A DNA stretch of 64,000 nucleotides, from the NCBI RefSeq assembly GCF_040518285.1, contig NZ_CP155449.1, positions 3,596,001 to 3,660,000 of the forward strand, given 5' to 3'. How positions within the stretch are numbered: position 1 is the stretch's first letter; every line of letters begins with the position of its first letter. Shown here piece after piece: positions 1-64,000 of this stretch. The position numbers and the translations under genes are program-made. The notes under the pieces are model-generated. The model did not search any database, was not told the DNA's origin, and saw only the letters and a list, made by a program, of their open reading frames with translations. This stretch comes from Knoellia sp. S7-12. GTDB taxonomy: Bacteria; Actinomycetota; Actinomycetes; Actinomycetales; Dermatophilaceae.

Positions 1-734
1 CGGTTCTCGATCGGCGCGGCGTAGACACGGGCGACGGTGGTTGACGGGTCAGCCAGGTCGGCTCCGGTGGCGAACGACGCGCCGACGACAGGGATGTCCA
101 CGTCGAAGGTGCCGAGTGTGCCGACAATCAGCGCCGACCGTTCCGGGGTGTTGCCCTGGTTGAAGATGATGACCCCGGCTGCGCCCGCCGCTTCGGCGTT
201 GTCCGCCTTGAGTCCGAAGTCGCAGGACCCACGCTGCACGAGCGCGATGTTGCCAACCGGGAAGCCGGCGAAGTCCGCAGCCTCACAGCCAGACGTGCTC
301 GCTCGTGGGGGCACGAGGTTGATGTCGACAGGGGTCACCGTCGCGGTGACGTCGCCGGCGCCCGAGCCCGTGAAGGAGTCCGTCACATAGGTCGTCGGGG
401 TCGGCGAGATCTGCTGCAGGGCGCCCTGCTCCTGGTAGGCGAAGTCGAAGTACTGGCGCCGCGTCTCATATCCCGCGGCCTGCAGAACCTGTTCGACGTA
501 GGCGCCGGAAGCGTCGTATCCCGACGTGCCCGCTTCGCGGTTGCCGTCGTTGGCGTCGGCGATCTCCTGGAACGCCTCCAGGTGGTCCATGACTCCTTCG
601 AGAGTCACCGCTTGGGTGAACTTCTTGGAGTTGTTGGGGTTGCCCGCCGAGGCGGGCCCCCCAGCGGCGACGAGGCTTGTCACCAGCCCCACGGCAGCAA
701 CTGCAGCCAGAGAAGTACGTCGTTGTACTCGCAA
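1..734 (-). CDS. Secreted PA-domain (M28-like) peptidase, 3' end truncated by window edge
   Basis: The reading frame is open from a TTG start at 734 to the left edge, so the C-terminus is missing. The start is set by AGGAGG (746-741) six bases upstream. The N-terminus MRVQRRTSLAAVAAVGL followed by a hydrophobic run and ASA is an export signal; the RRTSL pair makes Tat export possible. The visible ~240 residues contain a protease-associated domain (CEAADFAGFPVGNIALVQRG, then AAGVIIFNQG). In actinobacteria this arrangement usually precedes an M28 zinc aminopeptidase domain, but the metal ligands lie outside the window, so the catalytic assignment is inferred from family architecture only. Confidence 0.7.
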   Translation of the reverse strand, partial: MRVQRRTSLAAVAAVGLVTSLVAAGGPASAGNPNNSKKFTQAVTLEGVMDHLEAFQEIADANDGNREAGTSGYDASGAYVEQVLQAAGYETRRQYFDFAYQEQGALQQISPTPTTYVTDSFTGSGAGDVTATVTPVDINLVPPRASTSGCEAADFAGFPVGNIALVQRGSCDFGLKADNAEAAGAAGVIIFNQGNTPERSALIVGTLGTFDVDIPVVGASFATGADLADPSTTVARVYAAPIEN

Positions 735-863
735 GGTGTTCCTCCTGATAGTAGGCCCGGAGGTGACCGCGCCTTGGCCAGAGGCTATGGCCCGGACGCG
801 CTACAAGGAATAGCCCAGTAGGGCCTTGACGCCTGCTCGCGGATGCTGTTTGGCGAGCTGGAC

Positions 864-2294
864 TCAGCGCGGGGCGGTGAAGCGCTGGAGGAAGGCCGAC
901 AGCAGTCGAGCCGAGTCCTCTCGCGGGAGCACTTCGATGAGGGACAGGACCGTTGTGAGGTCGAGGTCGCCTCCCGCTCTGGCTCCGTCCGCAAGAGCCA
1001 CAGGATCGGGTATGCCGGTGTGAGACAACGCTTCCGGGCTCGGCAACGCGTGTCCCCGGACGGCGTCCGCGGCCTCGATGAGCGCGGGCACCAGCTCCCC
1101 CAGCAAGCCCTCGGTCACGGGAGTGATCGTCAGGTGAGCCGTGTGCGGGACCCGGGTCCCATCGGACTGCGTCATCGCCGGCTGTCCCTGCAGGACGAAC
1201 CCGCGTTCGGCGACGGCAGCCGTCCAGAGGAGCGGGTCGACCTGGTGCTCAACGGCCACGGCGTCGTCTGCCGCAACAGCGACGAGCGGCCCCTGCCGCT
1301 CCCCCAGAACCCGCAGCCCGTGGATCCCGCCGACTCCCTCGACCACGGCGGACGTGGCGGCGACGACGGGACGGGTGAGGGCGGCATACCCGCCTGTTCC
1401 GAGGGTCTGGACCACGGCCCAGGCCGCGGCCAACGACGTCGCTGACCGCGTGCCGAGCATCGTCGGGTTGACGACGGGGTAGCCGAGCCAGTCGGTGATG
1501 GCGAAGTAGCGCGCGAGGTCGAGCTCACTGTCGGCGAAGAGGAGCAGCGACGCACCCTTGGGGACGTAGCCGTACTTGTGGATGTCGGCGCTGATGCTGC
1601 TCACGCCGCGCCCGCGAAAGTCCCACTGCGGCAAGGGTTCTCCCCCGGCCTGCTCCCAGAACGGCAACACCCAGCCACCGACACAGGCATCCACGTGACA
1701 CGGGATCCCACGATCCGCGGCAGCACCCGCCACCTCGCTGACGGCATCGATGACCCCGTGCGGATAGGACGGTGCCGACACGACGACAAGGGCGACGTCC
1801 GGTCCGAGGGCCGCGACCATTGCCGCCGCCGGTGCGCGGCCCGATGTCACGTCCACGGGCAACACACTCACGTCGAGTCCGAAGTAGTGGGCGGCCTTGT
1901 GGAAGGCCGCATGCGTCGACGCGGACACCACAAGACGCGGCCTTCCCTCCCCGCCGCGCGCCACCCAGAGGTCGCGCGCAGCCTTCACGGCGAGCAGGCA
2001 GCTCTCAGTCCCACCTGAGGTGACCGATCCGGTGGCCGAAGGCCCGTGCAGCATCGTCCGGCCAAAGGCCACGAGGTCGGACTCCATCAGCGCCACTGAG
2101 GGGAAGGTCGTCGGGTCGAGTCCGTTCACCGGTTGGAGGAGCCGCATCGCCTGTGCCGCAACCTCATCGAGTTCGGGTCGACCATGGTCATAGACATAGG
2201 ACAGGACGCGTCCACCGTGCGTTGGGGCATCGTGCTCGCGATAGGCACGCAGCCTTCCCAGCACCTCGTCAGGGTGTGTTGACTCATGCTCCAT
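864..2294 (-). CDS. PLP-dependent decarboxylase / sphingosine-1-phosphate lyase-like enzyme
   Basis: A 476-residue group II PLP decarboxylase-fold protein. The segment SADIHKYGYVPKG carries the cofactor lysine (about Lys240), and SVTSGGTES upstream is the phosphate-binding loop typical of the sphingosine-1-phosphate lyase/aromatic decarboxylase family. The substrate cannot be told from sequence: a lyase acting on phospho-amines or an amino-acid decarboxylase are both possible. The ATG at 2294 (MEHESTHPDEV) is chosen because it gives the family's usual length and overlaps the end of the upstream symporter gene by 11 bases. That overlap suggests co-transcription, and so a substrate linked to the transporter. 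Confidence 0.8.
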   Translation of the reverse strand: MEHESTHPDEVLGRLRAYREHDAPTHGGRVLSYVYDHGRPELDEVAAQAMRLLQPVNGLDPTTFPSVALMESDLVAFGRTMLHGPSATGSVTSGGTESCLLAVKAARDLWVARGGEGRPRLVVSASTHAAFHKAAHYFGLDVSVLPVDVTSGRAPAAAMVAALGPDVALVVVSAPSYPHGVIDAVSEVAGAAADRGIPCHVDACVGGWVLPFWEQAGGEPLPQWDFRGRGVSSISADIHKYGYVPKGASLLLFADSELDLARYFAITDWLGYPVVNPTMLGTRSATSLAAAWAVVQTLGTGGYAALTRPVVAATSAVVEGVGGIHGLRVLGERQGPLVAVAADDAVAVEHQVDPLLWTAAVAERGFVLQGQPAMTQSDGTRVPHTAHLTITPVTEGLLGELVPALIEAADAVRGHALPSPEALSHTGIPDPVALADGARAGGDLDLTTVLSLIEVLPREDSARLLSAFLQRFTAPR

Positions 2295-3603
2295 CGAGGA
2301 GCACCTCCGGTTCGACATACTTGCGCAGTGCCACGATCGAGATGACGGCCAGGACCGCTGGCACCAGCGTGAAGGCGAGCCCCATGGCGACCTCGGCGCC
2401 GCGCGGCTGGGCCACGGGATCACCCGTGCTCGACACGAATCCACTCACGGCCAGCATGAGCAGCACGATGCCCGGGCCGAGGGCGAGACCCGCGGTCTCC
2501 AGTGCCGTCCACACCCCGCTCATCGCGCCACCCCGGGCCCGCCCTGCCTCCTCGATCACATCGGGAAGCATCGCCAGGGGGAAGAGCTGCATCCCGGCAT
2601 ACGCGACACCGCCGACCGCCAGAGCGAGGACCGACAGCCACGTCCACTCGAGCGAGAGGGCCGGGACCTGCACCACGCAGGCGAGCACGAAGAGCCAGGA
2701 CGACGCGAGGTATGCCGCCCGCTTGCCTCGCGCTGCTGCATAACGTTTCCAGGCCGGCATGACGACGAGCGCAGGCGCGACGACAGCCGCGAACAACACG
2801 CTCACCAGGGACTGGGAGCCAAGGAGATAGGTCGCGACATACTGCGCTGCCGCGAGGACGATGCCCGTGGCCAGCGCCTGGATGACGAAGACGACGAGCA
2901 GCGCACGGAAGCGCGGCAAGTCTCGGATGGCGTCCAATCCCGCACGCAGAGATGAAGATTCGGTGGTTCCACCCACGCGGCTCTCGTGCCCTCGCAGGCT
3001 GGCGACGGTCGCGAGCATGCCGACTGACAGCACGAGCGCCGAGACGACTGCCATGACCAGATAGCCGGAGCGACCGCCGCCAAGGGCGTCGCGAATGCCC
3101 GGGGCACCGGCACCGAACGCGAGGATCGCCAGCGCCAGCACCCCGACGCGCCACGCCATCATGCGGGTGCGCTCGGTGTAGTCGTTCGTGAGGTCGGCGG
3201 GCGCCGCGATGTAGGGCACCTGAAAGAAGCTGAATGAGGTTGTCGCGAGGACGAATGCGGCAACGACCCAGAGCGCGGCTGCGCCTGAGCCGAAGCCCGA
3301 CGGAACGGCGAACATCGCAATGAAGCCCACCGGCAGCGTCAACGCGCCGAGCAGCATGAGCCGGTGGCGTGACCCGTGGGCGGCCACCTCACGATCGCTG
3401 CGCGCCCCGATCGCCGGGTCGATGACGACGTCCCACACCTTGGGGACGAGGACGACGACGGCCGCCAGCGCCGCAGTGACTCCCAACGTGTCGGTGAGGT
3501 AGTAGGCGAGGACAAGGCCCGGCAGGGTCCCGAAGCCGCCCGTCCCAACACTGCCCGCGGCATATCCCGCTGTCTGGGCGCGGGTGAGGCGTTCGCGAGG
3601 CAT
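2284..3603 (-). CDS. MFS / GPH-family cation symporter
   Basis: A 439-residue inner-membrane protein with about 12 hydrophobic segments. The N-terminal half has YYLTDTLGV and then VVLVPKVWDVVIDPAIGARSD, the loop motif of the glycoside-pentoside-hexuronide:cation symporter group within the major facilitator superfamily. The ATG at 3603 (MPRERLTRAQ) starts just before the first membrane segment; the frame stays open much further upstream, but without membrane character. It overlaps the PLP decarboxylase by 11 bases, so an uptake-plus-decarboxylation pair is plausible. The substrate is unknown. Confidence 0.8.
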   Translation of the reverse strand: MPRERLTRAQTAGYAAGSVGTGGFGTLPGLVLAYYLTDTLGVTAALAAVVVLVPKVWDVVIDPAIGARSDREVAAHGSRHRLMLLGALTLPVGFIAMFAVPSGFGSGAAALWVVAAFVLATTSFSFFQVPYIAAPADLTNDYTERTRMMAWRVGVLALAILAFGAGAPGIRDALGGGRSGYLVMAVVSALVLSVGMLATVASLRGHESRVGGTTESSSLRAGLDAIRDLPRFRALLVVFVIQALATGIVLAAAQYVATYLLGSQSLVSVLFAAVVAPALVVMPAWKRYAAARGKRAAYLASSWLFVLACVVQVPALSLEWTWLSVLALAVGGVAYAGMQLFPLAMLPDVIEEAGRARGGAMSGVWTALETAGLALGPGIVLLMLAVSGFVSSTGDPVAQPRGAEVAMGLAFTLVPAVLAVISIVALRKYVEPEVLLDGA

Positions 3604-3649
3604 GCAACGCAGTATGTCCGGCGACGCCCCCGAAACCGACCGTTTCCGG

Positions 3650-4531
3650 TCAGGCGACCTGGATCGACCGGATCGAGTTGCTGAAGCGGAACTTGTCGAT
3701 GACCGTCGTCGACTCCGGTCGCCCACTGTCGGTCGCCGCCCCCAGAGTGAGGAGCAGCGGGACATAGTGATCGGCAGTCGGGTGGGCGACGGCCGCACCG
3801 GGCCCCTTTGCCAGGTAGTCGGTGAGCGCATCGACGTCACCGCGACCGAGTGCATCGGCCACCCACTCGTCGAACGCGGTGGTGTGACCTGCGAGCCGAG
3901 GGTCACGCATGGCCGCGAAACTGTGCGTCATGAAGCCGGAGCCCATGACGAGGATCCCCTCCTCGCGCAGCGAACGCAGCCGCTGGCCCAACGCGTGCAA
4001 CGCCGTCGGGTCGAGGCTAGGCATGCTCAGCTGCACGACAGGGACGTCGGCCGCGGGGTACATCGCCATCATCGGGATGAAGGCGCCGTGGTCGAGCCCG
4101 CGGTCGACGTCTTGGTGGATCGGCGTCACGCCGCCGAGCGTCCCTACAAGACGGCGGGCGAGGTCGCTCGCGTCAGGGGTGGCGTACTGGAGGGTGTAGT
4201 ACTTCGGGTCGAAACCACCGAAGTCGTAGACCAGCGGCGTGCCTGCTGCGGCACCAGAGATCGCCACTGGTGCGTTCTCCCAATGGGCCGACACAATGAC
4301 GACCGCGCGCGGCTTCGGCATGCTCTGCGACCACGCGAAGAGTTCGGCGAGCCACTCCGGGTCGTCGAGGGTGGGCGGCGCTCCGTGACTCACGAAGAGG
4401 GCGGGCATCGCCCCGTCCTCGGAGGTCCACAGGCGCTGGGCACGAGCCTGCTCGACCACGCGGTCGTGCAGATCCTCGTAGGCACCGGCGGGTTGGCCGA
4501 GCCGGCTCGGGCCAGGAGAGTTGGGCGTCAT
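3650..4531 (-). CDS. LigB/DODA-type class III extradiol dioxygenase
   Basis: A 293-residue protein with the start of the DODA family core (LFVSHGAPPTLDD), the internal VSAHWEN motif and DHGAF (active-site His), followed by the C-terminal GSGFMTHSF segment. Homologues are Fe or Zn enzymes opening catechol-like rings (4,5-DOPA dioxygenase, YgiD type). It is transcribed away from a MarR gene across a short intergenic region with a paired palindromic operator, so aromatic-compound-responsive control is likely. The first ~40 residues are longer than usual; a later in-frame ATG (MPALFVSHG) would give the typical length. Confidence 0.85.
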   Translation of the reverse strand: MTPNSPGPSRLGQPAGAYEDLHDRVVEQARAQRLWTSEDGAMPALFVSHGAPPTLDDPEWLAELFAWSQSMPKPRAVVIVSAHWENAPVAISGAAAGTPLVYDFGGFDPKYYTLQYATPDASDLARRLVGTLGGVTPIHQDVDRGLDHGAFIPMMAMYPAADVPVVQLSMPSLDPTALHALGQRLRSLREEGILVMGSGFMTHSFAAMRDPRLAGHTTAFDEWVADALGRGDVDALTDYLAKGPGAAVAHPTADHYVPLLLTLGAATDSGRPESTTVIDKFRFSNSIRSIQVA

Positions 4532-4594
4532 CGTGATGACCTTTCAGGCAGGTTCATGAGATGTCTCGAGTCAGTGAGGAGCGACGTGCTTCAC

Positions 4595-4638
4595 TTGCAC
4601 CTTGAAGTAACAATAGAGTCAATGACTTCACGGTGCAA
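4595..4638. promoter_or_regulatory. Probable MarR operator in the divergent dioxygenase/marR gap
   Basis: Two inverted 14-base arms, TTGCACCTTGAAGT (4595-4608) and ACTTCACGGTGCAA (4625-4638), match at 13 of 14 positions and are separated by 16 bases. Each also reads ACTT-N8-AAGT (or AATT), the size and symmetry expected for a MarR dimer site. The position between two divergent genes is typical for autoregulation together with repression of the neighbour. Confidence 0.7.
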
Positions 4639-4685
4639 TTCATTCCCCGGCCCGTCAGCCCGTGCGCAGAACTAGGATCGGGGCC

Positions 4686-5186
4686 ATGTCCAGCCCGCCA
4701 CACGAACGCGCCACGTCCCCTGAGGACGCTGTGCCCTGGCTCGATGACGATGAGCGGGATGCCTGGATGGCCCTCGCCGGCCTCATGGTCCGCCTCCCCG
4801 CGGCGCTCGACCGCCAGCTCCAGACAGAATCGAACCTGAGTCACTTCGAGTACCAGGTGCTTGCCGGCCTTTCCGACGCGCCCGACCGGACCCTGCGGAT
4901 GAGCGCCCTGGCCACGCTGACGGAGGGCCAGCTTCCCCGCCTCTCCCAGGTGGCTGCCCGGCTCGAGAAGCGCGGTTGGCTCACTCGTCAGCCCGACCCG
5001 GCCGACGGCCGCTACACCCTCGCGACCCTCACCGATGAGGGCATGGCCTACCTCGTCGCCGCCGCCCCCGGTCACGTCCGCACGGTGCGACGTCTCGTTT
5101 TCGACTCCCTCACCACGACCCAGGTGCGTCAGCTGCGCGACATCGGCCGCAGTCTGGGCCGGGCCATCGCCGACGACGACGCCTGA
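4686..5186 (+). CDS. MarR-family transcriptional regulator
   Basis: A 166-residue winged-helix regulator. It shows the MarR order: an N-terminal dimer helix, FEYQVLAGLSDAPDRTLRMSALA, recognition helix region LSQVAARLEKRGWLTRQ, and the wing with DPADGRYTLATLTDEG. It probably senses a phenolic ligand and controls the divergent LigB-type dioxygenase through the operator at 4595-4638. The ATG at 4686 gives the usual family length. The ABC transporter operon downstream is convergent and probably unrelated. Confidence 0.88.
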   Translation: MSSPPHERATSPEDAVPWLDDDERDAWMALAGLMVRLPAALDRQLQTESNLSHFEYQVLAGLSDAPDRTLRMSALATLTEGQLPRLSQVAARLEKRGWLTRQPDPADGRYTLATLTDEGMAYLVAAAPGHVRTVRRLVFDSLTTTQVRQLRDIGRSLGRAIADDDA

Positions 5187-5220
5187 CGGAGCACGGCTCC
5201 GTCACCGGCCGGAGCCGGCT

Positions 5221-5985
5221 TCAGTGCCCCGCGTCGCTGCGCAGGAGCCGCCACCCGCCGGCCGCGACCGCTGCCACGGCCCACGTGACGAGCGTCAGTC
5301 GGGCCGACATCGGCGTCATGTCATCGAGCGGCCCCTCGCCGAAGATGAGGAAGAGCGCCCCGGAGCCAGGCAGCCGTGACGACACCGTGGGTGCCCACTC
5401 GAACGGCAGATTCCCCACGAGCAGTGGCAGCACGAGCAGCAGGGCGATGGCCAGCACGAGCGCGGCTGCGGTGCTGCGAGTGGCCAGGCCGAGCCCGATG
5501 CCCAGCAGCGCACCGCAGCCGATGACGATGACGAGGTCACCGAGGGACGCGAGCCCGTCAGCGAGCGGCAGGCCGATGTCGGGTGCGAGGGCCCACACCG
5601 CGACGCTCGCCGCCACGACGAGTGCGAGGCCGATGGCCGTAACCGTCAGGGCGATGACGGCGCAGCGAGCCGCGAGGAGCAGGCCACGCCGTGGCGTCCA
5701 CTGCAGAGTCGGGACGATCGCGCCCGTCGCATGGTCGGAAGTGCTCGTCACCACTGACCACGCCACGGTCCCGAACAGGGCGAACATCGCCGTGAAGCGC
5801 GCGACGTCCCACGCCGACCCGTCATCCGGCGCGGAGTCCGGGTTGTTGGCGACGTCGATGCCTGAGAGCACGCCGAGCCCGACGATTGCGAGGCCGATGG
5901 CGCAGAGGAACACCCAGCTCGACCGAACGCTCCAGATCCGGCTCCACTCGGCGCGGCTCGCGCGGGCGAGCACGGTCGCACTCAT
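5221..5985 (-). CDS. ABC-2 type exporter permease
   Basis: A 254-residue protein with six predicted membrane segments and short loops, consistent with a single-copy ABC-2 permease that dimerises. It begins MSATVLARASRAEWSRIWSVRSSW, the cytosolic interface helix seen in such permeases. Its start overlaps the stop of the ATPase gene by 4 bases (5982-5985), so the two are one translationally coupled exporter. Substrate unknown; drug or lipid efflux is the usual role. Confidence 0.8.
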   Translation of the reverse strand: MSATVLARASRAEWSRIWSVRSSWVFLCAIGLAIVGLGVLSGIDVANNPDSAPDDGSAWDVARFTAMFALFGTVAWSVVTSTSDHATGAIVPTLQWTPRRGLLLAARCAVIALTVTAIGLALVVAASVAVWALAPDIGLPLADGLASLGDLVIVIGCGALLGIGLGLATRSTAAALVLAIALLLVLPLLVGNLPFEWAPTVSSRLPGSGALFLIFGEGPLDDMTPMSARLTLVTWAVAAVAAGGWRLLRSDAGH

Positions 5986-6914
5986 CGCCCTGCCCCGTCC
6001 ACAACGGTGTCGGGCACCTGTCCGCGGTGCTCGACGCTGCCCTCGGTCAACGAGAGATAGGCGTCCTCAAGGGACCGTTCCACCTCTGCGAGGTGATGCA
6101 GGGGTATGCCGTGTGCGTGCGCGAGGTCTCCGACCTCGCTCGCGAGCAGTCCGCTCACCTCCACCTCCTCAGGGCCCGGGTGGGTCACGACGGCATCCGG
6201 CCCCAGTGCCCCCACCAGCGCGTCCACCCGTGGCGTGCGCACCCGCACCCGTTGACCGCCCAACCCACGGAGCATGCCCGCGATGTCCGTGTCGGCGATG
6301 AGGCGCCCACGACCGATGACGACGACCCGATCGGCGATGAGCTGCATCTCGCTCATGAGGTGGCTCGACACGAGGACCGTGCGCCCCTCGTCGGCAAACC
6401 CCCTGAACAGGGACCGGATCCACCGGACGCCATCGAGGTCGAGCCCGTTGACCGGCTCGTCGAAAAGCAGCACCGGCGGGTCGCCCAGCAGCGCTGCGGC
6501 GATGCCCAGCCGTTGTCGCATGCCCAACGAGTAGCCCTTGACCCGACGACCGGCCGCGTTCTCGAGCCCCACCTGCTCGATGACCTCTTCAACCCGGGCG
6601 AGCGGAATTCCGTTGCTGCGAGCGCCGATCCGCAGATGGCCACGGCCCGTTCGTCCAGGGTGCATCGCTCCGGCGTCAAGAAGCGCCCCCACCTCTCGCA
6701 ACGGTGCAGGGAAGTCGGTGTAGCGCCGCCCACCCACGGACGTCGCCCCGGCCGTCGGTCGGTCCAGCCCCAGGATCATCCGCATCGTCGTCGACTTCCC
6801 CGCACCGTTCGGCCCGAGGAAGCCGGTCACCTTCCCCGACTGCACGTCGAAGGTGAGGTCGTCGACCGCCCGCACACCGGCATACACCTTTGTCAGCCCG
6901 CTGACCCTGATCAT
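5982..6914 (-). CDS. ABC exporter ATP-binding protein
   Basis: A 310-residue DrrA/CcmA-type ATPase with Walker A GPNGAGKST, an ABC signature in the form YSLGMRQRLGIA and Walker B VLLFDEPVNGLD, followed by the H-loop VSSHLMSEM. The long C-terminal regulatory tail is normal for this group. The ATG at 6914 is preferred over upstream starts because the domain begins at once (MIRVSGLTKVYAG) and a purine-rich GGAGAG lies upstream. It forms an exporter with the overlapping permease gene. Confidence 0.88.
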   Translation of the reverse strand: MIRVSGLTKVYAGVRAVDDLTFDVQSGKVTGFLGPNGAGKSTTMRMILGLDRPTAGATSVGGRRYTDFPAPLREVGALLDAGAMHPGRTGRGHLRIGARSNGIPLARVEEVIEQVGLENAAGRRVKGYSLGMRQRLGIAAALLGDPPVLLFDEPVNGLDLDGVRWIRSLFRGFADEGRTVLVSSHLMSEMQLIADRVVVIGRGRLIADTDIAGMLRGLGGQRVRVRTPRVDALVGALGPDAVVTHPGPEEVEVSGLLASEVGDLAHAHGIPLHHLAEVERSLEDAYLSLTEGSVEHRGQVPDTVVDGAGR

Positions 6915-7093
6915 CCCTAGCACCCTCTCCACCGCCGAACCCGACGTCACGGACGCTAGGGGCTGCGGCCCGGCCAGTGGGGGTGAGACGTGTGAAGGTT
7001 CCGTGCAGATGCCGATGGCCGCGGCGCACAAGTTCGGCTGCGGTTCACCCAGAGGTATGCCGTCCGTTCCACTTTGGTGTGCAGGCTGCGGCC

Positions 7094-8380
7094 ATGACTT
7101 CCCGCCGATCCGTCCTGCCCGCGGTTGCGCTCGCAGGCGCTGCCCTCCTGGCCCCCACCATCGCCGCCGCCACACCTACAGGACCCGGCCGTCCCGTTCC
7201 GTCGCCCACGACTGCCAAGGTCCTCGGATTCTCGGTCCTGCCCACGCAGACCTACGTGCCCGGCAGTGAGCCTTCGGGGCACTGGACGACCGGCAACGCC
7301 GCTGTGCCTTCGCCCTACCCGGGCCAGCCGGTGCAGGGTTTCTCCGGCACGCACCGCAATGCCGACGGGTCCTACCTCGTGCTCAGCGACAACGGCTTCG
7401 GCGCCAAGACCAACAGCCAGGATGCGCTCCTCGCCCTCCATCGGATCCGGCCCAACACGAAGACGGGTGCCACGGCATACGAGACAACGCTTTTCACGTT
7501 CTCGGACCCGAAGCGGCTCATCCCGTGGCAGACGTGGCGTGACGGTGGCTGCGCGGCCGCGGCGTCGCTCCCGGCGGGCTACTCGTGTTCCACTCCCGAC
7601 CGCAAGCTCACGGGTTGGGACTTCGATCCCGAGTCGCTGCAGGTCGGCACGGACGGCACCTACTGGGTGGGTGAGGAGTTCGGGCCCTACCTGCTGCACT
7701 TCGACGCCAAGGGCCAGCTGTTGGAGGCTCCCATCGCGACTCCCGGGGTGAAGTCGCCGTCGAACCCCACGCTCGGCTCGGCGACGCCGAACCTCGCCAA
7801 TTCCAAGGGTTTCGAGGGCTTGGCGATCTCGCCCGACGGCCGCACGCTCTATCCGATGCTCGAGGGAGCGACCGCCGAGGACAAGGCCGCCAATCTCGCG
7901 AGCGACCTGCGCATCTATGAGGCGCCGATCGCCAAGGACGGCACGGCCGACTTCACCGGCGACTTCCGGCGCTACCGCATGGAGGACCCCGCCAACGCGC
8001 TCGGTGACTTCATTGCGATCAACAAGCACCAGTTCCTCGTCATTGAGCGTGACAACGGTCAAGGCCCGACCGCGGTGTTCAAGCGCATCTATCTCGTCGA
8101 CACCCGCGGTGTGGCGGCCGGCGGCTACGTCAAGAAGACCCTGCTCGTCGACCTCATGAACGTCCCCAACCCCTCTGGGGCAGGCGGATTTGGCGATCCG
8201 TTCACCTTCCCGTTCTTCACGATCGAGGACGTCGAGATCGTCGACAACCGCACCATCGCGGTGATGAACGACAACAACTTCCCCGCTGCTGGCGGTCGCA
8301 GCACCACCGAGCCCGACCGCAACGAGTTCGTCCTCATCCGCCTCGGCTCGGCACTCCAGGTGGACCACCGACTGCTCTGA
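7094..8380 (+). CDS. Secreted esterase-like phytase-family beta-propeller protein
   Basis: A 428-residue exported protein: signal peptide MTSRRSVLPAVALAGAALLA cut near IAAA, then a PF13449-type (esterase-like activity of phytase) domain. Recognisable parts are FSGTHRNADGSYLVLSDNGFG, DFDPESLQVG, WVGEEFGPYLLHFDAKG and FEGLAISPDGRTLYPMLEG, with conserved acidic residues that probably bind Ca2+. Family members are extracellular or wall-bound; reported phosphatase/esterase activity is limited. The ribosome site before 7094 is weak, and upstream codons do not extend the signal peptide sensibly. Confidence 0.8.
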   Translation: MTSRRSVLPAVALAGAALLAPTIAAATPTGPGRPVPSPTTAKVLGFSVLPTQTYVPGSEPSGHWTTGNAAVPSPYPGQPVQGFSGTHRNADGSYLVLSDNGFGAKTNSQDALLALHRIRPNTKTGATAYETTLFTFSDPKRLIPWQTWRDGGCAAAASLPAGYSCSTPDRKLTGWDFDPESLQVGTDGTYWVGEEFGPYLLHFDAKGQLLEAPIATPGVKSPSNPTLGSATPNLANSKGFEGLAISPDGRTLYPMLEGATAEDKAANLASDLRIYEAPIAKDGTADFTGDFRRYRMEDPANALGDFIAINKHQFLVIERDNGQGPTAVFKRIYLVDTRGVAAGGYVKKTLLVDLMNVPNPSGAGGFGDPFTFPFFTIEDVEIVDNRTIAVMNDNNFPAAGGRSTTEPDRNEFVLIRLGSALQVDHRLL

Positions 8381-8400
8381 GATCTGGCGTCATCCGCGCT

Positions 8401-8446
8401 GATCCTGGTCCGCCGCGCTCCCATGGGTGCGCGGCGGACCAGGATC
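8401..8446. terminator. Perfect 18-base-pair hairpin between convergent genes
   Basis: Arms 8401-8418 and 8429-8446 are exact reverse complements, with a 10-base loop that itself contains CCCATGGG. It lies between the esterase-like gene and the convergent DUF4287 gene. There is no T-run on either side, so a bidirectional hairpin terminator is likely but unproven. Confidence 0.6.
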
Positions 8447-8464
8447 TGCGCCCCGGGTGCCGGA

Positions 8465-8746
8465 CTAACGGTTGGCGATGCCGTCCAGTCGCAGCACGTC
8501 AGCCTCGTCACTGTGGGTGCCGGACGTGCCGACATGCTTGTCAGAGATGCCCGCGCCGTTCTTGATCACGTGCACGACGGCCATGCCATGGCCACGCCCG
8601 AGTCCGTGATCGTCGGCGAGCCAGGCAAGGATCTCGCCGGCCTTCGTCTCTGAGCCGAACCCGCGCGCGTGCGCTTGATCAACGAGCTCCTGCGGGGTGT
8701 GGCCGGTCTTCTTCTCGGCTGCATCGAGGTAGGCCTGGAACGACAT
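8465..8746 (-). CDS. DUF4287-type small protein
   Basis: A 93-residue protein whose first ~70 residues (SFQAYLDAAEKKTGHTPQEL ... ILAWLADDHGLGRGHGMAVVHVIKNG) match the DUF4287 pattern: a helical domain with a conserved GRGHGMA segment. No catalytic function is established for the family. The ATG at 8746 follows the purine-rich GGGGTCACC. A short C-terminal tail (HSDEADVLRLDGIANR) looks lineage-specific. It stands alone, convergent with the upstream esterase gene. Confidence 0.7.
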   Translation of the reverse strand: MSFQAYLDAAEKKTGHTPQELVDQAHARGFGSETKAGEILAWLADDHGLGRGHGMAVVHVIKNGAGISDKHVGTSGTHSDEADVLRLDGIANR

Positions 8747-8848
8747 GGTGACCCCTGGTGTGCGTTGGTTTGCGCCTGTCACTCATGGTGCCGAACGGGC
8801 TGTCACATTTTCGACACTCGCTGCATCACTTGTGCGGTGCCTCAAGGA

Positions 8849-9559
8849 TCAGGTCGCGACCAGATGCGCGACGACATAGAGCACCCCGAACGGGTCGCTC
8901 ACCTCACACGACTCAACCCGGTATGCCGTCCGCCCACCTGCCGCTGCCCTCACCCCTGCGTCTGCGGATGTGGTTGCTAGAGCAGCCGTATCCGCAGACG
9001 CAACGTCACCGGCGGAGCCCACAGCAGCGGCGAGCACCTGGAGTGGAGCGCGACCCGCGACGAGCAGGTCGGCGCAGAGCTCGGGATCGAGATCGAGGAG
9101 GCGCTCCAGGCCGCTCTCCCCCGCAGTGCGCACGGCATCCACGATCACGTCGTCGATGTCGGTTGCGCGGGGGTCGAGGTGGCCGGGGGCCTTCTCGGTG
9201 CGGCGGGCCGAACCGTCCGCGACGACGAGCAGCGTTGTCGCGCCCTGGGGTTCAAGTCCGCGCCCGAGGTCAACACACTCCTCGAGAGTGGCATCCCAGG
9301 CCACGGCGACATGCTCGACGTCGAAGTTCTCGTGGGTCGCCGCGAGCAGGTGGTCGGCGACCCGCAGACCCACTGCTGGCTTCGTGCTTCGCGCGTCCCG
9401 GTCGGTCGCGTGCACGACGACGACGTGATGGGCCGACGCGACGGCCTCACGGACCACAGTGATGCAGGACTCGATCAGACCGGGCGCGGCAGAAATGCGG
9501 CCCTGGTACTCCGGCAGCAGGAGCGGAGCACCGGGCACGATGACGACGTCGGTGATCAC
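8849..9559 (-). CDS. LigB-like (class III extradiol dioxygenase subunit B-like) domain protein
   Basis: A 236-residue protein starting at a GTG that overlaps the folP2 stop (GTGA, 9556-9559). The opening TDVVIVPGAPLLLPEYQGR and the later VVVVHATDRD and LLVVADGSARRTEKAPGHL resemble the LigB-fold proteins seen as conserved hypotheticals in actinobacteria (Rv2728c-like). The usual paired histidines of true dioxygenases are not obvious, so an enzymatic role is not claimed. It is the last gene of the fgd-gpgS-folP2 operon. Confidence 0.6.
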   Translation of the reverse strand: MITDVVIVPGAPLLLPEYQGRISAAPGLIESCITVVREAVASAHHVVVVHATDRDARSTKPAVGLRVADHLLAATHENFDVEHVAVAWDATLEECVDLGRGLEPQGATTLLVVADGSARRTEKAPGHLDPRATDIDDVIVDAVRTAGESGLERLLDLDPELCADLLVAGRAPLQVLAAAVGSAGDVASADTAALATTSADAGVRAAAGGRTAYRVESCEVSDPFGVLYVVAHLVAT

Positions 9560-10428
9560 GCGAGCCCCCTGGCGGTCCGAGCGGGTGGCAGGTCGCCCGA
9601 GATGACCGACACCATGTCGAGCACCTGCCGGGTCTCGACGACCTCGTGGACGCGATAGATGTGGGCGCCGTGCCACGCCGAGATCGCCGTCGCGGCAAGG
9701 GTGCCGGTCAGCCGCTCCCCCACGGGCAGATCGAGCGCCTCCCCCACGAAGTCCTTGTTGGACAGGGACACGAGCAGCGGCCAGTCCAGGGCCACGAGGT
9801 CGCCGAGCCGACGGGTCACCTCGAGCGAGTGCCACGAGTTCTTGCCGAAGTCATGCGCCGGGTCGATGATGATCCGCTCCCGCGCGACCCCCACCGACAC
9901 GGCCCGATCAGCCTGTGCCACAAGGGATTGCCCGACAGACTCGACGACATCGTCGTATTCGATCCGGTGCGGCCGCGTCCTCGGCGTCACGCCCCCAGTG
10001 TGGGTGCACACCACGGCAGCATCGAACTCTGCCGCCACGACGACCAGCTCCGGGTCGGCGCCACCCCAGGCGTCGTTGAGGATGTCGGCGCCCACCTCGA
10101 GCACGGCCCGCCCCACCGAGGCCCGCCACGTGTCGACGCTGATGAGCAGGTCGGGGTGCTCGGCGCGCACCGCTGCAACGAAGTCGACAACGCGCGCCTT
10201 CTCCTCGTCAGCACCGATCTCGACGCCGGGCGCGGCCTTGATCCCGCCGATGTCGACGATGTCTGCACCCTGAGCCACGACCTCGCGCACCCGATCCATC
10301 GCCGCGTCCTCACGCCACGTCGCGCCTTTGTCATAGAACGAGTCGGGGGTGCGGTTGACGATGGCCATGACGAGCCGCGAGCGCGCGTCGAACTCACGCG
10401 ACCCGAGACGGAAGGTGAGCTCACTCAT
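9556..10428 (-). CDS. folP2: Dihydropteroate synthase homologue, FolP2 type
   Basis: A 290-residue TIM-barrel protein of the pterin-binding family. The first signature reads NRTPDSFYDKG instead of NVTPDSFSDGG, and the second reads DIGGIKAAPG instead of DIGGESTRPG, differences that mark the FolP2 paralogue rather than the folate enzyme. Mycobacterial FolP2 lacks measurable dihydropteroate synthase activity. The gene overlaps gpgS by 4 bases (10425-10428); in M. tuberculosis Rv1207 (folP2) and Rv1208 (gpgS) are also adjacent, which supports the call and hints at a shared, unknown role. Confidence 0.85.
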   Translation of the reverse strand: MSELTFRLGSREFDARSRLVMAIVNRTPDSFYDKGATWREDAAMDRVREVVAQGADIVDIGGIKAAPGVEIGADEEKARVVDFVAAVRAEHPDLLISVDTWRASVGRAVLEVGADILNDAWGGADPELVVVAAEFDAAVVCTHTGGVTPRTRPHRIEYDDVVESVGQSLVAQADRAVSVGVARERIIIDPAHDFGKNSWHSLEVTRRLGDLVALDWPLLVSLSNKDFVGEALDLPVGERLTGTLAATAISAWHGAHIYRVHEVVETRQVLDMVSVISGDLPPARTARGLA

Positions 10429-11447
10429 CGGGAGTCCGCGCGGGTCCCACGCTCTGCGTGGGCCGGCATACCCACTGAAACGGCCGGAGGCCGCTCACCC
10501 GTGGCCACCGCGGTGACGTGCGGCTCGAAGCCGACGGCACCACGGGCGTACTGCGTGAGGTCGACCGTCGACCCAGCCGTCACGTCGTCGACCTCGCCAG
10601 GCACACGGCGACGGTCGGCGGCTGCGAGGACCTGGACTGCCATGAGACCGAGCGTGTCATGGCGGTGGTGGCGGTGTGTGCGCAGGCCGAGGTCGACCTG
10701 CGCGATCGCATCGACGCCGAAGCGGCCGGCCGTGTCGAGGACGGCCGCGATCTCGACGCCGTAGCCGACCGGCACGGCATAGGACTCAAAACTGGAGCGC
10801 CGGATCGCCCACTCGCCCGACAGCGGCTGCACGATGCCAGCCAGCTCGGGGCGGTGCAGGGCGAGCCAGGGGCGCGCGACGAGCTCGGTCACGCGGCCAC
10901 CGATCTCCTCCTCGCGCCCGGACGCGTCGATCATCGGCCGGTCATAGATGGCCTTGACGAGGTGGATGTCGTCGCGTGTGAGGAGAGGGCCCAGGAGACC
11001 GGTGACGAAGTGGGTGCCCCAGTCGACGAGGTCTGCATCGACGAACACGACAAGGTCGCCGCGCGTGACGAACTGCGACTTCCACAACGCCTCACCCTTG
11101 CCCGCGACGGAGCCGAGCTCGGGTCGGATCTCGGCGGCCGTGTGGACGCTCGCGCCTGCCTGCCGCGCCACGTCGCCTGTGGCATCGGTCGAGTCGGAGT
11201 CGATGACGACGACCTCGTCGACGAGCCCACCACCATCAGGCCGGACGAAGTCGGCGAGGATCCGCTCGACGACGGCAGCGACGGTCGCCTCTTCGTTCTT
11301 GGCGGGGATGACGACGGAGATCGCCTGATCGCCTTTGAGGCGCAGCAGGCCTTCGGGCGTCCAATCAGATGCCGAGTATGCCGGCCCACGCAGAGCGTGG
11401 GACCCGCGCTCGCCCGAGCCCGTCCCCTTGCCCACCGCTGTCGTCAC
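10425..11447 (-). CDS. gpgS: Glucosyl-3-phosphoglycerate synthase
   Basis: A 340-residue GT81-like glycosyltransferase that makes glucosyl-3-phosphoglycerate from a nucleotide glucose donor and 3-phosphoglycerate, the first step of methylglucose lipopolysaccharide or glucosylglycerate synthesis. Seen: SVVIPAKNEEATVAAVV, the metal-binding DADLV, KAIYDRP, LSGEWAIRR and YGVEIA, all GpgS hallmarks. The GTG at 11447 overlaps the enoyl-CoA hydratase stop by 4 bases. Both coding ends hold one arm of a perfect 34-base inverted repeat (10438-10471, 11376-11409), so the N-terminal GERGSHALRGPAYSA and C-terminal VGMPAHAERGTRADSR are repeat-encoded and probably not functional parts. Confidence 0.88.
   Translation of the reverse strand: MTTAVGKGTGSGERGSHALRGPAYSASDWTPEGLLRLKGDQAISVVIPAKNEEATVAAVVERILADFVRPDGGGLVDEVVVIDSDSTDATGDVARQAGASVHTAAEIRPELGSVAGKGEALWKSQFVTRGDLVVFVDADLVDWGTHFVTGLLGPLLTRDDIHLVKAIYDRPMIDASGREEEIGGRVTELVARPWLALHRPELAGIVQPLSGEWAIRRSSFESYAVPVGYGVEIAAVLDTAGRFGVDAIAQVDLGLRTHRHHRHDTLGLMAVQVLAAADRRRVPGEVDDVTAGSTVDLTQYARGAVGFEPHVTAVATGERPPAVSVGMPAHAERGTRADSR
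10438..10471 (+). repeat. 34-base inverted repeat, copy 1 (3' end of gpgS)
   Basis: Identical over 34 bases to the reverse complement of 11376-11409. It contains an internal hairpin CCCACGC-TCT-GCGTGGG and ends with the over-represented word GGCATAC. It lies inside the last codons of gpgS. Confidence 0.85.
11376..11409 (-). repeat. 34-base inverted repeat, copy 2 (5' end of gpgS)
   Basis: Reverse complement of 10438-10471 over all 34 bases, sited ~40-70 bases into the gpgS coding sequence. The two copies bracket the catalytic domain with inverted orientation, about 0.9 kb apart. Confidence 0.85.
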
Positions 11448-12211
11448 CCGCCGAACGTCGGGCGGCGCTTCTCGCGGAAGGCACAGAGCCCCTCGACGAA
11501 ATCGTCGGTGCGGAGCAGGGCGTGCTGGCCACGCTCCTCGCGGTCGAGGGTGGCATCGAGATCGATCGCCGCGGCCGTGATGGCCGCGGTGGTGAGGGCC
11601 GTGCCCTCGGGTGCGAGGGAGGCCAGGTGCGCGATCAGCTCGTCGGCCCGGGCGCAGAAGCCCTCTGCTGCAACGGATTCCGACACCAGACCCCACTCGG
11701 CTGCCGTGGCGCCGCTGATCTTCTCGCCGGTGAGGGCAAGGCGGAGCGCCCGCGCACGACCGATGGAGGCCACGACGAGTGAGGTGGCGCCGCCGTCGGG
11801 CATGAGACCGAGGGCGCCGAAGGCCAGGAGAAGTTTGGCGTCGTCGGCGACGAGGACGTAGTCGGCGGCGAGGGCGATCGACAGACCCGCTCCCGCGGCG
11901 ACTCCGGGGACGAGCGACAGCACGGGGGTTCGGGCCTCGAGGATCGCCCGCACGGCCGAACCCAGTCCGAACAACGTGCCGTCGATGTCTCCGATGGTCT
12001 CGTGGGTCGCGATGTTTGCCCCGGCGCAGAAGGCACGCCCCTCACCGGCGAGCACGATGACCCGGACCGACGGGTCGGCGTCGAGTCGGGAGACCCCGGC
12101 CGTGAGGGCTTCGAGCATGGGTGGGTCTAGGGAGTTGAGCCGCTCCGGCACGGCGAACGTGATGCGTCCGATGCTTCCGTCGACCGCGACCTTCACATCG
12201 CCGGTCGTCAT
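11444..12211 (-). CDS. Enoyl-CoA hydratase/isomerase family protein
   Basis: A 255-residue crotonase-fold protein. The oxyanion-hole segments GRAFCAGANIA and PGVAAGAGLSIALAADYVLVADDAKLLLAFGALGLMPDGGAT are both present. The glutamate of the classic hydratase (GLxPExG) is replaced by MPDGG, so it may be an isomerase or a hydratase with other specificity. The ATG at 12211 overlaps the doxX stop by 4 bases (ATGA), and its own stop overlaps gpgS by 4 bases. Confidence 0.82.
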   Translation of the reverse strand: MTTGDVKVAVDGSIGRITFAVPERLNSLDPPMLEALTAGVSRLDADPSVRVIVLAGEGRAFCAGANIATHETIGDIDGTLFGLGSAVRAILEARTPVLSLVPGVAAGAGLSIALAADYVLVADDAKLLLAFGALGLMPDGGATSLVVASIGRARALRLALTGEKISGATAAEWGLVSESVAAEGFCARADELIAHLASLAPEGTALTTAAITAAAIDLDATLDREERGQHALLRTDDFVEGLCAFREKRRPTFGG

Positions 12212-12729
12212 GCGTCGGCCTTGGTCGCGTTGGGTCGGTAGGAGGTGACGAGCAGCCCGGCGGCCGCGGCGACTCCACCGACGAGGGCGATCACGCCCCA
12301 ACCGAGTCCGGCGAGGTCGAGCCCGAAGGCATGGTCCAGAGACCAGCGGCCGGGCCCGACCACCGCGAGCGCGACCGCGACGATCGCCACGAGCACGACG
12401 TACTCAGCGCCACCCTTGAAGATGAAGTAGCCCTTGCCGCGGTGGTCGGTGAGCGCCGCCACCGTCATGAGTCCGACGAAAGCCATCGCCCCGAGGCCGT
12501 TGAGCAGTCCCAGGGTGACGATGGCCCCCGCGCCGATCTCGGTCGCCGCCGCGACCCGGGCGTGCAACCAGCCCGGTCTGAGACCGAGTGACTCGAACCA
12601 GCTGGCCGTGCCTGTGAGCCCGCCCCGGACCTTGTTGAGTCCGTGGAGGATCAGCATGGGACCGAGCGCGAGTCGGATGACGAGCGTGGCGACGTCGAGC
12701 TCGGTCGAGGAGATCGCGGTGGCATCCAT
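12208..12729 (-). CDS. DoxX-family membrane protein
   Basis: A 173-residue inner-membrane protein with four predicted helices. RLALGPMLILHGLNKV at the start and WFESLGLRPGWLHARVAAATEIGAGAIVTLGL form the DoxX core. In mycobacteria a DoxX protein works with SodA and SseA in a thiol/oxidative-stress complex, but those partners are absent here. Start and stop overlap the fgd stop (1 base, TGATG) and the hydratase start (4 bases), so it belongs to the same transcript. Confidence 0.8.
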   Translation of the reverse strand: MDATAISSTELDVATLVIRLALGPMLILHGLNKVRGGLTGTASWFESLGLRPGWLHARVAAATEIGAGAIVTLGLLNGLGAMAFVGLMTVAALTDHRGKGYFIFKGGAEYVVLVAIVAVALAVVGPGRWSLDHAFGLDLAGLGWGVIALVGGVAAAAGLLVTSYRPNATKADA

Positions 12730-13763
12730 CAGGCAGCACCGTCCGTCGGGTCGGCGGGCACGAGCTCGCGCAGGCCGGGAACGACCTGCTCTGTGAAGGT
12801 CCGCAGGAACCGCTCCTGGTCATGGCCGGGGCCGTGGAAGACGAGGTGGTCGAAGCCGAGATCGGTGTACTCCTTGACGGCAGCGACCACGTCCTCGGGC
12901 TTCGAGGCGACGATCCAGCGCTTCGCGACCTGCTCGATGGGCAGCTCGTCGGCGGCCTTCTCCATCTCGGCAGGGCTGTGGATCGAGTGCTTCTGCTCGG
13001 GCGTGAGCGACAGCGGCGCCCAGAAGCGGGTGTTCTCGAGAGCCTGGTCGGCGTCCGGGTCCCACGACACCTTGATCTCGATCATCCGATCGATGTCGCT
13101 CGCGGGCCGGTCGGCCTTCCCCAGTCCCTGCGCCACGGCGGGCAGCAGCTTGTCGGCATACAGCTCGCGCCCCTTGCCGGAGGTGCAGATGAAACCGTCA
13201 CCGGACCGCCCGGCATACCGGGCCACGAGCGGACCGCCCGCGGCCACATACACAGGGATCGGCACGTCCGGACGGTCGAAGATCCGGGCGTCCTCGGTCC
13301 GGTAGTAGTCGCCCTCGAACGTCACGGACTCTTCGGTCCACAGCGCGCGCATGAGCTTGACCGACTCACGCAGCCGCGCGAAACGCTCCTTGAACTCGGG
13401 CCAGCCGCTCTCGGGGACCGACCCGACAGCAACCTCATTGAGCGCCTCACCTGTGCCCACGCCGAGCATGATGCGACCCGGTGCAAGGCAGCCCAGCGTC
13501 GCGAACGTCTGCGCGACAACGGCCGGGTTGTAGCGATAGGTCGGCGTCATCACCGACGTGCCGAGCAGCACTCGCTCGGTGCGCGCCGCGACCCACGACA
13601 ACCACGCGATGGAGTTCGGGGCGTGCCCACCTTCGAGCCGCCAGGGCTGGAAGTGGTCGGAGATCGTGACCGAGTCCAGTCCCAGCTCCTCGGCGAGGAC
13701 GGCGTATGCCGCGAGGTCGGATGGGGCGAACTGCTCCGCCGAAGCCTTGTAGCCGATGCGCAT
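12729..13763 (-). CDS. fgd: F420-dependent glucose-6-phosphate dehydrogenase
   Basis: A 344-residue luciferase-like (LLM) enzyme that oxidises glucose-6-phosphate to 6-phosphogluconolactone and reduces coenzyme F420. The match to mycobacterial FGD1 is strong: [64 protein letters not shown] and [15 protein letters not shown]. The ATG at 13763 is preferred because GGAGAGG sits 9 bases upstream; an in-frame ATG at 13772 touches that site. It heads a six-gene overlapping leftward operon and probably supplies F420H2 to the LLM oxidoreductases encoded elsewhere in the window. Confidence 0.92.
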
Positions 13764-13948
13764 GCCGCCCATCCTCTCCCATGGAGTCCACACCGGGTCG
13801 GGGCGCCGCACGACGCCACCCGAACCGAAGGCTGAACTCCGCGCCGACCCAATGCGTGGACGGGCCTACGCTTGGTCCTGCGTGAGACCCACGCCCAACA
13901 TTTCGCTGCGTCATCCCGCGGCCCAGCACTGACAAAGGAGTCACCACC

Positions 13949-15079
13949 GTGACCGCGTCGCCCATCGCGTCCGCACGTCCGAACGTCGCGCCGACCCTCT
14001 CGACCCTCTCGAGTCTTTCAACCGCCCGGCACGAGCAGGTCATCCACTGCTCCGATCCGAGGTCCGGCCTGCGCGCGATCATCGCGATCCACAACAGCGC
14101 GCTCGGCCCGGCGCTGGGTGGCACCCGCTGCTACCCCTACGCCACCGACGACGAGGCCCTGGCCGACGTCCTGCGCCTCTCGCGCGGCATGTCCTACAAG
14201 AACGCCGTCGCGGGCATCCCGCACGGTGGCGGCAAGGCCGTCATCATCGGCGACCCGGCGACGCTCAAGACGCCCGAGCTGTTGCGGGCCTACGGCCGGT
14301 TCGTCGAGAGCCTCGGCGGCCGCTACGTCACCGCGTGTGATGTGGGCACCTATGTGCAGGACATGGACATCGTCGCCGAGACGACCCGCTTCGCGACCGG
14401 CCGCTCCCCCGAGAACGGTGGCGCCGGGGATTCCTCGGTCCTCACGGCCTTCGGCGTCTTCCAGGGCATGCGTGCCGCAGCCCAGCACGTGTGGGGTGAG
14501 TCCACGCTCCGCGGTCGCCGAGTCGGCATCGCGGGCGTTGGCAAGGTCGGACGCGTCCTCGCTGGTCACCTCGTCGAGGACGGCGCGCAGGTCGTCGTCA
14601 CCGATATCAACGCCGCCGCCGTCGCCGCACTCCAGGCCAACCACACCGGGATCGAGACCCTCGGCGATGTCGCAGCCCTCGTGCGCGCCGACCTCGACGT
14701 CTATGCCCCCTGCGCCCTCGGTGGAGCCCTCGACGACGACACCGTCGACGTCCTCAAGGCCCGCATCGTCTGCGGAGGCGCCAACAACCAGCTCGTGACC
14801 GAAGGTGATGGCGGCACCGCCGACCGGCTCGTCGCCCGCGGCGTCACCTACTGCCCCGACTTCCTCGTCAACGCCGGCGGTGTCATCCAGGTGAGCGACG
14901 AGCTCCTCGGCTTCGACTTCGATCGGGCCAAGGTTGGCGCCACCGCGATCTTCGAGCACACCCTCGAAGTCCTCCGCACCGCCGACGAGCGTGGCGAGAC
15001 GCCCGCCGCCGCTGCCGACCACATCGCCGAGAAGCGCATGGCGGCCGGTTCACCGGTGATCTGGCTCCCCCAGCGCTGA
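13949..15079 (+). CDS. vdh: Valine (Leu/Phe/Val) dehydrogenase
   Basis: A 376-residue NAD-dependent amino-acid dehydrogenase performing reversible oxidative deamination of branched-chain amino acids. Seen: [21 protein letters not shown], the catalytic lysine region [29 protein letters not shown], the dinucleotide fold [16 protein letters not shown] with DIN at the ribose position, and ANNQL in the closing domain. GTG 13949 is set by AAAGGAG eight bases upstream. The first ~25 residues are low-complexity (Ser/Thr/Leu). It is divergent from fgd. Confidence 0.88.
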
Positions 15080-15224
15080 CCGTTTGGCGGGCTCCACGTG
15101 CGACACGTCTCAGTGTGCCGACCCGTGCAGCGGAATCAGTCAGGGCTGCTGTAGCGTTGACCCCACGACATACACACGATTCCCGGGACCGCAGCTCGAC
15201 TTGGGATGACCCTTTTAGGGCCGT

Positions 15225-15260
15225 CCCTTTGGGTGTGCCGCCCGGCAGACGCACAAGGGG
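15225..15260 (+). promoter_or_regulatory. Leader hairpin that can mask the DUF3073 ribosome site
   Basis: CCCTT (15225-15229) and TGTGCC (15234-15239) can pair with GGCA (15244-15247), GCACA (15251-15255) and AAGGG (15255-15259). The right side is the purine-rich ribosome site of the gene at 15269, so the fold could limit initiation. Pairing was judged by eye only. Confidence 0.35.
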
Positions 15261-15268
15261 GTCTCGCC

Positions 15269-15460
15269 ATGGGGCGCGGCCGAGCAAAAGCCAAGCAGAC
15301 CAAGGTGGCACGCGAGCTGAAGTACTTCAGCCCCGACACCGACCTGAGCTCGCTTGAGCGCGAACTCCACGGGAGCGCTCCGACGCTGCCTTCGACTCGG
15401 GTCGCCGAGCCGGAGACCGAAGAGGATGACTACGACAAGTGGGTCAACGGGAGTCGTTGA
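15269..15460 (+). CDS. DUF3073 protein
   Basis: A 63-residue basic-then-acidic protein: MGRGRAKAKQTKVARELKYF followed by an acidic end with EEDDYDKWVNGS, the hallmark of DUF3073. The family is found in actinobacteria, commonly near purM/purF (Rv0810c next to purM in M. tuberculosis), as here. No biochemical function is known; a nucleic-acid or ribosome contact is suggested only by charge. The ATG at 15269 gives the canonical MGRGRAK start. Confidence 0.85.
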   Translation: MGRGRAKAKQTKVARELKYFSPDTDLSSLERELHGSAPTLPSTRVAEPETEEDDYDKWVNGSR

Positions 15461-15571
15461 CGTCTGACTTCTCGTCTGGCGTCTGACATCTGAATTGTCT
15501 CCCGCGTCTCTCGTGCACGTCTGCGAACGGCATGCACTTTCTGTCGTCTGAGATCTGCCATGCTCACGGGC

Positions 15572-17065
15572 ATGACTGACGTGCGTACTGCCGACGCTGC
15601 CAAGCGCCTCGGCGTCGAGACCACCGGCATCGAGATCATCGACGAGGCGGAGCGAACCGCCGCACCCCGAGATCTCTTCTGGCCGTGGTTCGCCGCCAAC
15701 GTCTCGGTGTTCGGCATCTCCTACGCCGCGTTCGTCCTCGGCTTCGGCATCTCCTTCTGGCAGGCCGTCGTTGTGACCATCGTCGGCATCATCGTGTCCT
15801 TCGCCCTGTGCGGGATCATCGCGATCGCCGGCAAGCGCGGGTCCGCCCCGACGATGGTGCTGTCGCGGGCAGCCTTCGGTGTCAAGGGACAGAAGGTGCC
15901 CGGCGTCGTCTCCTGGCTGGTCTCGATCGGCTGGGAGACCTTCCTCGCGATCCTCGCCGTTCTTGCCACCTCGACCATCTTCGAGCGACTCGGCTGGGGT
16001 GGCGGGACCGCCACCAAGGTCGTGGCCGCCTTCATCGTGGCCGCCATGATCGTCGCTGCGGCCGTCGCCGGCTACCACGTCATCATGCGGATGCAGTCGG
16101 TCCTCACCTGGATCACCGGCGTCATCACCGTGCTCTATGTCGTCATGACCATCGGTGACGTCAACTGGTCGGCCGTGTCGGCGATGCCCTCCGGCGGCAT
16201 CGGTGCCACGATCGGCGCGCTCGTCCTGGTCATGACGGGATTCGGGCTCGGCTGGATCAACATCGCCGCCGACTGGTCGCGCTACCAGCGGCGTGACGCG
16301 AGCGGCGCCGCGATCGCGGGTTGGAACACCTTCGGCGGAGCCCTGGCCCCGGCGCTGCTCGTGACCTATGGGTTGGCCCTCGCGGGCTCTGACCCCAAGG
16401 TCCTCGAGGGCATCGGCGCCGACCCGATCGGCACCCTGGCCACGCTGTTGCCGACATGGGTGCTCGTGCCCTTCCTCGTCGCGGCGATCCTCTCGCTCGT
16501 GTCCGGCGCCGTCCTCGGCATCTACTCGTCCGGACTCACCCTGCTCTCGCTCGGCGTGCGGATCCCGCGCCCGATGGCCGCCCTCGTCGACGGTGTCATC
16601 CTCACCCTCGGCACCTTCTATGTCGTCTTCGTCGCCGAGAACTTCATCAACCCGTTCCAGTCCTTCCTCATCACCCTCGGCGTGCCCCTGGCCTCGTGGG
16701 CGGGGATCATGATCGCCGACATCGCCCTGCGCAAGCGGGACTACGACGACGACGCCCTGTTTGACTCCTCAGGGCGCTACGGCGCGTTCGACTGGGTGTC
16801 GATCGGGACCATGGTCGCGGCGTCCGTGCTCGGCTGGGGCCTGGTCGTCAACAACTTTGCCGATGACGCCGCCTGGAACAACTGGCAGGGCTTCCTGCTC
16901 GATCCGCTCGGCCTCGGGACCTTTGTCGAGGACCCCGCCGGGTCCTACTGGGAGGGCACCTTCGCCTACGCCAACCTCGGCGTCCTCCTCGCGCTCATCC
17001 TCTCGTTCGCCGTCACCTACGTCGCCCGGCGCGGCAAGGTGCAGCGCCAGGAGAGCGGCGCATGA
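15572..17065 (+). CDS. NCS1-family permease (cytosine/purine/allantoin type)
   Basis: A 497-residue inner-membrane protein with about 12 membrane segments. The pattern DLFWPWFAANVSVFGISYAAF, RAAFGVKGQKVPG, GLGWINIAADWSRYQRRDAS and FYVVFVAENFINPF matches the nucleobase:cation symporter-1 family. The exact substrate (cytosine, purine, hydantoin) is not determinable. The stop overlaps the hydrolase start (ATGA, 17062-17065), so the two are coupled. ATG 15572 begins MTDVRTADAAKRLG; an in-frame ATG at 15560 is an alternative. The pair sits between DUF3073 and purM, which are neighbours in M. tuberculosis. Confidence 0.82.
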   Translation: MTDVRTADAAKRLGVETTGIEIIDEAERTAAPRDLFWPWFAANVSVFGISYAAFVLGFGISFWQAVVVTIVGIIVSFALCGIIAIAGKRGSAPTMVLSRAAFGVKGQKVPGVVSWLVSIGWETFLAILAVLATSTIFERLGWGGGTATKVVAAFIVAAMIVAAAVAGYHVIMRMQSVLTWITGVITVLYVVMTIGDVNWSAVSAMPSGGIGATIGALVLVMTGFGLGWINIAADWSRYQRRDASGAAIAGWNTFGGALAPALLVTYGLALAGSDPKVLEGIGADPIGTLATLLPTWVLVPFLVAAILSLVSGAVLGIYSSGLTLLSLGVRIPRPMAALVDGVILTLGTFYVVFVAENFINPFQSFLITLGVPLASWAGIMIADIALRKRDYDDDALFDSSGRYGAFDWVSIGTMVAASVLGWGLVVNNFADDAAWNNWQGFLLDPLGLGTFVEDPAGSYWEGTFAYANLGVLLALILSFAVTYVARRGKVQRQESGA

Positions 17066-17616
17066 ACCCAGAACACGTCGAATCCATCGAGCCGCTGGAC
17101 GACGAATGGCTCGTCATCATTGATCCCCAGTTGGTCTTCGCCGATCCGGGCTCGAGCCCTTGGGGCTCGCCCATGTGGGCAGAGACGGTGCCGCGCATCG
17201 CACGTCTCGCGACGGCATACGCCGGAAGGGTTGTCGTGACCCGCTTCGTCGCCGACCCGAGCCTGGGCGGTTCGTGGGGGCCGTACTACGACGCCTGGCC
17301 GTTCGCTCTCGTGCCGGACGACCATCCTCTGTATGCCGTGGTGCCAGAGCTCGTTGGCCTCGCCGATCACGTGGTCACCGAGGGCACCTTCGGCAAGTGG
17401 GGTCCGCGGCTGAGATCGGTCATCGGGGAGCAACCACGGATCGCGCTGGCAGGCGTGGCGACGGACTGCTGTGTCATCGCCACCGCGATGCCCGCCGGTG
17501 ACGCCGGGGCGAGCGTGCGCGTCATCGCTCAGGCGTGCGCCGGGTCAAGCGTCGAGAAGCACGAGCAGGCGCTCGGCGCCATGGAGATGTTCGCGCCGCA
17601 GATCCTCATCGCCTGA
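17062..17616 (+). CDS. Isochorismatase-family cysteine hydrolase
   Basis: A 184-residue hydrolase with the three family residues in place: Asp in LVIIDPQLVF (about residue 21), a Lys in EGTFGKWG, and the nucleophile Cys in GVATDCCVIATA. Relatives hydrolyse amides such as nicotinamide, ureidoacrylate or N-carbamoyl compounds. Coupling to an NCS1 permease suggests uptake and hydrolysis of a nucleobase-derived amide, which is inference. It ends 8 bases from the convergent purM stop. Confidence 0.8.
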   Translation: MNPEHVESIEPLDDEWLVIIDPQLVFADPGSSPWGSPMWAETVPRIARLATAYAGRVVVTRFVADPSLGGSWGPYYDAWPFALVPDDHPLYAVVPELVGLADHVVTEGTFGKWGPRLRSVIGEQPRIALAGVATDCCVIATAMPAGDAGASVRVIAQACAGSSVEKHEQALGAMEMFAPQILIA

Positions 17617-17624
17617 CGGTGGTC

Positions 17625-18776
17625 TCAGGCGGGGTGGTCGCCGACGACCTGGACGGAGCCGCCGTCCACTCCCTTGGCGCCACGCACGACCTCGACCCCA
17701 TCCTCGATGGGGGCATCCTCGAGCGCCGTGACCTCGCCCATCATCCAGGCGGCGATCCCGCTCTGCGCCAAGGTGGACATGGCCAGCTCGGCCTGATCCG
17801 CGGGAAGCATCGCAACGAAGCCGACACCCATGTTGAGGGTGCGCTCGATGTCGGCCTGCGGGACCCGGCCGAGCCGCTGGACCGTCGAGAACACGGGGGG
17901 TGGAGTCCACGTGGACCGATCGACACGCGCGAACACGTCATCGGGCAGAACCCGAGCGAGGTTCGCTGCGAGACCCCCGCCGGTGATGTGTGACAGGGCG
18001 TGGATGTCGAGACCGTCGGTGCCGATCAGGTCGAGCAGGTCACGCGAATAGACCCGGGTCGGCTCGAGGAGCTCCTCGCCAAGGGTGCGGCCGAACTCGT
18101 CGACATGCCGGTCGAGCGCCCACCCTGCATGATCCATGACCTTGCGCACCAACGAATAGCCGTTGGAGTGAAGACCCGAGCTGGCCAGCCCCAGCACGAC
18201 GTCGCCGGTGCGAACGCGCTGCGGACCCAGCACCGCGGCATACTCCACGACTCCGGTCGCGGCACCCGCGACGTCGTACTCGTCCGGCTCCAGAAGCCCG
18301 GGGTGCTCGGCGGTCTCGCCACCGATGAGCGCGACGCCGGCCTGCTCGCAGGCGCGGGCGATGCCGCCGACGATCGCCGCGATGCGCTCGGGTACGACCT
18401 TGCCGGTCGCGATGTAGTCGGTCATGAAGAGCGGCTCGGCGCCGCACACGACGATGTCGTCGACGACCATGCCGACGAGGTCGAAGCCGATGGTGTCGTG
18501 GATATCGAGCGCCTGGGCGATGGCGACCTTGGTCCCCACGCCGTCGGTCGAGGTCGCAAGGACCGGCCGGTCCATCCGGGCGATGGCGGAGGCGTCGAAC
18601 ATGCCGGCGAAGCCACCGAGCCCTCCAAGGACCTCGGGTCGGGTCGCGCGACGGACGTCGGCCTTCATCAGCTCGACGGCCTTGTCACCAGCCTCGACAT
18701 CGACTCCGGCTGCGGCATAGGTGATCTGTTCGCCCTGATCGGTCACGCCGGTCAGCCTAGTTCCCGCATCGGTCAC
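17625..18776 (-). CDS. purM: Phosphoribosylformylglycinamidine cyclo-ligase
   Basis: A 383-residue AIR synthetase, step 5 of purine synthesis: ATP-dependent ring closure of FGAM to AIR in the cytosol. Seen: YAAAGVDVEAGDKAVELMK, STDGVGTKV, DDIVVCGAEPLFMTDYIA, GGETAEHPG and HSNGYSLVR, with AHITGGG-like SHITGGGLAANL near the C-terminal third. The GTG at 18776 overlaps the purF stop by 4 bases, so purF-purM is a coupled unit as in many actinobacteria. Confidence 0.95.
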   Translation of the reverse strand: MTDAGTRLTGVTDQGEQITYAAAGVDVEAGDKAVELMKADVRRATRPEVLGGLGGFAGMFDASAIARMDRPVLATSTDGVGTKVAIAQALDIHDTIGFDLVGMVVDDIVVCGAEPLFMTDYIATGKVVPERIAAIVGGIARACEQAGVALIGGETAEHPGLLEPDEYDVAGAATGVVEYAAVLGPQRVRTGDVVLGLASSGLHSNGYSLVRKVMDHAGWALDRHVDEFGRTLGEELLEPTRVYSRDLLDLIGTDGLDIHALSHITGGGLAANLARVLPDDVFARVDRSTWTPPPVFSTVQRLGRVPQADIERTLNMGVGFVAMLPADQAELAMSTLAQSGIAAWMMGEVTALEDAPIEDGVEVVRGAKGVDGGSVQVVGDHPA

Positions 18777-20347
18777 GGACGACGGACGGCCTCGGCCGCC
18801 CCACCAGAGGCGGTCACCGAGACGCGCTCCACGTCGAGGGTGCCGGCTTCGGTCGCGTCGGTCTCTCCCTCGTCAACGGCGAACTCGAGCTCGAGCAGGC
18901 CCTTGCCGAGCCGGTCGGACGACGGCAGCTCCAGCGGGTAGTCACCGGTGAAGCAGGCCGTGCAGAGGCGCTCGCGCTCCTGGTTGGTGGCCGCGATCAT
19001 GCCGTCCTCGGAGATGTAGCCGAGGGAGTCGGCGCCGATCGAGTTGCAGACCTCCTCGACCCCGATGCCGGTCGCAATGAGCTCGGCCCGGGTCGCGAAG
19101 TCGATGCCATAGAAGCAGGGCCAGCGCACCGGCGGCGACGAGATGCGCACGTGGACCTCGGCGGCTCCGGCCTCGCGCAGCATGCGCACCAACGCCCGCT
19201 GGGTGTTGCCGCGCACGATCGAGTCATCGACGACGATGAGGCGCTTGCCCTTGATGACGTCCTTGAGCGGGTTGAGCTTGAGCCGGATGCCGAGCTGGCG
19301 GATCGTCTGCGACGGCGCGATGAAGGTGCGCCCGACATAGGCGTTCTTGACCAGGCCCTGGCCGTAGGGGATACCCGACTCCTGGGCATAGCCGATCGCG
19401 GCCGGCGTGCCCGACTCGGGCGTCGGCATGACGAGGTCGGCCTCGACGGGGTGCTCACGGGCGAGGGCTCGACCCATCTCGACGCGTGCCTCGTGGACGA
19501 CCTGACCGTTGATCGTCGTGTCGGGGCGGGCGAGATAGACGTACTCGAAGACGCAGCCCTTGCGGTCGGTCTCGGCGAAGCGCTGCGACCGCAGCCCGTC
19601 CTCGTCGATGGCGATGAGCTCGCCCGGCTCGACCTCACGGATGAAGGATGCACCGACGATGTCGAGGGCTGCCGTCTCGGAGGCGACTACCCAGCCACGC
19701 TCAAGGCGACCGAGCACGAGGGGACGGATCCCCTGAGGGTCGCGGGCGGCATACAGGGTGTGCTCGTTCATGAAGACGAAACAGAAGGCGCCGCGCAGCT
19801 TCGGAAGGACCTCGAGCGCCGCGTTCTCGACCGTGCGGTCCGGGTCGGCGGTGAGCAGAGCGGTGACCAGCGCGGTGTCGGTCGTGTTGCCTCGACCGAG
19901 CTCGCCACGGTGACGGCCGGGGTCAGAGCCGGCGTCGACGAGGTCGCGCAGCTCGGCGGAGTTGATGAGGTTGCCGTTGTGGGCCAGGGCGAGAGTGCCA
20001 CCGTCGTGGCCGCCGAGGGTCGGCTGGGCGTTCTCCCAGGTGGACCCGCCAGTGGTCGAGTAGCGGCAGTGGCCGATGGCGAGATGACCGGTGAGTGAAG
20101 CGAGGGATCGCTCATCGAAGACCTGTGAGACGAGGCCCATGTCCTTGTAGACAAGGAGGCGTCGGCCGTTGCTCGCCGCGATGCCGGCAGACTCCTGGCC
20201 GCGGTGCTGCAGCGCATAGAGGCCGTAGTAGGTCAGCTTGGCGACATCCTCACCGGGAGCCCAGACGCCGAAGACCCCGCAAGCGTCCTGCGGCCCCTTC
20301 TCACCGGGCATCAGGTCGTGGGTCAGTTGTCCGTCTCCGCGTGCCAC
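18773..20347 (-). CDS. purF: Amidophosphoribosyltransferase
   Basis: A 524-residue enzyme making phosphoribosylamine from PRPP and glutamine, the committed step of purine synthesis. The N-terminal glutaminase nucleophile Cys is in DACGVFGVW after a ~20-residue propeptide, and LQHRGQESAGIA and HNGNLINSAEL follow; the PRPP loop reads LIVVDDSIVRGNTQ. The late LCTACFTGDYP cysteines are consistent with the Fe-S type. GTG 20347 is chosen because VARGDGQLTHDLMPGEKGPQ aligns with known actinobacterial PurF starts. It is divergent from the molybdopterin oxidoreductase across 97 bases. Confidence 0.95.
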   Translation of the reverse strand: MARGDGQLTHDLMPGEKGPQDACGVFGVWAPGEDVAKLTYYGLYALQHRGQESAGIAASNGRRLLVYKDMGLVSQVFDERSLASLTGHLAIGHCRYSTTGGSTWENAQPTLGGHDGGTLALAHNGNLINSAELRDLVDAGSDPGRHRGELGRGNTTDTALVTALLTADPDRTVENAALEVLPKLRGAFCFVFMNEHTLYAARDPQGIRPLVLGRLERGWVVASETAALDIVGASFIREVEPGELIAIDEDGLRSQRFAETDRKGCVFEYVYLARPDTTINGQVVHEARVEMGRALAREHPVEADLVMPTPESGTPAAIGYAQESGIPYGQGLVKNAYVGRTFIAPSQTIRQLGIRLKLNPLKDVIKGKRLIVVDDSIVRGNTQRALVRMLREAGAAEVHVRISSPPVRWPCFYGIDFATRAELIATGIGVEEVCNSIGADSLGYISEDGMIAATNQERERLCTACFTGDYPLELPSSDRLGKGLLELEFAVDEGETDATEAGTLDVERVSVTASGGAAEAVRRP

Positions 20348-20409
20348 ACTCCAAGTGTCCCATGGGTTCGCGGGACACCGACACGTTGATGCGACGGACG
20401 TCCGCCCAC

Positions 20410-20437
20410 CCATCCGCCTTGTCTCCCGCTCCGAATG
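20410..20437 (+). promoter_or_regulatory. SigK-type promoter for the molybdopterin oxidoreductase
   Basis: CCATCC (20410-20415) and CGAATG (20432-20437) are separated by 16 bases. The mycobacterial SigK consensus is CCATCC / CGAAT. The ATG at 20445 lies 8 bases after the -10 element, so transcription probably starts at or next to the start codon (leaderless). Confidence 0.65.
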
Positions 20438-20444
20438 GTTTGAC

Positions 20445-22034
20445 ATGGATGCTTCCGCTCACACCAGACCGGCGCGATGGCCGTATGCCGTGAGCGGGCT
20501 TCTCGCAGCCGCTTCCGGCGCCGCCGCGGGCCACCTCGTTGCCGCTTTCGTCGCGCCCGAGTCCTCACCCGTGCTCGCCGTGGGTTCGCAGGTCATCGAC
20601 GCGACACCCACCCCGGTCAAGGAATGGGCCGTCGCGACGATGGGGACTGCCGACAAGCCGATCCTCATCGGCAGCGTCGGCGTCGTCACCCTGATCTTCG
20701 CCGCGGTTGCCGGGTTGGTGTCCCGCCGCCACCCCACCGTCGGCCGCCTCATGATCGTCGTGCTCGCCGCCCTGGCCGCCGCCGCAGCTGTCCTGCGACC
20801 CACTGCTGGACAGACCGACGTCATCCCGGGCCTCGTGACCGGACTCGTCGGAGTCGGTGTGCTCGGCCTCCTGCTGCGGCTGATCCCACGCGCTGGGGGC
20901 GTGGGAGACGTTGCCGACGCCTCGGCCGTCGAGAGCCCGACCGACCACAACGCACGAGCCACCGGAGAGACGACCTCCACCGGCCGCCGCTCCTTCCTCC
21001 TTGCCGCTGGTGGCGCAACGGTGGGCGCTGCCACTGTCGGCGCCTTTGGTCAACGACTCACGACCAACGCCATCGCCCCCTCCACTGTCGCCCTGCCCAC
21101 CCCGGCGACCCCCTTGGGCGCTTTGCCGCAAGGGATCGAGGGCAAGGTCAAGGGCCTGACGGCGTTCCGCACCAGCAATCGCGACTTCTATCGCATCGAC
21201 ACGGCCCTGGTCATCCCTCGCGTCAACCCGGACGACTGGGAACTGACCATCGACGGAGACGTCGACAAGCCGTTCACGCTCACCTACGACGAGATCACCA
21301 AGATGGACCTCATCGAGAAGGACATCACGATGTGCTGCGTCAGCAACGAGGTCGGTGGCAGCTACATCGGTGCCGCCCGCTGGCTCGGCGTGCCCGTGCG
21401 AGAACTGTTGGAACGAGCCGGAGTTCGCTCCGGTGTCGACCAGATCCTCAGCACCTCCGTTGACGGCATGACGATCTCGACCCCGTTGCAGGCACTCACC
21501 GACGACCGCGACGCGCTGGTCGCGATCGGCATGAACGGTGAGGCCCTCCCCCGCCGCCACGGCTACCCCGTGCGGCTCGTGACCCCCGGTCTCTACGGCT
21601 TCGTCGGGTCGACGAAGTGGCTCAGCAGCCTCACTGCGACGACGTATGCCGCGAAGAAGGCCTACTGGACCGAGCGCGATTGGGCGACCGACGGCCGGGT
21701 CCTCACCCAATCCCGGATCGACACCCCTCGCGGTCTGGCGCAGCTCAAGGCCGGCAAGGTCGTCATAGGTGGAGTCGCCTGGGCCCAGGGACGCGGCATC
21801 GAGAAGGTCGAGATCCGCATCGACAAGGGTCCGTGGATGCCGGCAACCCTCGGCCCGGACGCCAACATCGACTACTGGCGCCAGTGGTTCCTCGAATGGG
21901 ACGCACCTGCTGGGCAGCACGACATCACCGTGCGCGCCACCGACCTCACCGGTGCCGTCCAGGTCGAGAAGCGGGCCAGCCCGTTCCCCCGTGGAGCCAC
22001 CGGCTGGCAGTCGATCCCCGTGAACGTCGAATAG
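20445..22034 (+). CDS. Membrane-anchored molybdopterin-dependent (sulfite oxidase-fold) oxidoreductase
   Basis: A 529-residue protein. About four membrane segments fill residues 10-150; GRRSFLLAAGG then resembles a Tat motif ahead of the catalytic domain, which would be extracytoplasmic. The sulfite-oxidase fold is shown by DWELTIDGDVDKPFTLTYDE, the Mo-ligand Cys in ITMCCVSNEVGG (Cys297/298), RRHGYPVRLVTPGLYG and the C-terminal Mo-dimer domain with YWRQWFLEWDA. Substrate unknown; relatives act on sulfite or oxidised methionine. The SigK-type promoter links it to the fasciclin-sigK-rskA genes downstream. Confidence 0.85.
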   Translation: MDASAHTRPARWPYAVSGLLAAASGAAAGHLVAAFVAPESSPVLAVGSQVIDATPTPVKEWAVATMGTADKPILIGSVGVVTLIFAAVAGLVSRRHPTVGRLMIVVLAALAAAAAVLRPTAGQTDVIPGLVTGLVGVGVLGLLLRLIPRAGGVGDVADASAVESPTDHNARATGETTSTGRRSFLLAAGGATVGAATVGAFGQRLTTNAIAPSTVALPTPATPLGALPQGIEGKVKGLTAFRTSNRDFYRIDTALVIPRVNPDDWELTIDGDVDKPFTLTYDEITKMDLIEKDITMCCVSNEVGGSYIGAARWLGVPVRELLERAGVRSGVDQILSTSVDGMTISTPLQALTDDRDALVAIGMNGEALPRRHGYPVRLVTPGLYGFVGSTKWLSSLTATTYAAKKAYWTERDWATDGRVLTQSRIDTPRGLAQLKAGKVVIGGVAWAQGRGIEKVEIRIDKGPWMPATLGPDANIDYWRQWFLEWDAPAGQHDITVRATDLTGAVQVEKRASPFPRGATGWQSIPVNVE

Positions 22035-22040
22035 CCAACG

Positions 22041-22125
22041 CTTTTGCTCTCCATGAGGGCACCTTGAGGGTCCGGACGGAAATTTTCCGTCCGGACCCTC
22101 ACTTTGCTGCCATGGGGAGCAAAAG
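22041..22125. terminator. Nested long inverted repeat after the molybdopterin oxidoreductase
   Basis: An inner pair of exact 17-base arms (22066-22082 and 22084-22100) has a single central base. An outer pair (22041-22055 and 22111-22125) matches 14 of 15, the exception being a G-T wobble. Flanking unpaired segments separate the two. A strong terminator is likely, but the nested form is unusual. Confidence 0.6.
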
Positions 22126-22199
22126 GTGAGGTGAGGTGGGAGCGGGAGGGGGCGGGCGGCATACCCAGCAGTAGGCATGTGAAAAAGATTGCGAAGTAG

Positions 22200-22228
22200 C
22201 CAATCCAGTCCTTGCGCGGCGGCGAATA
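22200..22228 (+). promoter_or_regulatory. SigK-type promoter for the fasciclin lipoprotein
   Basis: CCAATCC (22200-22206) and CGAATA (22223-22228) are 16 bases apart, the same spacing as at 20410-20437. The start codon follows at 22265 with a good ribosome site, so this transcript has a leader, unlike the oxidoreductase gene. It probably also drives sigK-rskA (autoregulation). Confidence 0.6.
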
Positions 22229-22264
22229 GGTGGTGTACGCCAACCCGCTTTCAAGGAGACGACC

Positions 22265-22912
22265 ATGAAGCTCACTCACCGCACCGCCGCCCTCGCCCTC
22301 GCACTCGCGCTGCCCCTCAGCCTCGCGGCCTGTGGCAGCTCCGAGGAGCCGGAAGCTGGCTCGACGTCCTCGTCGACCACCTCAGCGCCCGCCCCCTCGG
22401 AGTCCCCCTCGGAGTCGGCTTCCACCGACGACATGGCAACCAAGCCCTTCGGCGCAGCCTGCGACCAGGTTCCCGCCACGGGCGCCGGTTCGTTCGACGG
22501 CATGACGACCGCCCCGGTCGCCACCGCCGCGAGCGCCAACCCGCTCCTCAAGACCCTCGTGACCGCAGTTGGCGAAGCCGGCCTTGGCGACACCCTGAAC
22601 AGCGCCCCGGCGCTCACTGTGTTCGCTCCGGTCGACAGCGCCTTCGCTGCCCTCCCCAAGGCGACGATGGATGCCGCGATGGCCGACCCCAAGGGTCTGC
22701 TCACCAAGGTGCTGACCAACCACGTCCTCGAGGGCAAGATCGCTCCCGACAAGATCGCCGGCGACCACAAGACCCTCGGTGGCGGAACGATCACCGTGGC
22801 CGGCAGCGGCGAGGACTTCAAGATCGGCGAGGCCAGCGTCATCTGCGGCAACGTGCAGACCGCCAACGCCACCGTCTACATCGTCGACAAGGTCCTTCTG
22901 CCCGCAATGTGA
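22265..22912 (+). CDS. Fasciclin-domain lipoprotein (MPT83-like)
   Basis: A 215-residue lipoprotein. The signal peptide ends at lipobox LAAC (acylated Cys23), a Ser/Thr/Pro linker follows (to ~55), then one fasciclin (FAS1) domain with ALTVFAPVDSAFAALP, LTNHVLEGKI and ASVICGNVQTANATVYIVDKVL. In M. tuberculosis the SigK regulon includes the FAS1 proteins MPT70 and MPT83, matching this location beside sigK and rskA. It probably acts in adhesion or envelope contacts. The start has AAGGAG nine bases upstream. Confidence 0.88.
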   Translation: MKLTHRTAALALALALPLSLAACGSSEEPEAGSTSSSTTSAPAPSESPSESASTDDMATKPFGAACDQVPATGAGSFDGMTTAPVATAASANPLLKTLVTAVGEAGLGDTLNSAPALTVFAPVDSAFAALPKATMDAAMADPKGLLTKVLTNHVLEGKIAPDKIAGDHKTLGGGTITVAGSGEDFKIGEASVICGNVQTANATVYIVDKVLLPAM

Positions 22913-22962
22913 TCGACGCCCACAAGGGCTCGATGAAGGCACCAGAGAAGAAGTAGGCAATC

Positions 22963-23565
22963 ATGGTCGTCATGGCAGCAGTCGGATCAGGGGACACGTC
23001 CTCCCCGACTGCTGCCATGGGACCGGATCTCGGCGCTCTGCTGACGCGAGCCGCACGCGGTGACGAGTCGGCGTTCGCCCAGCTCTACGACGCCACCGCC
23101 GCCAGGATCCACGGTCTCGTCGTCCGAGTCGTCCGCGACCGGGCACAGAGCGAAGAGGTCACCCAAGAAGCCTTCCTCGACATCTGGCGGCACTGCACCC
23201 GCTTCGACCCCTCGCGGGGTTCACCGCTCTCGTGGATGCTCACCATCGCGCACCGCAAGGCGGTTGACCGGGTTCGCTCGGCCGAAGCCAGCAAGGCACG
23301 CGAAGTGGTCTACGAGATCAACACCACCGAACGTGAGCACGACTCGACGCTTGAAGAGGTCGAAGTCCGGCTCGACCAGCAACGCGTGCGTCGCGCTCTG
23401 GCCACCTTGACCGAGACCCAACGCGGTGCGGTGGAGTTGGCCTACCTGGGCGGACACACACACACCGAGGTCGCAGCACTTCTGGGCATTCCGCTCGGGA
23501 CCGCGAAGACTCGGATTCGAGACGGACTCATCAGACTTAGGGACACTTTGGAGGTGACGGCATGA
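22963..23565 (+). CDS. sigK: ECF RNA polymerase sigma factor SigK
   Basis: A 200-residue ECF sigma factor. Region 2 spans FAQLYDATAARIHGLVVRVVRDRAQSEEVTQEAFLDIWRH with SWMLTIAHRKAVDRVR; region 4 is LTETQRGAVELAYLGGHTHTEVAALLGIPLGTAKTRIRDGL. It is followed by rskA with a 4-base overlap (23562-23565) and preceded by a fasciclin gene, the SigK arrangement. Two copies of a SigK-like promoter (20410, 22200) lie in the same locus. Starts at 22963 or 22972 are both possible. Confidence 0.9.
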   Translation: MVVMAAVGSGDTSSPTAAMGPDLGALLTRAARGDESAFAQLYDATAARIHGLVVRVVRDRAQSEEVTQEAFLDIWRHCTRFDPSRGSPLSWMLTIAHRKAVDRVRSAEASKAREVVYEINTTEREHDSTLEEVEVRLDQQRVRRALATLTETQRGAVELAYLGGHTHTEVAALLGIPLGTAKTRIRDGLIRLRDTLEVTA

Positions 23566-24350
23566 ATCCAGACACCCACGCCTTGGCAGGTGCATATGCC
23601 GTCAATGCACTGACCGATGAGGAGCGACGCTCCTTCGAGCTTCACCTCGAGTTGTGCGACGACTGCCGCGCGGAGGTGGACGGGCTGCAAGAGGCCGCCG
23701 CTGCCTTGGCCGTCGACGTCGAGCTGTCTCCCCCTCCCGCACTGCGCGCCTCGGTCCTCTCGGCCATCTCGCAGACCCGCCAACTTTCGCCGATCGCCTC
23801 GGCCGGGCCGCCGCTGACTGCACTGCCTGCCGAGCCTCCTGTGACGGCACCCGAGAGCGGGTCAGCCACGCCGACTGAAGCTCCCGTCGACGAGCTCGCT
23901 GCTCGCCGTCGGTTCCGGGTGCAGCCGTGGCTCGCCGCGGCCGCTGCCGCCGCCGTCATCACGGTGGGTGGAACCGTGTGGCAGCCCTGGGACGACAACT
24001 CCCCACAGGGGACCATCACCGAACAGGTGCTCGCGGCGAGTGACGCCCAGCGTGTTGAGCAGCCGATGGGCAGCTCGAAGATCACCATCGTCCGCAGTCC
24101 CGCGCACAAGAAGGCCGTCTTCGTCGCTGATGCGATGCCTGAAGCCCCCTTCGGCAAGGCCTACCAGTTGTGGTTCGACGTCCCCGGCCGCGGCATGGTC
24201 AGCGCCGGCCTCATCCGAGGCAGCGGGGCGGTGACGATCCCGTTGCAGGGAGACGCGACCGTGGCCACAGGAGCCGGGATCACGCTGGAGCCGGCGAGCG
24301 GATCTGAGAAGCCGACCACCGACCCGGTGGCCCTCTTCTCGTTCGCCTGA
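23562..24350 (+). CDS. rskA: Anti-sigma-K factor RskA
   Basis: A 262-residue membrane anti-sigma factor. The N-terminal anti-sigma domain has the zinc-motif residues His28, Cys32 and Cys35 (ELHLELCDDC); a Pro/Ala-rich linker, one membrane helix (~122-141) and an extracytoplasmic RskA C-terminal domain (GKAYQLWFDVPGRGMVSAGL) follow. It should hold SigK inactive until regulated proteolysis. Its start overlaps sigK by 4 bases, giving balanced synthesis. Confidence 0.9.
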   Translation: MNPDTHALAGAYAVNALTDEERRSFELHLELCDDCRAEVDGLQEAAAALAVDVELSPPPALRASVLSAISQTRQLSPIASAGPPLTALPAEPPVTAPESGSATPTEAPVDELAARRRFRVQPWLAAAAAAAVITVGGTVWQPWDDNSPQGTITEQVLAASDAQRVEQPMGSSKITIVRSPAHKKAVFVADAMPEAPFGKAYQLWFDVPGRGMVSAGLIRGSGAVTIPLQGDATVATGAGITLEPASGSEKPTTDPVALFSFA

Positions 24351-24398
24351 AGGTTTCACGCCTCGCCTCACGGATTCACCTTGCAGATCGATGGCCGG

Positions 24399-24584
24399 TC
24401 AGTGACGTCGGCGACCGCTCAGCGCCAAGGTCAGCCCGAGCACCGCGACCACGGGGCCGATGACCGCCCACAAGGTGACGCCCGACATGGCGCTGCCGCC
24501 GAGGACGTTCAGACCCTGCAGGGTCCAGACTGTGCCGATGAGAGTCAGCAGGAGCCCGAGGCCCACTCGCATCCGGGCGCTCAT
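24399..24584 (-). CDS. Small two-helix membrane protein
   Basis: A 61-residue protein with two hydrophobic helices (GLGLLLTLIGTVWTLQGL and LWAVIGPVVAVLGLTLALS) and a basic RRRH end. The ATG at 24584 overlaps the stop of the SRPBCC gene by 4 bases (ATGA), and the length and composition are those of a real inner-membrane peptide. I do not recognise a family with a known function. Confidence 0.6.
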   Translation of the reverse strand: MSARMRVGLGLLLTLIGTVWTLQGLNVLGGSAMSGVTLWAVIGPVVAVLGLTLALSGRRRH

Positions 24585-25024
24585 GACCGGGACTCCGATT
24601 CGGCGAAGGCCTTGAACGCCTCGAGGTACTTGTAGCTCGACTTGGGGAAAGACCGACCGAAGAGCACCCCGACGATCTTCATCGCGCCCGTGAACTCGAA
24701 GACGTTGTTCGCGACCCAGCGCGTCGCACCGGGGCCGGACTCCTGGAACTCGTTGCGGCAGATGTTGTGCACGCCCTTGGCGTCGTACGTCCCCTCGAAG
24801 AGGTCGGGGAGTTCGCGACGGGTGATGGTCTCGACCATCACCATCGTGCCCCTGCCGCGCTTGAAGGTCAGGCGAGACGTGGCGCCGGCCTGCCCGGGTT
24901 CGCCACTCAGCGGCTCGAACGAGAGCAGCCCTTCCTGCCACTTGGCCAGATTGGCGGGGTCGTCAAACAACTCGACGAATCGAGCACGGGGCACGTTGAC
25001 GGTGATCTCCTGCGTGTATTCCAC
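24581..25024 (-). CDS. SRPBCC/DUF2505-like lipid-binding fold protein
   Basis: A 147-residue protein opening MEYTQEITVNVPRARFVELFDDPANLAKWQEGL, the START/Bet v1 pattern, and ending in a helix (YKYLEAFKAFAESE). Such proteins bind hydrophobic ligands or cyclise polyketides; no catalytic residue is evident. It is coupled to the small membrane protein gene by a 4-base overlap. Function unassigned. Confidence 0.75.
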   Translation of the reverse strand: MEYTQEITVNVPRARFVELFDDPANLAKWQEGLLSFEPLSGEPGQAGATSRLTFKRGRGTMVMVETITRRELPDLFEGTYDAKGVHNICRNEFQESGPGATRWVANNVFEFTGAMKIVGVLFGRSFPKSSYKYLEAFKAFAESESRS

Positions 25025-25120
25025 GACCGAACGCTACTGCGGGGCGCGGCAATGGACATGCGATACGCAGTCGCAGGGGCCAACGGTTTCGTCGACGGCG
25101 AACTCACCCGCCTGCTCGTC

Positions 25121-25206
25121 TACCAGCGGACTATCAGCTCAGCGGGAAGGCGCGGGGCTGAGCACGGCCAGCCCGCCTCACCGGCGGAGCTGATAGTCCG
25201 CCGGTA
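25121..25206. repeat. Inverted pair of a 20-base repeat upstream of the AbiEi/DUF559 gene
   Basis: The arm TACCAGCGGACTATCAGCTC (25121-25140) and the arm at 25187-25206 (reverse complement TACCGGCGGACTATCAGCTC) match at 19 of 20, with a 46-base loop. The same repeat recurs as a pair after the gene (26140-26226). Confidence 0.8.
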
Positions 25207-25259
25207 GGCCTGTGGAGAACCCGACGGGCGAAACCGCGAAGGTGGCCACACTCGGTCAC

Positions 25260-26171
25260 ATGGACGTCGCCGCCGAAGTAGAGCGCCTGGGCGGCATCTG
25301 CCCACGCAAGGCACTCGCGGCGGTGAGTCGTGGCGAACTCGATCGAGCTGTCCAACGCGGTGAGGTCGTGAGGATCCGGCGGGGACACTACGCACTCCCC
25401 GGTGACGACGAGGCCAAGGCCGCAGCCCACGAACTGACCGGCACCGCCATCCTCCTCACGGCTGCTGCCCACTGGGGATGGGCCCGCAAGTGGTCGCCCA
25501 AAGTGCCCCAGATCGCCGTGCCCCGAGGGCGCAAACTGAGGGCCGACAACACTCGGGTCGACGTCCGGTGGCGCAACGTCCCCGACGACGACATCGTCGA
25601 TGGCTGGGTCACGACCCGGACACGCACCTTGGTCGACTGCGCGATCCTCCTCCCCTTCGACGAGGCGCTCGCCGTTGCCGACTCGGCCCTTCGCGTGGGC
25701 CTGGGCAAGGAGGATCGCCGAGCCCTGGCCCGCCACATCCAGAACACTCCGGCACAGCATCGCAAGCGGGTGCAGCGGGTCATGCGTGCCGCCGACGGTG
25801 GCGCCGCAGGGCCATTTGAGTCGGTGCTGCGCGCGATAGTCCTCGACATTGCCGAACTCACCGTGGAGACACAGGTGCGCATTGACGACTCCACCGGGTG
25901 GATCGGCCGGGTCGACCTGGCCGACCTGCAACTCCGTCTCGTTCTCGAGGCGGACAGCATGGAGTTCCACGGTGAGCGGTCAGCGCAGGACCGTGACTGT
26001 GCCCGCTACACCCGACTCACCACCAGCGGGTGGCTCGTCCTCCGCTTCACGTGGGAGCAGGTGATGCACGATCCTGACTGGGTGCGCGCACAGATCCGGA
26101 TGGCTGTGGACCTCCGCCTTGCGCAAAAATCGTGCTGCCTACCGGCGGACTATCAGCCGGTCGTCGCCTGA
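25260..26171 (+). CDS. AbiEi-type antitoxin-like N-terminus fused to DUF559 nuclease-fold domain
   Basis: A 303-residue protein. Residues ~1-50 (LGGICPRKALAAVSRGELDRAVQRGEVVRIRRGHYALPG) are the winged-helix, AbiEi-like domain. The C-terminal third (LRLVLEADSMEFHGERSAQDRDCARYTRLTTSGWLVLRFTWEQV) is DUF559, a Vsr/restriction-endonuclease fold with the acidic EAD core. No cognate toxin gene is adjacent. An in-frame GTG at 25212 is an alternative start. Four copies of a 19-20 base repeat bracket the gene, the third overlapping its last codons (PADYQPVVA), which suggests a moved or cassette-like unit. Confidence 0.75.
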   Translation: MDVAAEVERLGGICPRKALAAVSRGELDRAVQRGEVVRIRRGHYALPGDDEAKAAAHELTGTAILLTAAAHWGWARKWSPKVPQIAVPRGRKLRADNTRVDVRWRNVPDDDIVDGWVTTRTRTLVDCAILLPFDEALAVADSALRVGLGKEDRRALARHIQNTPAQHRKRVQRVMRAADGGAAGPFESVLRAIVLDIAELTVETQVRIDDSTGWIGRVDLADLQLRLVLEADSMEFHGERSAQDRDCARYTRLTTSGWLVLRFTWEQVMHDPDWVRAQIRMAVDLRLAQKSCCLPADYQPVVA

Positions 26172-26226
26172 GTCAGTCTGAGCGTGAGCACCCCCCTCCA
26201 CGAGGCCGAGCTGATAGTCGGCCGGT
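26140..26226. repeat. Inverted pair of the same repeat downstream of the AbiEi/DUF559 gene
   Basis: Copy 26140-26157 (TACCGGCGGACTATCAGC) is identical to the matching part of the upstream repeat. Copy 26208-26226 is inverted (reverse complement ACCGGCCGACTATCAGCTC), with one difference. The intervening loop is 50 bases. Confidence 0.8.
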
Positions 26227-26241
26227 CGGAGCGACTCCCGA

Positions 26242-26490
26242 TCAGCGGTTGCGACGCTCCGACAGCACCTCGAGCAGCACCGAGATCCCGGCCGCCAACA
26301 GTCCGACGACGAGGGCACCGAGCAGACCGAGATAGCCGACGGCCGTCGACGTGGAGTATTCGCCCTGCGCCACCCGTCCCGACGACTCGAGCCCCCGGGA
26401 AACACCGAAGAACGCCCCGATGGCAAATCCCACCACCGCTCCGATGATGAGGACGCGGAGGTGGTTGGGGCGACGAACCTGGCTGCTCAC
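26242..26490 (-). CDS. Small hydrophobic membrane protein
   Basis: An 82-residue protein with two hydrophobic helices (LRVLIIGAVVGFAIGAFFGV and VGYLGLLGALVVGLLAAGIS) and a charged end SERRNR. GTG 26490 or GTG 26499 are possible starts. It follows the LLM oxidoreductase gene by 10 bases on the same strand, so it is probably co-transcribed. I recognise no functional family. Confidence 0.55.
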   Translation of the reverse strand: MSSQVRRPNHLRVLIIGAVVGFAIGAFFGVSRGLESSGRVAQGEYSTSTAVGYLGLLGALVVGLLAAGISVLLEVLSERRNR

Positions 26491-26500
26491 GGCATCCACG

Positions 26501-27358
26501 CTACGCGCCGCCTGCAACCGCGACGACATCGGAGGCGACGGCTTCGAGCGTTGCCAGCGAACCGGCATACGGGGATTGCTGCCGCGGCCAGTGCGTGATC
26601 GTGTCGGTGAAGCCCAGCTCGGCCGCGCGCCCCGTCATCTCCTCATAGACGCCGACGGACTCGAGCGAGAACTGAGGGCCCGAGTCGAGCAGGAGATAGC
26701 GGTCGAGCCCCTCGGAGCCGGCCGTCGCCGTGAACTTCTCCGCCAACCCGGCCACACCGCTCCACCACTCCTCGAGCGTGTCGGCCTTGGTTCCCGTCGT
26801 CAGCCAGCCCTGTCCGTGTTGCGCCGCCAACCGCTGCGACCGCGGCCCGTTCGCGGCCACGACGAAAGGCACCCGGTCGCGGACCGGACCCGGCAACGTG
26901 CGGGCGTCGCGGACGGCATACCAGTCGCCGTCATGATCGACGTGATCCTCACGGAGCAGCCGGTCCAGCAGGGGCACGTACTCATGGAACCGGTCCACCC
27001 GCGCCTTGAGCGGATGCGATTCCCCGAGGACAGCCGAGTCGAGGTCGCCGCCCGTGCCGAGCCCGCAGATGAACCGCCCCTGCGACAGGTCGTCCAGGGC
27101 GAGGACGTCGCGAGCAAAGACGTAGGGATGGCGGAAGTTCGGTGACGTCACGAACGTCCCGAGCCGGATCGTCGAGGTCACGCCCGCTGCCGCCGCCAAC
27201 GTCGGCACCGCCGGGAACCACGCACTGTCCGGCAGCCCACCCCACACGAGGTGGTCATAGACCCATGCGTGCGCGAACCCCATCTCCTCGGCGGCCTGCC
27301 AGCGAGGGCCAGCCTCGCGCCAGGGGACGTCGGGCAGGATCGAGATTCCGTGACGCAT
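26501..27358 (-). CDS. LLM-class F420-dependent oxidoreductase
   Basis: A 285-residue luciferase-like monooxygenase-fold protein: MRHGISILPDVPWREAGPRW, FAHAWVYDHLVWGG, TIRLGTFVTSPNFRHPYVFARDVLALDDLSQGRFICGLGTGG. The last segment is the flavin/F420 phosphate-binding region. With fgd in the same window, F420H2 is the likely cofactor. Substrate unknown. It lies 3 bases after the SCP-domain gene on the same strand. Confidence 0.82.
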   Translation of the reverse strand: MRHGISILPDVPWREAGPRWQAAEEMGFAHAWVYDHLVWGGLPDSAWFPAVPTLAAAAGVTSTIRLGTFVTSPNFRHPYVFARDVLALDDLSQGRFICGLGTGGDLDSAVLGESHPLKARVDRFHEYVPLLDRLLREDHVDHDGDWYAVRDARTLPGPVRDRVPFVVAANGPRSQRLAAQHGQGWLTTGTKADTLEEWWSGVAGLAEKFTATAGSEGLDRYLLLDSGPQFSLESVGVYEEMTGRAAELGFTDTITHWPRQQSPYAGSLATLEAVASDVVAVAGGA

Positions 27359-27361
27359 GAG

Positions 27362-27760
27362 TCAGCTCGCTTCGAGGTCGGGAAAGAGCGGCAGGTATGC
27401 CGTGAGGTCAGCTCGCGTGCCGCTCACCCGGAGGCGTCCGTCACCGGCCGCCTCGGCCTGGCTTTCGAGCCCGACGGCGAGTGCGAGCCAGGTCGCCGCA
27501 TCCGTCTCGATGACATTGGGTGGCGTGCCGCGTCGATGCTGGAGGCCCTCGACACACTGCACGACGCCGAACGGTGGCACCCGGACCTCGACGCTGCGGC
27601 CCGGGGCGCGCACCCCCAACTCCTCGAGGGTGAAGCGCACCGCGAGCGCCGTCGTCGGGCGGTCGAGCACCTCGGCGGACTGCTGGGTGAGCGCCCAGGC
27701 GGTGAGGGCAGCGCGACCGTCGGCGACAAGAATTCGGCGGCGAGGCGGCATACCGGTCAT
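27362..27760 (-). CDS. SCP2-like sterol-carrier family protein
   Basis: A 132-residue protein with ALAVRFTLEELGVRAPGRSVEVRVPPFGVVQCVEG and the C-terminal NVIETDAATWLALAVG ... LRVSGTRADLTAYLPLFPD, matching the actinobacterial sterol-carrier-like family typified by Rv0807 beside purF. It probably binds a hydrophobic ligand. Here it is separated from purF by ~7 kb of SigK and other genes, which look inserted into an ancestral purL-SCP-purF-purM order. Confidence 0.75.
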   Translation of the reverse strand: MTGMPPRRRILVADGRAALTAWALTQQSAEVLDRPTTALAVRFTLEELGVRAPGRSVEVRVPPFGVVQCVEGLQHRRGTPPNVIETDAATWLALAVGLESQAEAAGDGRLRVSGTRADLTAYLPLFPDLEAS

Positions 27761-27795
27761 CGTAGGTCGGCTCTCACACGCTCCCGACGACTCCC

Positions 27796-27817
27796 CTTCA
27801 CGCTGATTTCACAAATA
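27796..27817 (+). promoter_or_regulatory. Candidate PHO box upstream of 5'-nucleotidase
   Basis: Two TTCAC cores lie exactly 11 bases apart (27797-27801 and 27808-27812), the period of PhoP direct-repeat units in streptomycetes (consensus GTTCACC). The region is AT-rich and ends near a possible -10, TAGTTA (27816-27821). Only the cores fit, so this is weak. Confidence 0.3.
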
Positions 27818-27915
27818 GTTATGCAGAGCCCCTGAATCCGTCAGGAAGTTGGGGCAACATGGGCGAGTTGCCGGACCCTGCCGGCGATGACCACGCGGTT
27901 CTCCCCGGAGGCAAC

Positions 27916-29922
27916 ATGAAGCACGGCAGCAAGCTCGCGGCCGCCACGGCCGGCCTGATCCTGGCCGGTTCGGCAACGATGACCGGCACCCCGGCATCAG
28001 CAGCGACCAACATGAAGGGCGGACCGCTCCCCGCGGGCACCACCGCCATCAACATCCTCAACCTCAACGACTTCCACGGTCGCATCGACACCGATGGCAA
28101 GGGCACGTTGGGCAAGAACTTCGCCTGCACGATCCTCACCCAGCGTGAGCAGCTCGGCGCGGCCAACACCCTGACGCTCGGCGCCGGCGACCTCATCGGC
28201 GGATCGCCGTTCACGTCGTCCATCCAGAATGACGAGCCCACGCTCGACTTCCTCAACGCCATCGGCATGGACGCCTCCGCCGTGGGCAACCACGAGTTCG
28301 ACCAGGGCTACGACGACCTGACCCAGCGCGTCGAGCCGCACGCCGACTTCGAGTATGTCGGCGCCAACGTCTTCCTCAAGGGCACGCAGACCCCGGCCCT
28401 CAAGACGCACAAGATCTATGACGTCGCGGGCGTCCGCGTCGCCGTCATCGGTGGCGTCACCAAGGACACCCCCAACCTCGTCGAGGGTGCGGGTGTCGCG
28501 AACCTCGACTTCATCGACCCGGTCGACGGTGTCAACCGCGTTGCCAACGAGCTCACCGACGGCAACGAGACCAACGGCGAGGCAGACGTGCTCATCGCCG
28601 AGTACCACGAGGGTGGCCCGTTCTCGTCGACGACCGGCACGCTCGAGGACCAGATGAAGGTGCCGGTCTTCGCGCACCTCGCCAACGACACGTCGCCCAA
28701 GGTCGCGGCGGTCCTCCAGGGCCACACGCACCAGGCCTACGTCTATGACGTGCAGATCCCCGGCGAGGCCGCGGGCTCGACCCGTCCCGTGCTCCAGACC
28801 GGTCAGTACGCCGCCGCAGTCGGCAAGGTCCAGCTCGGCTACGACGCCGCGGCCAAGAAGGTCGTCGCCTACAACGCCACCAACATCCCGGCCACCGCAC
28901 CGTCGCCGGCCTGCCTGGCGAACGCGACCTACCAGTCCGCCGCGAAGATCATCGACGACGCCATCGCCTACGCCGCCCCGATCGCCAACCAGCCGGTCGG
29001 CAAGATCACGGCGAGCATCACGCGAGACGGCGCCGATGACCGCAAGCGTGAGTCGGCCCTGTCGAACCTCATCGCGCAGCAGTACGTCGAGTCCCTCAAC
29101 GCGCCCGGTCGTGACATGGGCGTCGACATCGGTGTCATGAACCCGGGTGGCGTGCGCGCCGACCTGCCGTTCGGCACCGACGGCACCGTGACGTTCGCCC
29201 AGGCTGCAACAGTCCTGTCGTTCGGCAACAACCTCAAGGCCGCCGACTACACGGGCGCGCAGTTCAAGCAGATCCTCGAGGAGCAGTGGCAGCCAGCGGG
29301 TGTGTCGCGTCCGTTCCTCGCGCTCGGCCTGTCCAAGAGCACCACCTACACCTACGACCCGACCCGGGCCCAGGGTGACCGGATCACCGGCATCTTCATC
29401 AACGGTGCCCCCATCGACCCGGCCGCGACCTACACGATCGCGTCCTCGTCGTTCCTCATCACCACCGCGGGGGCCGCGCCGGACAACTTCGGCACGTTCC
29501 TCAAGGGCACGAACTACCGCGACTCCGGTCTCGTTGACCAGAACGCCTTCGTCGACTGGTTGGGAGACAACAGCCCGGTCGCCCCGCCGACCGTGCAGCA
29601 CGGTGTCGCCGTCCTGAACGCCCCGGCCACAGTCAACTACGGCAAGACGACTACGTTCCGAGTCGAGGGTGTTGACCTCGCCTCGGCCGGTGCAGTCAAG
29701 AACACGTCGGTGCAGGTCTCGATCGACGGTCGCACTGCCACAACGGCCAAGGTCAGCTCGGTGCGGGTCGCCGGCGTCCCGTCCCGTGACGGTGTCGCCG
29801 ACGTGTCGTTCAAGCTCATCGGCAAGATCCTCCCGGACGACTCGCCGCGCACGGTCTACATCAAGATCGTCGCTGCGCCGTCGGGCACGACCGCGTGGAT
29901 CCCGGTGCGCGTCAAGGGCTGA
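27916..29922 (+). CDS. Secreted bifunctional metallophosphatase/5'-nucleotidase
   Basis: A 668-residue exported protein. The signal peptide ends near PASA. The metallophosphatase domain has the metal ligands in ILNLNDFHGRID, GAGDLIGGSPF, VGNHEFDQG and QGHTHQAY; the C-terminal 5'-nucleotidase domain carries GVMNPGGVRADL and ILEEQWQP, followed by a ~100-residue Ig-like tail. It would release phosphate and nucleosides from extracellular nucleotides. ATG 27916 follows GGAGG by 4 bases. A candidate PHO box lies upstream and a strong terminator downstream. Confidence 0.88.
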   Translation: MKHGSKLAAATAGLILAGSATMTGTPASAATNMKGGPLPAGTTAINILNLNDFHGRIDTDGKGTLGKNFACTILTQREQLGAANTLTLGAGDLIGGSPFTSSIQNDEPTLDFLNAIGMDASAVGNHEFDQGYDDLTQRVEPHADFEYVGANVFLKGTQTPALKTHKIYDVAGVRVAVIGGVTKDTPNLVEGAGVANLDFIDPVDGVNRVANELTDGNETNGEADVLIAEYHEGGPFSSTTGTLEDQMKVPVFAHLANDTSPKVAAVLQGHTHQAYVYDVQIPGEAAGSTRPVLQTGQYAAAVGKVQLGYDAAAKKVVAYNATNIPATAPSPACLANATYQSAAKIIDDAIAYAAPIANQPVGKITASITRDGADDRKRESALSNLIAQQYVESLNAPGRDMGVDIGVMNPGGVRADLPFGTDGTVTFAQAATVLSFGNNLKAADYTGAQFKQILEEQWQPAGVSRPFLALGLSKSTTYTYDPTRAQGDRITGIFINGAPIDPAATYTIASSSFLITTAGAAPDNFGTFLKGTNYRDSGLVDQNAFVDWLGDNSPVAPPTVQHGVAVLNAPATVNYGKTTTFRVEGVDLASAGAVKNTSVQVSIDGRTATTAKVSSVRVAGVPSRDGVADVSFKLIGKILPDDSPRTVYIKIVAAPSGTTAWIPVRVKG

Positions 29923-29948
29923 TGCTTCACCCAGCTCGAATTTCTCAG

Positions 29949-29988
29949 GCACCCCCTGCGCCGTTGTGGCGCGGGGGGTGCTTGGCTT
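29949..29988 (+). terminator. Intrinsic terminator after the 5'-nucleotidase gene
   Basis: Arms 29949-29962 and 29968-29981 pair over 14 positions (one G-T wobble) with loop GTTGT, followed by TTGGCTTT on the + strand. The next gene starts at a GTG 6 bases further on. Confidence 0.75.
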
Positions 29989-29993
29989 TGGGC

Positions 29994-30794
29994 GTGACCG
30001 ACGCGGCGGAGTTCGAGCAGGACGGCGACGTCATGTGGATCCGCATCGGTGAGCACCCGCAGTCGGCGGTGTCGCTGACCGACCCCGAGCTGCTCGTCTT
30101 CGAGTACGTCCAGCACCTGGCGCTCTGCATCGACGCCGGCTTTGCGCGACCAGCGCCGTTGCGGACGACGCACGTCGGGGGGGCCGGGCTGACCTTGGCG
30201 CGATGGATGCATGCGACGCGGCCGGGCTCGCCGCAGATCGTGCTCGAACCGGACGTTCCGCTGACAGAGGCGGTGAGAGGCGAGCTGCCGCTGCCCCGGG
30301 GTCATCGGATCAGGGTGCGGCCGTTGCGCGGCGAGGAGGGGGTGGCCGGGCTGGCCACTGCCAGTGCGGATCTCGTCATTCTTGATGCGTACGTCGACGG
30401 GCGGGTCCCTGCTGGTCTCACCACGGTGAAGTGGCTCGGTGAGGTTGCGCGAGTTCTCGCACCGGGCGGGCTGTTCCTCGCCAACCTCGGTGACCGACCA
30501 GGGCTCCGGTATGCCGCGCGCGTCGCCTCGGGTGCCAGGGCCGCACTGGGGCCCGGTGCCCAGACGGCATACGTCGGCTTGCACCACGTCCTCAAGGGCA
30601 AGGGCTACGGGAACGTGGTCCTGGCTGCGTCGCGCGGACCCCTGCCGCTCTTCGAGATGCGGCGGGCGACGGCGCGGCTCGCGCTGCCGACGGGTGTGGT
30701 GCCGCCGAACGACGTGATCTCCCGTGGCGCCAACGCCACCCCGTTCAGCGCCGCCACCGACGACACCGCCGACTCCCCCGTCCCACCCGGCTGA
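29994..30794 (+). CDS. Spermidine synthase-like (aminopropyltransferase-fold) protein
   Basis: A 266-residue SAM-binding Rossmann-type protein: FEYVQHLALCIDAGF, HVGGAGLTLARWMHATRPG, ASADLVILDAYVDGRVPAGLTTVKWL and VLAPGGLFLANLGDRPG fit the actinobacterial spermidine-synthase-like family. Many members lack proven polyamine activity, so the role is unclear. The GTG at 29994 (VTDAAEFEQ) is preferred because the upstream frame runs through the terminator hairpin. The C-terminal tail is low-complexity (TDDTADSPVPPG). Confidence 0.7.
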   Translation: MTDAAEFEQDGDVMWIRIGEHPQSAVSLTDPELLVFEYVQHLALCIDAGFARPAPLRTTHVGGAGLTLARWMHATRPGSPQIVLEPDVPLTEAVRGELPLPRGHRIRVRPLRGEEGVAGLATASADLVILDAYVDGRVPAGLTTVKWLGEVARVLAPGGLFLANLGDRPGLRYAARVASGARAALGPGAQTAYVGLHHVLKGKGYGNVVLAASRGPLPLFEMRRATARLALPTGVVPPNDVISRGANATPFSAATDDTADSPVPPG

Positions 30795-30820
30795 TCGGCC
30801 GCTCCCGCCCTACGGCCCGG

Positions 30821-31579
30821 TCATCTTGGCGGCCGAAAGTCCTCCGGTGACCAGTCCTGGGGGTAGCCCATGGCGGCGCCGTTGCCCAGGTTGTCCGACG
30901 AGTCAAGGGGTGTCCGCGCCGGAACCGGGCGACTCACGGCGGCCTCCTGCTCAACGGCCTCCTGCTCAGCCGCCGCGTCGATGTCGTCATCGGGCTCCTC
31001 GGCGGGGTCGTCGGCGGGGTCGTCGACGGTCCCGTCAGCGACGGGCTCGAGACGCAGCCACCACAGGCCCGCGGCGGTGAGGGTGAGGACCGAGGCAACG
31101 AGGATGGGCAGGTTGCCGAGAATCAGTTCGGTCATGGGCTGCGGGCCCATGTAATCCGCCATGCCTCTGGTCACATCGTCGGACGGCGTGAGGACATAGA
31201 GGTTGGCGAGGATCAGTCCCACGACGGGGACGAGGGTCACGAGCCCAGCGCCCAACACCTCCCACCGGACCAGCCTGACCTGCGCCCATGACCCATTCCT
31301 GTGGAGGACAACCACGGCTGCGCCTACCAACGCAGCTGCGAGCAACAGCTGGACGCCGATCTGTCGGTAGCCGAGATCGAACATCACCATGGTGAGGTGT
31401 TGGGCGAAAGGTACGCCACCGCCTTCGATCTGCCCGTCGGGCCCGTAGTTCTGGTTGGTCTGTTGCCACGACATCCGTAATGCGAGCCCAAGCCCGAACG
31501 TGGTCAGCACCGAAGCCCCCGCCAGCAGCCGAGCACTGACCCCGAAGAGCCGCTCGGTCGACTTCGGCCATGCACGCAT
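30821..31579 (-). CDS. Membrane protein with acidic cytosolic tail, unknown function
   Basis: A 252-residue protein with four hydrophobic helices (LLAGASVLTTFGLGLALRM, LLLAAALVGAAVVVL, LVTLVPVVGLILANLYVL, LPILVASVLTLTAAGLWWL) and a ~70-residue acidic tail rich in Asp, Glu and Ala (VDDPADDPAEEPDDDIDAA). No family recognised. It lies just downstream of a decayed purL 3' fragment on the same strand. Confidence 0.65.
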   Translation of the reverse strand: MRAWPKSTERLFGVSARLLAGASVLTTFGLGLALRMSWQQTNQNYGPDGQIEGGGVPFAQHLTMVMFDLGYRQIGVQLLLAAALVGAAVVVLHRNGSWAQVRLVRWEVLGAGLVTLVPVVGLILANLYVLTPSDDVTRGMADYMGPQPMTELILGNLPILVASVLTLTAAGLWWLRLEPVADGTVDDPADDPAEEPDDDIDAAAEQEAVEQEAAVSRPVPARTPLDSSDNLGNGAAMGYPQDWSPEDFRPPR

Positions 31580-31663
31580 CGGCCACCCCTCCCCATCGAC
31601 TGCGAAACCCTGCCTTCCGGGCTCAGGCTAAGGGGCAACCATGCTCGGGGTGGGGAGTTCGGA

Positions 31664-31728
31664 TCAGCCGACGAAGGTGCGGGCGTTGCGCTGCACCCGC
31701 TCGGGGTGCGGCATCATCGCGGCGAACC
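31664..31728 (-). pseudogene. Remnant of a purL 3' end (internal 66-base deletion)
   Basis: 31664-31690 equals the start of the purL end sequence at 32492-32518; 31691-31722 equals 32585-32616. The missing 66 bases lie between two copies of GCGTTGCG (32511-32518 and 32577-32584), so a deletion by slippage or recombination between short direct repeats explains the junction. The remainder of purL is absent. It is a dead duplicate of the last ~20 codons. Confidence 0.8.
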
Positions 31729-31869
31729 ATCCACCTGACGCCACACCAGCGTGCACAGCAGGCGGCAAAGGCCCTCGATCGCCGACCACTGGCCATCCCC
31801 CAGCACGGAGTGCTCACCTTTAAGGCCCATGCCGCCTGCCGTGCCCGCCAACCGACATACGGTCCGGCC

Positions 31870-32211
31870 ATGGACGACTTCGTGGAGACCACAGTGGACC
31901 GACAGCGCGCGAGGCATTTACGCCGCCCGCGCGGAGGAGCTCATCGCCGCAATCAGGGCGCACGTCGGGCAGGTCACTCAGCGCCAGGGTCGCCAGCGGG
32001 AGCTCGGCGACTACTTCGCGTCGACGGACGTGGTCCAGGCTGCGGCGAACAGCTTCAACGAGGCCGAATTCGACTGGTGCGGCTCTTTCCCCTTGGCTCC
32101 CAACTCGACGGGGTGCCCGGTTTGGAGGTAAGACAGTTCTGGGTACACACCCTCGTCCACGACGGCAGCGAGACTGACGAGGATGACCCGTTCGGCATCG
32201 CCTACGACTGA
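31870..32211 (+). pseudogene. Frameshifted small gene (two frame changes)
   Basis: A start frame reads MDDFVETTVDRQRAR; near 31910 the sensible frame moves to GIYAARAEELIAAIRAHVGQ ... VVQAAANSFNEAEFDWCGSFPLAPN; near 32120 it returns to the first frame as VPGLEVRQFWVHTLVHDG ... DDPFGIAYD with a stop at 32211. The three pieces together look like one ~113-residue protein of unknown family. Either it is a decayed gene or two base-calling errors compensate. The bordering purL fragment favours decay. Confidence 0.6.
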
Positions 32212-32486
32212 TCGAGTGAGTCCGGCCGCACCGGGGTCCCTGCCGCCGCTCCGCTGTCCGAACGGGTTCGCAACCAGCGCCATGCAGCGAGAGCGCCGAA
32301 AACCATCGCGGCGACGCAGAGAAGCAGGCCGATCCAGTCGAAGACGACAGTCCACCCGTCGTTGCTCCGCACCCCCTCGAAGCGCTCATACGTGATGACC
32401 GGGACCATGAGTGTCATGGCCGCGATCCACACTCGCTCCCAGGTGAGGCGATTGCCGTCAATGCGATCCAGAAGGCGATTGAGCAT
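32202..32486 (-). CDS. Small two-helix membrane protein downstream of purL
   Basis: A 94-residue protein: RVWIAAMTLMVPVITY and WIGLLLCVAAMVFGALAAWRWL are hydrophobic, separated by a short polar loop. The ATG at 32486 follows the purL stop by 5 bases, suggesting co-transcription. No family recognised. Confidence 0.6.
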   Translation of the reverse strand: MLNRLLDRIDGNRLTWERVWIAAMTLMVPVITYERFEGVRSNDGWTVVFDWIGLLLCVAAMVFGALAAWRWLRTRSDSGAAAGTPVRPDSLDQS

Positions 32487-32491
32487 GGGCG

Positions 32492-35400
32492 TCAGCCGAC
32501 GAAGGTGCGGGCGTTGCGGAACATGCGCATCCACGGCGAGACCTCTTCGACACGGCCGCTCGTCCACGACATCTGCGCGTTGCGCTGCACCCGCTCGGGG
32601 TGCGGCATCATCGCGGTGAACCGGCCATCGGTCGTGGTCACCGACGTCAGTCCGTCCGGGGATCCGTTGGGGTTGAACGGGTATGCCGTCGCGACGCCAC
32701 CATCGTTGTTGACGAACCGCGCCACTCGGTGGACCGAGGCCGGATCGCCGCGCGTCGAGAAGTTCGCGAATCCCTCACCGTGGGCGACGGCGATCGGGAT
32801 GCGCGATCCGGCCATGCCGGACGTGAAGATCGACGGGGATTCGAGGACCTCGACGAGCGAAAGCCGCGCTTCGTACTGCTCGGACCGGTTGCGGGTGAAC
32901 CGCGGCCACGCCTGCCCACCGGGGATGAGGTCGGCCAGTGCGGCAAACATCTGGGCACCGTTGCAGATGCCGAGCCCGAAGGTGTCCTCGCGTTCAAAGA
33001 ATTCGGAGAACGCCTCCGTCAGCTTCTCGTTGAAGAGCACGGAGCGCGCCCAGCCCTCACCGGCACCGAGCGTGTCGCCATAGGAGAAGCCGCCGCAGGC
33101 CACCAACCCGGCGACGTCGGACAGGGATGCCCGCCCGGTCTGGAGGTCGGTCATGTGGACGTCGAGTGTCTCGAAGCCGGCGCGGTGGAACGCGTAGGCC
33201 GTCTCGATGTGAGAGTTGACGCCCTGCTCGCGCAGCACCGCGACGCGAGGTCGGGCACCGACGTTGAGATAGGGGGCAGCGACGTCATCGGTCGGGTCGA
33301 ACGATGTCGAGACATGCAGGCCGGGGTCGTCGTCGCCGCCGAAGGCCGCGTGCTCCTCGTCGGCGCACTCGGGGTTGTCGCGCAGCGACGAGATGCGCCA
33401 CGACACCTCGTCCCATGCCTGGGCCAGGTCGCTCACGGCTTCGTCGAGCGGCATCTCGCCGTCGACGGACACCGTGATGCGGCGCTCTGTGATCGTGCCA
33501 CCGATGATCGACGAGTAGCCGCCCACTCCCGCAGCGATGAGCACCTCTCGGACCTCACTGACCGAGTCCGCGCGCACACCAAGCACGGCTCCGAGCTCTT
33601 CGGTGAAGAGTGCCTCGACCGAGTCGACTGCAATCTCGAGGCCAAGCCCGCTCGCGAAAGCCATCTCGCAGACCGTCGCCCAGAGTCCTCCGTCAGAGCG
33701 GTCGTGATAGGCCGAAACCAGTCCGCGCGAACGCAGTTCACTGACAGCCTTGACCAGCGCAATGAGTCGGGCCGGGTCGTCGAGGTCGGGCACGTCCCCA
33801 CCGAAGACGCCCGACACCTGGGCGAGCATCGATCCACCGAGACGGTTGGCCCCCGCGCCGAGGTCCACCAACACCAGCGCGGAGTCGGGCTCGAGCTGCG
33901 GCGTGAGCGTCCCGCGGACATCCGGCAGCGCGGCGAACGCCGACACGACGAGCGACACCGGCGACGTCACCTGGCGGTCCTCGCCGGAGGCCCCGTCGCT
34001 CCACTTGGTCCGCATCGACATCGAGTCCTTGCCGACCGGGACCGAGATGCCCAGCGCCGGGCACAGCTCCATCGCGACAGCTTCGACCGTGTCGAACAGG
34101 GCAGCGTCCTCGCCGTCCTCGCCAGCAGCAGCCATCCAGTTGCACGACAGCTTCACGCCTCCGAGCGACGGCAGCGGCGCTGCCAACAGATTGGTCAGCG
34201 CCTCCCCGACCGCCATCCGACCGGAGGCGGGAGCGTTGACGGAAGCGAGCGGCATACGCTCCCCCGAGGCCATGGCCTCACCCGCAAACGCAGAGTGATC
34301 CGCCAAGGTGACCGCCACGTCGGCAACGGGCACCTGCCACGGGCCGACCATCTGGTCGCGGTGCGAGAACCCCCCGACAGTGCGGTCGCCGATGGTGATG
34401 AGGAAGCGCTTGCTCGCGACCGAGGGGTGTCGCAGGACGGCGTAGGCCGCGTCGCGCACGTCGATGCCGCTGAGGTCAAGGGTGTCGCCGGTCCACGTCA
34501 CCCGGGTCGCGTCGCGGGTCATGCGCGGCGGCTTGCCGAGGAGAACCTCCATCGGCATGTCGATCGGAACGTCGTCGTCGGAGTCACCAGCGACGAGCAA
34601 CTGGGCATCGTCGGCAGCGACACCGATGACGGCCATCGGGCACCGCTCACGCGCGGCGAACGACTCGAGCAGCTCGAGCGACTCGGGCGCGATGGCCATG
34701 ACGTAGCGCTCCTGGCTCTCGTTGACCCAGATCTCCTTGGGTGCGAGGCCGGACTCCTCGAGCTGGATCGCAGACAGGTCGAAGCGCGCACCCAGCCCGG
34801 CGTCGTTGACCAGCTCGGGGAAGGCGTTGGACAACCCACCGGCACCCACGTCGTGGATGGCCAGCACCGGGTTGTCGGCGCCGAGCGACCAGCAGTGGTT
34901 GATGACCTCCTGCGCGCGCCGCTCCATCTCGGGGTTGCCGCGTTGCACGGAGTTGAAGTCGAGCTCGGCAGCGTTCGTGCCAGAGGCCATGGACGACGCG
35001 GCGCCTCCACCGATCCCGATGCGCATGCCCGGTCCGCCGATCTGCACGAGCAGCGACCCGGCAGGGAAGAGGACCTTCTCGGTCTGGTCGGCGCTGATCG
35101 AGCCGAGGCCACCGGCGCTCATGATCGGCTTGTGATAGCCGCGGCGCACACCGTCAACGGTCTGCTCGTAGACACGGAAGAAGCCGCCGAGCCCTGGCCG
35201 CCCGAACTCGTTGTTGAACGCCGCGGCACCGATCGGACCGTCGACCATGATCTCGAGGGGCGTCGCGATGTGGTCCGGGGTGCCATAGGTGTCGGCCTCC
35301 CACGGCTCGTGGGTGCCCGGGAGGTGCAGGTTCGAGACGACGAAGCCGGTGAGGCCGGCCTTGGGCGCCGAGCCGCGGCCGGTTGAACCCTCGTCGCGGA

Positions 35401-36382
35401 TCTCGCCACCGGCCCCGGTCGCTGCTCCGGGGAAGGGCGAGATGGCGGTCGGGTGGTTGTGCGTTTCGACCTTCATGAGGACGTGGACGTCCTCTTCACG
35501 AGCGGCGTATGCCGTCGGGCCGTCTCCGCGGCCAGGCAGCCAGCGCTCGATCCGCCGGCCTTCCATGACGGAGGCGTTGTCCTTGTAGGCGACGACCGTG
35601 CCCGCGCCAGCGACCTTCTCGGTGTGCCGGATCATCCCGAACAGACTCTTGACCTGCGGCTCACCGTCGACGATGAAGTCAGCGTTGAAGATCTTGTGGC
35701 GACAGTGCTCGGAGTTGGCCTGCGCAAACATCATCAGCTCGACATCGGTCGGGTTGCGCTGCAGCCCCGTGAACGCTGCCGCCAGATAGTCGATCTCGTC
35801 ATCGGACAACGCGAGCCCGTATGCCGTGTTCGCGCCTTCCAGCGCTTCGCGCCCGCCGCCGAGGACGTCGACGTGCTCCATCGGCTCGGCGTCGCGCTCG
35901 TCGAAGAGGGCCGCGAAGGCCTCCCGAGTAGGAAGTGCCGTCTCCGTCATGCGGTCGTGGAGAACTGCCGCAATCGCGCCCCACTGCTCGCCAGCGAGCT
36001 CGACGCCCTCGACGATGAACTCGGTGACCCGTTCGACCCGACGCAGGTCGATGCCGCAGTTGTGGGCGATGTCGGTCGCCTTGCTCGCCCAGGGCGAAAT
36101 GGTGCCCAGGCGCGGCCCGACCACGACGAGAGTCGACAGGGCATCGGGGGCCGGCCCGGCGGCATACGCATCGCCGTAGGTCAGGAGCTGCTCGAGCTGC
36201 GCCGCGGTTTTCTCGGTGAAGGGCTGTTCACTCGCGATCCAGTGGACGTAGCGAGCCGTGACGCCGGTGATGGCGGGGTCAACCGCCTGCAGCCTCGCGA
36301 GCAGCGCGCGAGCCCGAAACGGTGAGAGCGCAGACCCACCATCGACAGTGGTCAGGGCGAGGTCATGCGTCGAAACCATCAC
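32492..36382 (-). CDS. purL: Phosphoribosylformylglycinamidine synthase, large single-chain type
   Basis: A 1296-residue enzyme converting FGAR to FGAM with ATP and glutamine. Its length matches the E. coli-type single-chain PurL (about 1295). Seen in order: an N-terminal PurS-like region; the synthetase core with [44 protein letters not shown] and [14 protein letters not shown]; the second half with PVGKDSMSM and [10 protein letters not shown]; and a C-terminal glutaminase with nucleophile Cys in [10 protein letters not shown] and [11 protein letters not shown]. Most actinobacteria instead use separate PurS, PurQ and a small PurL. GTG 36382 or ATG 36379 are possible starts; GGAG lies upstream. 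Confidence 0.95.
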
Positions 36383-36580
36383 GTGGGAGATCTCCGAAGG
36401 TGGTGCGGCCGGGCCGACTGACAGGCTACTGGGCCGGACTCACCGCCCATACAGGCGAGTCCTCCAGCGCTCGGGTCAGTACTCGCGGAGGTGATCGCCT
36501 GGTCCGGGCTGCTGAGTGCAGGAGTAGCGGTAGAAGGCAAGAAGGCTGTGCTGCTCGCCCTTCGTCACGCGGCGCCACAC

Positions 36581-36906
36581 CTAGCTGGCGGGATGAGCGA
36601 TGAGCCCATCGCGCATTTCGACGCCCGGACCATCCATCCACACCCAGCGACCGCCCCGTGTCGCACGAGAAGCTCGCCCAGGTAGGCACCCAGGCTGCGG
36701 GCCATGAGGTCCTTGTCCTTCCGGGTTGGTCGAATCCCCAGCCACTCGTCGACGAAGGCATCCAGCTCAGCAGCGTCGTTCTGGCCATAATGAAACGTGA
36801 ATCCCGCTGCGTTGTACGACTGGCGGAACGCCTCAGCCGTCAACCCCATCCACTCGACGAGCTCGGAGTCAGTGGGACGGCCACGCGGGGAACGCCTGCG
36901 GAACAT
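36581..36906 (-). pseudogene. Frameshifted small conserved-type protein
   Basis: The frame from ATG 36906 reads MFRRRSPRGRPTDSELVEWM ... DEWLGIRPTRKDKDLMARSLGAYLGELLVRH and then turns to nonsense. One base away, the other frame continues sensibly as GGRWVWMDGPGVEMRDGLIAHPAS and stops at 36581. The shift lies in a G/C run near 36651-36658 and is fixed by one added base. The intact protein would be ~108 residues, resembling DUF3806-like proteins. It may be a true mutation, a sequence error or, less likely, programmed slippage. Confidence 0.6.
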
Positions 36907-36977
36907 GGCGCGATGCTACGGGCTGTCGAACTCACGACATGCCGTCGCGGAGCGCCGATTTGCGCCAGGCCTGACCG

Positions 36978-37289
36978 TCAGCCAATCGGATCAGCGAGGT
37001 CGAGGGCCCGACTGACTGCGATCGCCAACTCTCGTTCCTGACCTGGCAGGAGAAAGCCGACGAGACGACCGATCGCCCCGGCATCAACGACCTGGATGTT
37101 GTCGAGGCTGACCACGCAGTCATGGTCGAGACCGTTGGCGGGGCTGACCGGAACCTCAGTGAAACCTCCCCTGATCGCGCTGGTCACGGGAGCCACCGTG
37201 ATCGTCCTCAGGTGGGGTCTCGCCAACTCGCGAGTCAGGATCAGGGCAGGGCGAGCTTTGTCCATCTGGACGATGTGGATGGGCCGCAT
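36978..37289 (-). CDS. PemK/MazF-family toxin
   Basis: A 103-residue mRNA-interferase-fold protein: MRPIHIVQMDKARPALILTRE, LRTITVAPVTSAIRG, TEVPVSPANGLDHDCVVSLDNIQVV match the MazF/PemK pattern, with conserved RPALIL and T...TS residues near the active site. The start overlaps the antitoxin stop by one base (TGATG), the usual antitoxin-first order. It probably cleaves RNA when freed from the antitoxin. Confidence 0.85.
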   Translation of the reverse strand: MRPIHIVQMDKARPALILTRELARPHLRTITVAPVTSAIRGGFTEVPVSPANGLDHDCVVSLDNIQVVDAGAIGRLVGFLLPGQERELAIAVSRALDLADPIG

Positions 37290-37540
37290 CAGTCGAGGTC
37301 GGGGAAGGTACGGGTGCGGGCCCACTCCGCGAGCCCTGCAAGGTCGTCATCCTCGGGCAGACCTGCGGCCTTCTGGGCGATGAGGTCCTCAACCTCCTTG
37401 GCATAGAGACGCCGCCGGAGCTCGCGCTCGAGGGCCGACTCGACGAGCTCTGCGCGGCTCTTGGCGGCCCCGGAGGCGACGAGCGCATCAAGCTCGGAAA
37501 CGACGCGGTCGTTGAGGCGGACTGAGATCTGGGTGCTCAT
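37289..37540 (-). CDS. Ribbon-helix-helix antitoxin
   Basis: An 83-residue protein: an N-terminal RHH DNA-binding domain (MSTQISVRLNDRVVSELDALVASGAAKSRAELVESALERELRR) and an acidic C-terminal toxin-binding tail (PEDDDLAGLAEWARTRTFPDLD). It is paired with the PemK/MazF toxin through a 1-base overlap, and its own start overlaps the methyltransferase stop by 4 bases. Confidence 0.82.
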   Translation of the reverse strand: MSTQISVRLNDRVVSELDALVASGAAKSRAELVESALERELRRRLYAKEVEDLIAQKAAGLPEDDDLAGLAEWARTRTFPDLD

Positions 37541-38250
37541 GTCTCAATGGTACCCAGATTGGGTGACAGTGTGAATCCCGCAGCGTACAGAGTGAACTCG
37601 GCCCGCCACTCAGCGTTGCCGCCCGGAAGGGAGACCTCCTCGATGGCAACCTCGGAGAGTCCGTCCCGGGCAAAGGACTCGATCTCGTCGCGGGTGAGCG
37701 GCCAGGGCGGACCCGAGCCGTCGTCGTCGGGGGCGAGGACCGCCTGGATGGCGAGCAGCGTGCCGCCCGTCGCGACCAGCCCACTCACCGCAGCGACCAT
37801 GCGGTCGCGCAGATCGTGAGGCACCGCCTGAACGGCGTAGATCTCGACCACGAGGTCGAACGCCCGCTGCCAGTCCTGTGGCAGGTCGAGGAGGTCGGCC
37901 ACCCGATAGTCGACGGTCGAGTCCGGGTTGCGTGCCTGCATCGTGCGGACCGCGGTCGGTGACGGGTCGAATGCCGTCGTCTCGAACCCCAGGGACGCCA
38001 CGTGCTCGGCGTCTGCACCCAGCCCGGCTCCGACGACGATCGCGCGCCGCCCGACACCACTCAACCCCGTGCGTGCGCTCCAGTCGGCGAGCAGCGGCTG
38101 CGGCTCGGAGCGGTCCCAGGCCATGGTCACCTCACCGGACTCGCCCGCCGCATAGAGCTCCTCGAACCAGCCCGTCGGATCGCCGCGCCCCACGCTCTCG
38201 TGGGCCAGTCGGTCGGCTTCTGCCTGCCACCGCCGTGGCTCGATGTTCAT
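37537..38250 (-). CDS. SAM-dependent methyltransferase
   Basis: A 237-residue class I methyltransferase. Motif I is RAIVVGAGLGADAEHVASLGFETTAFDPSPTAV; motif II/III appears as FDLVVEIYAVQAVPHDLRD. The N-terminal part (WFEELYAAGESGEVTMAWDRSEPQPLLADW) resembles thiopurine-methyltransferase-like or tellurite-resistance-type enzymes. Substrate unknown. The stop overlaps the antitoxin start (ATGA). Confidence 0.78.
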   Translation of the reverse strand: MNIEPRRWQAEADRLAHESVGRGDPTGWFEELYAAGESGEVTMAWDRSEPQPLLADWSARTGLSGVGRRAIVVGAGLGADAEHVASLGFETTAFDPSPTAVRTMQARNPDSTVDYRVADLLDLPQDWQRAFDLVVEIYAVQAVPHDLRDRMVAAVSGLVATGGTLLAIQAVLAPDDDGSGPPWPLTRDEIESFARDGLSEVAIEEVSLPGGNAEWRAEFTLYAAGFTLSPNLGTIET

Positions 38251-38295
38251 GCCTCGACGTGAGCGTCGGTGAGTCCCACGATGCGCCGCGTCAGC

Positions 38296-39177
38296 TCAGA
38301 AGGTCTGGCCGGTGAGGCGTTCGTAGGCCTCGACGTACTTCGCGCGCGTCCGCTCGACCACCTCGGCCGGCAGGACTGGCGGCGCTATTCCCGACGACTT
38401 CGACCAGCCGCTCTCGTCCGACAACAGCCACTCGCGCACGAACTCCTTGTCGAAGCTCGGCTGCGTGTGCCCGGGCTCCCACTGGTCAGCAGGCCAGAAG
38501 CGCGACGAGTCCGGCGTCAGGACCTCGTCGGCGAGCACCAGCGTGCCGTCAGCATCAAGCCCGAACTCGACCTTGGTGTCAGCGATGAGGATGCCGCGCT
38601 CCGCCGCGATCTCGTTGCCACGAGCGAGGATTCGCGTGGTGAGGTCACGCAGGGTGCCGGCAAGAACGGTCCCGACCTCGATCTCCACGGCCTCGAAGGG
38701 CATCGGCTGGTCGTGCTCCCCCATCGGCGCCTTCGTCGACGCGGTGAAGATCGGGACGTCGAACTTGTCACCGTCCCGCAATCCCTCCGGCAGGGACAGC
38801 CCGCTCACCGTGCCGTCCGCGGCATACTCACGCAGTCCGCCGCCGGTGAGATAGGCACGTGCGACACACTCGACCGGCACCATGTCGAGCTTCTGCACGA
38901 GCACGGCTCGCCCCGCGACCACCTCAGGCACGTCAACGGACACGACATGGTTGGGCACCAGGTCAGCCAGCTGCTCGAACCACCACAGCGACAGCTGGGT
39001 CAGCACGGCGCCCTTGTCGGGGATCGGCGGGTCGAGGATGAAGTCGAACGCCGAGATCCGGTCCGACGCCACGAGCAGCAGCTGGCCGTCGCGACCCTCC
39101 GGCTCGTAGAGATCGCGGACCTTGCCGGAGTAGACGTGAGTGAAACCGGGGATCTCGAGCACCGCGTCCGAAGTCAT
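38296..39177 (-). CDS. purC: Phosphoribosylaminoimidazole-succinocarboxamide synthase
   Basis: A 293-residue SAICAR synthetase, adding aspartate to CAIR. Seen: HVYSGKVRDLYEPE (ATP loop), LLVASDRISAFDFILDPPIPDKGAVLTQLSLWWF, PVECVARAYLTGGGLREY, IADTKVEFGLDADGTLVLADEVLTPDSSRFWP. It is close to yeast-type length. It lies 45 bases after the methyltransferase start region, same strand. Confidence 0.95.
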   Translation of the reverse strand: MTSDAVLEIPGFTHVYSGKVRDLYEPEGRDGQLLLVASDRISAFDFILDPPIPDKGAVLTQLSLWWFEQLADLVPNHVVSVDVPEVVAGRAVLVQKLDMVPVECVARAYLTGGGLREYAADGTVSGLSLPEGLRDGDKFDVPIFTASTKAPMGEHDQPMPFEAVEIEVGTVLAGTLRDLTTRILARGNEIAAERGILIADTKVEFGLDADGTLVLADEVLTPDSSRFWPADQWEPGHTQPSFDKEFVREWLLSDESGWSKSSGIAPPVLPAEVVERTRAKYVEAYERLTGQTF

Positions 39178-39210
39178 GACGAGAGTCTGTCAGCCACGGT
39201 CAGCGGTGCC

Positions 39211-39663
39211 TCACGCCCGGGCGGCGGCTGGCCAGCGCTGCGCCCCCGGTCCGTCGGCCGCGCGCGCATCCTCGGTGTTGTAGATCGGGCACGACGTCAC
39301 CGACAGGCAGCCGCAACCGATGCAATCGGTGAGGCCGTCGCGCACCTTGGTGAGCGCCTCGATCCGCTCCGACAGCGCGTCGTGCCAGGCGGCCGACATC
39401 CGCGCCCAGTCGCGCTTCGTCGGCGGGTGGTCGGAGGGCAGCGTCGCGAGCGCCTCACCGATCTCGGCGAGGCTCAGTCCGAAGCGTTGCCCTGCGCGCA
39501 CCACAGCAATACGGCGGAGCGTATGCCGTGCGTAGCGGCGGTGGTTCCCGGCGTTCCTGACGCTCTGGATGAGTCCGCGATCCTCATAGAAGCGGACCGT
39601 GGGGACGGAGACGCCGCTGCGTGCTGCGACCTCGCCGATGGGCAGCTCGTCGTTCTTGTCCAC
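39211..39663 (-). CDS. soxR: Redox-sensitive transcriptional activator SoxR
   Basis: A 150-residue MerR-family regulator. The wHTH is LPIGEVAARSGVSVPTVRFYEDRGLI; the [2Fe-2S] cysteines are Cys114, Cys117, Cys119 and Cys125 (CIGCGCLSVTSC), the exact C-X2-C-X-C-X5-C pattern. It senses redox-cycling compounds. It is divergent from an MFS exporter with a dyad between them, so the exporter is the likely target. Confidence 0.93.
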   Translation of the reverse strand: MDKNDELPIGEVAARSGVSVPTVRFYEDRGLIQSVRNAGNHRRYARHTLRRIAVVRAGQRFGLSLAEIGEALATLPSDHPPTKRDWARMSAAWHDALSERIEALTKVRDGLTDCIGCGCLSVTSCPIYNTEDARAADGPGAQRWPAAARA

Positions 39664-39677
39664 GAGTCCACCCTACG

Positions 39678-39691
39678 GCTTGATCTCAAGC
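39678..39691. promoter_or_regulatory. Candidate SoxR operator
   Basis: GCTTGATCTCAAGC is symmetric except for its two centre bases and lies in the 54-base gap between soxR and the MFS exporter. The halves resemble those of known SoxR boxes (CTCAAG/CTTGAG) in inverted order. Confidence 0.5.
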
Positions 39692-39717
39692 GCGCTGGAG
39701 GTATGAGGATCGTCCGC

Positions 39718-41121
39718 ATGACGACGACGGCCGCAGTGCCCACCGACACTGAGCGGCTGTTCAGCACCAAGCACCTCCCCGTGGCGATCGGCGTCATCGC
39801 CCTCGTCACTCTCGGCGCCTTCGAGAACCGCGCCACCATCAGCATCATGCCGACGGCGGCGCGCGCGCTCGACGGGCTCGCGTGGTTCGGACCGGCCAAC
39901 GCGGCCTCGATGGTGACCTTCATGGTTGCGGTGGTCGTCGCCGGACGGTGGGTCGACCGGGCCGGCGCCCGGGCTGTGCTGCTCGCCGGGCTTGCGACGT
40001 TCGCCGTCGCGCAGGTCGTCACCGCGATCGCCCCCTCGATGGCGATCTTCATCGCGGGCCGTGGGCTCTCCGGCATCGCCGAGGGCCTCATCGACGTGTC
40101 GACCCTCGTGTTCGCCGCCCGGGCCCTGCCGGAGCATCTGCGGGCCAAGGTGTTTGCGACGTTCGCCGCGGCGTGGATCCTGCCGAGCCTCCTCGGCCCG
40201 GGAGCCGCCGGCGCGGCCGAGGCCCTCGTCGGGTGGCGGCTCGTCTTCCTGCTGCCGGTGCTCCTCCTCATCCCCGCGCTGCTCCTGCTGCTCCCCGCGC
40301 TTCGCCGCGCGAGCGCCCAGCCCGATGACGATGAGGCCACCATCGTCACGGGCTCAGCCGCCGAGAAACCGCTCCTGCCCGCTCTCGGTCTCGCGGCCGC
40401 GGTCGCCCTCCTCAGCGTCGGCGGACCCCTCGCCTTCGACGGCGGCCAGCACCGCTTCGCCGGTTTGGCCAGCCTCGTGATCGGTGGCGCCGCCCTCGTT
40501 GCCACAATCCGAGCGGCACTGCCAGCCGGAACGCTGACGGCAGCACCCGGCATACCCGCTGTCGTTGCCCTGCGCACGCTGCTCGTCATCGCGTTCGGCG
40601 GTATCGGCGGCTACCTGCCCCTGATGCTCGACGTGACCCACGATGTCGGCCCGGCCCTGGCGGGGATCAGTCTCAGCGTGACCGGGGTGTTCTGGGCCGC
40701 TGGCTCGGCGATCCACAGCCTCGACGCGGTGCAGCGCCGCTTAGACGCCGCCGCCCGCGTGCGGCTCGGCCTCGCTCTCATCGCTGTCGGCGGCATCGGC
40801 CCCGTCCTTCTCGCGCTCGAGGTCGTCGACCTCGTCCCCGGGCTGGCCGGCTGGGCCCTCGCTGCGACGGGAATGGGCCTGTCCTCGCCGAGCCTCGCCA
40901 CCGAGATCTTCACCCTCGCTCCCGAGCGCGAACATGGGCAGGCGACCGCAACCTCCCAGATCGGCGCGAGCCTGGGCGCCGCCCTCACGACAGCCGGGGG
41001 TGGCGCCCTCATCGCGGCCCGTCATGACACCCTCGACGGGGGCGTCTTCGCCGTACTCATGGGTATCTCCCTCGGCGCCGCCGTGATTGCCCTCATGCTC
41101 ACGCACCGCATGCGCCCGTAG
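39718..41121 (+). CDS. MFS exporter, probable SoxR target
   Basis: A 467-residue major facilitator with about 12-14 helices. The loop MVAVVVAGRWVDRAGARAVLL is the MFS motif between helices 2 and 3, and IAGRGLSGIAEGLIDVSTLVF follows as the next conserved block. DHA2-like drug or antibiotic efflux is the usual role. ATG 39718 is preferred over ATG 39703 because GAGGA sits about 8 bases upstream of it. Control by SoxR suggests export of redox-active molecules. Confidence 0.82.
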   Translation: MTTTAAVPTDTERLFSTKHLPVAIGVIALVTLGAFENRATISIMPTAARALDGLAWFGPANAASMVTFMVAVVVAGRWVDRAGARAVLLAGLATFAVAQVVTAIAPSMAIFIAGRGLSGIAEGLIDVSTLVFAARALPEHLRAKVFATFAAAWILPSLLGPGAAGAAEALVGWRLVFLLPVLLLIPALLLLLPALRRASAQPDDDEATIVTGSAAEKPLLPALGLAAAVALLSVGGPLAFDGGQHRFAGLASLVIGGAALVATIRAALPAGTLTAAPGIPAVVALRTLLVIAFGGIGGYLPLMLDVTHDVGPALAGISLSVTGVFWAAGSAIHSLDAVQRRLDAAARVRLGLALIAVGGIGPVLLALEVVDLVPGLAGWALAATGMGLSSPSLATEIFTLAPEREHGQATATSQIGASLGAALTTAGGGALIAARHDTLDGGVFAVLMGISLGAAVIALMLTHRMRP

Positions 41122-41182
41122 AAGATTCACGAGCACGGACAGGGGTGCCGCAAACCCTTGGCGGACTGGCACACTCCCTCCC

Positions 41183-41770
41183 ATGCTCAAGTCCCGCGAC
41201 CTCGCCCTCATCGCCATCTTCGCCGGTGTCATCGCCGCCCTCGGCCTCATCCCGGCCATCGCGCCGTTCGGCGGCGCCGTGCCGATCACGGCACAGTCGA
41301 TGGGCATCATGCTCGCCGGCGCCATCCTCGGCTCGAAGCGCGGCGCGCTCTCGGTCCTGCTCTTCCTCGCGCTCGTCGCGATCGGCCTGCCGCTCCTCTC
41401 GGGCGGCCGTGGCGGACTCGGCGTGTTTGCCGGCCCGAGCGTCGGCTACCTCGTCGGCTTCCCCGTCGCCGCGTTCCTCGTCGGCCTCCTCACCGAGAAG
41501 ATCGGGCGCCCCTACAAGCTCACCCTCGGCGTCATGGCCAACATCCTCGGTGGAGTCATCGCCCTCAACATCATCGGCATCATCGGCATGGCGATCGTGC
41601 TCGACGTCTCACTGGTCAAGGCCACGACGCTGGCCGCCGTCTTCATGCCCGGCGACGTCATCAAGGCCGTCATCACCGCGTTCGTCGCGGCGGGCGTCCA
41701 CGCGGCCTACCCCGGCCTCATCCCGGCGCGCGCCTCGCGGACCGCACCCGCCGACCGCGTCGCCGTCTGA
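41183..41770 (+). CDS. bioY: Biotin ECF transporter S-component BioY
   Basis: A 195-residue, six-helix biotin-binding subunit. Seen: LALIAIFAGVIAALGLIPAI, VPITAQSMGIMLAGAILGSKRGALSVLLFLALVAIGLPLLSGGRGGLGVFAGPSVGYLVGFP, the GG-R-GG-L and GPSVGYL motifs of BioY. It is followed by bioM and bioN, so this is a dedicated biotin ECF system. ATG 41183 fits the usual start. Confidence 0.92.
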   Translation: MLKSRDLALIAIFAGVIAALGLIPAIAPFGGAVPITAQSMGIMLAGAILGSKRGALSVLLFLALVAIGLPLLSGGRGGLGVFAGPSVGYLVGFPVAAFLVGLLTEKIGRPYKLTLGVMANILGGVIALNIIGIIGMAIVLDVSLVKATTLAAVFMPGDVIKAVITAFVAAGVHAAYPGLIPARASRTAPADRVAV

Positions 41771-41806
41771 CCCAGGAGACCCCACCACCGTGCCGCAAAC
41801 CTTCTG

Positions 41807-42502
41807 ATGCCACACATCCGCGTCGATTCCGTCAGCCACTCGTTCGGCGACGGGTCGGCGTGGCGGCCCGTTCTGGTGGACCTCGACGTCACCCTCACCG
41901 AGCCACGCATCGGCATCGTCGGGGCCAACGGGTCGGGCAAGTCGACCTTCGTCCGCCTCCTCAACGGCCTCGTCCACCCCGACTCGGGCACCGTCACCGT
42001 GGACGGTCGTGACACCGTCCGTGACGGGCGCGAGGTCCGGCGCCGGGTGGGCTTCTGCTTCACCGACCCGGACGCGCAGATCGTCATGCCGACGGTCGCC
42101 GAGGACATTGCGTTCGGCCTGCGTCGTCGAGGTCTCTCCAAGGACGAGGTGCGCGCACGCTCCGAACGCGCACTCACGGCATACGGGCTCGCTGGTCACG
42201 CCGACCACCCCGCCCACCTGCTCTCCGGCGGTCAGAAGCAGCTCCTCGCGCTCGCGAGCGTCCTCGTCACCGAGCCCGACCTCCTCGTTCTCGACGAGCC
42301 GACCACTCTGCTCGACCTTCGCAACGCTGCGATGGTGCGGCGCGTCGTCGATGGGCTGTCTCAGCAGGTCGTCCTCGTCACCCACCACCTCGACCTGCTC
42401 GACGGCTTCGATCGCGTCCTCGTGTTCGACGAGGGACGAATCGTCCACGACGGAGCGCCCACCGAGGCCGTGGCGGCCTACCGCGCGCTCACCACCCACT
42501 GA
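41807..42502 (+). CDS. bioM: Biotin ECF transporter ATPase BioM
   Basis: A 231-residue ECF A-component: Walker A GANGSGKST, Q-loop FCFTDPDAQIVMPTVAEDIAFGL, signature LLSGGQKQLLALA, Walker B LLVLDEPTTLLD, H-loop VTHHLDLL. It lies 36 bases after bioY, and its stop overlaps bioN by one base. Confidence 0.92.
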   Translation: MPHIRVDSVSHSFGDGSAWRPVLVDLDVTLTEPRIGIVGANGSGKSTFVRLLNGLVHPDSGTVTVDGRDTVRDGREVRRRVGFCFTDPDAQIVMPTVAEDIAFGLRRRGLSKDEVRARSERALTAYGLAGHADHPAHLLSGGQKQLLALASVLVTEPDLLVLDEPTTLLDLRNAAMVRRVVDGLSQQVVLVTHHLDLLDGFDRVLVFDEGRIVHDGAPTEAVAAYRALTTH

Positions 42503-43110
42503 TGCCCGCGCAGGCCGTCCCGCTCTTCCTTCCCGGGACGTCTGTCGTGCACCGCATGGGTGCCGGCACAAAGCTCCTCCTTCTGCTCGCCGCAGGCATC
42601 GCGCTCGCGATCTGGCGGGCACCCTGGCAGGTCGGGCTCGCCCTCACGCTCGTTCTCGTCGGGTATGCCGTCGCGCGCCTCCCGCTGAGAACTCTCGTTC
42701 GTCAGGTGAAGCAGTTGGCGTGGATTGCGCTGCCGCTCCTGGCTGTTCAGTGGATCTTTGCGTCGTGGCAGACGGGCGTCGGGGTGGTGGGCTCCTTTGT
42801 CTCGCTCGTCCTGCTGGCCGGACTCGTGACCCTGACGACCCGCACGACCGCGATGGTCGACATCGTGGTCCGGATGAGTGGGTGGCTGCGCCGGTTCGGT
42901 GTCGACCCCGAGCGCGTCGGCCTCATGCTGGCGCTGGGCATCCGGTCGGTGCACGTCGTCATCGGGCTCGCCGAGGAGGTTCGCGAGGCCCAGCACGCGC
43001 GCGGGCTCCGGGCGAGTCCGAGGGCGTTCGCCGTGCCGCTCATCGTCCGGTCACTGCGGCATGCGGACCGCCTGGGCGAGGCCCTCACCGCCCGCGGCGT
43101 CGACGACTGA
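42502..43110 (+). CDS. bioN: Biotin ECF transporter T-component BioN
   Basis: A 202-residue energy-coupling membrane protein with about four to five helices. The two coupling motifs are near the end: REAQHARGL and GEALTARGV. It bridges BioY to the BioM dimer. Start overlaps the bioM stop (TGATG). Confidence 0.9.
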   Translation: MPAQAVPLFLPGTSVVHRMGAGTKLLLLLAAGIALAIWRAPWQVGLALTLVLVGYAVARLPLRTLVRQVKQLAWIALPLLAVQWIFASWQTGVGVVGSFVSLVLLAGLVTLTTRTTAMVDIVVRMSGWLRRFGVDPERVGLMLALGIRSVHVVIGLAEEVREAQHARGLRASPRAFAVPLIVRSLRHADRLGEALTARGVDD

Positions 43111-43119
43111 ACCGCACAG

Positions 43120-43563
43120 TCAGACGAGGCAGAACTCGTTGCCCTCGGGGTCCTCCATGACGAAGTGATCCAGCCGGCCGTCGACACGATCCTCGCGTTG
43201 CCGGCGCGCTCCTCGCGCCACGAGGTCGGCCTCGGCGGCGAAGATCCGGGTCTCGCGCAACGTCTGGTCGACATCACGCCCGCCACTCACCTTGAGGTCA
43301 AGGTGGACCCTGTTCTTGACGGACTTGCCCTCGGGCACCTTGAGGAAGTTGATCGAGGGCCCGTCCCCGGACGCAGGTCGGATCGTCGCCCCATAACCCC
43401 ACTCCTCCTCGGGCACGCCTTGGTCGGTCAGGAAGCTCGCCCAGTCCGACCACCCCGACGGAGGCGGGGCTTCGACATAGCCCAGCGCGTGACACCAGAA
43501 CGCTGCCACCACCTGCGCGTCGTGGCAATCGACCGTGATGCCCAGCACCGGAGTCCCGTCCAT
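43120..43563 (-). CDS. VOC-family (glyoxalase/bleomycin-resistance fold) protein
   Basis: A 147-residue single-chain vicinal-oxygen-chelate protein: LGITVDCHDAQVVAAFWCHALGY, INFLKVPEGKSVKNRVHLDLKV, and HFVMEDPEGNEFCLV, the typical repeated beta-alpha-beta3 layout. Metal ligands are probably His25, His94 and Glu near the end by pattern. Substrate unknown. ATG 43563 gives the family length. Confidence 0.8.
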   Translation of the reverse strand: MDGTPVLGITVDCHDAQVVAAFWCHALGYVEAPPPSGWSDWASFLTDQGVPEEEWGYGATIRPASGDGPSINFLKVPEGKSVKNRVHLDLKVSGGRDVDQTLRETRIFAAEADLVARGARRQREDRVDGRLDHFVMEDPEGNEFCLV

Positions 43564-43607
43564 CTGCCCAAAGTAGCCACGACCCCCGACAGCCATAGGG
43601 TTGGGGC

Positions 43608-44537
43608 ATGGACTTCCGGATCTTCACCGAGCCCCAGCAGGGCGCCACCTATGACGACCTGCTCGCCGTCGCGCGCACCGCCGAGGGCGCCGGCTTCGAC
43701 GCGTTCTTCCGGTCCGACCACTACCTCCACATGAGCGGCGACGGGGACCCCGGCCCCACCGACGCGTGGATCACCCTCGCCGGGCTCGCCCGCGACACCG
43801 ACCGCATCCAGCTCGGCACGCTCGTCACCGCCGCGACCTTCCGCCTCCCCGGCCCCCTCGCCATCCAGGTCGCCAATGTCAACCAGATGTCTGGTGGTCG
43901 GGTCGAGATGGGCCTGGGTGCCGGATGGTTCGAAGCCGAGCACACGGCATACGGGATTCCCTTCCCCGACGTCAAGGAGCGCTTCGATCGACTTGAGGAG
44001 CAGCTCGCCGTCATCACCGGCCTGTGGACGACACCCCGGGGTGAGACCTTCGACCACGACGGCTCGCACTACCCGATCGTGGAAGCCCCCGGACTCGGCA
44101 CGCCCGACAACCGTGGCGGCATACCGCTCATCATCGGCGGGGTGGGCAAGCGCCGCACCCCGGAGCTCGCGGCCCGCTATGCCAGCGAGTTCAACTCGGT
44201 GTTCCGCCCCGCTGACGCGACCCGCGAGCTCTATGCCCGGGTCCGCGCGGCCTGCGAGGACCGGCGCCGCGATCCCGATGAGCTGACTCTCTCGGCCGCC
44301 AACGTCGTCTGCCTCGGCAACGACGATGCGACCCTTCGTCGCCGTGCCGAGGCGATCTCCCGCGACGTCGATGAGCTGCGCACCAACGGGTTCGCCGGTT
44401 CGACCGACGAGATCGTCGACAAGATCGGCCGGTTCACCCAGGTCGGCACCACCCGCTTCTATCTCCAGGTCCTCGACCTCAGCGATCTCGACCAGATCGA
44501 GGAGTTCGCCGCGACCGTCGTGCCGCAGCTCAGCTGA
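43608..44537 (+). CDS. LLM-class F420-dependent oxidoreductase
   Basis: A 309-residue luciferase-like protein: MDFRIFTEPQQGATYDDLL, FDAFFRSDHYLHMSG, RIQLGTLVTAATFRLPGPLAIQVANVNQMSGGRVEMGLGAGWFEAEH, then VKERFDRLEEQL. It follows the TIGR03560-like F420 group. Substrate unknown. It is divergent from the VOC gene across 44 bases. Confidence 0.82.
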   Translation: MDFRIFTEPQQGATYDDLLAVARTAEGAGFDAFFRSDHYLHMSGDGDPGPTDAWITLAGLARDTDRIQLGTLVTAATFRLPGPLAIQVANVNQMSGGRVEMGLGAGWFEAEHTAYGIPFPDVKERFDRLEEQLAVITGLWTTPRGETFDHDGSHYPIVEAPGLGTPDNRGGIPLIIGGVGKRRTPELAARYASEFNSVFRPADATRELYARVRAACEDRRRDPDELTLSAANVVCLGNDDATLRRRAEAISRDVDELRTNGFAGSTDEIVDKIGRFTQVGTTRFYLQVLDLSDLDQIEEFAATVVPQLS

Positions 44538-44546
44538 CGCCGAGCT

Positions 44547-45827
44547 TCAGGTGACCCTGATCTCGTCGCGTGAGGCCTTGAGGGCGATGTCACTGCGGTG
44601 GTGCGACCCGTCGAGCTCCACGAGTTCGACTGCGGCATAGGCACGTTCACGCGCCTGAGAGAGGTCGGCACCGGTCGCGACGACGGACAGCACACGCCCA
44701 CCCGACGACACGAGCCTCCCGTCACCATCCAGCGTGGTGCCCGCGTGCAGCACGTATGCCGTGGGCACACCTTCGACCTCTTCGAGACCGGCGATGGGGT
44801 CACCCGTGCGGGGGGTGCCCGGGTAGTTGTGCGAGGCCACGACAACGGTCACGGCGTGGTCGTCGGCCCAGCGCAGCCGGTCATAGTCATCGAGTCGCCC
44901 GGTCGCCGCGGCCTTGAGCAGACCGCCCAACGGCGTGAGCAGCCGAGCCAAGACGACCTGGGTCTCAGGGTCACCGAAGCGCGCGTTGAACTCGATGACC
45001 CGTGGCCCGCGCGACGTCATGGCCAGACCGATGAAGAGGACCCCGACAAAAGGCGTGCCACGGCGACGCATCTCGTCGATGGTCGGCTGGGCCACCCTGG
45101 CGACGAGGTCGCTGGCGAGCCCTTCGGGAGCCCAACCGAGCGGGCTGTAGGCGCCCATCCCACCGGTGTTGGGGCCGGCGTCGTCGTCGCCGACCCGTTT
45201 GAAGTCCTGAGCTGGAGACAGCGGAAGCACCGTGACTCCGTCACTGAGGACGAAGAGCGAGATCTCGGGACCGTCGAGGAACTCCTCAACGACGACGCTC
45301 CCACCCTCCTTGGCCAGACAGGCCTCTGCATGGGCCAGCGCGGCGTCGCGGTCATCCGTCACGACAACGCCCTTGCCAGCAGCGAGGCCGTCCTCCTTGA
45401 TGACGTGGGGAGCACCGAGCGCATCCATGGCGTCGATGACCTGCTCGATCGTCGTGCAGACGTGCGCGAGCCCGGTCGGCACGTCCGCTGCCGACATGAC
45501 GTCCTTGGCGAAGGCCTTGCTGCCCTCGAGTCGAGCAGCCTCGGCGGACGGCCCGAACACGTCAATGCCGCTGTCCCGCAACACATCTGCGACACCAGCC
45601 ACGAGCGGGGCCTCGGGTCCGATGATGACGAGGTCGACTCCGTGCCGCTGGGCGATCGCCAGCACCTCAGCGCTGTCAGTGACATCCGCGAGCGGCTCAC
45701 TCAGGGCCAGTCCGTCGATGCCCGGGTTGCCCGGTGCGGCGATGACCGCGTCGACGACCTGGTCCTTCACGAGGCTGCGGACGATGGCGTGCTCACGGGC
45801 ACCGGAGCCGACGACGAGGACCTTCAT
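44547..45827 (-). CDS. purD: Phosphoribosylamine-glycine ligase
   Basis: A 426-residue GAR synthetase, step 2 of purine synthesis. Seen: MKVLVVGSGAREHAIVRSL (N-domain), ATP-grasp region HVIKEDGLAAGKGVVVTDD, VVVEEFLDGPEISLFVLSDG, GPNTGGMGAYSP, VIEFNARFGDPETQ. ATG 45827 is preceded by a 293-base gap to the divergent regulator. Family length is normal. Confidence 0.95.
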   Translation of the reverse strand: MKVLVVGSGAREHAIVRSLVKDQVVDAVIAAPGNPGIDGLALSEPLADVTDSAEVLAIAQRHGVDLVIIGPEAPLVAGVADVLRDSGIDVFGPSAEAARLEGSKAFAKDVMSAADVPTGLAHVCTTIEQVIDAMDALGAPHVIKEDGLAAGKGVVVTDDRDAALAHAEACLAKEGGSVVVEEFLDGPEISLFVLSDGVTVLPLSPAQDFKRVGDDDAGPNTGGMGAYSPLGWAPEGLASDLVARVAQPTIDEMRRRGTPFVGVLFIGLAMTSRGPRVIEFNARFGDPETQVVLARLLTPLGGLLKAAATGRLDDYDRLRWADDHAVTVVVASHNYPGTPRTGDPIAGLEEVEGVPTAYVLHAGTTLDGDGRLVSSGGRVLSVVATGADLSQARERAYAAVELVELDGSHHRSDIALKASRDEIRVT

Positions 45828-46120
45828 GGGCGCCAAGCCTAGGGGCGACGACAGTGCGCCGAGACGGCAGTCCGCGACCCGGCATACCGACGCCGTTTCA
45901 TTGGGAAGAAAGGTGTGGGCGCGACGCGCCCGGGGAGCAGGGGGGTACCCCCGGGTGCGCCGCGCCCGTTCACGCGGCACTCACGATTGGGGGGAACCGG
46001 AGGCTCTGCGCGAACGTCGACGAGGTCGACATGACCACCATGACACGCGGTTCACCCTTCATTCAAACCGAACTGCGGCGGATTCCTGACAATGTCGCTT
46101 TTCCGCCATAGGCTGGGCGC
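45828..46120. other. Intergenic region between purD and a divergent regulator
   Basis: It contains a GC-rich palindromic block (45924-45965, with a perfect GGGGGTACCCCC at 45941-45952), one GGCATAC word at 45881, and the regulator's promoter (46087-46114). A 26-codon open frame (46031-46111) overlaps that promoter and is not called as a gene. Confidence 0.5.
46087..46114 (+). promoter_or_regulatory. Probable leaderless promoter of the LuxR-HTH regulator
   Basis: TGACAA (46087-46092) and TAGGCT (46109-46114) are 16 bases apart, and the GTG start at 46121 lies 7 bases after the -10 box. Transcription should begin at or next to the start codon. Confidence 0.5.
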
Positions 46121-47113
46121 GTGCCCGAGCCCGAACCCCTGCGACCTGGTGACGAGTTGAGCACCCGGGTCTACCTGCTTCTGCTGCGCATGGCAGCCCC
46201 ACGACGGAGCGCCCTGACGCGCGAAGGCCTCTCCGAGGATGAGATCACGCTCGCCCTCAAGACGCTGCACATCCGCGGGATGGTCGACTCCAGCCGCCGG
46301 GACGTCATCGAGGTCTTCTCGCCCGACACCACGCTGCCCGCCTATGCCGCAGACCTGGAACGCCAGGCGCGGGCGACCCGCTCTGCCATCGAAGGACTGA
46401 CCCACATGTACAACGAGGCGCGCTCCGGCGACGCCAGAAGTCGCACCAGTCCCGAGGTCTCGCTCCTCGACACCGTTGACGACATCGACGCGGCGCTCTT
46501 CCGTGCTGCCGGCCGCGCTGAAAGCCGCATCGTGCGTCTGTGCGCACGCAGCGACCGCATGGACCAGACCGTCGTCCGGCACGCAGAGTCGATCGTTCAG
46601 GCCAGACCGACGGCCACGAACCCCAATCTGGAACGGCTCATCGTCCTCGAGCAGTCGATCCTCGAGGTCGAGGGAGCGTTCAGCGCCCTCGAGACGATGC
46701 GGGCCGACGGCATCGAGGTCCGCCTCACACCGCACCTCGCGTTCTCCGTGCTCGCCGTCGACCGCACCGCGGCAGTCATCGACATCAGCCACCTCGAACC
46801 AGGTGGCGGCGGCTCCCTTTATGTCCAGCAACGGCAGCTCGCGAGCGCCCTCATGGACATGTGCATGGGCCTGTTCTCCCTGAGCACCCCCTTGCCGCGG
46901 ACGCCGAGCGGGCCGGCCCTGAGGCGTCTCACCGACCGCGATGGCCAGATCATCGCCATGCTCGCCGCCGGCGCCAGCGACCTCACGATCGCTCGCCAGC
47001 TGAGCATCTCTCAGCGCACGGTCGAGCGCCGGATCCGCGCGATCATGGAGGAGCTGGGGGCGACGACGAGGTTCCAGGCCGGCACCATCGCGGTGAGCCG
47101 CGGCTTCCTCTGA
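46121..47113 (+). CDS. Regulator with TrmB-like N-terminus and LuxR-type HTH
   Basis: A 330-residue regulator. N-terminal winged helix: YLLLLRMAAPRRSALTREGLSEDEITLALKTLHIRGM; a long middle sensor region; C-terminal LuxR-type HTH, RLTDRDGQIIAMLAAGASDLTIARQLSISQRTVERRIRAIMEELGATTRFQAG. It belongs with the gene at 50954-51739, which shares the TRFQ(A/L)G end. Targets unknown. The GTG is probably the transcript's first codon. Confidence 0.78.
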   Translation: MPEPEPLRPGDELSTRVYLLLLRMAAPRRSALTREGLSEDEITLALKTLHIRGMVDSSRRDVIEVFSPDTTLPAYAADLERQARATRSAIEGLTHMYNEARSGDARSRTSPEVSLLDTVDDIDAALFRAAGRAESRIVRLCARSDRMDQTVVRHAESIVQARPTATNPNLERLIVLEQSILEVEGAFSALETMRADGIEVRLTPHLAFSVLAVDRTAAVIDISHLEPGGGGSLYVQQRQLASALMDMCMGLFSLSTPLPRTPSGPALRRLTDRDGQIIAMLAAGASDLTIARQLSISQRTVERRIRAIMEELGATTRFQAGTIAVSRGFL

Positions 47114-47232
47114 GAGGGGCTCTGACGCGTCCCAGTGACCCGGTCACGGCGGCCCTTGTGCACGCGTAGACTTGATGTTTCCGTGCGCTCGGCGCACCGC
47201 ACACATGCAGCTCTGCAGGGAGGGCCTCGATC

Positions 47233-49446
47233 GTGACGACCACGCGCCCCGGTGGCACTGACACCTCGGCTGATGTCGCTCGCGAGATCGAGATCGAACA
47301 GGCGCACGTCGACCGCGTCTACGCCGAACTCGCCAAGGCGTCCCTGCGGGCCAACGACGTCGAGGCCGACGGCATGGCCCGCGGCAAGACGATGCGCACC
47401 GGGGACATCCGCGACGAGGAGATCACCGGGCTCTTCGAACGCGATGCCCTGGTGTATGCCGCCGCGAAGCGCCGTGCCGCGATCGAGAAACAGTACGAAG
47501 GACTCGTCTTCGGCCGGCTCGACCTCGGCGACATGGAGACCCCGTCCGCTGACCGCGACGTCCGACACATCGGGCGCCTGGGCGTGCGTGACGACGACTA
47601 CGAACCTCTGGTCATCGACTGGCGAGCACCAGCCGCCGCGGCGTTCTATCGCGCGACACCGGTTGACCCCATGGGCGTTCTGCGCCGCCGGGTGCTGCGC
47701 TGCAGCGGAGCCACCGTCATCGGCGCCGAGGACGATCTCATGGTGCCCGAGGCACCGGACGATCTCGTCGTCCTCGGTGACGGTGCCCTCATCGCCGCCC
47801 TCACCCGCAGCCGCGGGCGTCAGATGCGTGACATCGTCGCCACGATTCAGCGCCACCAGGACGAGGCGATCCGGGCACCCTCACGCGGGGTCACCGAGAT
47901 CACCGGCGGTCCCGGCACCGGCAAGACGGTCGTCGCCCTGCACCGTGCGGCCTACCTCCTCTATTCGGAGCGACGGCGTTTCGAGTCCGGCGGCATCCTC
48001 GTCGTCGGACCCTCGTCCGCCTACACGGCATACATCGAGCGGGTCCTGCCCTCGTTGGGCGAGGACAGCGTCTCGCTGCGCGCGCTCGGCGACCTCGTCG
48101 ACGGTGTCACCGCGACGCGCCTGGACCATCCCGAGGTCGCAGCGGTCAAGGGTTCGCTGCGCATCCGGCGCCTTCTGTCTCGCGCGGCCATGCGGCCGCC
48201 CGCAGGCGCTCCGTCCCAGCTGCGCGCCTTCATCAACGGGCATGCCGTCCGTCTCGATGAGGCTCTCCTGCACCGCATTCGGCGCCAGGTGCTTCGTTCG
48301 AGTCAACACAACGCCACCACCAAGCAGGCACGCGAAGAGCTCGCCCAGGCCGCCTGGAACTCAGTGCGTCAGGGTGAGCGCGACGAGTTCTTCGATGCCT
48401 TCGACACCTCACGTGACATCGACGAGTTCATGCTGTCGTGGTGGCGCCAGATCGACCCCCGCGAGGTCCTGCTCACGCTGGCCGACACCGACCATGTCTA
48501 TGCGCTGGCCCGCGGCGTTCTCGACCACGAAGAGTCTGCGGCACTGGCCCACTCGATGCGTGAGGCGCTCGAGCTGGGCTCGTGGTCGGTCTCCGACATC
48601 GCCCTCATCGATGACCTGTCGGCCAAGCTCGGCCAGGTGCAGGAGCCCGAAGCCGAGGAACGCGGCTTCTATGACATCGAGGAGTTCGACGACCTGTCGT
48701 CCTACGGCGTCGTCGACGTCCGGGCCGGTGTCGACCGCCGCGTGCGCGCAGGTGACAACCGCAGCGTCGTCACACCGACCGATGCCCGCGAGCGCCTGCT
48801 CCACGGCCGGATCGACCGGCCGTCGAGCAGCGCGCACGTCCTCGTCGACGAGGCCCAGGACCTCTCGCCGATGCAGTGGCGCATGCTCGCCCGGCGAGGC
48901 CGCAACGCCTCGTGGACCGTCGTCGGTGACGCCGCCCAGGCCTCGTGGGGTGACCTCGAGGAAGCGCGCACCGCGCGTCTCGAGGCCTACGGGTCGCACC
49001 AGCTGCGTGGCTTCCACATGGACACGAACTACCGCAACGCCCGCGAGATCTTCGACTACGCCCGCGACGTCATCCTGCCCCTCGTGCCCGACGCCGACAT
49101 CCCGGCAGCAGTGCGTGAGACCGGAGTTGACCCCGTCGACCGGGTCGTCGACGCACCGCTGGTCGCGTCCGCCGAGGCAGCCGTCGACGAGTTGCTGAGT
49201 GAGGTCGAGGGCTCCATCGCGGTCATCACACCGCGCCGGTGGGCCGATCGTCTCGCGCACCTCGATGGCGCCGGTGACGGTCGGGTCCAACTCATCGACC
49301 CGCTGTCGACCAAGGGCCTCGAGTGGGACGCGACCGTCGTCATCGATCCCGACGCGATCGTCGACGAGTCACCCGGTGGCGTGCGCGTGCTCTATGTCGT
49401 GCTCACCCGCGCGGCGCACCGGATGACGGTCCTGCGCCCCTACTGA
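47233..49446 (+). CDS. HelD-family RNA polymerase-associated ATPase (UvrD-like)
   Basis: A 737-residue superfamily-1 ATPase. An N-terminal antiparallel coiled-coil region (EIEIEQAHVDRVYAELAKA) precedes Walker A GGPGTGKTVVALHRAAYLLYS (~225) and Walker B VLVDEAQDLSPMQWRML (~538); the conserved VIDWRAPAAAAFYRAT is diagnostic of HelD-like proteins. Such proteins release stalled or inactive RNA polymerase; some actinobacterial members (HelR) protect against rifamycins. A second member lies at 57990-59999. No rifamycin-associated element was found upstream. Confidence 0.85.
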   Translation: MTTTRPGGTDTSADVAREIEIEQAHVDRVYAELAKASLRANDVEADGMARGKTMRTGDIRDEEITGLFERDALVYAAAKRRAAIEKQYEGLVFGRLDLGDMETPSADRDVRHIGRLGVRDDDYEPLVIDWRAPAAAAFYRATPVDPMGVLRRRVLRCSGATVIGAEDDLMVPEAPDDLVVLGDGALIAALTRSRGRQMRDIVATIQRHQDEAIRAPSRGVTEITGGPGTGKTVVALHRAAYLLYSERRRFESGGILVVGPSSAYTAYIERVLPSLGEDSVSLRALGDLVDGVTATRLDHPEVAAVKGSLRIRRLLSRAAMRPPAGAPSQLRAFINGHAVRLDEALLHRIRRQVLRSSQHNATTKQAREELAQAAWNSVRQGERDEFFDAFDTSRDIDEFMLSWWRQIDPREVLLTLADTDHVYALARGVLDHEESAALAHSMREALELGSWSVSDIALIDDLSAKLGQVQEPEAEERGFYDIEEFDDLSSYGVVDVRAGVDRRVRAGDNRSVVTPTDARERLLHGRIDRPSSSAHVLVDEAQDLSPMQWRMLARRGRNASWTVVGDAAQASWGDLEEARTARLEAYGSHQLRGFHMDTNYRNAREIFDYARDVILPLVPDADIPAAVRETGVDPVDRVVDAPLVASAEAAVDELLSEVEGSIAVITPRRWADRLAHLDGAGDGRVQLIDPLSTKGLEWDATVVIDPDAIVDESPGGVRVLYVVLTRAAHRMTVLRPY

Positions 49447-49449
49447 AGC

Positions 49450-49516
49450 CCGACTTATTGCCCGTTCGGCCAGTGAGGAGCTCAGCGACGAACTGGCCGA
49501 ACGGGCAATAAGTCGG
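49450..49516. terminator. Perfect 25-base-pair hairpin between convergent helD-like gene and purA
   Basis: Arms 49450-49474 and 49492-49516 are exact reverse complements with a 17-base loop. The hairpin fills the whole gap. Neither side has a T-run. The stem is much longer than ordinary terminators. Confidence 0.65.
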
Positions 49517-49519
49517 CTG

Positions 49520-50932
<1,413 letters not shown>

Positions 50933-50953
50933 TCACTCTCGTTCGCGGACCAC

Positions 50954-51739
50954 TCAGCGGGTCTGCGGGCTGCGCTGGGCCAGCGCCGCGCCGAGCTGGA
51001 AGCGGGTGTCGACACCATGGACTGACATGAGAGCGGCGACACGACGACGGACGGTGCGCAGACCGATGCCGAGGAACCGGGCGATCGCCTCATCCTTGAG
51101 CCCCATGCCGAGCAGCTCGAGCAGTCGCTCGTCCCCCGGCAGGCTGGCGGCGAAGGGCACAGCGTGCGCGTGCTCCCACGCGAGATCGAAGTAGGCCGTG
51201 AGCGTCGAGATGAGCAGGGGGTCCCGGACGAGGACGTAGCCCGACGAGAGGTCGCCCCAGCGCGCCAGCCCGACGGCTCCGGCATCTCCGAACACTGCGA
51301 ACTCCGAACCGACGTGGGGCAGGAGGCGCTGCTCCTCCCCTACTCCGGCCCAGGAACGCAGCCACTGCAGCCCTTGGGGCGTGTCGAGGATCGCGGCGGG
51401 ATAGATGGTCCGCTGGACGTTCCCGTCGCTGATCCACTGCTGGTTGTCGCGCAACGTCGTGTTGTCAAGGGCCGGCCCGGAGTCAACGACCATGGCGACG
51501 TTGCGCAGGACCCCGCTGGCCTCGTGGAGAAGTCGCTGCACGACGGCCGGTGCGATGTCGTCACTGATCGGCTCGACTCCAGCCGTGGGATAGGCAGGGT
51601 CCGGCTCCAGCAGTCGGTCGAGCAGACCGCGGACCTTGTCGAGATCCCGCATGCGTTCCTCAATGCGCCCGTCCTCGCGATCGAAGTACTCACGAAGCAG
51701 CCGGCCAGGGGACGTGACATCGGGCGAGGTCAGGGGCAT
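50954..51739 (-). CDS. LuxR-HTH-type regulator related to the gene at 46121
   Basis: A 261-residue protein with a C-terminal HTH (LLELLGMGLKDEAIARFLGIGLRTVRRRVAALMSVHGVDTRFQLGAAL) and a middle region of the same kind as the 46121 regulator, but without the N-terminal winged helix. ATG 51739 follows GGAGG at good spacing. Its start overlaps the stop of a 26-codon open frame on the same strand (TGATG), discussed under findings. Confidence 0.75.
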   Translation of the reverse strand: MPLTSPDVTSPGRLLREYFDREDGRIEERMRDLDKVRGLLDRLLEPDPAYPTAGVEPISDDIAPAVVQRLLHEASGVLRNVAMVVDSGPALDNTTLRDNQQWISDGNVQRTIYPAAILDTPQGLQWLRSWAGVGEEQRLLPHVGSEFAVFGDAGAVGLARWGDLSSGYVLVRDPLLISTLTAYFDLAWEHAHAVPFAASLPGDERLLELLGMGLKDEAIARFLGIGLRTVRRRVAALMSVHGVDTRFQLGAALAQRSPQTR

Positions 51740-51901
51740 CAGTGCCTCCAGCACGAGTGCGGTGGCAGGTTGCTGCCATTGGCATCTAAGTGTCGCAGAA
51801 AAGTCTGTGCAGAGGGCATGATGGGCGCACGCTCGTCCCGAGGTGGCAGGGGACACTCACGGACGGGTGCGCGCTTCGGCGCGATTCCCTGGCAGGGGAC
51901 G

Positions 51902-51946
51902 GAGGGGCTCGGACCTGGTGGGTCCGAGCCCCTCTTGCTGTTCTCT
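51902..51946 (+). terminator. Hairpin with U-rich tail downstream of DUF3151
   Basis: Arms 51902-51915 and 51921-51934 pair exactly over 14 bases (loop TGGTG), followed on the + strand by TTGCTGTTCTCT. The neighbouring genes are both on the minus strand, so the T-rich side does not match their direction; either it acts without a tail for DUF3151 or it ends an unannotated + strand RNA. Confidence 0.55.
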
Positions 51947-51982
51947 ACCGGGTATGCCGCCCGGCTGGCTTGGTCGTGCGCC

Positions 51983-52387
51983 CTACAGCCCCAGCTCGCG
52001 CGCGCCCGTGGCTGACGAGTCGCGCAGGAAGTCGGCGCAGCGGCGCTGTTCGTCGGTCTCACCGATGAGCCCGGCCGCCTTGGACAGCACGGCGAGGGCG
52101 CGCAGGAAACCGCGGTTTGGCTCGTGCTCCCACGGCACCGGACCCTGGCCACGCCAGCCGTTTTTGCGCAGCGAGTCGAGCGCCCGGTGGTAGCCGGTCC
52201 GGGCGTAGGCGTAGCCCTCGACCGTGCGACCGTCAGCAAGGGCGTCCTCGGCGAGCGTTGCCCACGCGAGCGACGACGTCGGGTTCGCCGCGGCGACCTG
52301 GTCCGCCGCCACGCCCTCGTCGAGCAGCCGCGATGCGGGGTCCTCGGGGAGGCGGGTCTCGGGAATGCCGAGAAGGTTTTCAGTCAT
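51983..52387 (-). CDS. DUF3151 protein
   Basis: A 134-residue actinobacterial protein: NLLGIPETRLPEDP, ANPTSSLAWATLAEDALADGRTVEGYAYARTGYHRALDSLRKNGWRGQGPVPWEHEPNRGFLRALAVL. TPR-like helices. Function unknown. It sits between purA and fbaA as in M. tuberculosis (Rv0357c-Rv0360c-Rv0363c). ATG 52387 lies 11 bases from the fbaA stop. Confidence 0.85.
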   Translation of the reverse strand: MTENLLGIPETRLPEDPASRLLDEGVAADQVAAANPTSSLAWATLAEDALADGRTVEGYAYARTGYHRALDSLRKNGWRGQGPVPWEHEPNRGFLRALAVLSKAAGLIGETDEQRRCADFLRDSSATGARELGL

Positions 52388-52398
52388 GAAGTGTCCTG

Positions 52399-53427
<1,029 letters not shown>

Positions 53428-53545
53428 GGGTTCTCCTTGTGGGCGACGGGCAGGATCTCGGGTCGATCCTTCCACGAGGGTGCTCCCGACAACAGGCAAT
53501 GCCCAACGACCGGCCGTAACTGGTCGTCAGATCAGGCGGTCACCC

Positions 53546-55126
53546 TCATCCGGAGGTGACGCCGGCGACCCCGGGTCGACCAGCCTCGACGAAGACGGAC
53601 GCGCGGGTGAAGGCGGTGCCACCGGGCTTGGTGACCACGGGCGTCACGACGTAGTCGCACTGCAGGTGTTCGCGTGTGAGGGTCACCCGCTGGTAGCCGC
53701 GCTGCTTGTTGTGGAACTTCATGTGCGGGTTCTCGTCGAGCCACACCTTGCCGAGCGCGTCCTGATCGGATCCGTCACCGCCAGAGGAGATCGAGGTGCC
53801 GAGGAACTCGGTGCCCACGGTCGCCGACGACGCGTCCTTGAAGTCGAGCTTGAGGTCGGCCGCGACGCTCCGGTGCGCGTCACCGGTGAGGACGATGAAG
53901 TTGTCGACGTCGCGCTCGTGCACACCGTCGAAGAGCCGCTGGCGCGCTGCGGCATAGCCGTCCCACGGATCGCGCGAATACTGCTCTGGCACGCCGGCTG
54001 CGTGATCAGCCTGCATGACGAAGACCTGGTTGGCCAGGATGTTCCACGTCGCTCGAGACGAGCCGAGCCCACCGAGGAGCCACTGCTCCTGCTCGGCACC
54101 AAGCATCGTCCGGTTCTCGTCCCAACGCTCGGGGCAGTCGTTGACGCACGCCGCTAGCTGGTCAGTGCGCCACCGCCTCGTGTCGAGGACGTTGAGCTGC
54201 GCCAGACCACCGAAGGTCAGTCGACGGAAGACCTGCATCTCGGGTCCCGCGGGCATCGAGGACTTCCGCAGCGGGAGGTTCTCGTAGTAGGCCTTGTATG
54301 CCGCGGCGCGCCTTGCGCGGAACACGGCCGGGTCCTGGTCGGGCTCGGTGTCGGGCTGCGAGATGTCGCCGGCCCAATCGTTCTCGACCTCGTGGTCGTC
54401 GGGGGTGACGACCCAGGGCGCTGAAGCGTGGGCCGCCTGGAGCGAGGGGTCGAGCTTGTACTGGCTGTAGCGGATCCGGTAGTCCGCGAGCGTGAAGGTC
54501 TCGTGGGCAGGCAGATGTGCCCGGCCCAGGGTTCCGACGTTGCCGCCCTCATAGATGTAGTCCCCGAGGTGAACGATGAGGTCAAGGTCGTCCTTGGCCA
54601 TGTGGTCGAAGGCCGGGAACCAGCCCTCATAGAAGTTCTGACAGCTCGCGAACGCGAAGCGCATCGAGGCCAAGGCAGTGCCGAGGGCCGGAGCGGTTCG
54701 GGTCCGGCCGACCGGGCTGAGGTCGTTGCCGACGCGGAAGCGGTACCAGTACTCGCGGTCGGGACGCAGCCCCGAGACCTCGGCGTGAACCGAGTGATTC
54801 CACTGTGGGGTCGCCACCTCGGCGCCCGCCCGGGCGATCCTGCGGAAGCCGGGGTCCTCGGCAACCCGCCACTGGACCGGAACGGGACGGGACGGCATAC
54901 CCCCACGTCCGTCGACGGCAAGGGGCTCGGGAGCGAGCCGGGTCCACAGCACCACGCCGTCCGGCGTCGGGTCGCCGGAGCCGACCCCGAGCGCAAAGGG
55001 AGACTCGATCGGCGCGGCCGCACTCAGTGCAGGCGTTGCCACGGTGACGGCGGCCGCGACGGCGGCCCCACCCCCGAGTCCGAGCAGGTGGCGGCGGTCA
55101 AGGGTCGGAGGCATGAACGAAGGCAT
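53546..55126 (-). CDS. phoD: Secreted alkaline phosphatase D
   Basis: A 526-residue Tat-exported phosphodiesterase/phosphatase. The signal has DRRHLLGLGGG then a hydrophobic run ending near SAAAP. Metal-site segments: FAFASCQNFYEGWFPAFDHM, IVHLGDYIYEGG, VTPDDHEVENDW, ANQVFVMQ, VLTGDAHRS. No clear PHO box was found upstream. ATG 55126 contains a copy of the GGCATAC word; ATG 55114 is an alternative. Confidence 0.92.
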   Translation of the reverse strand: MPSFMPPTLDRRHLLGLGGGAAVAAAVTVATPALSAAAPIESPFALGVGSGDPTPDGVVLWTRLAPEPLAVDGRGGMPSRPVPVQWRVAEDPGFRRIARAGAEVATPQWNHSVHAEVSGLRPDREYWYRFRVGNDLSPVGRTRTAPALGTALASMRFAFASCQNFYEGWFPAFDHMAKDDLDLIVHLGDYIYEGGNVGTLGRAHLPAHETFTLADYRIRYSQYKLDPSLQAAHASAPWVVTPDDHEVENDWAGDISQPDTEPDQDPAVFRARRAAAYKAYYENLPLRKSSMPAGPEMQVFRRLTFGGLAQLNVLDTRRWRTDQLAACVNDCPERWDENRTMLGAEQEQWLLGGLGSSRATWNILANQVFVMQADHAAGVPEQYSRDPWDGYAAARQRLFDGVHERDVDNFIVLTGDAHRSVAADLKLDFKDASSATVGTEFLGTSISSGGDGSDQDALGKVWLDENPHMKFHNKQRGYQRVTLTREHLQCDYVVTPVVTKPGGTAFTRASVFVEAGRPGVAGVTSG

Positions 55127-55208
55127 ACGGTCCAGACAATCGCGCTGCCGTGGGACAGCAGGCAAACGCCATCTGGCCACCTCGCGACCATCGGTCAACG
55201 CGCAAGGG

Positions 55209-56426
55209 CTAGCTGAGCTCCGCAAGGCGCCGAGAGAGGTGAGCCCGTTCGATCTCGTTGTCACACAGGGTGATTGACCTGCTGATCTGCTCTCTTGCCT
55301 CAACCCGGTCGCCCGAGCGGGCGAGGAGCTCACCGCGGACTGCCGGGAGTCGGTGCCCGGGCAGGTCCACACCGTCGAGCAGCGCCAGCCCGGCCCGAGG
55401 CCCGTCCGCCTCGGCGACGGCAACGGCTCGGGCGACCCGCACGGCTGGCGACGGAGACACCCGCTCGAGCACGGCATACAGGCTGGCGATGCGGTCCCAA
55501 CGGGTCGCTTCGGGTGACACCGCAGTCGCGTGTTCAGCCGCAATGCGTGCCTGCAGCCGAAAGCTCTCGGACAGCGGCGTCGCCCCGGGAACGGTCGCGT
55601 CCAGCAGGGCCAGCGCCTCGGAGATCTCGTCGTGGTGCCAGCGACCACGGTCCTGGTCCGGGAGGAGCACGAGGGACCCGTCTGGAGCGACCCGGGCGTC
55701 ACGTCGCGAATGCTGCAGGGTCATGAGAGCGATGAGATGGGCGAGGGTGTCAGTCGGGCGCAGCGCGTGAGTGACGCGAGCGAGGCGGATCGCCTCACCG
55801 GCGAGTTCCACGCGCAGAAGGTCTGGCCCGCTCCCGGGCGCATAGCCAGCCGTGAATGCGAGGTATGCCGTGTGGGCCACCGTGTCGAGACGGGCCGGCA
55901 GCGCGTCAACGGCAGGGACGGAGAACGGGATGCCCGCTGTGACGATCTTCCTCTTGGCGCGAGTGATTCGGGCGGCCATGGTGGGCTCGGGCACGAGGAA
56001 GAGTCGGGCGACGTCGGCGGTCGAGATGCCCATGACGAGGCGAAGTGACAGCGCGGCCGCGCCCTCGGCCGGGAGGGCGGGGTGGGCACACATGAGGACA
56101 AGGCGCAGGAGGTCATCGTCGACGACCGAGCCGTCATCGACCATGACACCCTCCGGCGGCTGACGAGCGGCCTCGACGAGAAGCAGCGGCTCCTTGCGGG
56201 CGGCCATGGACTCGGCCCGGAGTCGGTCGAGGATGCGGCGCCTCGCTGCCGTGACGAGCCAGGCGCTGGGGTTGTCGGGCTCGCCGTCCTCTGGCCACCT
56301 GGTGTGAGCTGTCGCAACTGCCTCCGCGAGGGCGTCCTCAACGAGATCGAGCCGTCGGAACTGCGCGAGGAGCAGGGCCACGAGGCGGCCCCACTCCTCG
56401 CGCACGACGCGCTCGAGTGGGGTCAT
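55209..56426 (-). CDS. ECF RNA polymerase sigma factor, ECF42 type (DUF6596 C-terminal)
   Basis: A 405-residue sigma factor. Region 2 lies at RLVALLLAQFRRLDLVEDALAEAVATAHTRWP; region 4 at LSLRLVMGISTADVARLFLVPEPTMAARITRAKRKI; a ~220-residue TPR-like C-terminal extension follows, which is needed for activity in ECF42 proteins. The group lacks a partner anti-sigma factor and is found with DGPF proteins, as here (four genes). Start overlaps the upstream gene (ATGA, 56423-56426). Confidence 0.88.
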   Translation of the reverse strand: MTPLERVVREEWGRLVALLLAQFRRLDLVEDALAEAVATAHTRWPEDGEPDNPSAWLVTAARRRILDRLRAESMAARKEPLLLVEAARQPPEGVMVDDGSVVDDDLLRLVLMCAHPALPAEGAAALSLRLVMGISTADVARLFLVPEPTMAARITRAKRKIVTAGIPFSVPAVDALPARLDTVAHTAYLAFTAGYAPGSGPDLLRVELAGEAIRLARVTHALRPTDTLAHLIALMTLQHSRRDARVAPDGSLVLLPDQDRGRWHHDEISEALALLDATVPGATPLSESFRLQARIAAEHATAVSPEATRWDRIASLYAVLERVSPSPAVRVARAVAVAEADGPRAGLALLDGVDLPGHRLPAVRGELLARSGDRVEAREQISRSITLCDNEIERAHLSRRLAELS

Positions 56427-56791
56427 CCCACCTTCTCGCCGGAAGCGTCCAGCTCGATGACTGCTCGGATCTCGACCGCGTAGGCCGGCGGGAGCAGAGA
56501 CGCAGCCTGGATCGCCGAGTCGAGGTCGGCCAGCTCCACGTCGTAGTAGCCGCCGATCGTCTCAACGGATTCCACGAAGGGACCATCGCTCACCACGGTC
56601 TCCCCGTGGGCATGCCGAACGGTCGTGGCCGTCTCCGCATCAGCGAGAGGAGCACCGGACAGGCGTCGACCGTGCTCGTCGACGAACCGGTCGAAGGCCG
56701 CGTGCCCCTCGACATAGCCCTGTCGTTCCTCCGGGGTGGCCGCCTCCCATCCGCCCGGCTCGTAGGCGATGAGGACGAGGTAGCGCATCAT
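56423..56791 (-). CDS. DGPF (YCII-related) domain protein
   Basis: A 122-residue YCII-fold protein: MMRYLVLIAYEPGGWEAATPEERQ and VVSDGPFVESVETIGGYYDVE. DGPF proteins accompany ECF42 sigma factors and are probably enzymatic or ligand-binding; their function is unknown. Overlaps both neighbours by 4 bases. Confidence 0.85.
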   Translation of the reverse strand: MMRYLVLIAYEPGGWEAATPEERQGYVEGHAAFDRFVDEHGRRLSGAPLADAETATTVRHAHGETVVSDGPFVESVETIGGYYDVELADLDSAIQAASLLPPAYAVEIRAVIELDASGEKVG

Positions 56792-57171
56792 GACGCCCGG
56801 TCCTCGGCGCTGACGACTCGGCGCACCTCGACGCCACCCATGCCTGCGCGGTCGTGGTCCGGTCCGGCGATGAGGCCGACGATCTGGAGCAACCCGTCGA
56901 GGTCGTCGGACTCGACCTCGTAGTAGCCCGTCAGCTGTTCGGCCGTTTCGGCGTAGGGCCCATCAGTGATGACAACCTGGCCCTCCGCATCGGCTCGCAC
57001 GAGCTTGGCCTCACGAGAATGGGTCAACTCGGCGCCGCCCACGACGTCGTGACCCTCTGCAGCGAGGCGCCGGGCGAACTCCTCGTGGCGGCCATAGACA
57101 CGGGTTCGCTCGTCCGCCGAGGCCGACTCCCACGATGACTCGTCGCCGGGCAGCAGGACGACGTATCTCAT
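56788..57171 (-). CDS. DGPF (YCII-related) domain protein
   Basis: A 127-residue paralogue, MRYVVLLPGDESSWESASADE with DGPF core VVITDGPYAETAEQLTGYYEVE and a longer C-terminus. Coupled to the neighbouring DGPF genes by 4-base overlaps (57168-57171 and 56788-56791). Confidence 0.85.
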   Translation of the reverse strand: MRYVVLLPGDESSWESASADERTRVYGRHEEFARRLAAEGHDVVGGAELTHSREAKLVRADAEGQVVITDGPYAETAEQLTGYYEVESDDLDGLLQIVGLIAGPDHDRAGMGGVEVRRVVSAEDRAS

Positions 57172-57530
57172 GACTCGCGGTCTTCCTGGGTGTTGACCGG
57201 GCGCACCTCGATCCCTTCCCCGATCTCGGCAAGCAGCTGACAGCAATCGAGGAGGTCGTCGACGTTCTCGGTCTGCACCTGGTAGAAACCGCCCACCTGC
57301 TCGGCCGACTCCGCGAACGGGCCGTCGGTGACTGGCCCCCCTCCGACGGGGATGGACCTGGCCGTGGCCCGGCCCTGCAACTCGGCACCGCCGGTGACAG
57401 TGTGACCACGCTTTGCGAGCTCTTCGTCGAAACGGGCGTAGACGGCATACCCGGCGGTGCGTTCTTCTTCAGTCATCGACGTCCACCAACGGTCGGGGTC
57501 TCCGACGATGAGCACGACATATTCCTTCAT
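57168..57530 (-). CDS. DGPF (YCII-related) domain protein
   Basis: A 120-residue paralogue: MKEYVVLIVGDPDRWWTSMTEEE, core PVTDGPFAESAEQVGGFYQVQ. RBS AAGGAG is upstream of ATG 57530. It lies 15 bases after the first gene of the operon. Confidence 0.85.
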   Translation of the reverse strand: MKEYVVLIVGDPDRWWTSMTEEERTAGYAVYARFDEELAKRGHTVTGGAELQGRATARSIPVGGGPVTDGPFAESAEQVGGFYQVQTENVDDLLDCCQLLAEIGEGIEVRPVNTQEDRES

Positions 57531-57545
57531 GACGATCTCCTTCTC

Positions 57546-57896
57546 TCAGACCATTTGGCGGAACTCAAGGTGTTCACCACGGGCCGCGAATTCCTCGCAG
57601 ATGCGGCGCAGGTCGTCGCCGTCCTCGGAGTCGAGGAGATAGAAGCCGACGATCTGCTCGACGGACTCGGTGAACGGACCCTCGGTGATCAGGGCCGGTC
57701 CACCCTCCTTGCCGGGGCGCATCGATACAGCCTGCGCCGACGGTTCCAACGGGCCGGTGGCGATGATCTCGTGCCCTCCGGCAGCGAGGTCACGGTGGAA
57801 CTGCTCGTGCGAACGCATGCCCTTCTCGTGCTCCTCCGGTGGGAGTTCTGCCCACTCCGCCTCAGGTGCAGGCAGCAGGACGAGAAAGCGGCTCAT
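57546..57896 (-). CDS. DGPF (YCII-related) domain protein, first gene of ECF42 operon
   Basis: A 116-residue paralogue: MSRFLVLLPAPEAEWAELPPEEHEKGM, core LITEGPFTESVEQIVGFYLLD (E in place of D in the motif). AAGGAG lies upstream of ATG 57896. The ECF42-like promoter (57951-57977) precedes it. Confidence 0.85.
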   Translation of the reverse strand: MSRFLVLLPAPEAEWAELPPEEHEKGMRSHEQFHRDLAAGGHEIIATGPLEPSAQAVSMRPGKEGGPALITEGPFTESVEQIVGFYLLDSEDGDDLRRICEEFAARGEHLEFRQMV

Positions 57897-57950
57897 CGGG
57901 TTCTCCTTGTGGTCATGGTGTCGAGGACGCGAGTGCGACCTCACTCCCCT

Positions 57951-57977
57951 GACGAGCGAACCACAGCCGAATCGACA
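57951..57977 (-). promoter_or_regulatory. ECF42-type promoter of the DGPF operon
   Basis: On the minus strand TGTCGA (57977-57972) is followed after 17 bases by CGTC (57954-57951), the elements reported for ECF42 targets (TGTCGA at -35; CGA/TC-like at -10). It lies 55 bases upstream of the first DGPF start, between that gene and the HelD-like gene's stop, so the sigma factor should drive its own operon. Confidence 0.7.
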
Positions 57978-57989
57978 ATGCCCGCGAAA

Positions 57990-59999
57990 CTAGCGCGCCA
58001 ATGCGTCTGGGAGGCGTTCGGCGTGGACGACGGTGAGGTCGGAGACGGCGCGGGTGAGGACGACATAGAGACGGCGTAGCCCGGTCCGCTCGTCGGGCTC
58101 GGCGGCGGCGATCTCTGCCGGTTCGAGGACGAGGACGTGGTCGAACTCGAGGCCCTTGGCGACCGTTGCCGGCACGAGGTCGATCTGGTGGTCCACGTCG
58201 CCATGAGTCGCGCCGAGGGTGCCGTGCTCGAGATCTGCCTCGCTCAGCGCGCGCGACACTCCAGCGACCCGAGCGTCGGGCACGATGACACCGATGCTGC
58301 CCTCGAGCGCGCTCAGCCGCTCGACCTCCGCCACCGTCGCGCGCACAAGATCTGCCGGCCGCACGGGCACGAGGTCGAGCCGACCCGGGTTGTCTCGCAC
58401 CGACTCCGGCGCGGCGAGACCGGGTGCTGCCTGTGGCAGCAACCGGGCAGCGAACTCGATGACACTGGCTGGCACGCGGAACCCGCGGCGCAGCTCGGAC
58501 ACCACCCCGTCAGGTTTGCCGAGGTGCTCGAGGCTCTCGGCCCACGACGCCGTCGACCACGGAGTCGTGCCCTGGGCGATGTCGCCCAGGACCGTGGCGG
58601 CCCCGGTCGAACAGCGCCGACCCACGGCCCGAAGCTGCATCGGCGACAGGTCCTGCGCCTCATCCAACACGACATGACCCAGGCTCGGGGTGCGGTTGAG
58701 CAGGTCACCGAGTTCGTCGAGCAGCACCGTGTCGGCAAGCGTCCACTTCGTTGATCCGGCTGTGCGAGAAGGCTTTTCCCAGAGCAGCCGCCTTTGTTCG
58801 TCGCCGCTCAGCACCCCGTCGGCCGCGGCCGCGAGCGCCTGCGCGTCCGACAGCAGCCGATGCAACAGCGCAGGTGCTTCGACCTTGGGCCAGAGCGACC
58901 CGGCATACGCCTTGACGGGAGCGCTGCGTGCAACCGCGTCCTGGACGCGATCATCGGGGTACTCCCCCAGTGCTTCCATCTTCATGAGGACGGCGTGGGC
59001 AAGGCGCTGCGGGAGCAGCTGCCGCGCCGCGTCGTAGCGGATCTCGCGCCCGGCGAGTCCGTCGACGAGCGGTGCGATGTCGTATGCCGCGACGCGCCAC
59101 CTGCGTGACCCGCGCGGCACGACCATCGCCTCGGTCGGCGGGACGAGGTGTGACCACACGGCTCGGTGCAACACCACGGCCATCCGGGCGTCGCCCTTGA
59201 GGCGGGCCGCTTCGGTCGGCTCGGTCGCGCGAATCGGCACCGACCCGGTCAGTGCCTCGATGCTCGTGTGCCGAACCTCGACCTCGCCGAGAGCGGGCAG
59301 GACTGCGCCGATGTGGTCGAGGAAGGCGTCGTTGGGACCGATGACCAGGACACCGCTTCGGCTCAGTCGTTGGCGAAACGCATAGAGCAGCCATGCCGCG
59401 CGGTGCAGACCGACAGCGGTCTTGCCCGTGCCGGGCGCGCCCTGGATGCAGACCGTGGTCATCGCATCGACGCGGACGAGGGCGTCCTGCTCGGGCTGGA
59501 TCGTGGCGACGATGTCGCGCATCGGGCCGACACGGGGGCGCTCGATCTCGGAGGCGAGGATCTGCGAGCGCGCCTCTGGCTCAGCCACATCGAGCAGGTG
59601 CTCGTCCTCCATGGCCGTGATCGAACCTCGGACATAGCCGAAGCGTCGACGCAACCGCACTCCCATCGGCTCGGTGTGGGAAGCCCGATAGAACGTCGTC
59701 GACACCGGCGCTCGCCAGTCGATGACGAGCGGGTCGCCGGCGTCATCGGTGACATGGCGGCGACCGATGTACCAGCGCTCGTCGGTGTCGAGGTCGACGC
59801 GACCGAAGAAGAGTGCCGTCGTCGGGTCGTCCTCGAGCGACCGAGCGCGCCGCCAAAGCGTTTCGGCGAGCGCCTCGGACGAGACGGCGTTGCCACCCTG
59901 GATGTCGAGCGCGAGGGTGCGTTCGCGCATGCTGGCCAGCTCGGCGCGGGCGTGTGCGAGGTGGTTCTGTTCTTCCGTGAGCTCCTCGTTCATGGGCAT
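57990..59999 (-). CDS. HelD-family RNA polymerase-associated ATPase, second copy
   Basis: A 669-residue paralogue of the 47233 gene. N-terminal coiled coil (EEQNHLAHARAELASMRER), VIDWRAPVSTTFYRAS, Walker A GAPGTGKTAVGLHRAAWLLY (~187), Walker B VVLDEAQDLSPMQLRAV (~445), C-terminal ATP-site RRLYVVLTRA. Could recycle RNA polymerase and protect it from rifamycin-type stalling; no rifamycin-associated element was seen upstream. Start 59999 (MPMNEELTEE) or 59993. Confidence 0.85.
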   Translation of the reverse strand: MPMNEELTEEQNHLAHARAELASMRERTLALDIQGGNAVSSEALAETLWRRARSLEDDPTTALFFGRVDLDTDERWYIGRRHVTDDAGDPLVIDWRAPVSTTFYRASHTEPMGVRLRRRFGYVRGSITAMEDEHLLDVAEPEARSQILASEIERPRVGPMRDIVATIQPEQDALVRVDAMTTVCIQGAPGTGKTAVGLHRAAWLLYAFRQRLSRSGVLVIGPNDAFLDHIGAVLPALGEVEVRHTSIEALTGSVPIRATEPTEAARLKGDARMAVVLHRAVWSHLVPPTEAMVVPRGSRRWRVAAYDIAPLVDGLAGREIRYDAARQLLPQRLAHAVLMKMEALGEYPDDRVQDAVARSAPVKAYAGSLWPKVEAPALLHRLLSDAQALAAAADGVLSGDEQRRLLWEKPSRTAGSTKWTLADTVLLDELGDLLNRTPSLGHVVLDEAQDLSPMQLRAVGRRCSTGAATVLGDIAQGTTPWSTASWAESLEHLGKPDGVVSELRRGFRVPASVIEFAARLLPQAAPGLAAPESVRDNPGRLDLVPVRPADLVRATVAEVERLSALEGSIGVIVPDARVAGVSRALSEADLEHGTLGATHGDVDHQIDLVPATVAKGLEFDHVLVLEPAEIAAAEPDERTGLRRLYVVLTRAVSDLTVVHAERLPDALAR

Positions 60000-60048
60000 G
60001 ACGAAGTGCCTCTCCTGAGCTCAGGGTGGGTTGGGGGAAGAGAGAAGC

Positions 60049-60690
60049 CTAGGCGATCGGCTGCTCGAACACGTGCCGTCGCACCCAGGCGTGCATCGCG
60101 ATGGCGGCCGCCGCTCCGGCGTTGATCGAGCGGGTCGAGCCGAACTGCTCGATGTGGAGCGTGGCCTCGCACTCGGCGCGCATGTCCGCGGACAGCCCCG
60201 GCCCTTCCTGCCCGAAGACGAGCATCGCGTTCCTCGGCAGGTCGTAGGTCTCGAGCGGGCGACTTCCGGGCAGGTTGTCGATCCCGATGAGGCGTATGCC
60301 GTTCGCACCGGCCCACGTGGCCAGGTCACCGGGCGTGGGGTGGTGGTGCTCGTGCTGATAGCGATCAGTGACCATCGCACCGCGACGGTTCCAACGGCGC
60401 CGTCCGACGATGTGGAAGGCGGCAGCTCCCATGGCATTGGCGGTGCGCACGACCGAACCGATGTTGAAGTCGTGCTCCCAGTTCTCGATGGCGATGTGGA
60501 AGTCGTGGCGACGCGTGTCGAGGTCGGCGACGATCGCGTCGTGCCGCCAGTAGCGATAGGCGTCGACAACATTGCGCCGATCACCCTCACGCAGGAGCTC
60601 CGGGTCGAATCGTTCGTCGACGGGCCACTGCCCCTCCCACGGGCCGACGCCGACGGCCTCTCCGGGAATCCGCTCGCGCTCGTCACTCAC
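60049..60690 (-). CDS. TrmH/SpoU-family RNA methyltransferase
   Basis: A 213-residue SPOUT methyltransferase: DFHIAIENWEHDFNIGSVVRTANAMGA (motif 1), NAMLVFGQEGPGLS (motif 2), and GSTRSINAGAAAAIAMHAW (motif 3, trefoil knot). Target RNA unknown (tRNA or rRNA 2'-O). GTG 60690; divergent from the DinB gene with a gap of 19 bases. Confidence 0.87.
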   Translation of the reverse strand: MSDERERIPGEAVGVGPWEGQWPVDERFDPELLREGDRRNVVDAYRYWRHDAIVADLDTRRHDFHIAIENWEHDFNIGSVVRTANAMGAAAFHIVGRRRWNRRGAMVTDRYQHEHHHPTPGDLATWAGANGIRLIGIDNLPGSRPLETYDLPRNAMLVFGQEGPGLSADMRAECEATLHIEQFGSTRSINAGAAAAIAMHAWVRRHVFEQPIA

Positions 60691-60709
60691 GCGGCCAACA
60701 ATGTCAGGT

Positions 60710-61258
60710 ATGCCTGACGAGACGTACGACGACATGTGGGTGGCCCCCGATGAGGACCCCCGCGAGAGCGACAGCCCGCCGATGGACGAGCGCGACAACT
60801 ACGCGGCATACCTGCGTCACAGGCGACAGACGCTGGAACTGAAGTGCGAAGGGCTGACCCCCGAGCAGATGGCGCAGCGCTCGGTTCCACCGTCCACGAT
60901 GTCGCTGCTCGGCCTCGTGCGTCACCTCGCCGAGGTCGAACGCGGCTGGTGGCGCCGGACTCTGGCCGGCGAGCAGGCCGAGCGACTCTGGGGGCCGTCA
61001 CGCGCCGACGCAGACTTCAACAACATCGTGGGCGAGCAGGGCGCCGTCGACGAGGCGTGGTCAGCCTGGCGTGCAGAGGTGACCTACGCCGAGGCATGGC
61101 TCGCGGCTCATGACGACATGGGTGAGGTCATCGACGCAGGCCACCACGGCGAGCTCAACGTCCGGGACGTCGTCGTCCACCTCATCGAGGAGTACGCCCA
61201 GCACATCGGCCACGCCGACCTCCTGCGCGAGTGCATCGACGGACGCACCGGCCAGTGA
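60710..61258 (+). CDS. DinB/DUF664-family protein
   Basis: A 182-residue four-helix protein: RDNYAAYLRHRRQTLELKCEGLTPEQM, LLGLVRHLAEVERGWWRRTL, and C-terminal VRDVVVHLIEEYAQHIGHADLLRE with three His that can bind metal. Many are mycothiol- or bacillithiol-dependent transferases; function here inferred. ATG 60710 or 60701 in frame. ATG 60710 lies in a GTATGCC word. Confidence 0.82.
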   Translation: MPDETYDDMWVAPDEDPRESDSPPMDERDNYAAYLRHRRQTLELKCEGLTPEQMAQRSVPPSTMSLLGLVRHLAEVERGWWRRTLAGEQAERLWGPSRADADFNNIVGEQGAVDEAWSAWRAEVTYAEAWLAAHDDMGEVIDAGHHGELNVRDVVVHLIEEYAQHIGHADLLRECIDGRTGQ

Positions 61259-61261
61259 CCC

Positions 61262-61294
61262 GTTCAGCGGACGTTCAGAGACACGGCATATCCT
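61262..61294 (+). promoter_or_regulatory. Candidate PHO box and leaderless -10 before dedA-like gene
   Basis: GTTCAGCGGAC (61262-61272) is followed without gap by GTTCAGAGACA (61273-61283), two 11-base units like PhoP boxes (GTTCACC). TATCCT (61289-61294) is a plausible -10, seven bases before GTG 61302, so the transcript would be nearly leaderless. Confidence 0.45.
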
Positions 61295-61301
61295 TGCGCC
61301 C

Positions 61302-61982
61302 GTGATGATGCCAAGCCTGGGCCCCGACTTCATGGACCCGCAGTGGCTCCTCGACCGTTTCGGCTCCCAGTTCTTCTGGGTCAGCGTCGCGATCGTCTTC
61401 GTCGAGTGCGGGCTGCTCTTCCCGATCCTTCCCGGCGACTCGTTGCTCTTTGCGATCGGCCTGTTCATCAGTCGCGGCGACATCGGCATCAACATCGTGC
61501 TTGCGTGCTTCATCCTCAGCCTGGCGGCCTTCATCGGCAACGTCGTGGGCTACGAGATCGGCCGGGCCATCGGTTCGCCGCTCTATGAGCGCAACGGCCG
61601 GTTCATCAACAAGAAGCACTTCGACCAGACGCACGCGTTCTTCGAGAAGCACGGTGCCAAGGCCCTCGTCCTCGGCCGGTTCGTCCCCATCGTGCGCACC
61701 TTCATCACCGTCGTCGCTGGCGTGAGCCGGATGGACCGCCGCCACTTCTTCGTGTGGAGCGGCGTCGGTGCCGTCCTGTGGGCGACCGGGATCACCCTCC
61801 TCGGCTACTTCTTGGGCGGCATCGAGTTCATTCACAACAATCTCGAAGCCGCCGTCCTCCTCATCGTCGCGATCTCGGTGCTGCCGATGATCTTCGAGTA
61901 CCTCCGCCACCGCAGCGCGACGCGCACCGCAATCGAGGAGACCACGGAGGTCGTTGACGACATCCGCGACGACCGTCTCTGA
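61302..61982 (+). CDS. DedA-family membrane protein
   Basis: A 226-residue inner-membrane protein. Core: FVECGLLFPILPGDSLLFAIGLF, FIGNVVGYEIGRAIGSPLYE, and GRFVPIVRTFITVVAGVSRMDRRHFFVWSGVGAVLWA with the conserved Arg pairs. DedA proteins recycle lipid carriers or phospholipids. GTG 61302, ATG 61305 and ATG 61308 are all possible. Confidence 0.88.
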   Translation: MMMPSLGPDFMDPQWLLDRFGSQFFWVSVAIVFVECGLLFPILPGDSLLFAIGLFISRGDIGINIVLACFILSLAAFIGNVVGYEIGRAIGSPLYERNGRFINKKHFDQTHAFFEKHGAKALVLGRFVPIVRTFITVVAGVSRMDRRHFFVWSGVGAVLWATGITLLGYFLGGIEFIHNNLEAAVLLIVAISVLPMIFEYLRHRSATRTAIEETTEVVDDIRDDRL

Positions 61983-62014
61983 GGCCGAGAATCTGAGGCC
62001 TGAGGAACGACCGC

Positions 62015-62521
62015 TCAGCTCCAGCTGGGCGGCGGGGGCGGTGCACCAGTGCCCTGGGCGCCGTCGACTCCCTCCTTCCGGACCGGCTCGGACGGAGCCA
62101 ACGGCTCCGGCGCAGCGACCGGTTCGGCAGGAGCGACAGGTGCGGGCGGCGGAGCCCCGGCTCCCGAGCCCTGGCTCGCCTCGTAGGCACTACGAACGGC
62201 ACCAGGAGGCGGAGGCGGAGTTCCGGGTGCGGCATATGCCGAAGTCAGGGTGAGGTTGAGGCCACCGCTCGACTCAAGACCCTGCAGCTCGCCCATGATC
62301 CGTTGGTACTCCTCCGCCGAACCGGGCCGGCCCTGCGCATTGAGGTAGGTCAGCGCGCCGAGGTCACGCAACAGCCGGTCTGCAGGCGCACTGCCGCTGG
62401 ACCCGCCCCCGAGGTTGCCGCTCATCAAGTTGGGATTGGCGGTCTGGAAGTCGGCCGCAGCCTTCTTGGCGTCCGTCGCTGCCTGCTTGGCTGCGGCGGT
62501 CGCCTTGTCGAGGAACCCCAT
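62015..62521 (-). CDS. Proline/alanine-rich protein of unknown function
   Basis: A 168-residue protein with a charged, helical N-terminus (MGFLDKATAAAKQAATDAKKAAADFQT), a short SHOCT-like stretch (LLRDLGALTYLNAQGRPGSAEEYQRIMGELQGL) and a Pro/Ala/Glu-rich tail. Cytosolic or membrane-associated role unknown. Convergent with dedA and divergent from AIM24. Confidence 0.65.
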   Translation of the reverse strand: MGFLDKATAAAKQAATDAKKAAADFQTANPNLMSGNLGGGSSGSAPADRLLRDLGALTYLNAQGRPGSAEEYQRIMGELQGLESSGGLNLTLTSAYAAPGTPPPPPGAVRSAYEASQGSGAGAPPPAPVAPAEPVAAPEPLAPSEPVRKEGVDGAQGTGAPPPPPSWS

Positions 62522-62655
62522 GTCTGCCTCCTGCAAATTTGCGGATGTGAGTCTGCCGAAACGATATCCCCGCGATCCAGCGGTGTCCTAGATTTGCCTT
62601 CGGGAGTTCCGAGGCGAGGGCCTGGGGATGCCATCGAAGCAAGGGGTGTGAAGCG

Positions 62656-63387
62656 ATGATTCACGGCTCGCTGTTCCAGGATTTCAGGGAGAAGGAGACG
62701 GCCGATCCGTTCGCCCTGCAGAACAAGAAGTTGCTCCGTGTCGACATGCGTTATGGCGAGGTCATGGCGCGGGCTGGCTCGATGGTCGCCTACCAGGGTG
62801 ACGTGCGCTTCGCCAAGAAGGGCCAGGGCATGGGGAAGTTCCTCAAGTCGGCTGTCACCGGCGAGGGCCTGACGATGATGACCTGCTCGGGGCAGGGCGA
62901 GCTGTTCCTCGCCGAGTCCGCCGCCGACATCCAGCTCATGTATCTCGACAACGACGCCATCTCGGTCAACGGCAACAATGTGCTCGCGTTCAGCAGCTCG
63001 ATCAACTGGGACATCCACCGCATCCAGGCCCGCGGCGCAGCCATGACGGGCGGGCTCTACAACGTCTCGCTGCAGGGGACCGGATATGTCGCGGTCACCA
63101 CCTCGGGCGACCCCATCGCTCTCGACGTCGCCAGCTCCCCCACCTTCGGCGATGCCCAGGCCGTCGTCCTGTGGACCGCCGGGGTCCGGATGGATGTCCG
63201 CGTGGACACCGGCGGCATCGGCTCGCTCGTGCGCGGTGGGAGCGGTGAAATGTTGCAGATGGCCTTCACTGGTCAGGGCCACGTGCTAGTCCAGCCCAGC
63301 GAATCGGTCGTCAACGGCAGCCATCAGCAGGCAGGCGGCGGGGGCAACAGTGGCCAGGGTGGCCTCCTCGGCCAAGTGCTGGGCTAG
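62656..63387 (+). CDS. AIM24-family protein
   Basis: A 243-residue beta-rich AIM24 protein (PF01987): LFQDFREKETADPFALQNKKLLRVDM, GMGKFLKSAVTGEGLTMMTCSGQGELFLAESAADIQL, GGLYNVSLQGTGYVAVTTSGDPI, ending in a Gly-rich tail. Such proteins bind membranes or help bacterial mitochondria-like functions; function unassigned in bacteria. Confidence 0.85.
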   Translation: MIHGSLFQDFREKETADPFALQNKKLLRVDMRYGEVMARAGSMVAYQGDVRFAKKGQGMGKFLKSAVTGEGLTMMTCSGQGELFLAESAADIQLMYLDNDAISVNGNNVLAFSSSINWDIHRIQARGAAMTGGLYNVSLQGTGYVAVTTSGDPIALDVASSPTFGDAQAVVLWTAGVRMDVRVDTGGIGSLVRGGSGEMLQMAFTGQGHVLVQPSESVVNGSHQQAGGGGNSGQGGLLGQVLG

Positions 63388-63406
63388 CCAGAGGCGCGGG
63401 TCGGCT

Positions 63407-64000
63407 TCAGTTGCGCGGCAGGGAGATCAAACCGACCCTGTATGCCGCCGTGACCGCGGCCGTGCGGTCCGTCACCTCGAGCTTCGTGAAGATCCGCAAC
63501 AGGTGGGTCTTGACGGTCGCCTCACCGATGAAGAGCTCCCGGCCCACCTCACCGTTCGACAGGCCTCGGGCCACGGCGCGCAGGACGTCGAGTTCGCGCG
63601 GGGTGAGCTCGACTCGGGCCGGAACGCGCAGTCGCTCGGCGAGCCGGGCCGCCACCGGGGGCGCCAGCACCGTTTCACCCAGTGCCGCTCGTCGGATCGC
63701 GTCGGCGAGGACGGTCGGCGCCGTGTCCTTGAGCAGGTAGCCCCTTGCGCCTGACTCGACCGCACGCACGATGTCCGCGTCGGTGTCATAGGTCGTGAGG
63801 ACGAGCACCTCGGGTGGGTTGGGTTGGGCACGCAGACGAGCGGTGGCCTCGGCGCCGTCCATCACCGGCATACGCAGATCCATGAGGACCACATCGGGAG
63901 CGAGCTTCGGAGAGAGGGCGAGTGCCTCGGCACCGTTGGCCGCCTCCCCGACGACGTCGAGGTCCTCGATCTCACTGAGCAACGCAACCATGCCGGCCCG
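63407..64000 (-). CDS. NarL/FixJ-type response regulator, N-terminus cut off by window edge
   Basis: Partial gene lacking its 5' end. The receiver part has PDVVLMDLRMPVMDG (phospho-acceptor Asp), VLTTYDTDADIVRAVESGARGYLLKD and the LuxR HTH RVELTPRELDVLRAVARGLSNGEVGRELFIGEATVKTHLLRIFTKLEVTDR. The reading frame continues to the edge with RAG before MVALLSEIEDLDV, so its start lies beyond the window. Partner kinase not seen. Confidence 0.9.
   Translation of the reverse strand, partial: RAGMVALLSEIEDLDVVGEAANGAEALALSPKLAPDVVLMDLRMPVMDGAEATARLRAQPNPPEVLVLTTYDTDADIVRAVESGARGYLLKDTAPTVLADAIRRAALGETVLAPPVAARLAERLRVPARVELTPRELDVLRAVARGLSNGEVGRELFIGEATVKTHLLRIFTKLEVTDRTAAVTAAYRVGLISLPRN

Follow-up and report, generated by a model that had tools for sequence, protein, structure and literature searches.

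An octamer dispersed through the genome of Knoellia sp. S7-12 as a putative DNA uptake sequence in Gram-positive bacteria

The question raised by a 64,000-nt stretch of DNA from Knoellia sp. S7-12 (the window in what follows) is why one short word, GGCATAC, recurs in it so often and on both strands. A sequence-only reading had counted 58 such heptamers by eye, 56 of them belonging to one octamer, in DNA of about 68% G+C and with a balanced orientation (26 versus 32). An exact scan of the window gave the same numbers, with 32 forward and 26 reverse heptamers, 56 of the 58 being CGGCATAC and the G+C content being 68.3%, and those of the earlier positions that were compared proved correct within a few bases. 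Every GCATAC in the window sits within GGCATAC, with zero copies elsewhere, and 44 of the 56 CGGCATAC copies fall within called CDS. The copies, placed by exact scan and given in window coordinates with their strand, are the following:

1010..1017, -, CGGCATAC
1382..1389, +, CGGCATAC
2595..2602, +, CGGCATAC
2710..2717, -, CGGCATAC
6104..6111, -, CGGCATAC
6878..6885, +, CGGCATAC
7055..7062, -, CGGCATAC
7473..7480, +, CGGCATAC
8921..8928, -, CGGCATAC
10464..10471, +, CGGCATAC in a 34-bp inverted repeat, partner copy 11376
11376..11383, -, CGGCATAC in a 34-bp inverted repeat, partner copy 10464
13154..13161, +, CGGCATAC, with 13211 the sample's single direct close pair
13211..13218, +, CGGCATAC, with 13154 the sample's single direct close pair
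13704..13711, -, CGGCATAC
17213..17220, +, CGGCATAC
17331..17338, -, CGGCATAC
18236..18243, +, CGGCATAC
19747..19754, +, CGGCATAC
20483..20490, -, CGGCATAC
21644..21651, -, CGGCATAC
22157..22164, +, CGGCATAC
26563..26570, +, CGGCATAC, kept in 7/7 aligned relatives
26914..26921, +, CGGCATAC, kept in 6/7 aligned relatives
27395..27402, -, CGGCATAC, kept in 7/7 aligned relatives
27746..27753, +, CGGCATAC, kept in 6/7 aligned relatives
30509..30516, -, CGGCATAC, inverted close pair with 30565, within a called gene
30565..30572, +, CGGCATAC, inverted close pair with 30509, within a called gene
32681..32688, -, CGGCATAC
34250..34257, +, CGGCATAC, kept in 8/8 relatives
35507..35514, -, CGGCATAC, kept in 1/8 relatives
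35819..35826, -, CGGCATAC, kept in 8/8 relatives
36160..36167, +, CGGCATAC, kept in 8/8 relatives
38820..38827, +, CGGCATAC, kept in 2/8 relatives
39521..39528, -, CGGCATAC
40548..40555, +, CGGCATAC
42177..42184, +, CGGCATAC, kept in 8/8 relatives
42663..42670, -, CGGCATAC, kept in 7/8 relatives
43945..43952, +, CGGCATAC
44117..44124, +, CGGCATAC, kept in 0/7 aligned relatives
44754..44761, -, CGGCATAC, kept in 7/8 relatives
45880..45887, +, CGGCATAC, kept in 6/6 aligned relatives
47454..47461, -, CGGCATAC
48026..48033, +, CGGCATAC
50227..50234, +, CGGCATAC
51952..51959, -, CGGCATAC
54296..54303, -, CGGCATAC
54893..54900, +, CGGCATAC
55121..55128, +, AGGCATAC, leading C absent (one of two such copies)
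55472..55479, +, CGGCATAC
55863..55870, -, CGGCATAC
57443..57450, +, CGGCATAC
58901..58908, +, CGGCATAC
59082..59089, -, CGGCATAC
60294..60301, -, CGGCATAC
60708..60715, -, AGGCATAC, leading C absent (second such copy)
60804..60811, +, CGGCATAC
63440..63447, -, CGGCATAC
63866..63873, +, CGGCATAC

Under an order-3 Markov model CGGCATAC is the top 8-mer of the window, with 56 copies observed against 2.7 expected, an expectation itself inflated by the CGGCATAC copies. The majority of its one-base neighbours occur close to expectation, with some raised, such as CGGCCTAC (8 versus 2.9 expected), CGGCATAG (7 versus 3.4) and CGGCATAT (5 versus 0.6). A peculiarity of the window alone, which the sequence-only reading had named as a possible refutation, is ruled out by the genome-wide counts: the 4.16-Mb genome (G000) holds 2,805 copies, almost equally divided between the strands (1,399 forward, 1,406 reverse), versus 79 (46 and 33) of the reversed word used as control. 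Codon or dipeptide bias, the other explanation singled out for checking, was ruled out as the source, as far as synonymous choice is concerned, by synonymous shuffling. In 464 kb of this genome (the window plus 20 stretches, with genes called by a simple ORF picker using G+C by codon position), 205 coding copies were observed versus a mean of 23 and a maximum of 29 in 20 within-gene synonymous shuffles. In the same sample the coding copies use all six frames (phases 12/61/15 in sense and 13/13/91 in antisense), with 87 copies in 88 kb outside called genes and 205 in 375 kb inside, in line with the earlier remark that copies occur in several frames, on both strands and in gaps. Their spacing at 4-5 kb is slightly more even than random.

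Conservation in relatives, proposed earlier as a further check, is marked: CGGCATAC was exactly kept in 110 of 144 aligned site-genome cells (76%), versus 2289 of 8761 (26%) for control 8-mers, and at orthologous sites between species the core bases are 0.94 identical and the flanks 0.81. In the Knoellia genome the flanks are biased from about -26 to +21, with an outer motif of A at -11 and T at +12, +15 and +17. The A -11, T +12 and T +15 of this motif are found again in G023 and are absent from G011, and the flanks in G033 favour other positions (-9 C, -5 C, +8 G). Since the flanks at orthologous sites are conserved no better than coding DNA, three-base rhythm included, we take the outer motif as a preference in the statistical sense and not as a fixed sequence. 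Moreover, the word is scarce in mobile DNA. The three sparsest of the 20 sampled stretches harbour a conjugative element, an ABC-3C/CHAT island with an integrase, and a serine-recombinase region. These mobile parts, as delimited, contain 0, 1 and 0 copies versus 12.4, 11.2 and 8.0 expected (P 4e-6, 1.6e-4 and 3e-4), the three islands having been picked for inspection by their sparsity and the fairly sparse L002, L003, L012 and L020 left out.

Close pairs of CGGCATAC in the Knoellia genome are inverted in 19 cases versus 1 direct, mostly as intergenic hairpins, and those of the dialect word in G033 in 15 versus 4; nine control words gave 39 inverted versus 38 direct. In 18 family loci the count is 10 versus 1, two of the ten inverted pairs (L081 and L088) looking like a single orthologous coding site. 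The contrary was seen in G011, with 1 inverted versus 3 direct. Pairs not wholly within a called gene have a folding energy of -22.7 versus -8.6 kcal/mol when shuffled, and T runs of at least 3 occur near 8 of 15 such pairs in the Knoellia genome and 2 of 12 in G033, as raw counts with no chance control. The inverted-repeat arrangement typical of DUS/USS terminators is therefore present, and the pairs can be regarded as putative terminators.

An excess of the word is found through much of the Intrasporangiaceae (as used here, probably the Dermatophilaceae of GTDB), with patchy absence, and its counts are low in 22 genomes from other families of the order. Lineages carry dialects: CGGCATCC in G033, CG[GTC]CATAC in G011 and a long form in G023. 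On a ComEC tree (39 different sequences among 44 rows, since named and unnamed rows overlap, 3 of the 47 rows having been dropped with the reading-frame motif missing) the word state changes 6 times, versus 12.7 in shuffles. Patchy loss of CGGCATAC is seen inside genera (G141, G118, G065), and genera g63 and g67, which lack it, both carry the unrelated CCCCTTCG, the two words being mutually exclusive. In small samples, no substitute for it was seen in many of the genera without the word. No clear standout word emerged from 28-80 kb samples of G010, G014, G016, G017, G021, G022, G026, G058, G065, G086, G127, G141 and G187, the top words of these 13 genomes resembling ordinary codon words by look. 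Weak excesses were those of CGGCATCC in G009 (19 versus 7.2), CGGCGTCC in G018 (75 coding versus 38 shuffled) and CGGCGTAC in G026 (13 versus 4.3). Other Actinomycetes also have enriched words, namely CGNCGTAC and GCGTACGC, the former strongly so in some other families and about fourfold over the codon null in Kribbella (94 versus 21.3). We do not claim CGNCGTAC as the same system, its close pairs being 14 inverted versus 17 direct. With words enriched elsewhere and, for CGNCGTAC, pairs that are not mainly inverted, word enrichment in Actinomycetes need not mean uptake.

As for the machinery, ComEC was found in 40 of 40 genomes, a ComEA domain in 59 of 59, TadE in 58 of 59 and DprA in 30 of 30. 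In the Knoellia genome ComEA and ComEC adjoin, and DprA and TadE-like proteins are also encoded. The competence genes listed for checking by the sequence-only reading are thus present, and are equally common without the word: the word-less G141, G118 and G065 also carry the ComEA domain, TadE and DprA. For this reason the word cannot be linked to competence by which genomes have or lack these genes, and no such association was found. The DUS of Neisseriaceae are read by the minor pilin ComP. Type IVa pilins (N_methyl PF07963, a 27-position model) were detected in only 2 of 59 family genomes, so that a receptor would differ from the Neisseria ComP; none was detected in the Knoellia genome, where a ComP-type receptor (a type IVa minor pilin) is accordingly not expected and was not encountered. 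No receptor for CGGCATAC was found, and the titles and abstract starts of the matches listed gave no report of natural transformation in Intrasporangiaceae.

We consider it likely that CGGCATAC is a DNA uptake sequence, that is, a tag of self DNA recognised by the machinery of natural transformation. A few Gram-negative bacteria select the DNA that they import by means of such tags, whose layout is much like that of the word. This had been one suggestion of the sequence-only reading, and it fits the copy number, the absence of orientation bias, the conservation, the scarcity in acquired DNA, the hairpins, the lineage dialects and the encoded competence genes. The generic DUS/USS sequence features that were tested are found here and support this reading, uptake itself being putative. 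A surface DNA receptor would bind CGGCATAC in double-stranded DNA; as the search detected no type IVa pilin, it would perhaps lie within or beside a Tad pilus. Word-bearing fragments would be pulled to ComEA and enter through ComEC as a single strand, then recombine. Their preferred uptake would spread and maintain the word (molecular drive plus selection), and lineages changing or losing the receptor would change or lose the word.

The 2,805 copies fall inside the range, from hundreds to several thousands, that PMC5031613 gives for genomes with DUS/USS. Measured against the Neisseriaceae DUS as described in PMC12616744 and PMC5031613, the word is like them in its hundreds to thousands of copies, its presence on both strands, its dialects following phylogeny and its inverted pairs, which in Neisseriaceae serve as terminators. 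It differs from them in being an unrelated word in a Gram-positive host and, except in G023, an octamer with loose flanks instead of a contiguous 10-12-mer. The Pasteurellaceae USS is discontinuous, with a 9-nt core and two less conserved parts (PMC12616744), and is matched by a short core with weaker outside positions (in Knoellia, the outer motif given above) and by copies within and between genes with unbiased orientation (PMC1939737). Unlike the USS, CGGCATAC is an unrelated word in a GC-rich host with TadE-like rather than type IVa pilins, and its outer positions vary between dialects. Natural transformation in Micrococcus luteus relies on a Tad/Flp pilus with ComEA and ComEC (PMC6370729, PMC8467076), an actinobacterial gene set comparable to the side-by-side ComEA-ComEC and TadE-like proteins of Knoellia. 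This comparison is by description. The terms "uptake sequence" and "specificity" are absent from the main text of the Micrococcus luteus paper.

The main rival to the uptake reading is a Chi-like recombination signal that AdnAB (expected in Actinobacteria) or another end-resecting helicase-nuclease would read on one strand, and that would protect self and mark foreign DNA. A conserved octamer scarce in mobile DNA agrees with it, and Chi, like the cyanobacterial HIP1, belongs to the known hyper-abundant short words (PMC4390886). We nevertheless regard it as unlikely, since the leading-strand excess is absent (134 leading versus 158 lagging among 292 sites, P 0.18, taking dnaA at the contig start and a terminus assumed halfway). 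Chi is strand-biased in the familiar cases. The sequence-only reading had already set the word apart from Chi and KOPS by its strand balance; its option of a replication signal receives no support as regards polarity, and a KOPS/AIMS-type signal is rejected by the same lack of replichore skew. RecBCD Chi is rejected because RecC was not found in the Knoellia genome; across genomes RecC occurs in 10 of 30 word-bearing versus 17 of 29 word-less or weak ones (P 0.07), the wrong direction for RecBCD Chi. The flank bias from about -26 to +21, the inverted hairpin pairs and the in-family word switching do not fit either, none being, to our knowledge, a feature of Chi, and we know of no inverted terminator pairs formed by HIP1 or Chi.

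A site for a chromosomal protein (nucleoid organiser, segregation or repair factor) needed every kilobase or two would suit the asymmetric flank bias, the position conservation and the slightly even spacing. It is rather improbable, however, given the lack of strand skew, the hairpin-forming pairs, which suit terminators better than a duplex binder, and the patchy loss in G141, G118 and G065 together with the unrelated word of g63 and g67, which are hard to reconcile with a housekeeping protein. Very improbable is a methylation word, that is, the target of an orphan methyltransferase enriched via methylation-dependent mismatch repair as proposed for HIP1. HIP1 is an example of a methyltransferase target reaching hyper-abundance and of related genomes exchanging one word for another (PMC4390886), but HIP words are palindromic and CGGCATAC is not, and it is not obvious that enrichment driven by repair should bias the flanks or give inverted pairs that form hairpins. 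Codon, dipeptide or composition bias has a negligible chance of being the cause, for although the commonest phases (antisense 2, sense 1) match coding tolerance, the word is ninefold over synonymous shuffling, densest outside called genes and low in the 22 genomes of the order's other families.

Returning to the uptake reading, we lean, with reserve, towards a third independent origin of sequence-specific uptake, the first in a Gram-positive (actinobacterial) lineage and the first via a Tad/Flp pilus. Its dialects would span the family, with one word outright replaced by another at least once; the replacement of CGGCATAC by CCCCTTCG in g63 and g67 would mean that receptor specificity was swapped in evolution. 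Among the matches listed in the open-licence literature there was no report of CGGCATAC or of a Gram-positive uptake sequence; PMC11720611, by its title and abstract a food survey of resistance genes, contains "Knoellia", "competence" and "DNA uptake". Should uptake be confirmed, Gram-positive bacteria would apparently have their first tag of this kind. Such a third case, in monoderm Actinobacteria that use a different type of pilus, would indicate that self-tagged transformation arose repeatedly. It would also open a route to the DNA receptor in Tad-based competence, and the word added to constructs would be a practical trick for hard-to-transform actinobacteria. Co-evolution of receptor and word can be tested directly through the dialects and the mutually exclusive second word, and the system, if real, would matter for gene exchange within a large environmental family.

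Taken together, the features of CGGCATAC match the published genome description of the DNA uptake sequences of Neisseriaceae (DUS) and Pasteurellaceae (USS), and for this reason, with no single feature being conclusive, we prefer to view this octamer, on sequence grounds, as a likely DNA uptake sequence. Every rival explanation fails on part of the feature set.

The word was first noticed in the window as 58 exact copies of GGCATAC, 56 of them CGGCATAC, in near-balanced orientation. An exact scan agrees on both counts (32 forward and 26 reverse copies) and finds no GCATAC in the window outside GGCATAC. CGGCATAC is the window's most over-represented octamer under an order-3 Markov model, which predicts 2.7 copies. 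The enrichment extends to the whole genome (G000, one contig of 4,163,720 bases, on which the window spans 3,596,001-3,660,000), with 2805 copies (1399 forward and 1406 reverse) against 79 (46 and 33) of the reversed-word control. In a 464-kb sample, formed by the window and 20 stretches of 20 kb distributed over the contig, 292 copies were observed versus 12.8 expected. Codon use as the cause is ruled out, since the 205 coding copies of this sample fell to 23 (maximum 29 in 20 runs) after within-gene synonymous shuffling. The copies were also said to occur in several frames, on both strands and in gaps, and indeed the coding copies occupy all six phases, with the word being denser outside called genes (87 in 88 kb) than inside (205 in 375 kb), a division that is approximate as gene calling relied on a basic ORF picker using G+C by codon position. 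The window additionally carries a perfect 34-bp inverted repeat (10438-10471, the inverted copy beginning at 11376, ~900 bp off) with one CGGCATAC in each copy.

The contig starts with dnaA and dnaN, followed by a RecF/SMC-type gene. The enrichment by replication strand contemplated in the sequence-only reading was not found: 134 of the 292 sampled sites lie with the leading strand and 158 against it (P 0.18, terminus assumed half-way). Spacing is near random (CV 0.99, three sparse stretches removed) and becomes slightly more even at 4-5 kb (index of dispersion 0.72 and 0.68, P ~0.01); the index is 0.11 at 4 kb in the window alone, a value spotted post hoc, and 0.64 for the dialect word CGGCATCC in genome G033. 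L002, L003, L012 and L020 have 0.40-0.45 words per kb. Inspection covered the three stretches, out of 20, with the fewest copies, and each of them turned out to carry mobile DNA:

L004, a conjugative element with VirB6/TrbL-like, M23/SLT peptidase, TraG/TraD-like and integrase genes
L010:5113-19812 (G000:C1, ~1.905-1.920 Mb), an island, possibly a defence island, encoding ABC-3C (CTD6), AAA, protein kinase, integrase and CHAT-domain proteins
L011, a region with a serine recombinase, in which three further ORFs had no family match

The delimited mobile parts of L004, L010 and L011 hold 0, 1 and 0 copies, respectively, versus 12.4, 11.2 and 8.0 expected.

Among pairs of neighbouring copies less than 60 bp apart in G000, 19 are inverted and one is direct, while close pairs of nine control words of similar frequency are 39 inverted and 38 direct. 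Inverted pairs also prevail for CGGCATCC in G033 (15 to 4), in G023 (3 to 0) and across 18 family loci (10 to 1; two of the ten, in L081 and L088, appear to represent a single orthologous coding site); G011 opposes the trend in a small sample (1 inverted, 3 direct). Fifteen of the 19 G000 pairs are not entirely within a called gene, 14 of these being in a tandem or convergent setting, and the 15 have a folding energy of -22.7 versus -8.6 kcal/mol for shuffled letters. A run of three or more T lies no more than 22 bases away in 8 of these 15 pairs and in 2 of 12 in G033, with runs of six seen for example at L006:10807 and L007:17429. In arrangement, the close pairs of CGGCATAC match what the introduction of PMC12616744 describes for DUS and USS terminators.

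The word is conserved between species. When 20 sites (window 26000-45900) were compared with eight congeners that align at 80-85% identity, exact CGGCATAC persisted in 110 of 144 site-genome cells, which are not independent given the common ancestry of the genomes, versus 2289 of 8761 for permuted control octamers. Identity averages 0.94 over the core, where the fifth base is the least conserved (0.81), and 0.81 over the flanks. Four sites are present in 8/8 relatives and three are poorly conserved (1/8, 2/8 and 0/7).

Bias extends beyond the octamer. Compared with 327 one-off and 35,955 permuted control words, the 292 sites favour G at -26 (0.59), A at -11 (0.37), C at -2 (0.52), A at -1 (0.41) and T at +12, +15, +17 and +21 (0.27-0.35). 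The 60 unpaired copies that lie outside called genes retain it at -26 (G, 0.62), -11 (A, 0.52), +12 (T, 0.40) and +15 (T, 0.43), +21 not being among their strong positions. The motif of G023 is much longer, reading by eye about GGGAGCSAGCYCAGCGGCATACGRC, and has A at -11 and T at +12 and +15 in common with G000 (26 unpaired sites). G011 lacks bias at -11, +12 and +15, and G033 prefers C at -9, -5 and -1 and G at +8. Because the outer motif is not common to two dialect genomes, our confidence in an uptake sequence is slightly lower, as is that in the boldest reading given at the end.

Over the best segment, ComEC of G000 shares 76% identity with its Knoellia remsis counterpart, and the ComEC row of G002, from the same genus as G000, is identical to that of K. 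remsis; this genus of the genome collection was therefore taken as Knoellia, which NCBI places in Intrasporangiaceae. The collection's family also includes a genome with Dermacoccus abyssi ComEC, meaning that it is wider than Intrasporangiaceae and probably corresponds to GTDB Dermatophilaceae. Among its 186 genomes from 53 genera, all nine of Knoellia are enriched in CGGCATAC (1971-3277 copies). Many further genera are enriched too, some only weakly (G059, 189 versus 41 control), and others stay at background (18-35 copies in 12/12 genomes of genus g2). Single genomes without enrichment occur beside enriched genus mates: G141 (50; the other 30 of 31 g68 genomes at least 394), G118 (19; mates 1062 and 3681) and G065 (37; mates 1251-1660). 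Other families of the order (22 genomes) hold 2-167 copies, the highest count being in G054 (control word 184) and the largest excess in G045 (88 versus 29). ComEC-region loci carry the word in Knoellia remsis, Phycicoccus elongatus, Terrabacter, Humibacillus, Intrasporangium oryzae and Ornithinimicrobium, more thinly in Arsenicicoccus (6 in 22 kb), and lack it in Janibacter indicus, Intrasporangium flavum and one uncultured Phycicoccus. In a tree built from 44 ComEC rows, the word state changes 6 times, versus 12.7 in shuffles.

Related words replace or accompany CGGCATAC in some genomes. G033 has 239 copies of CGGCATCC in 240 kb versus 25.7 (152 coding versus 29.8 shuffled), G011 also takes T and C at position 3, and CGNCGTAC or GGCGTACG reaches two to four times the codon null in G030, G031, G121 and G118. 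Two MAG loci, L071 and L079, combine 14 and 8 copies of CGGCATTC with 8 and 18 of CGGCATAC, which may be a mixed or intermediate dialect. Only genera g63 (16/16 genomes, 1198-2588 copies) and g67 (3/3, 2589-3180) are enriched in an unrelated octamer, CCCCTTCG (CGAAGGGG), for example in L209-L210 and L217-L218, the other 167 family genomes having at most 396; these 19 genomes hold 7-41 CGGCATAC. In G123 (g67) it shows 33 coding copies versus 5.7 shuffled, with 3 inverted and 1 direct close pairs. As J. indicus carries it (6 copies in 12.4 kb), g63 is probably Janibacter; Arsenicicoccus has 5 in 22 kb. Dialects and second word account for only some word-less genera.

Actinomycetes also have another class of enriched words, CGNCGTAC and GCGTACGC, both above codon null in tested loci. 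CGNCGTAC, as in L109 and L091 (Kribbella), reaches 12,732 copies in G357 (5.3 Mb; control 788) and lacks inverted pairing; in the sampled G000 stretches it is depleted (49 coding copies versus 96.6 shuffled), its G form differing by one base from CGGCATAC. GCGTACGC has 34 copies in 22 kb in Hamadaea (L119).

ComEC was present in 40/40 genomes searched (36 within the family) and DprA in 30/30; among 59 genomes, of which 30 bear the word and 29 are word-less or weak (these 29 include the dialect genome G033 and three that carry the second word, G097, G101 and G123), the ComEA helix-hairpin-helix domain occurred in all and TadE in 58, the exception being word-less G014. In G000, ComEA (SLBB + HHH_3) adjoins ComEC with a four-base overlap. 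The competence genes that the sequence-only reading proposed to look for are thus there, but equally so without the word; that the set fails to separate the two groups is where the uptake reading is weakest. A search for type IVa pilin N-termini was positive in two of the 59 genomes (G013, G032). RecC (RecBCD) is patchy, in 10/30 word-bearing and 17/29 word-less or weak genomes (P 0.07), and among four genomes searched in genus g52 only word-less G065 has it. Micrococcus luteus becomes inducible for transformation in late-exponential growth on minimal medium. According to passages of PMC6370729 and PMC8467076, its transformation requires Flp/Tad pili plus ComEA and ComEC, a gene set similar to that of the Knoellia family genomes.

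In its boldest form, towards which we lean somewhat, and with novelty judged from open-licence literature and a statement in the relevant part of PMC12616744, this reading would make the family's word a third independent origin of uptake sequences, the first in Gram-positive bacteria and the first to operate via a Tad/Flp pilus, with dialects and word replacement.
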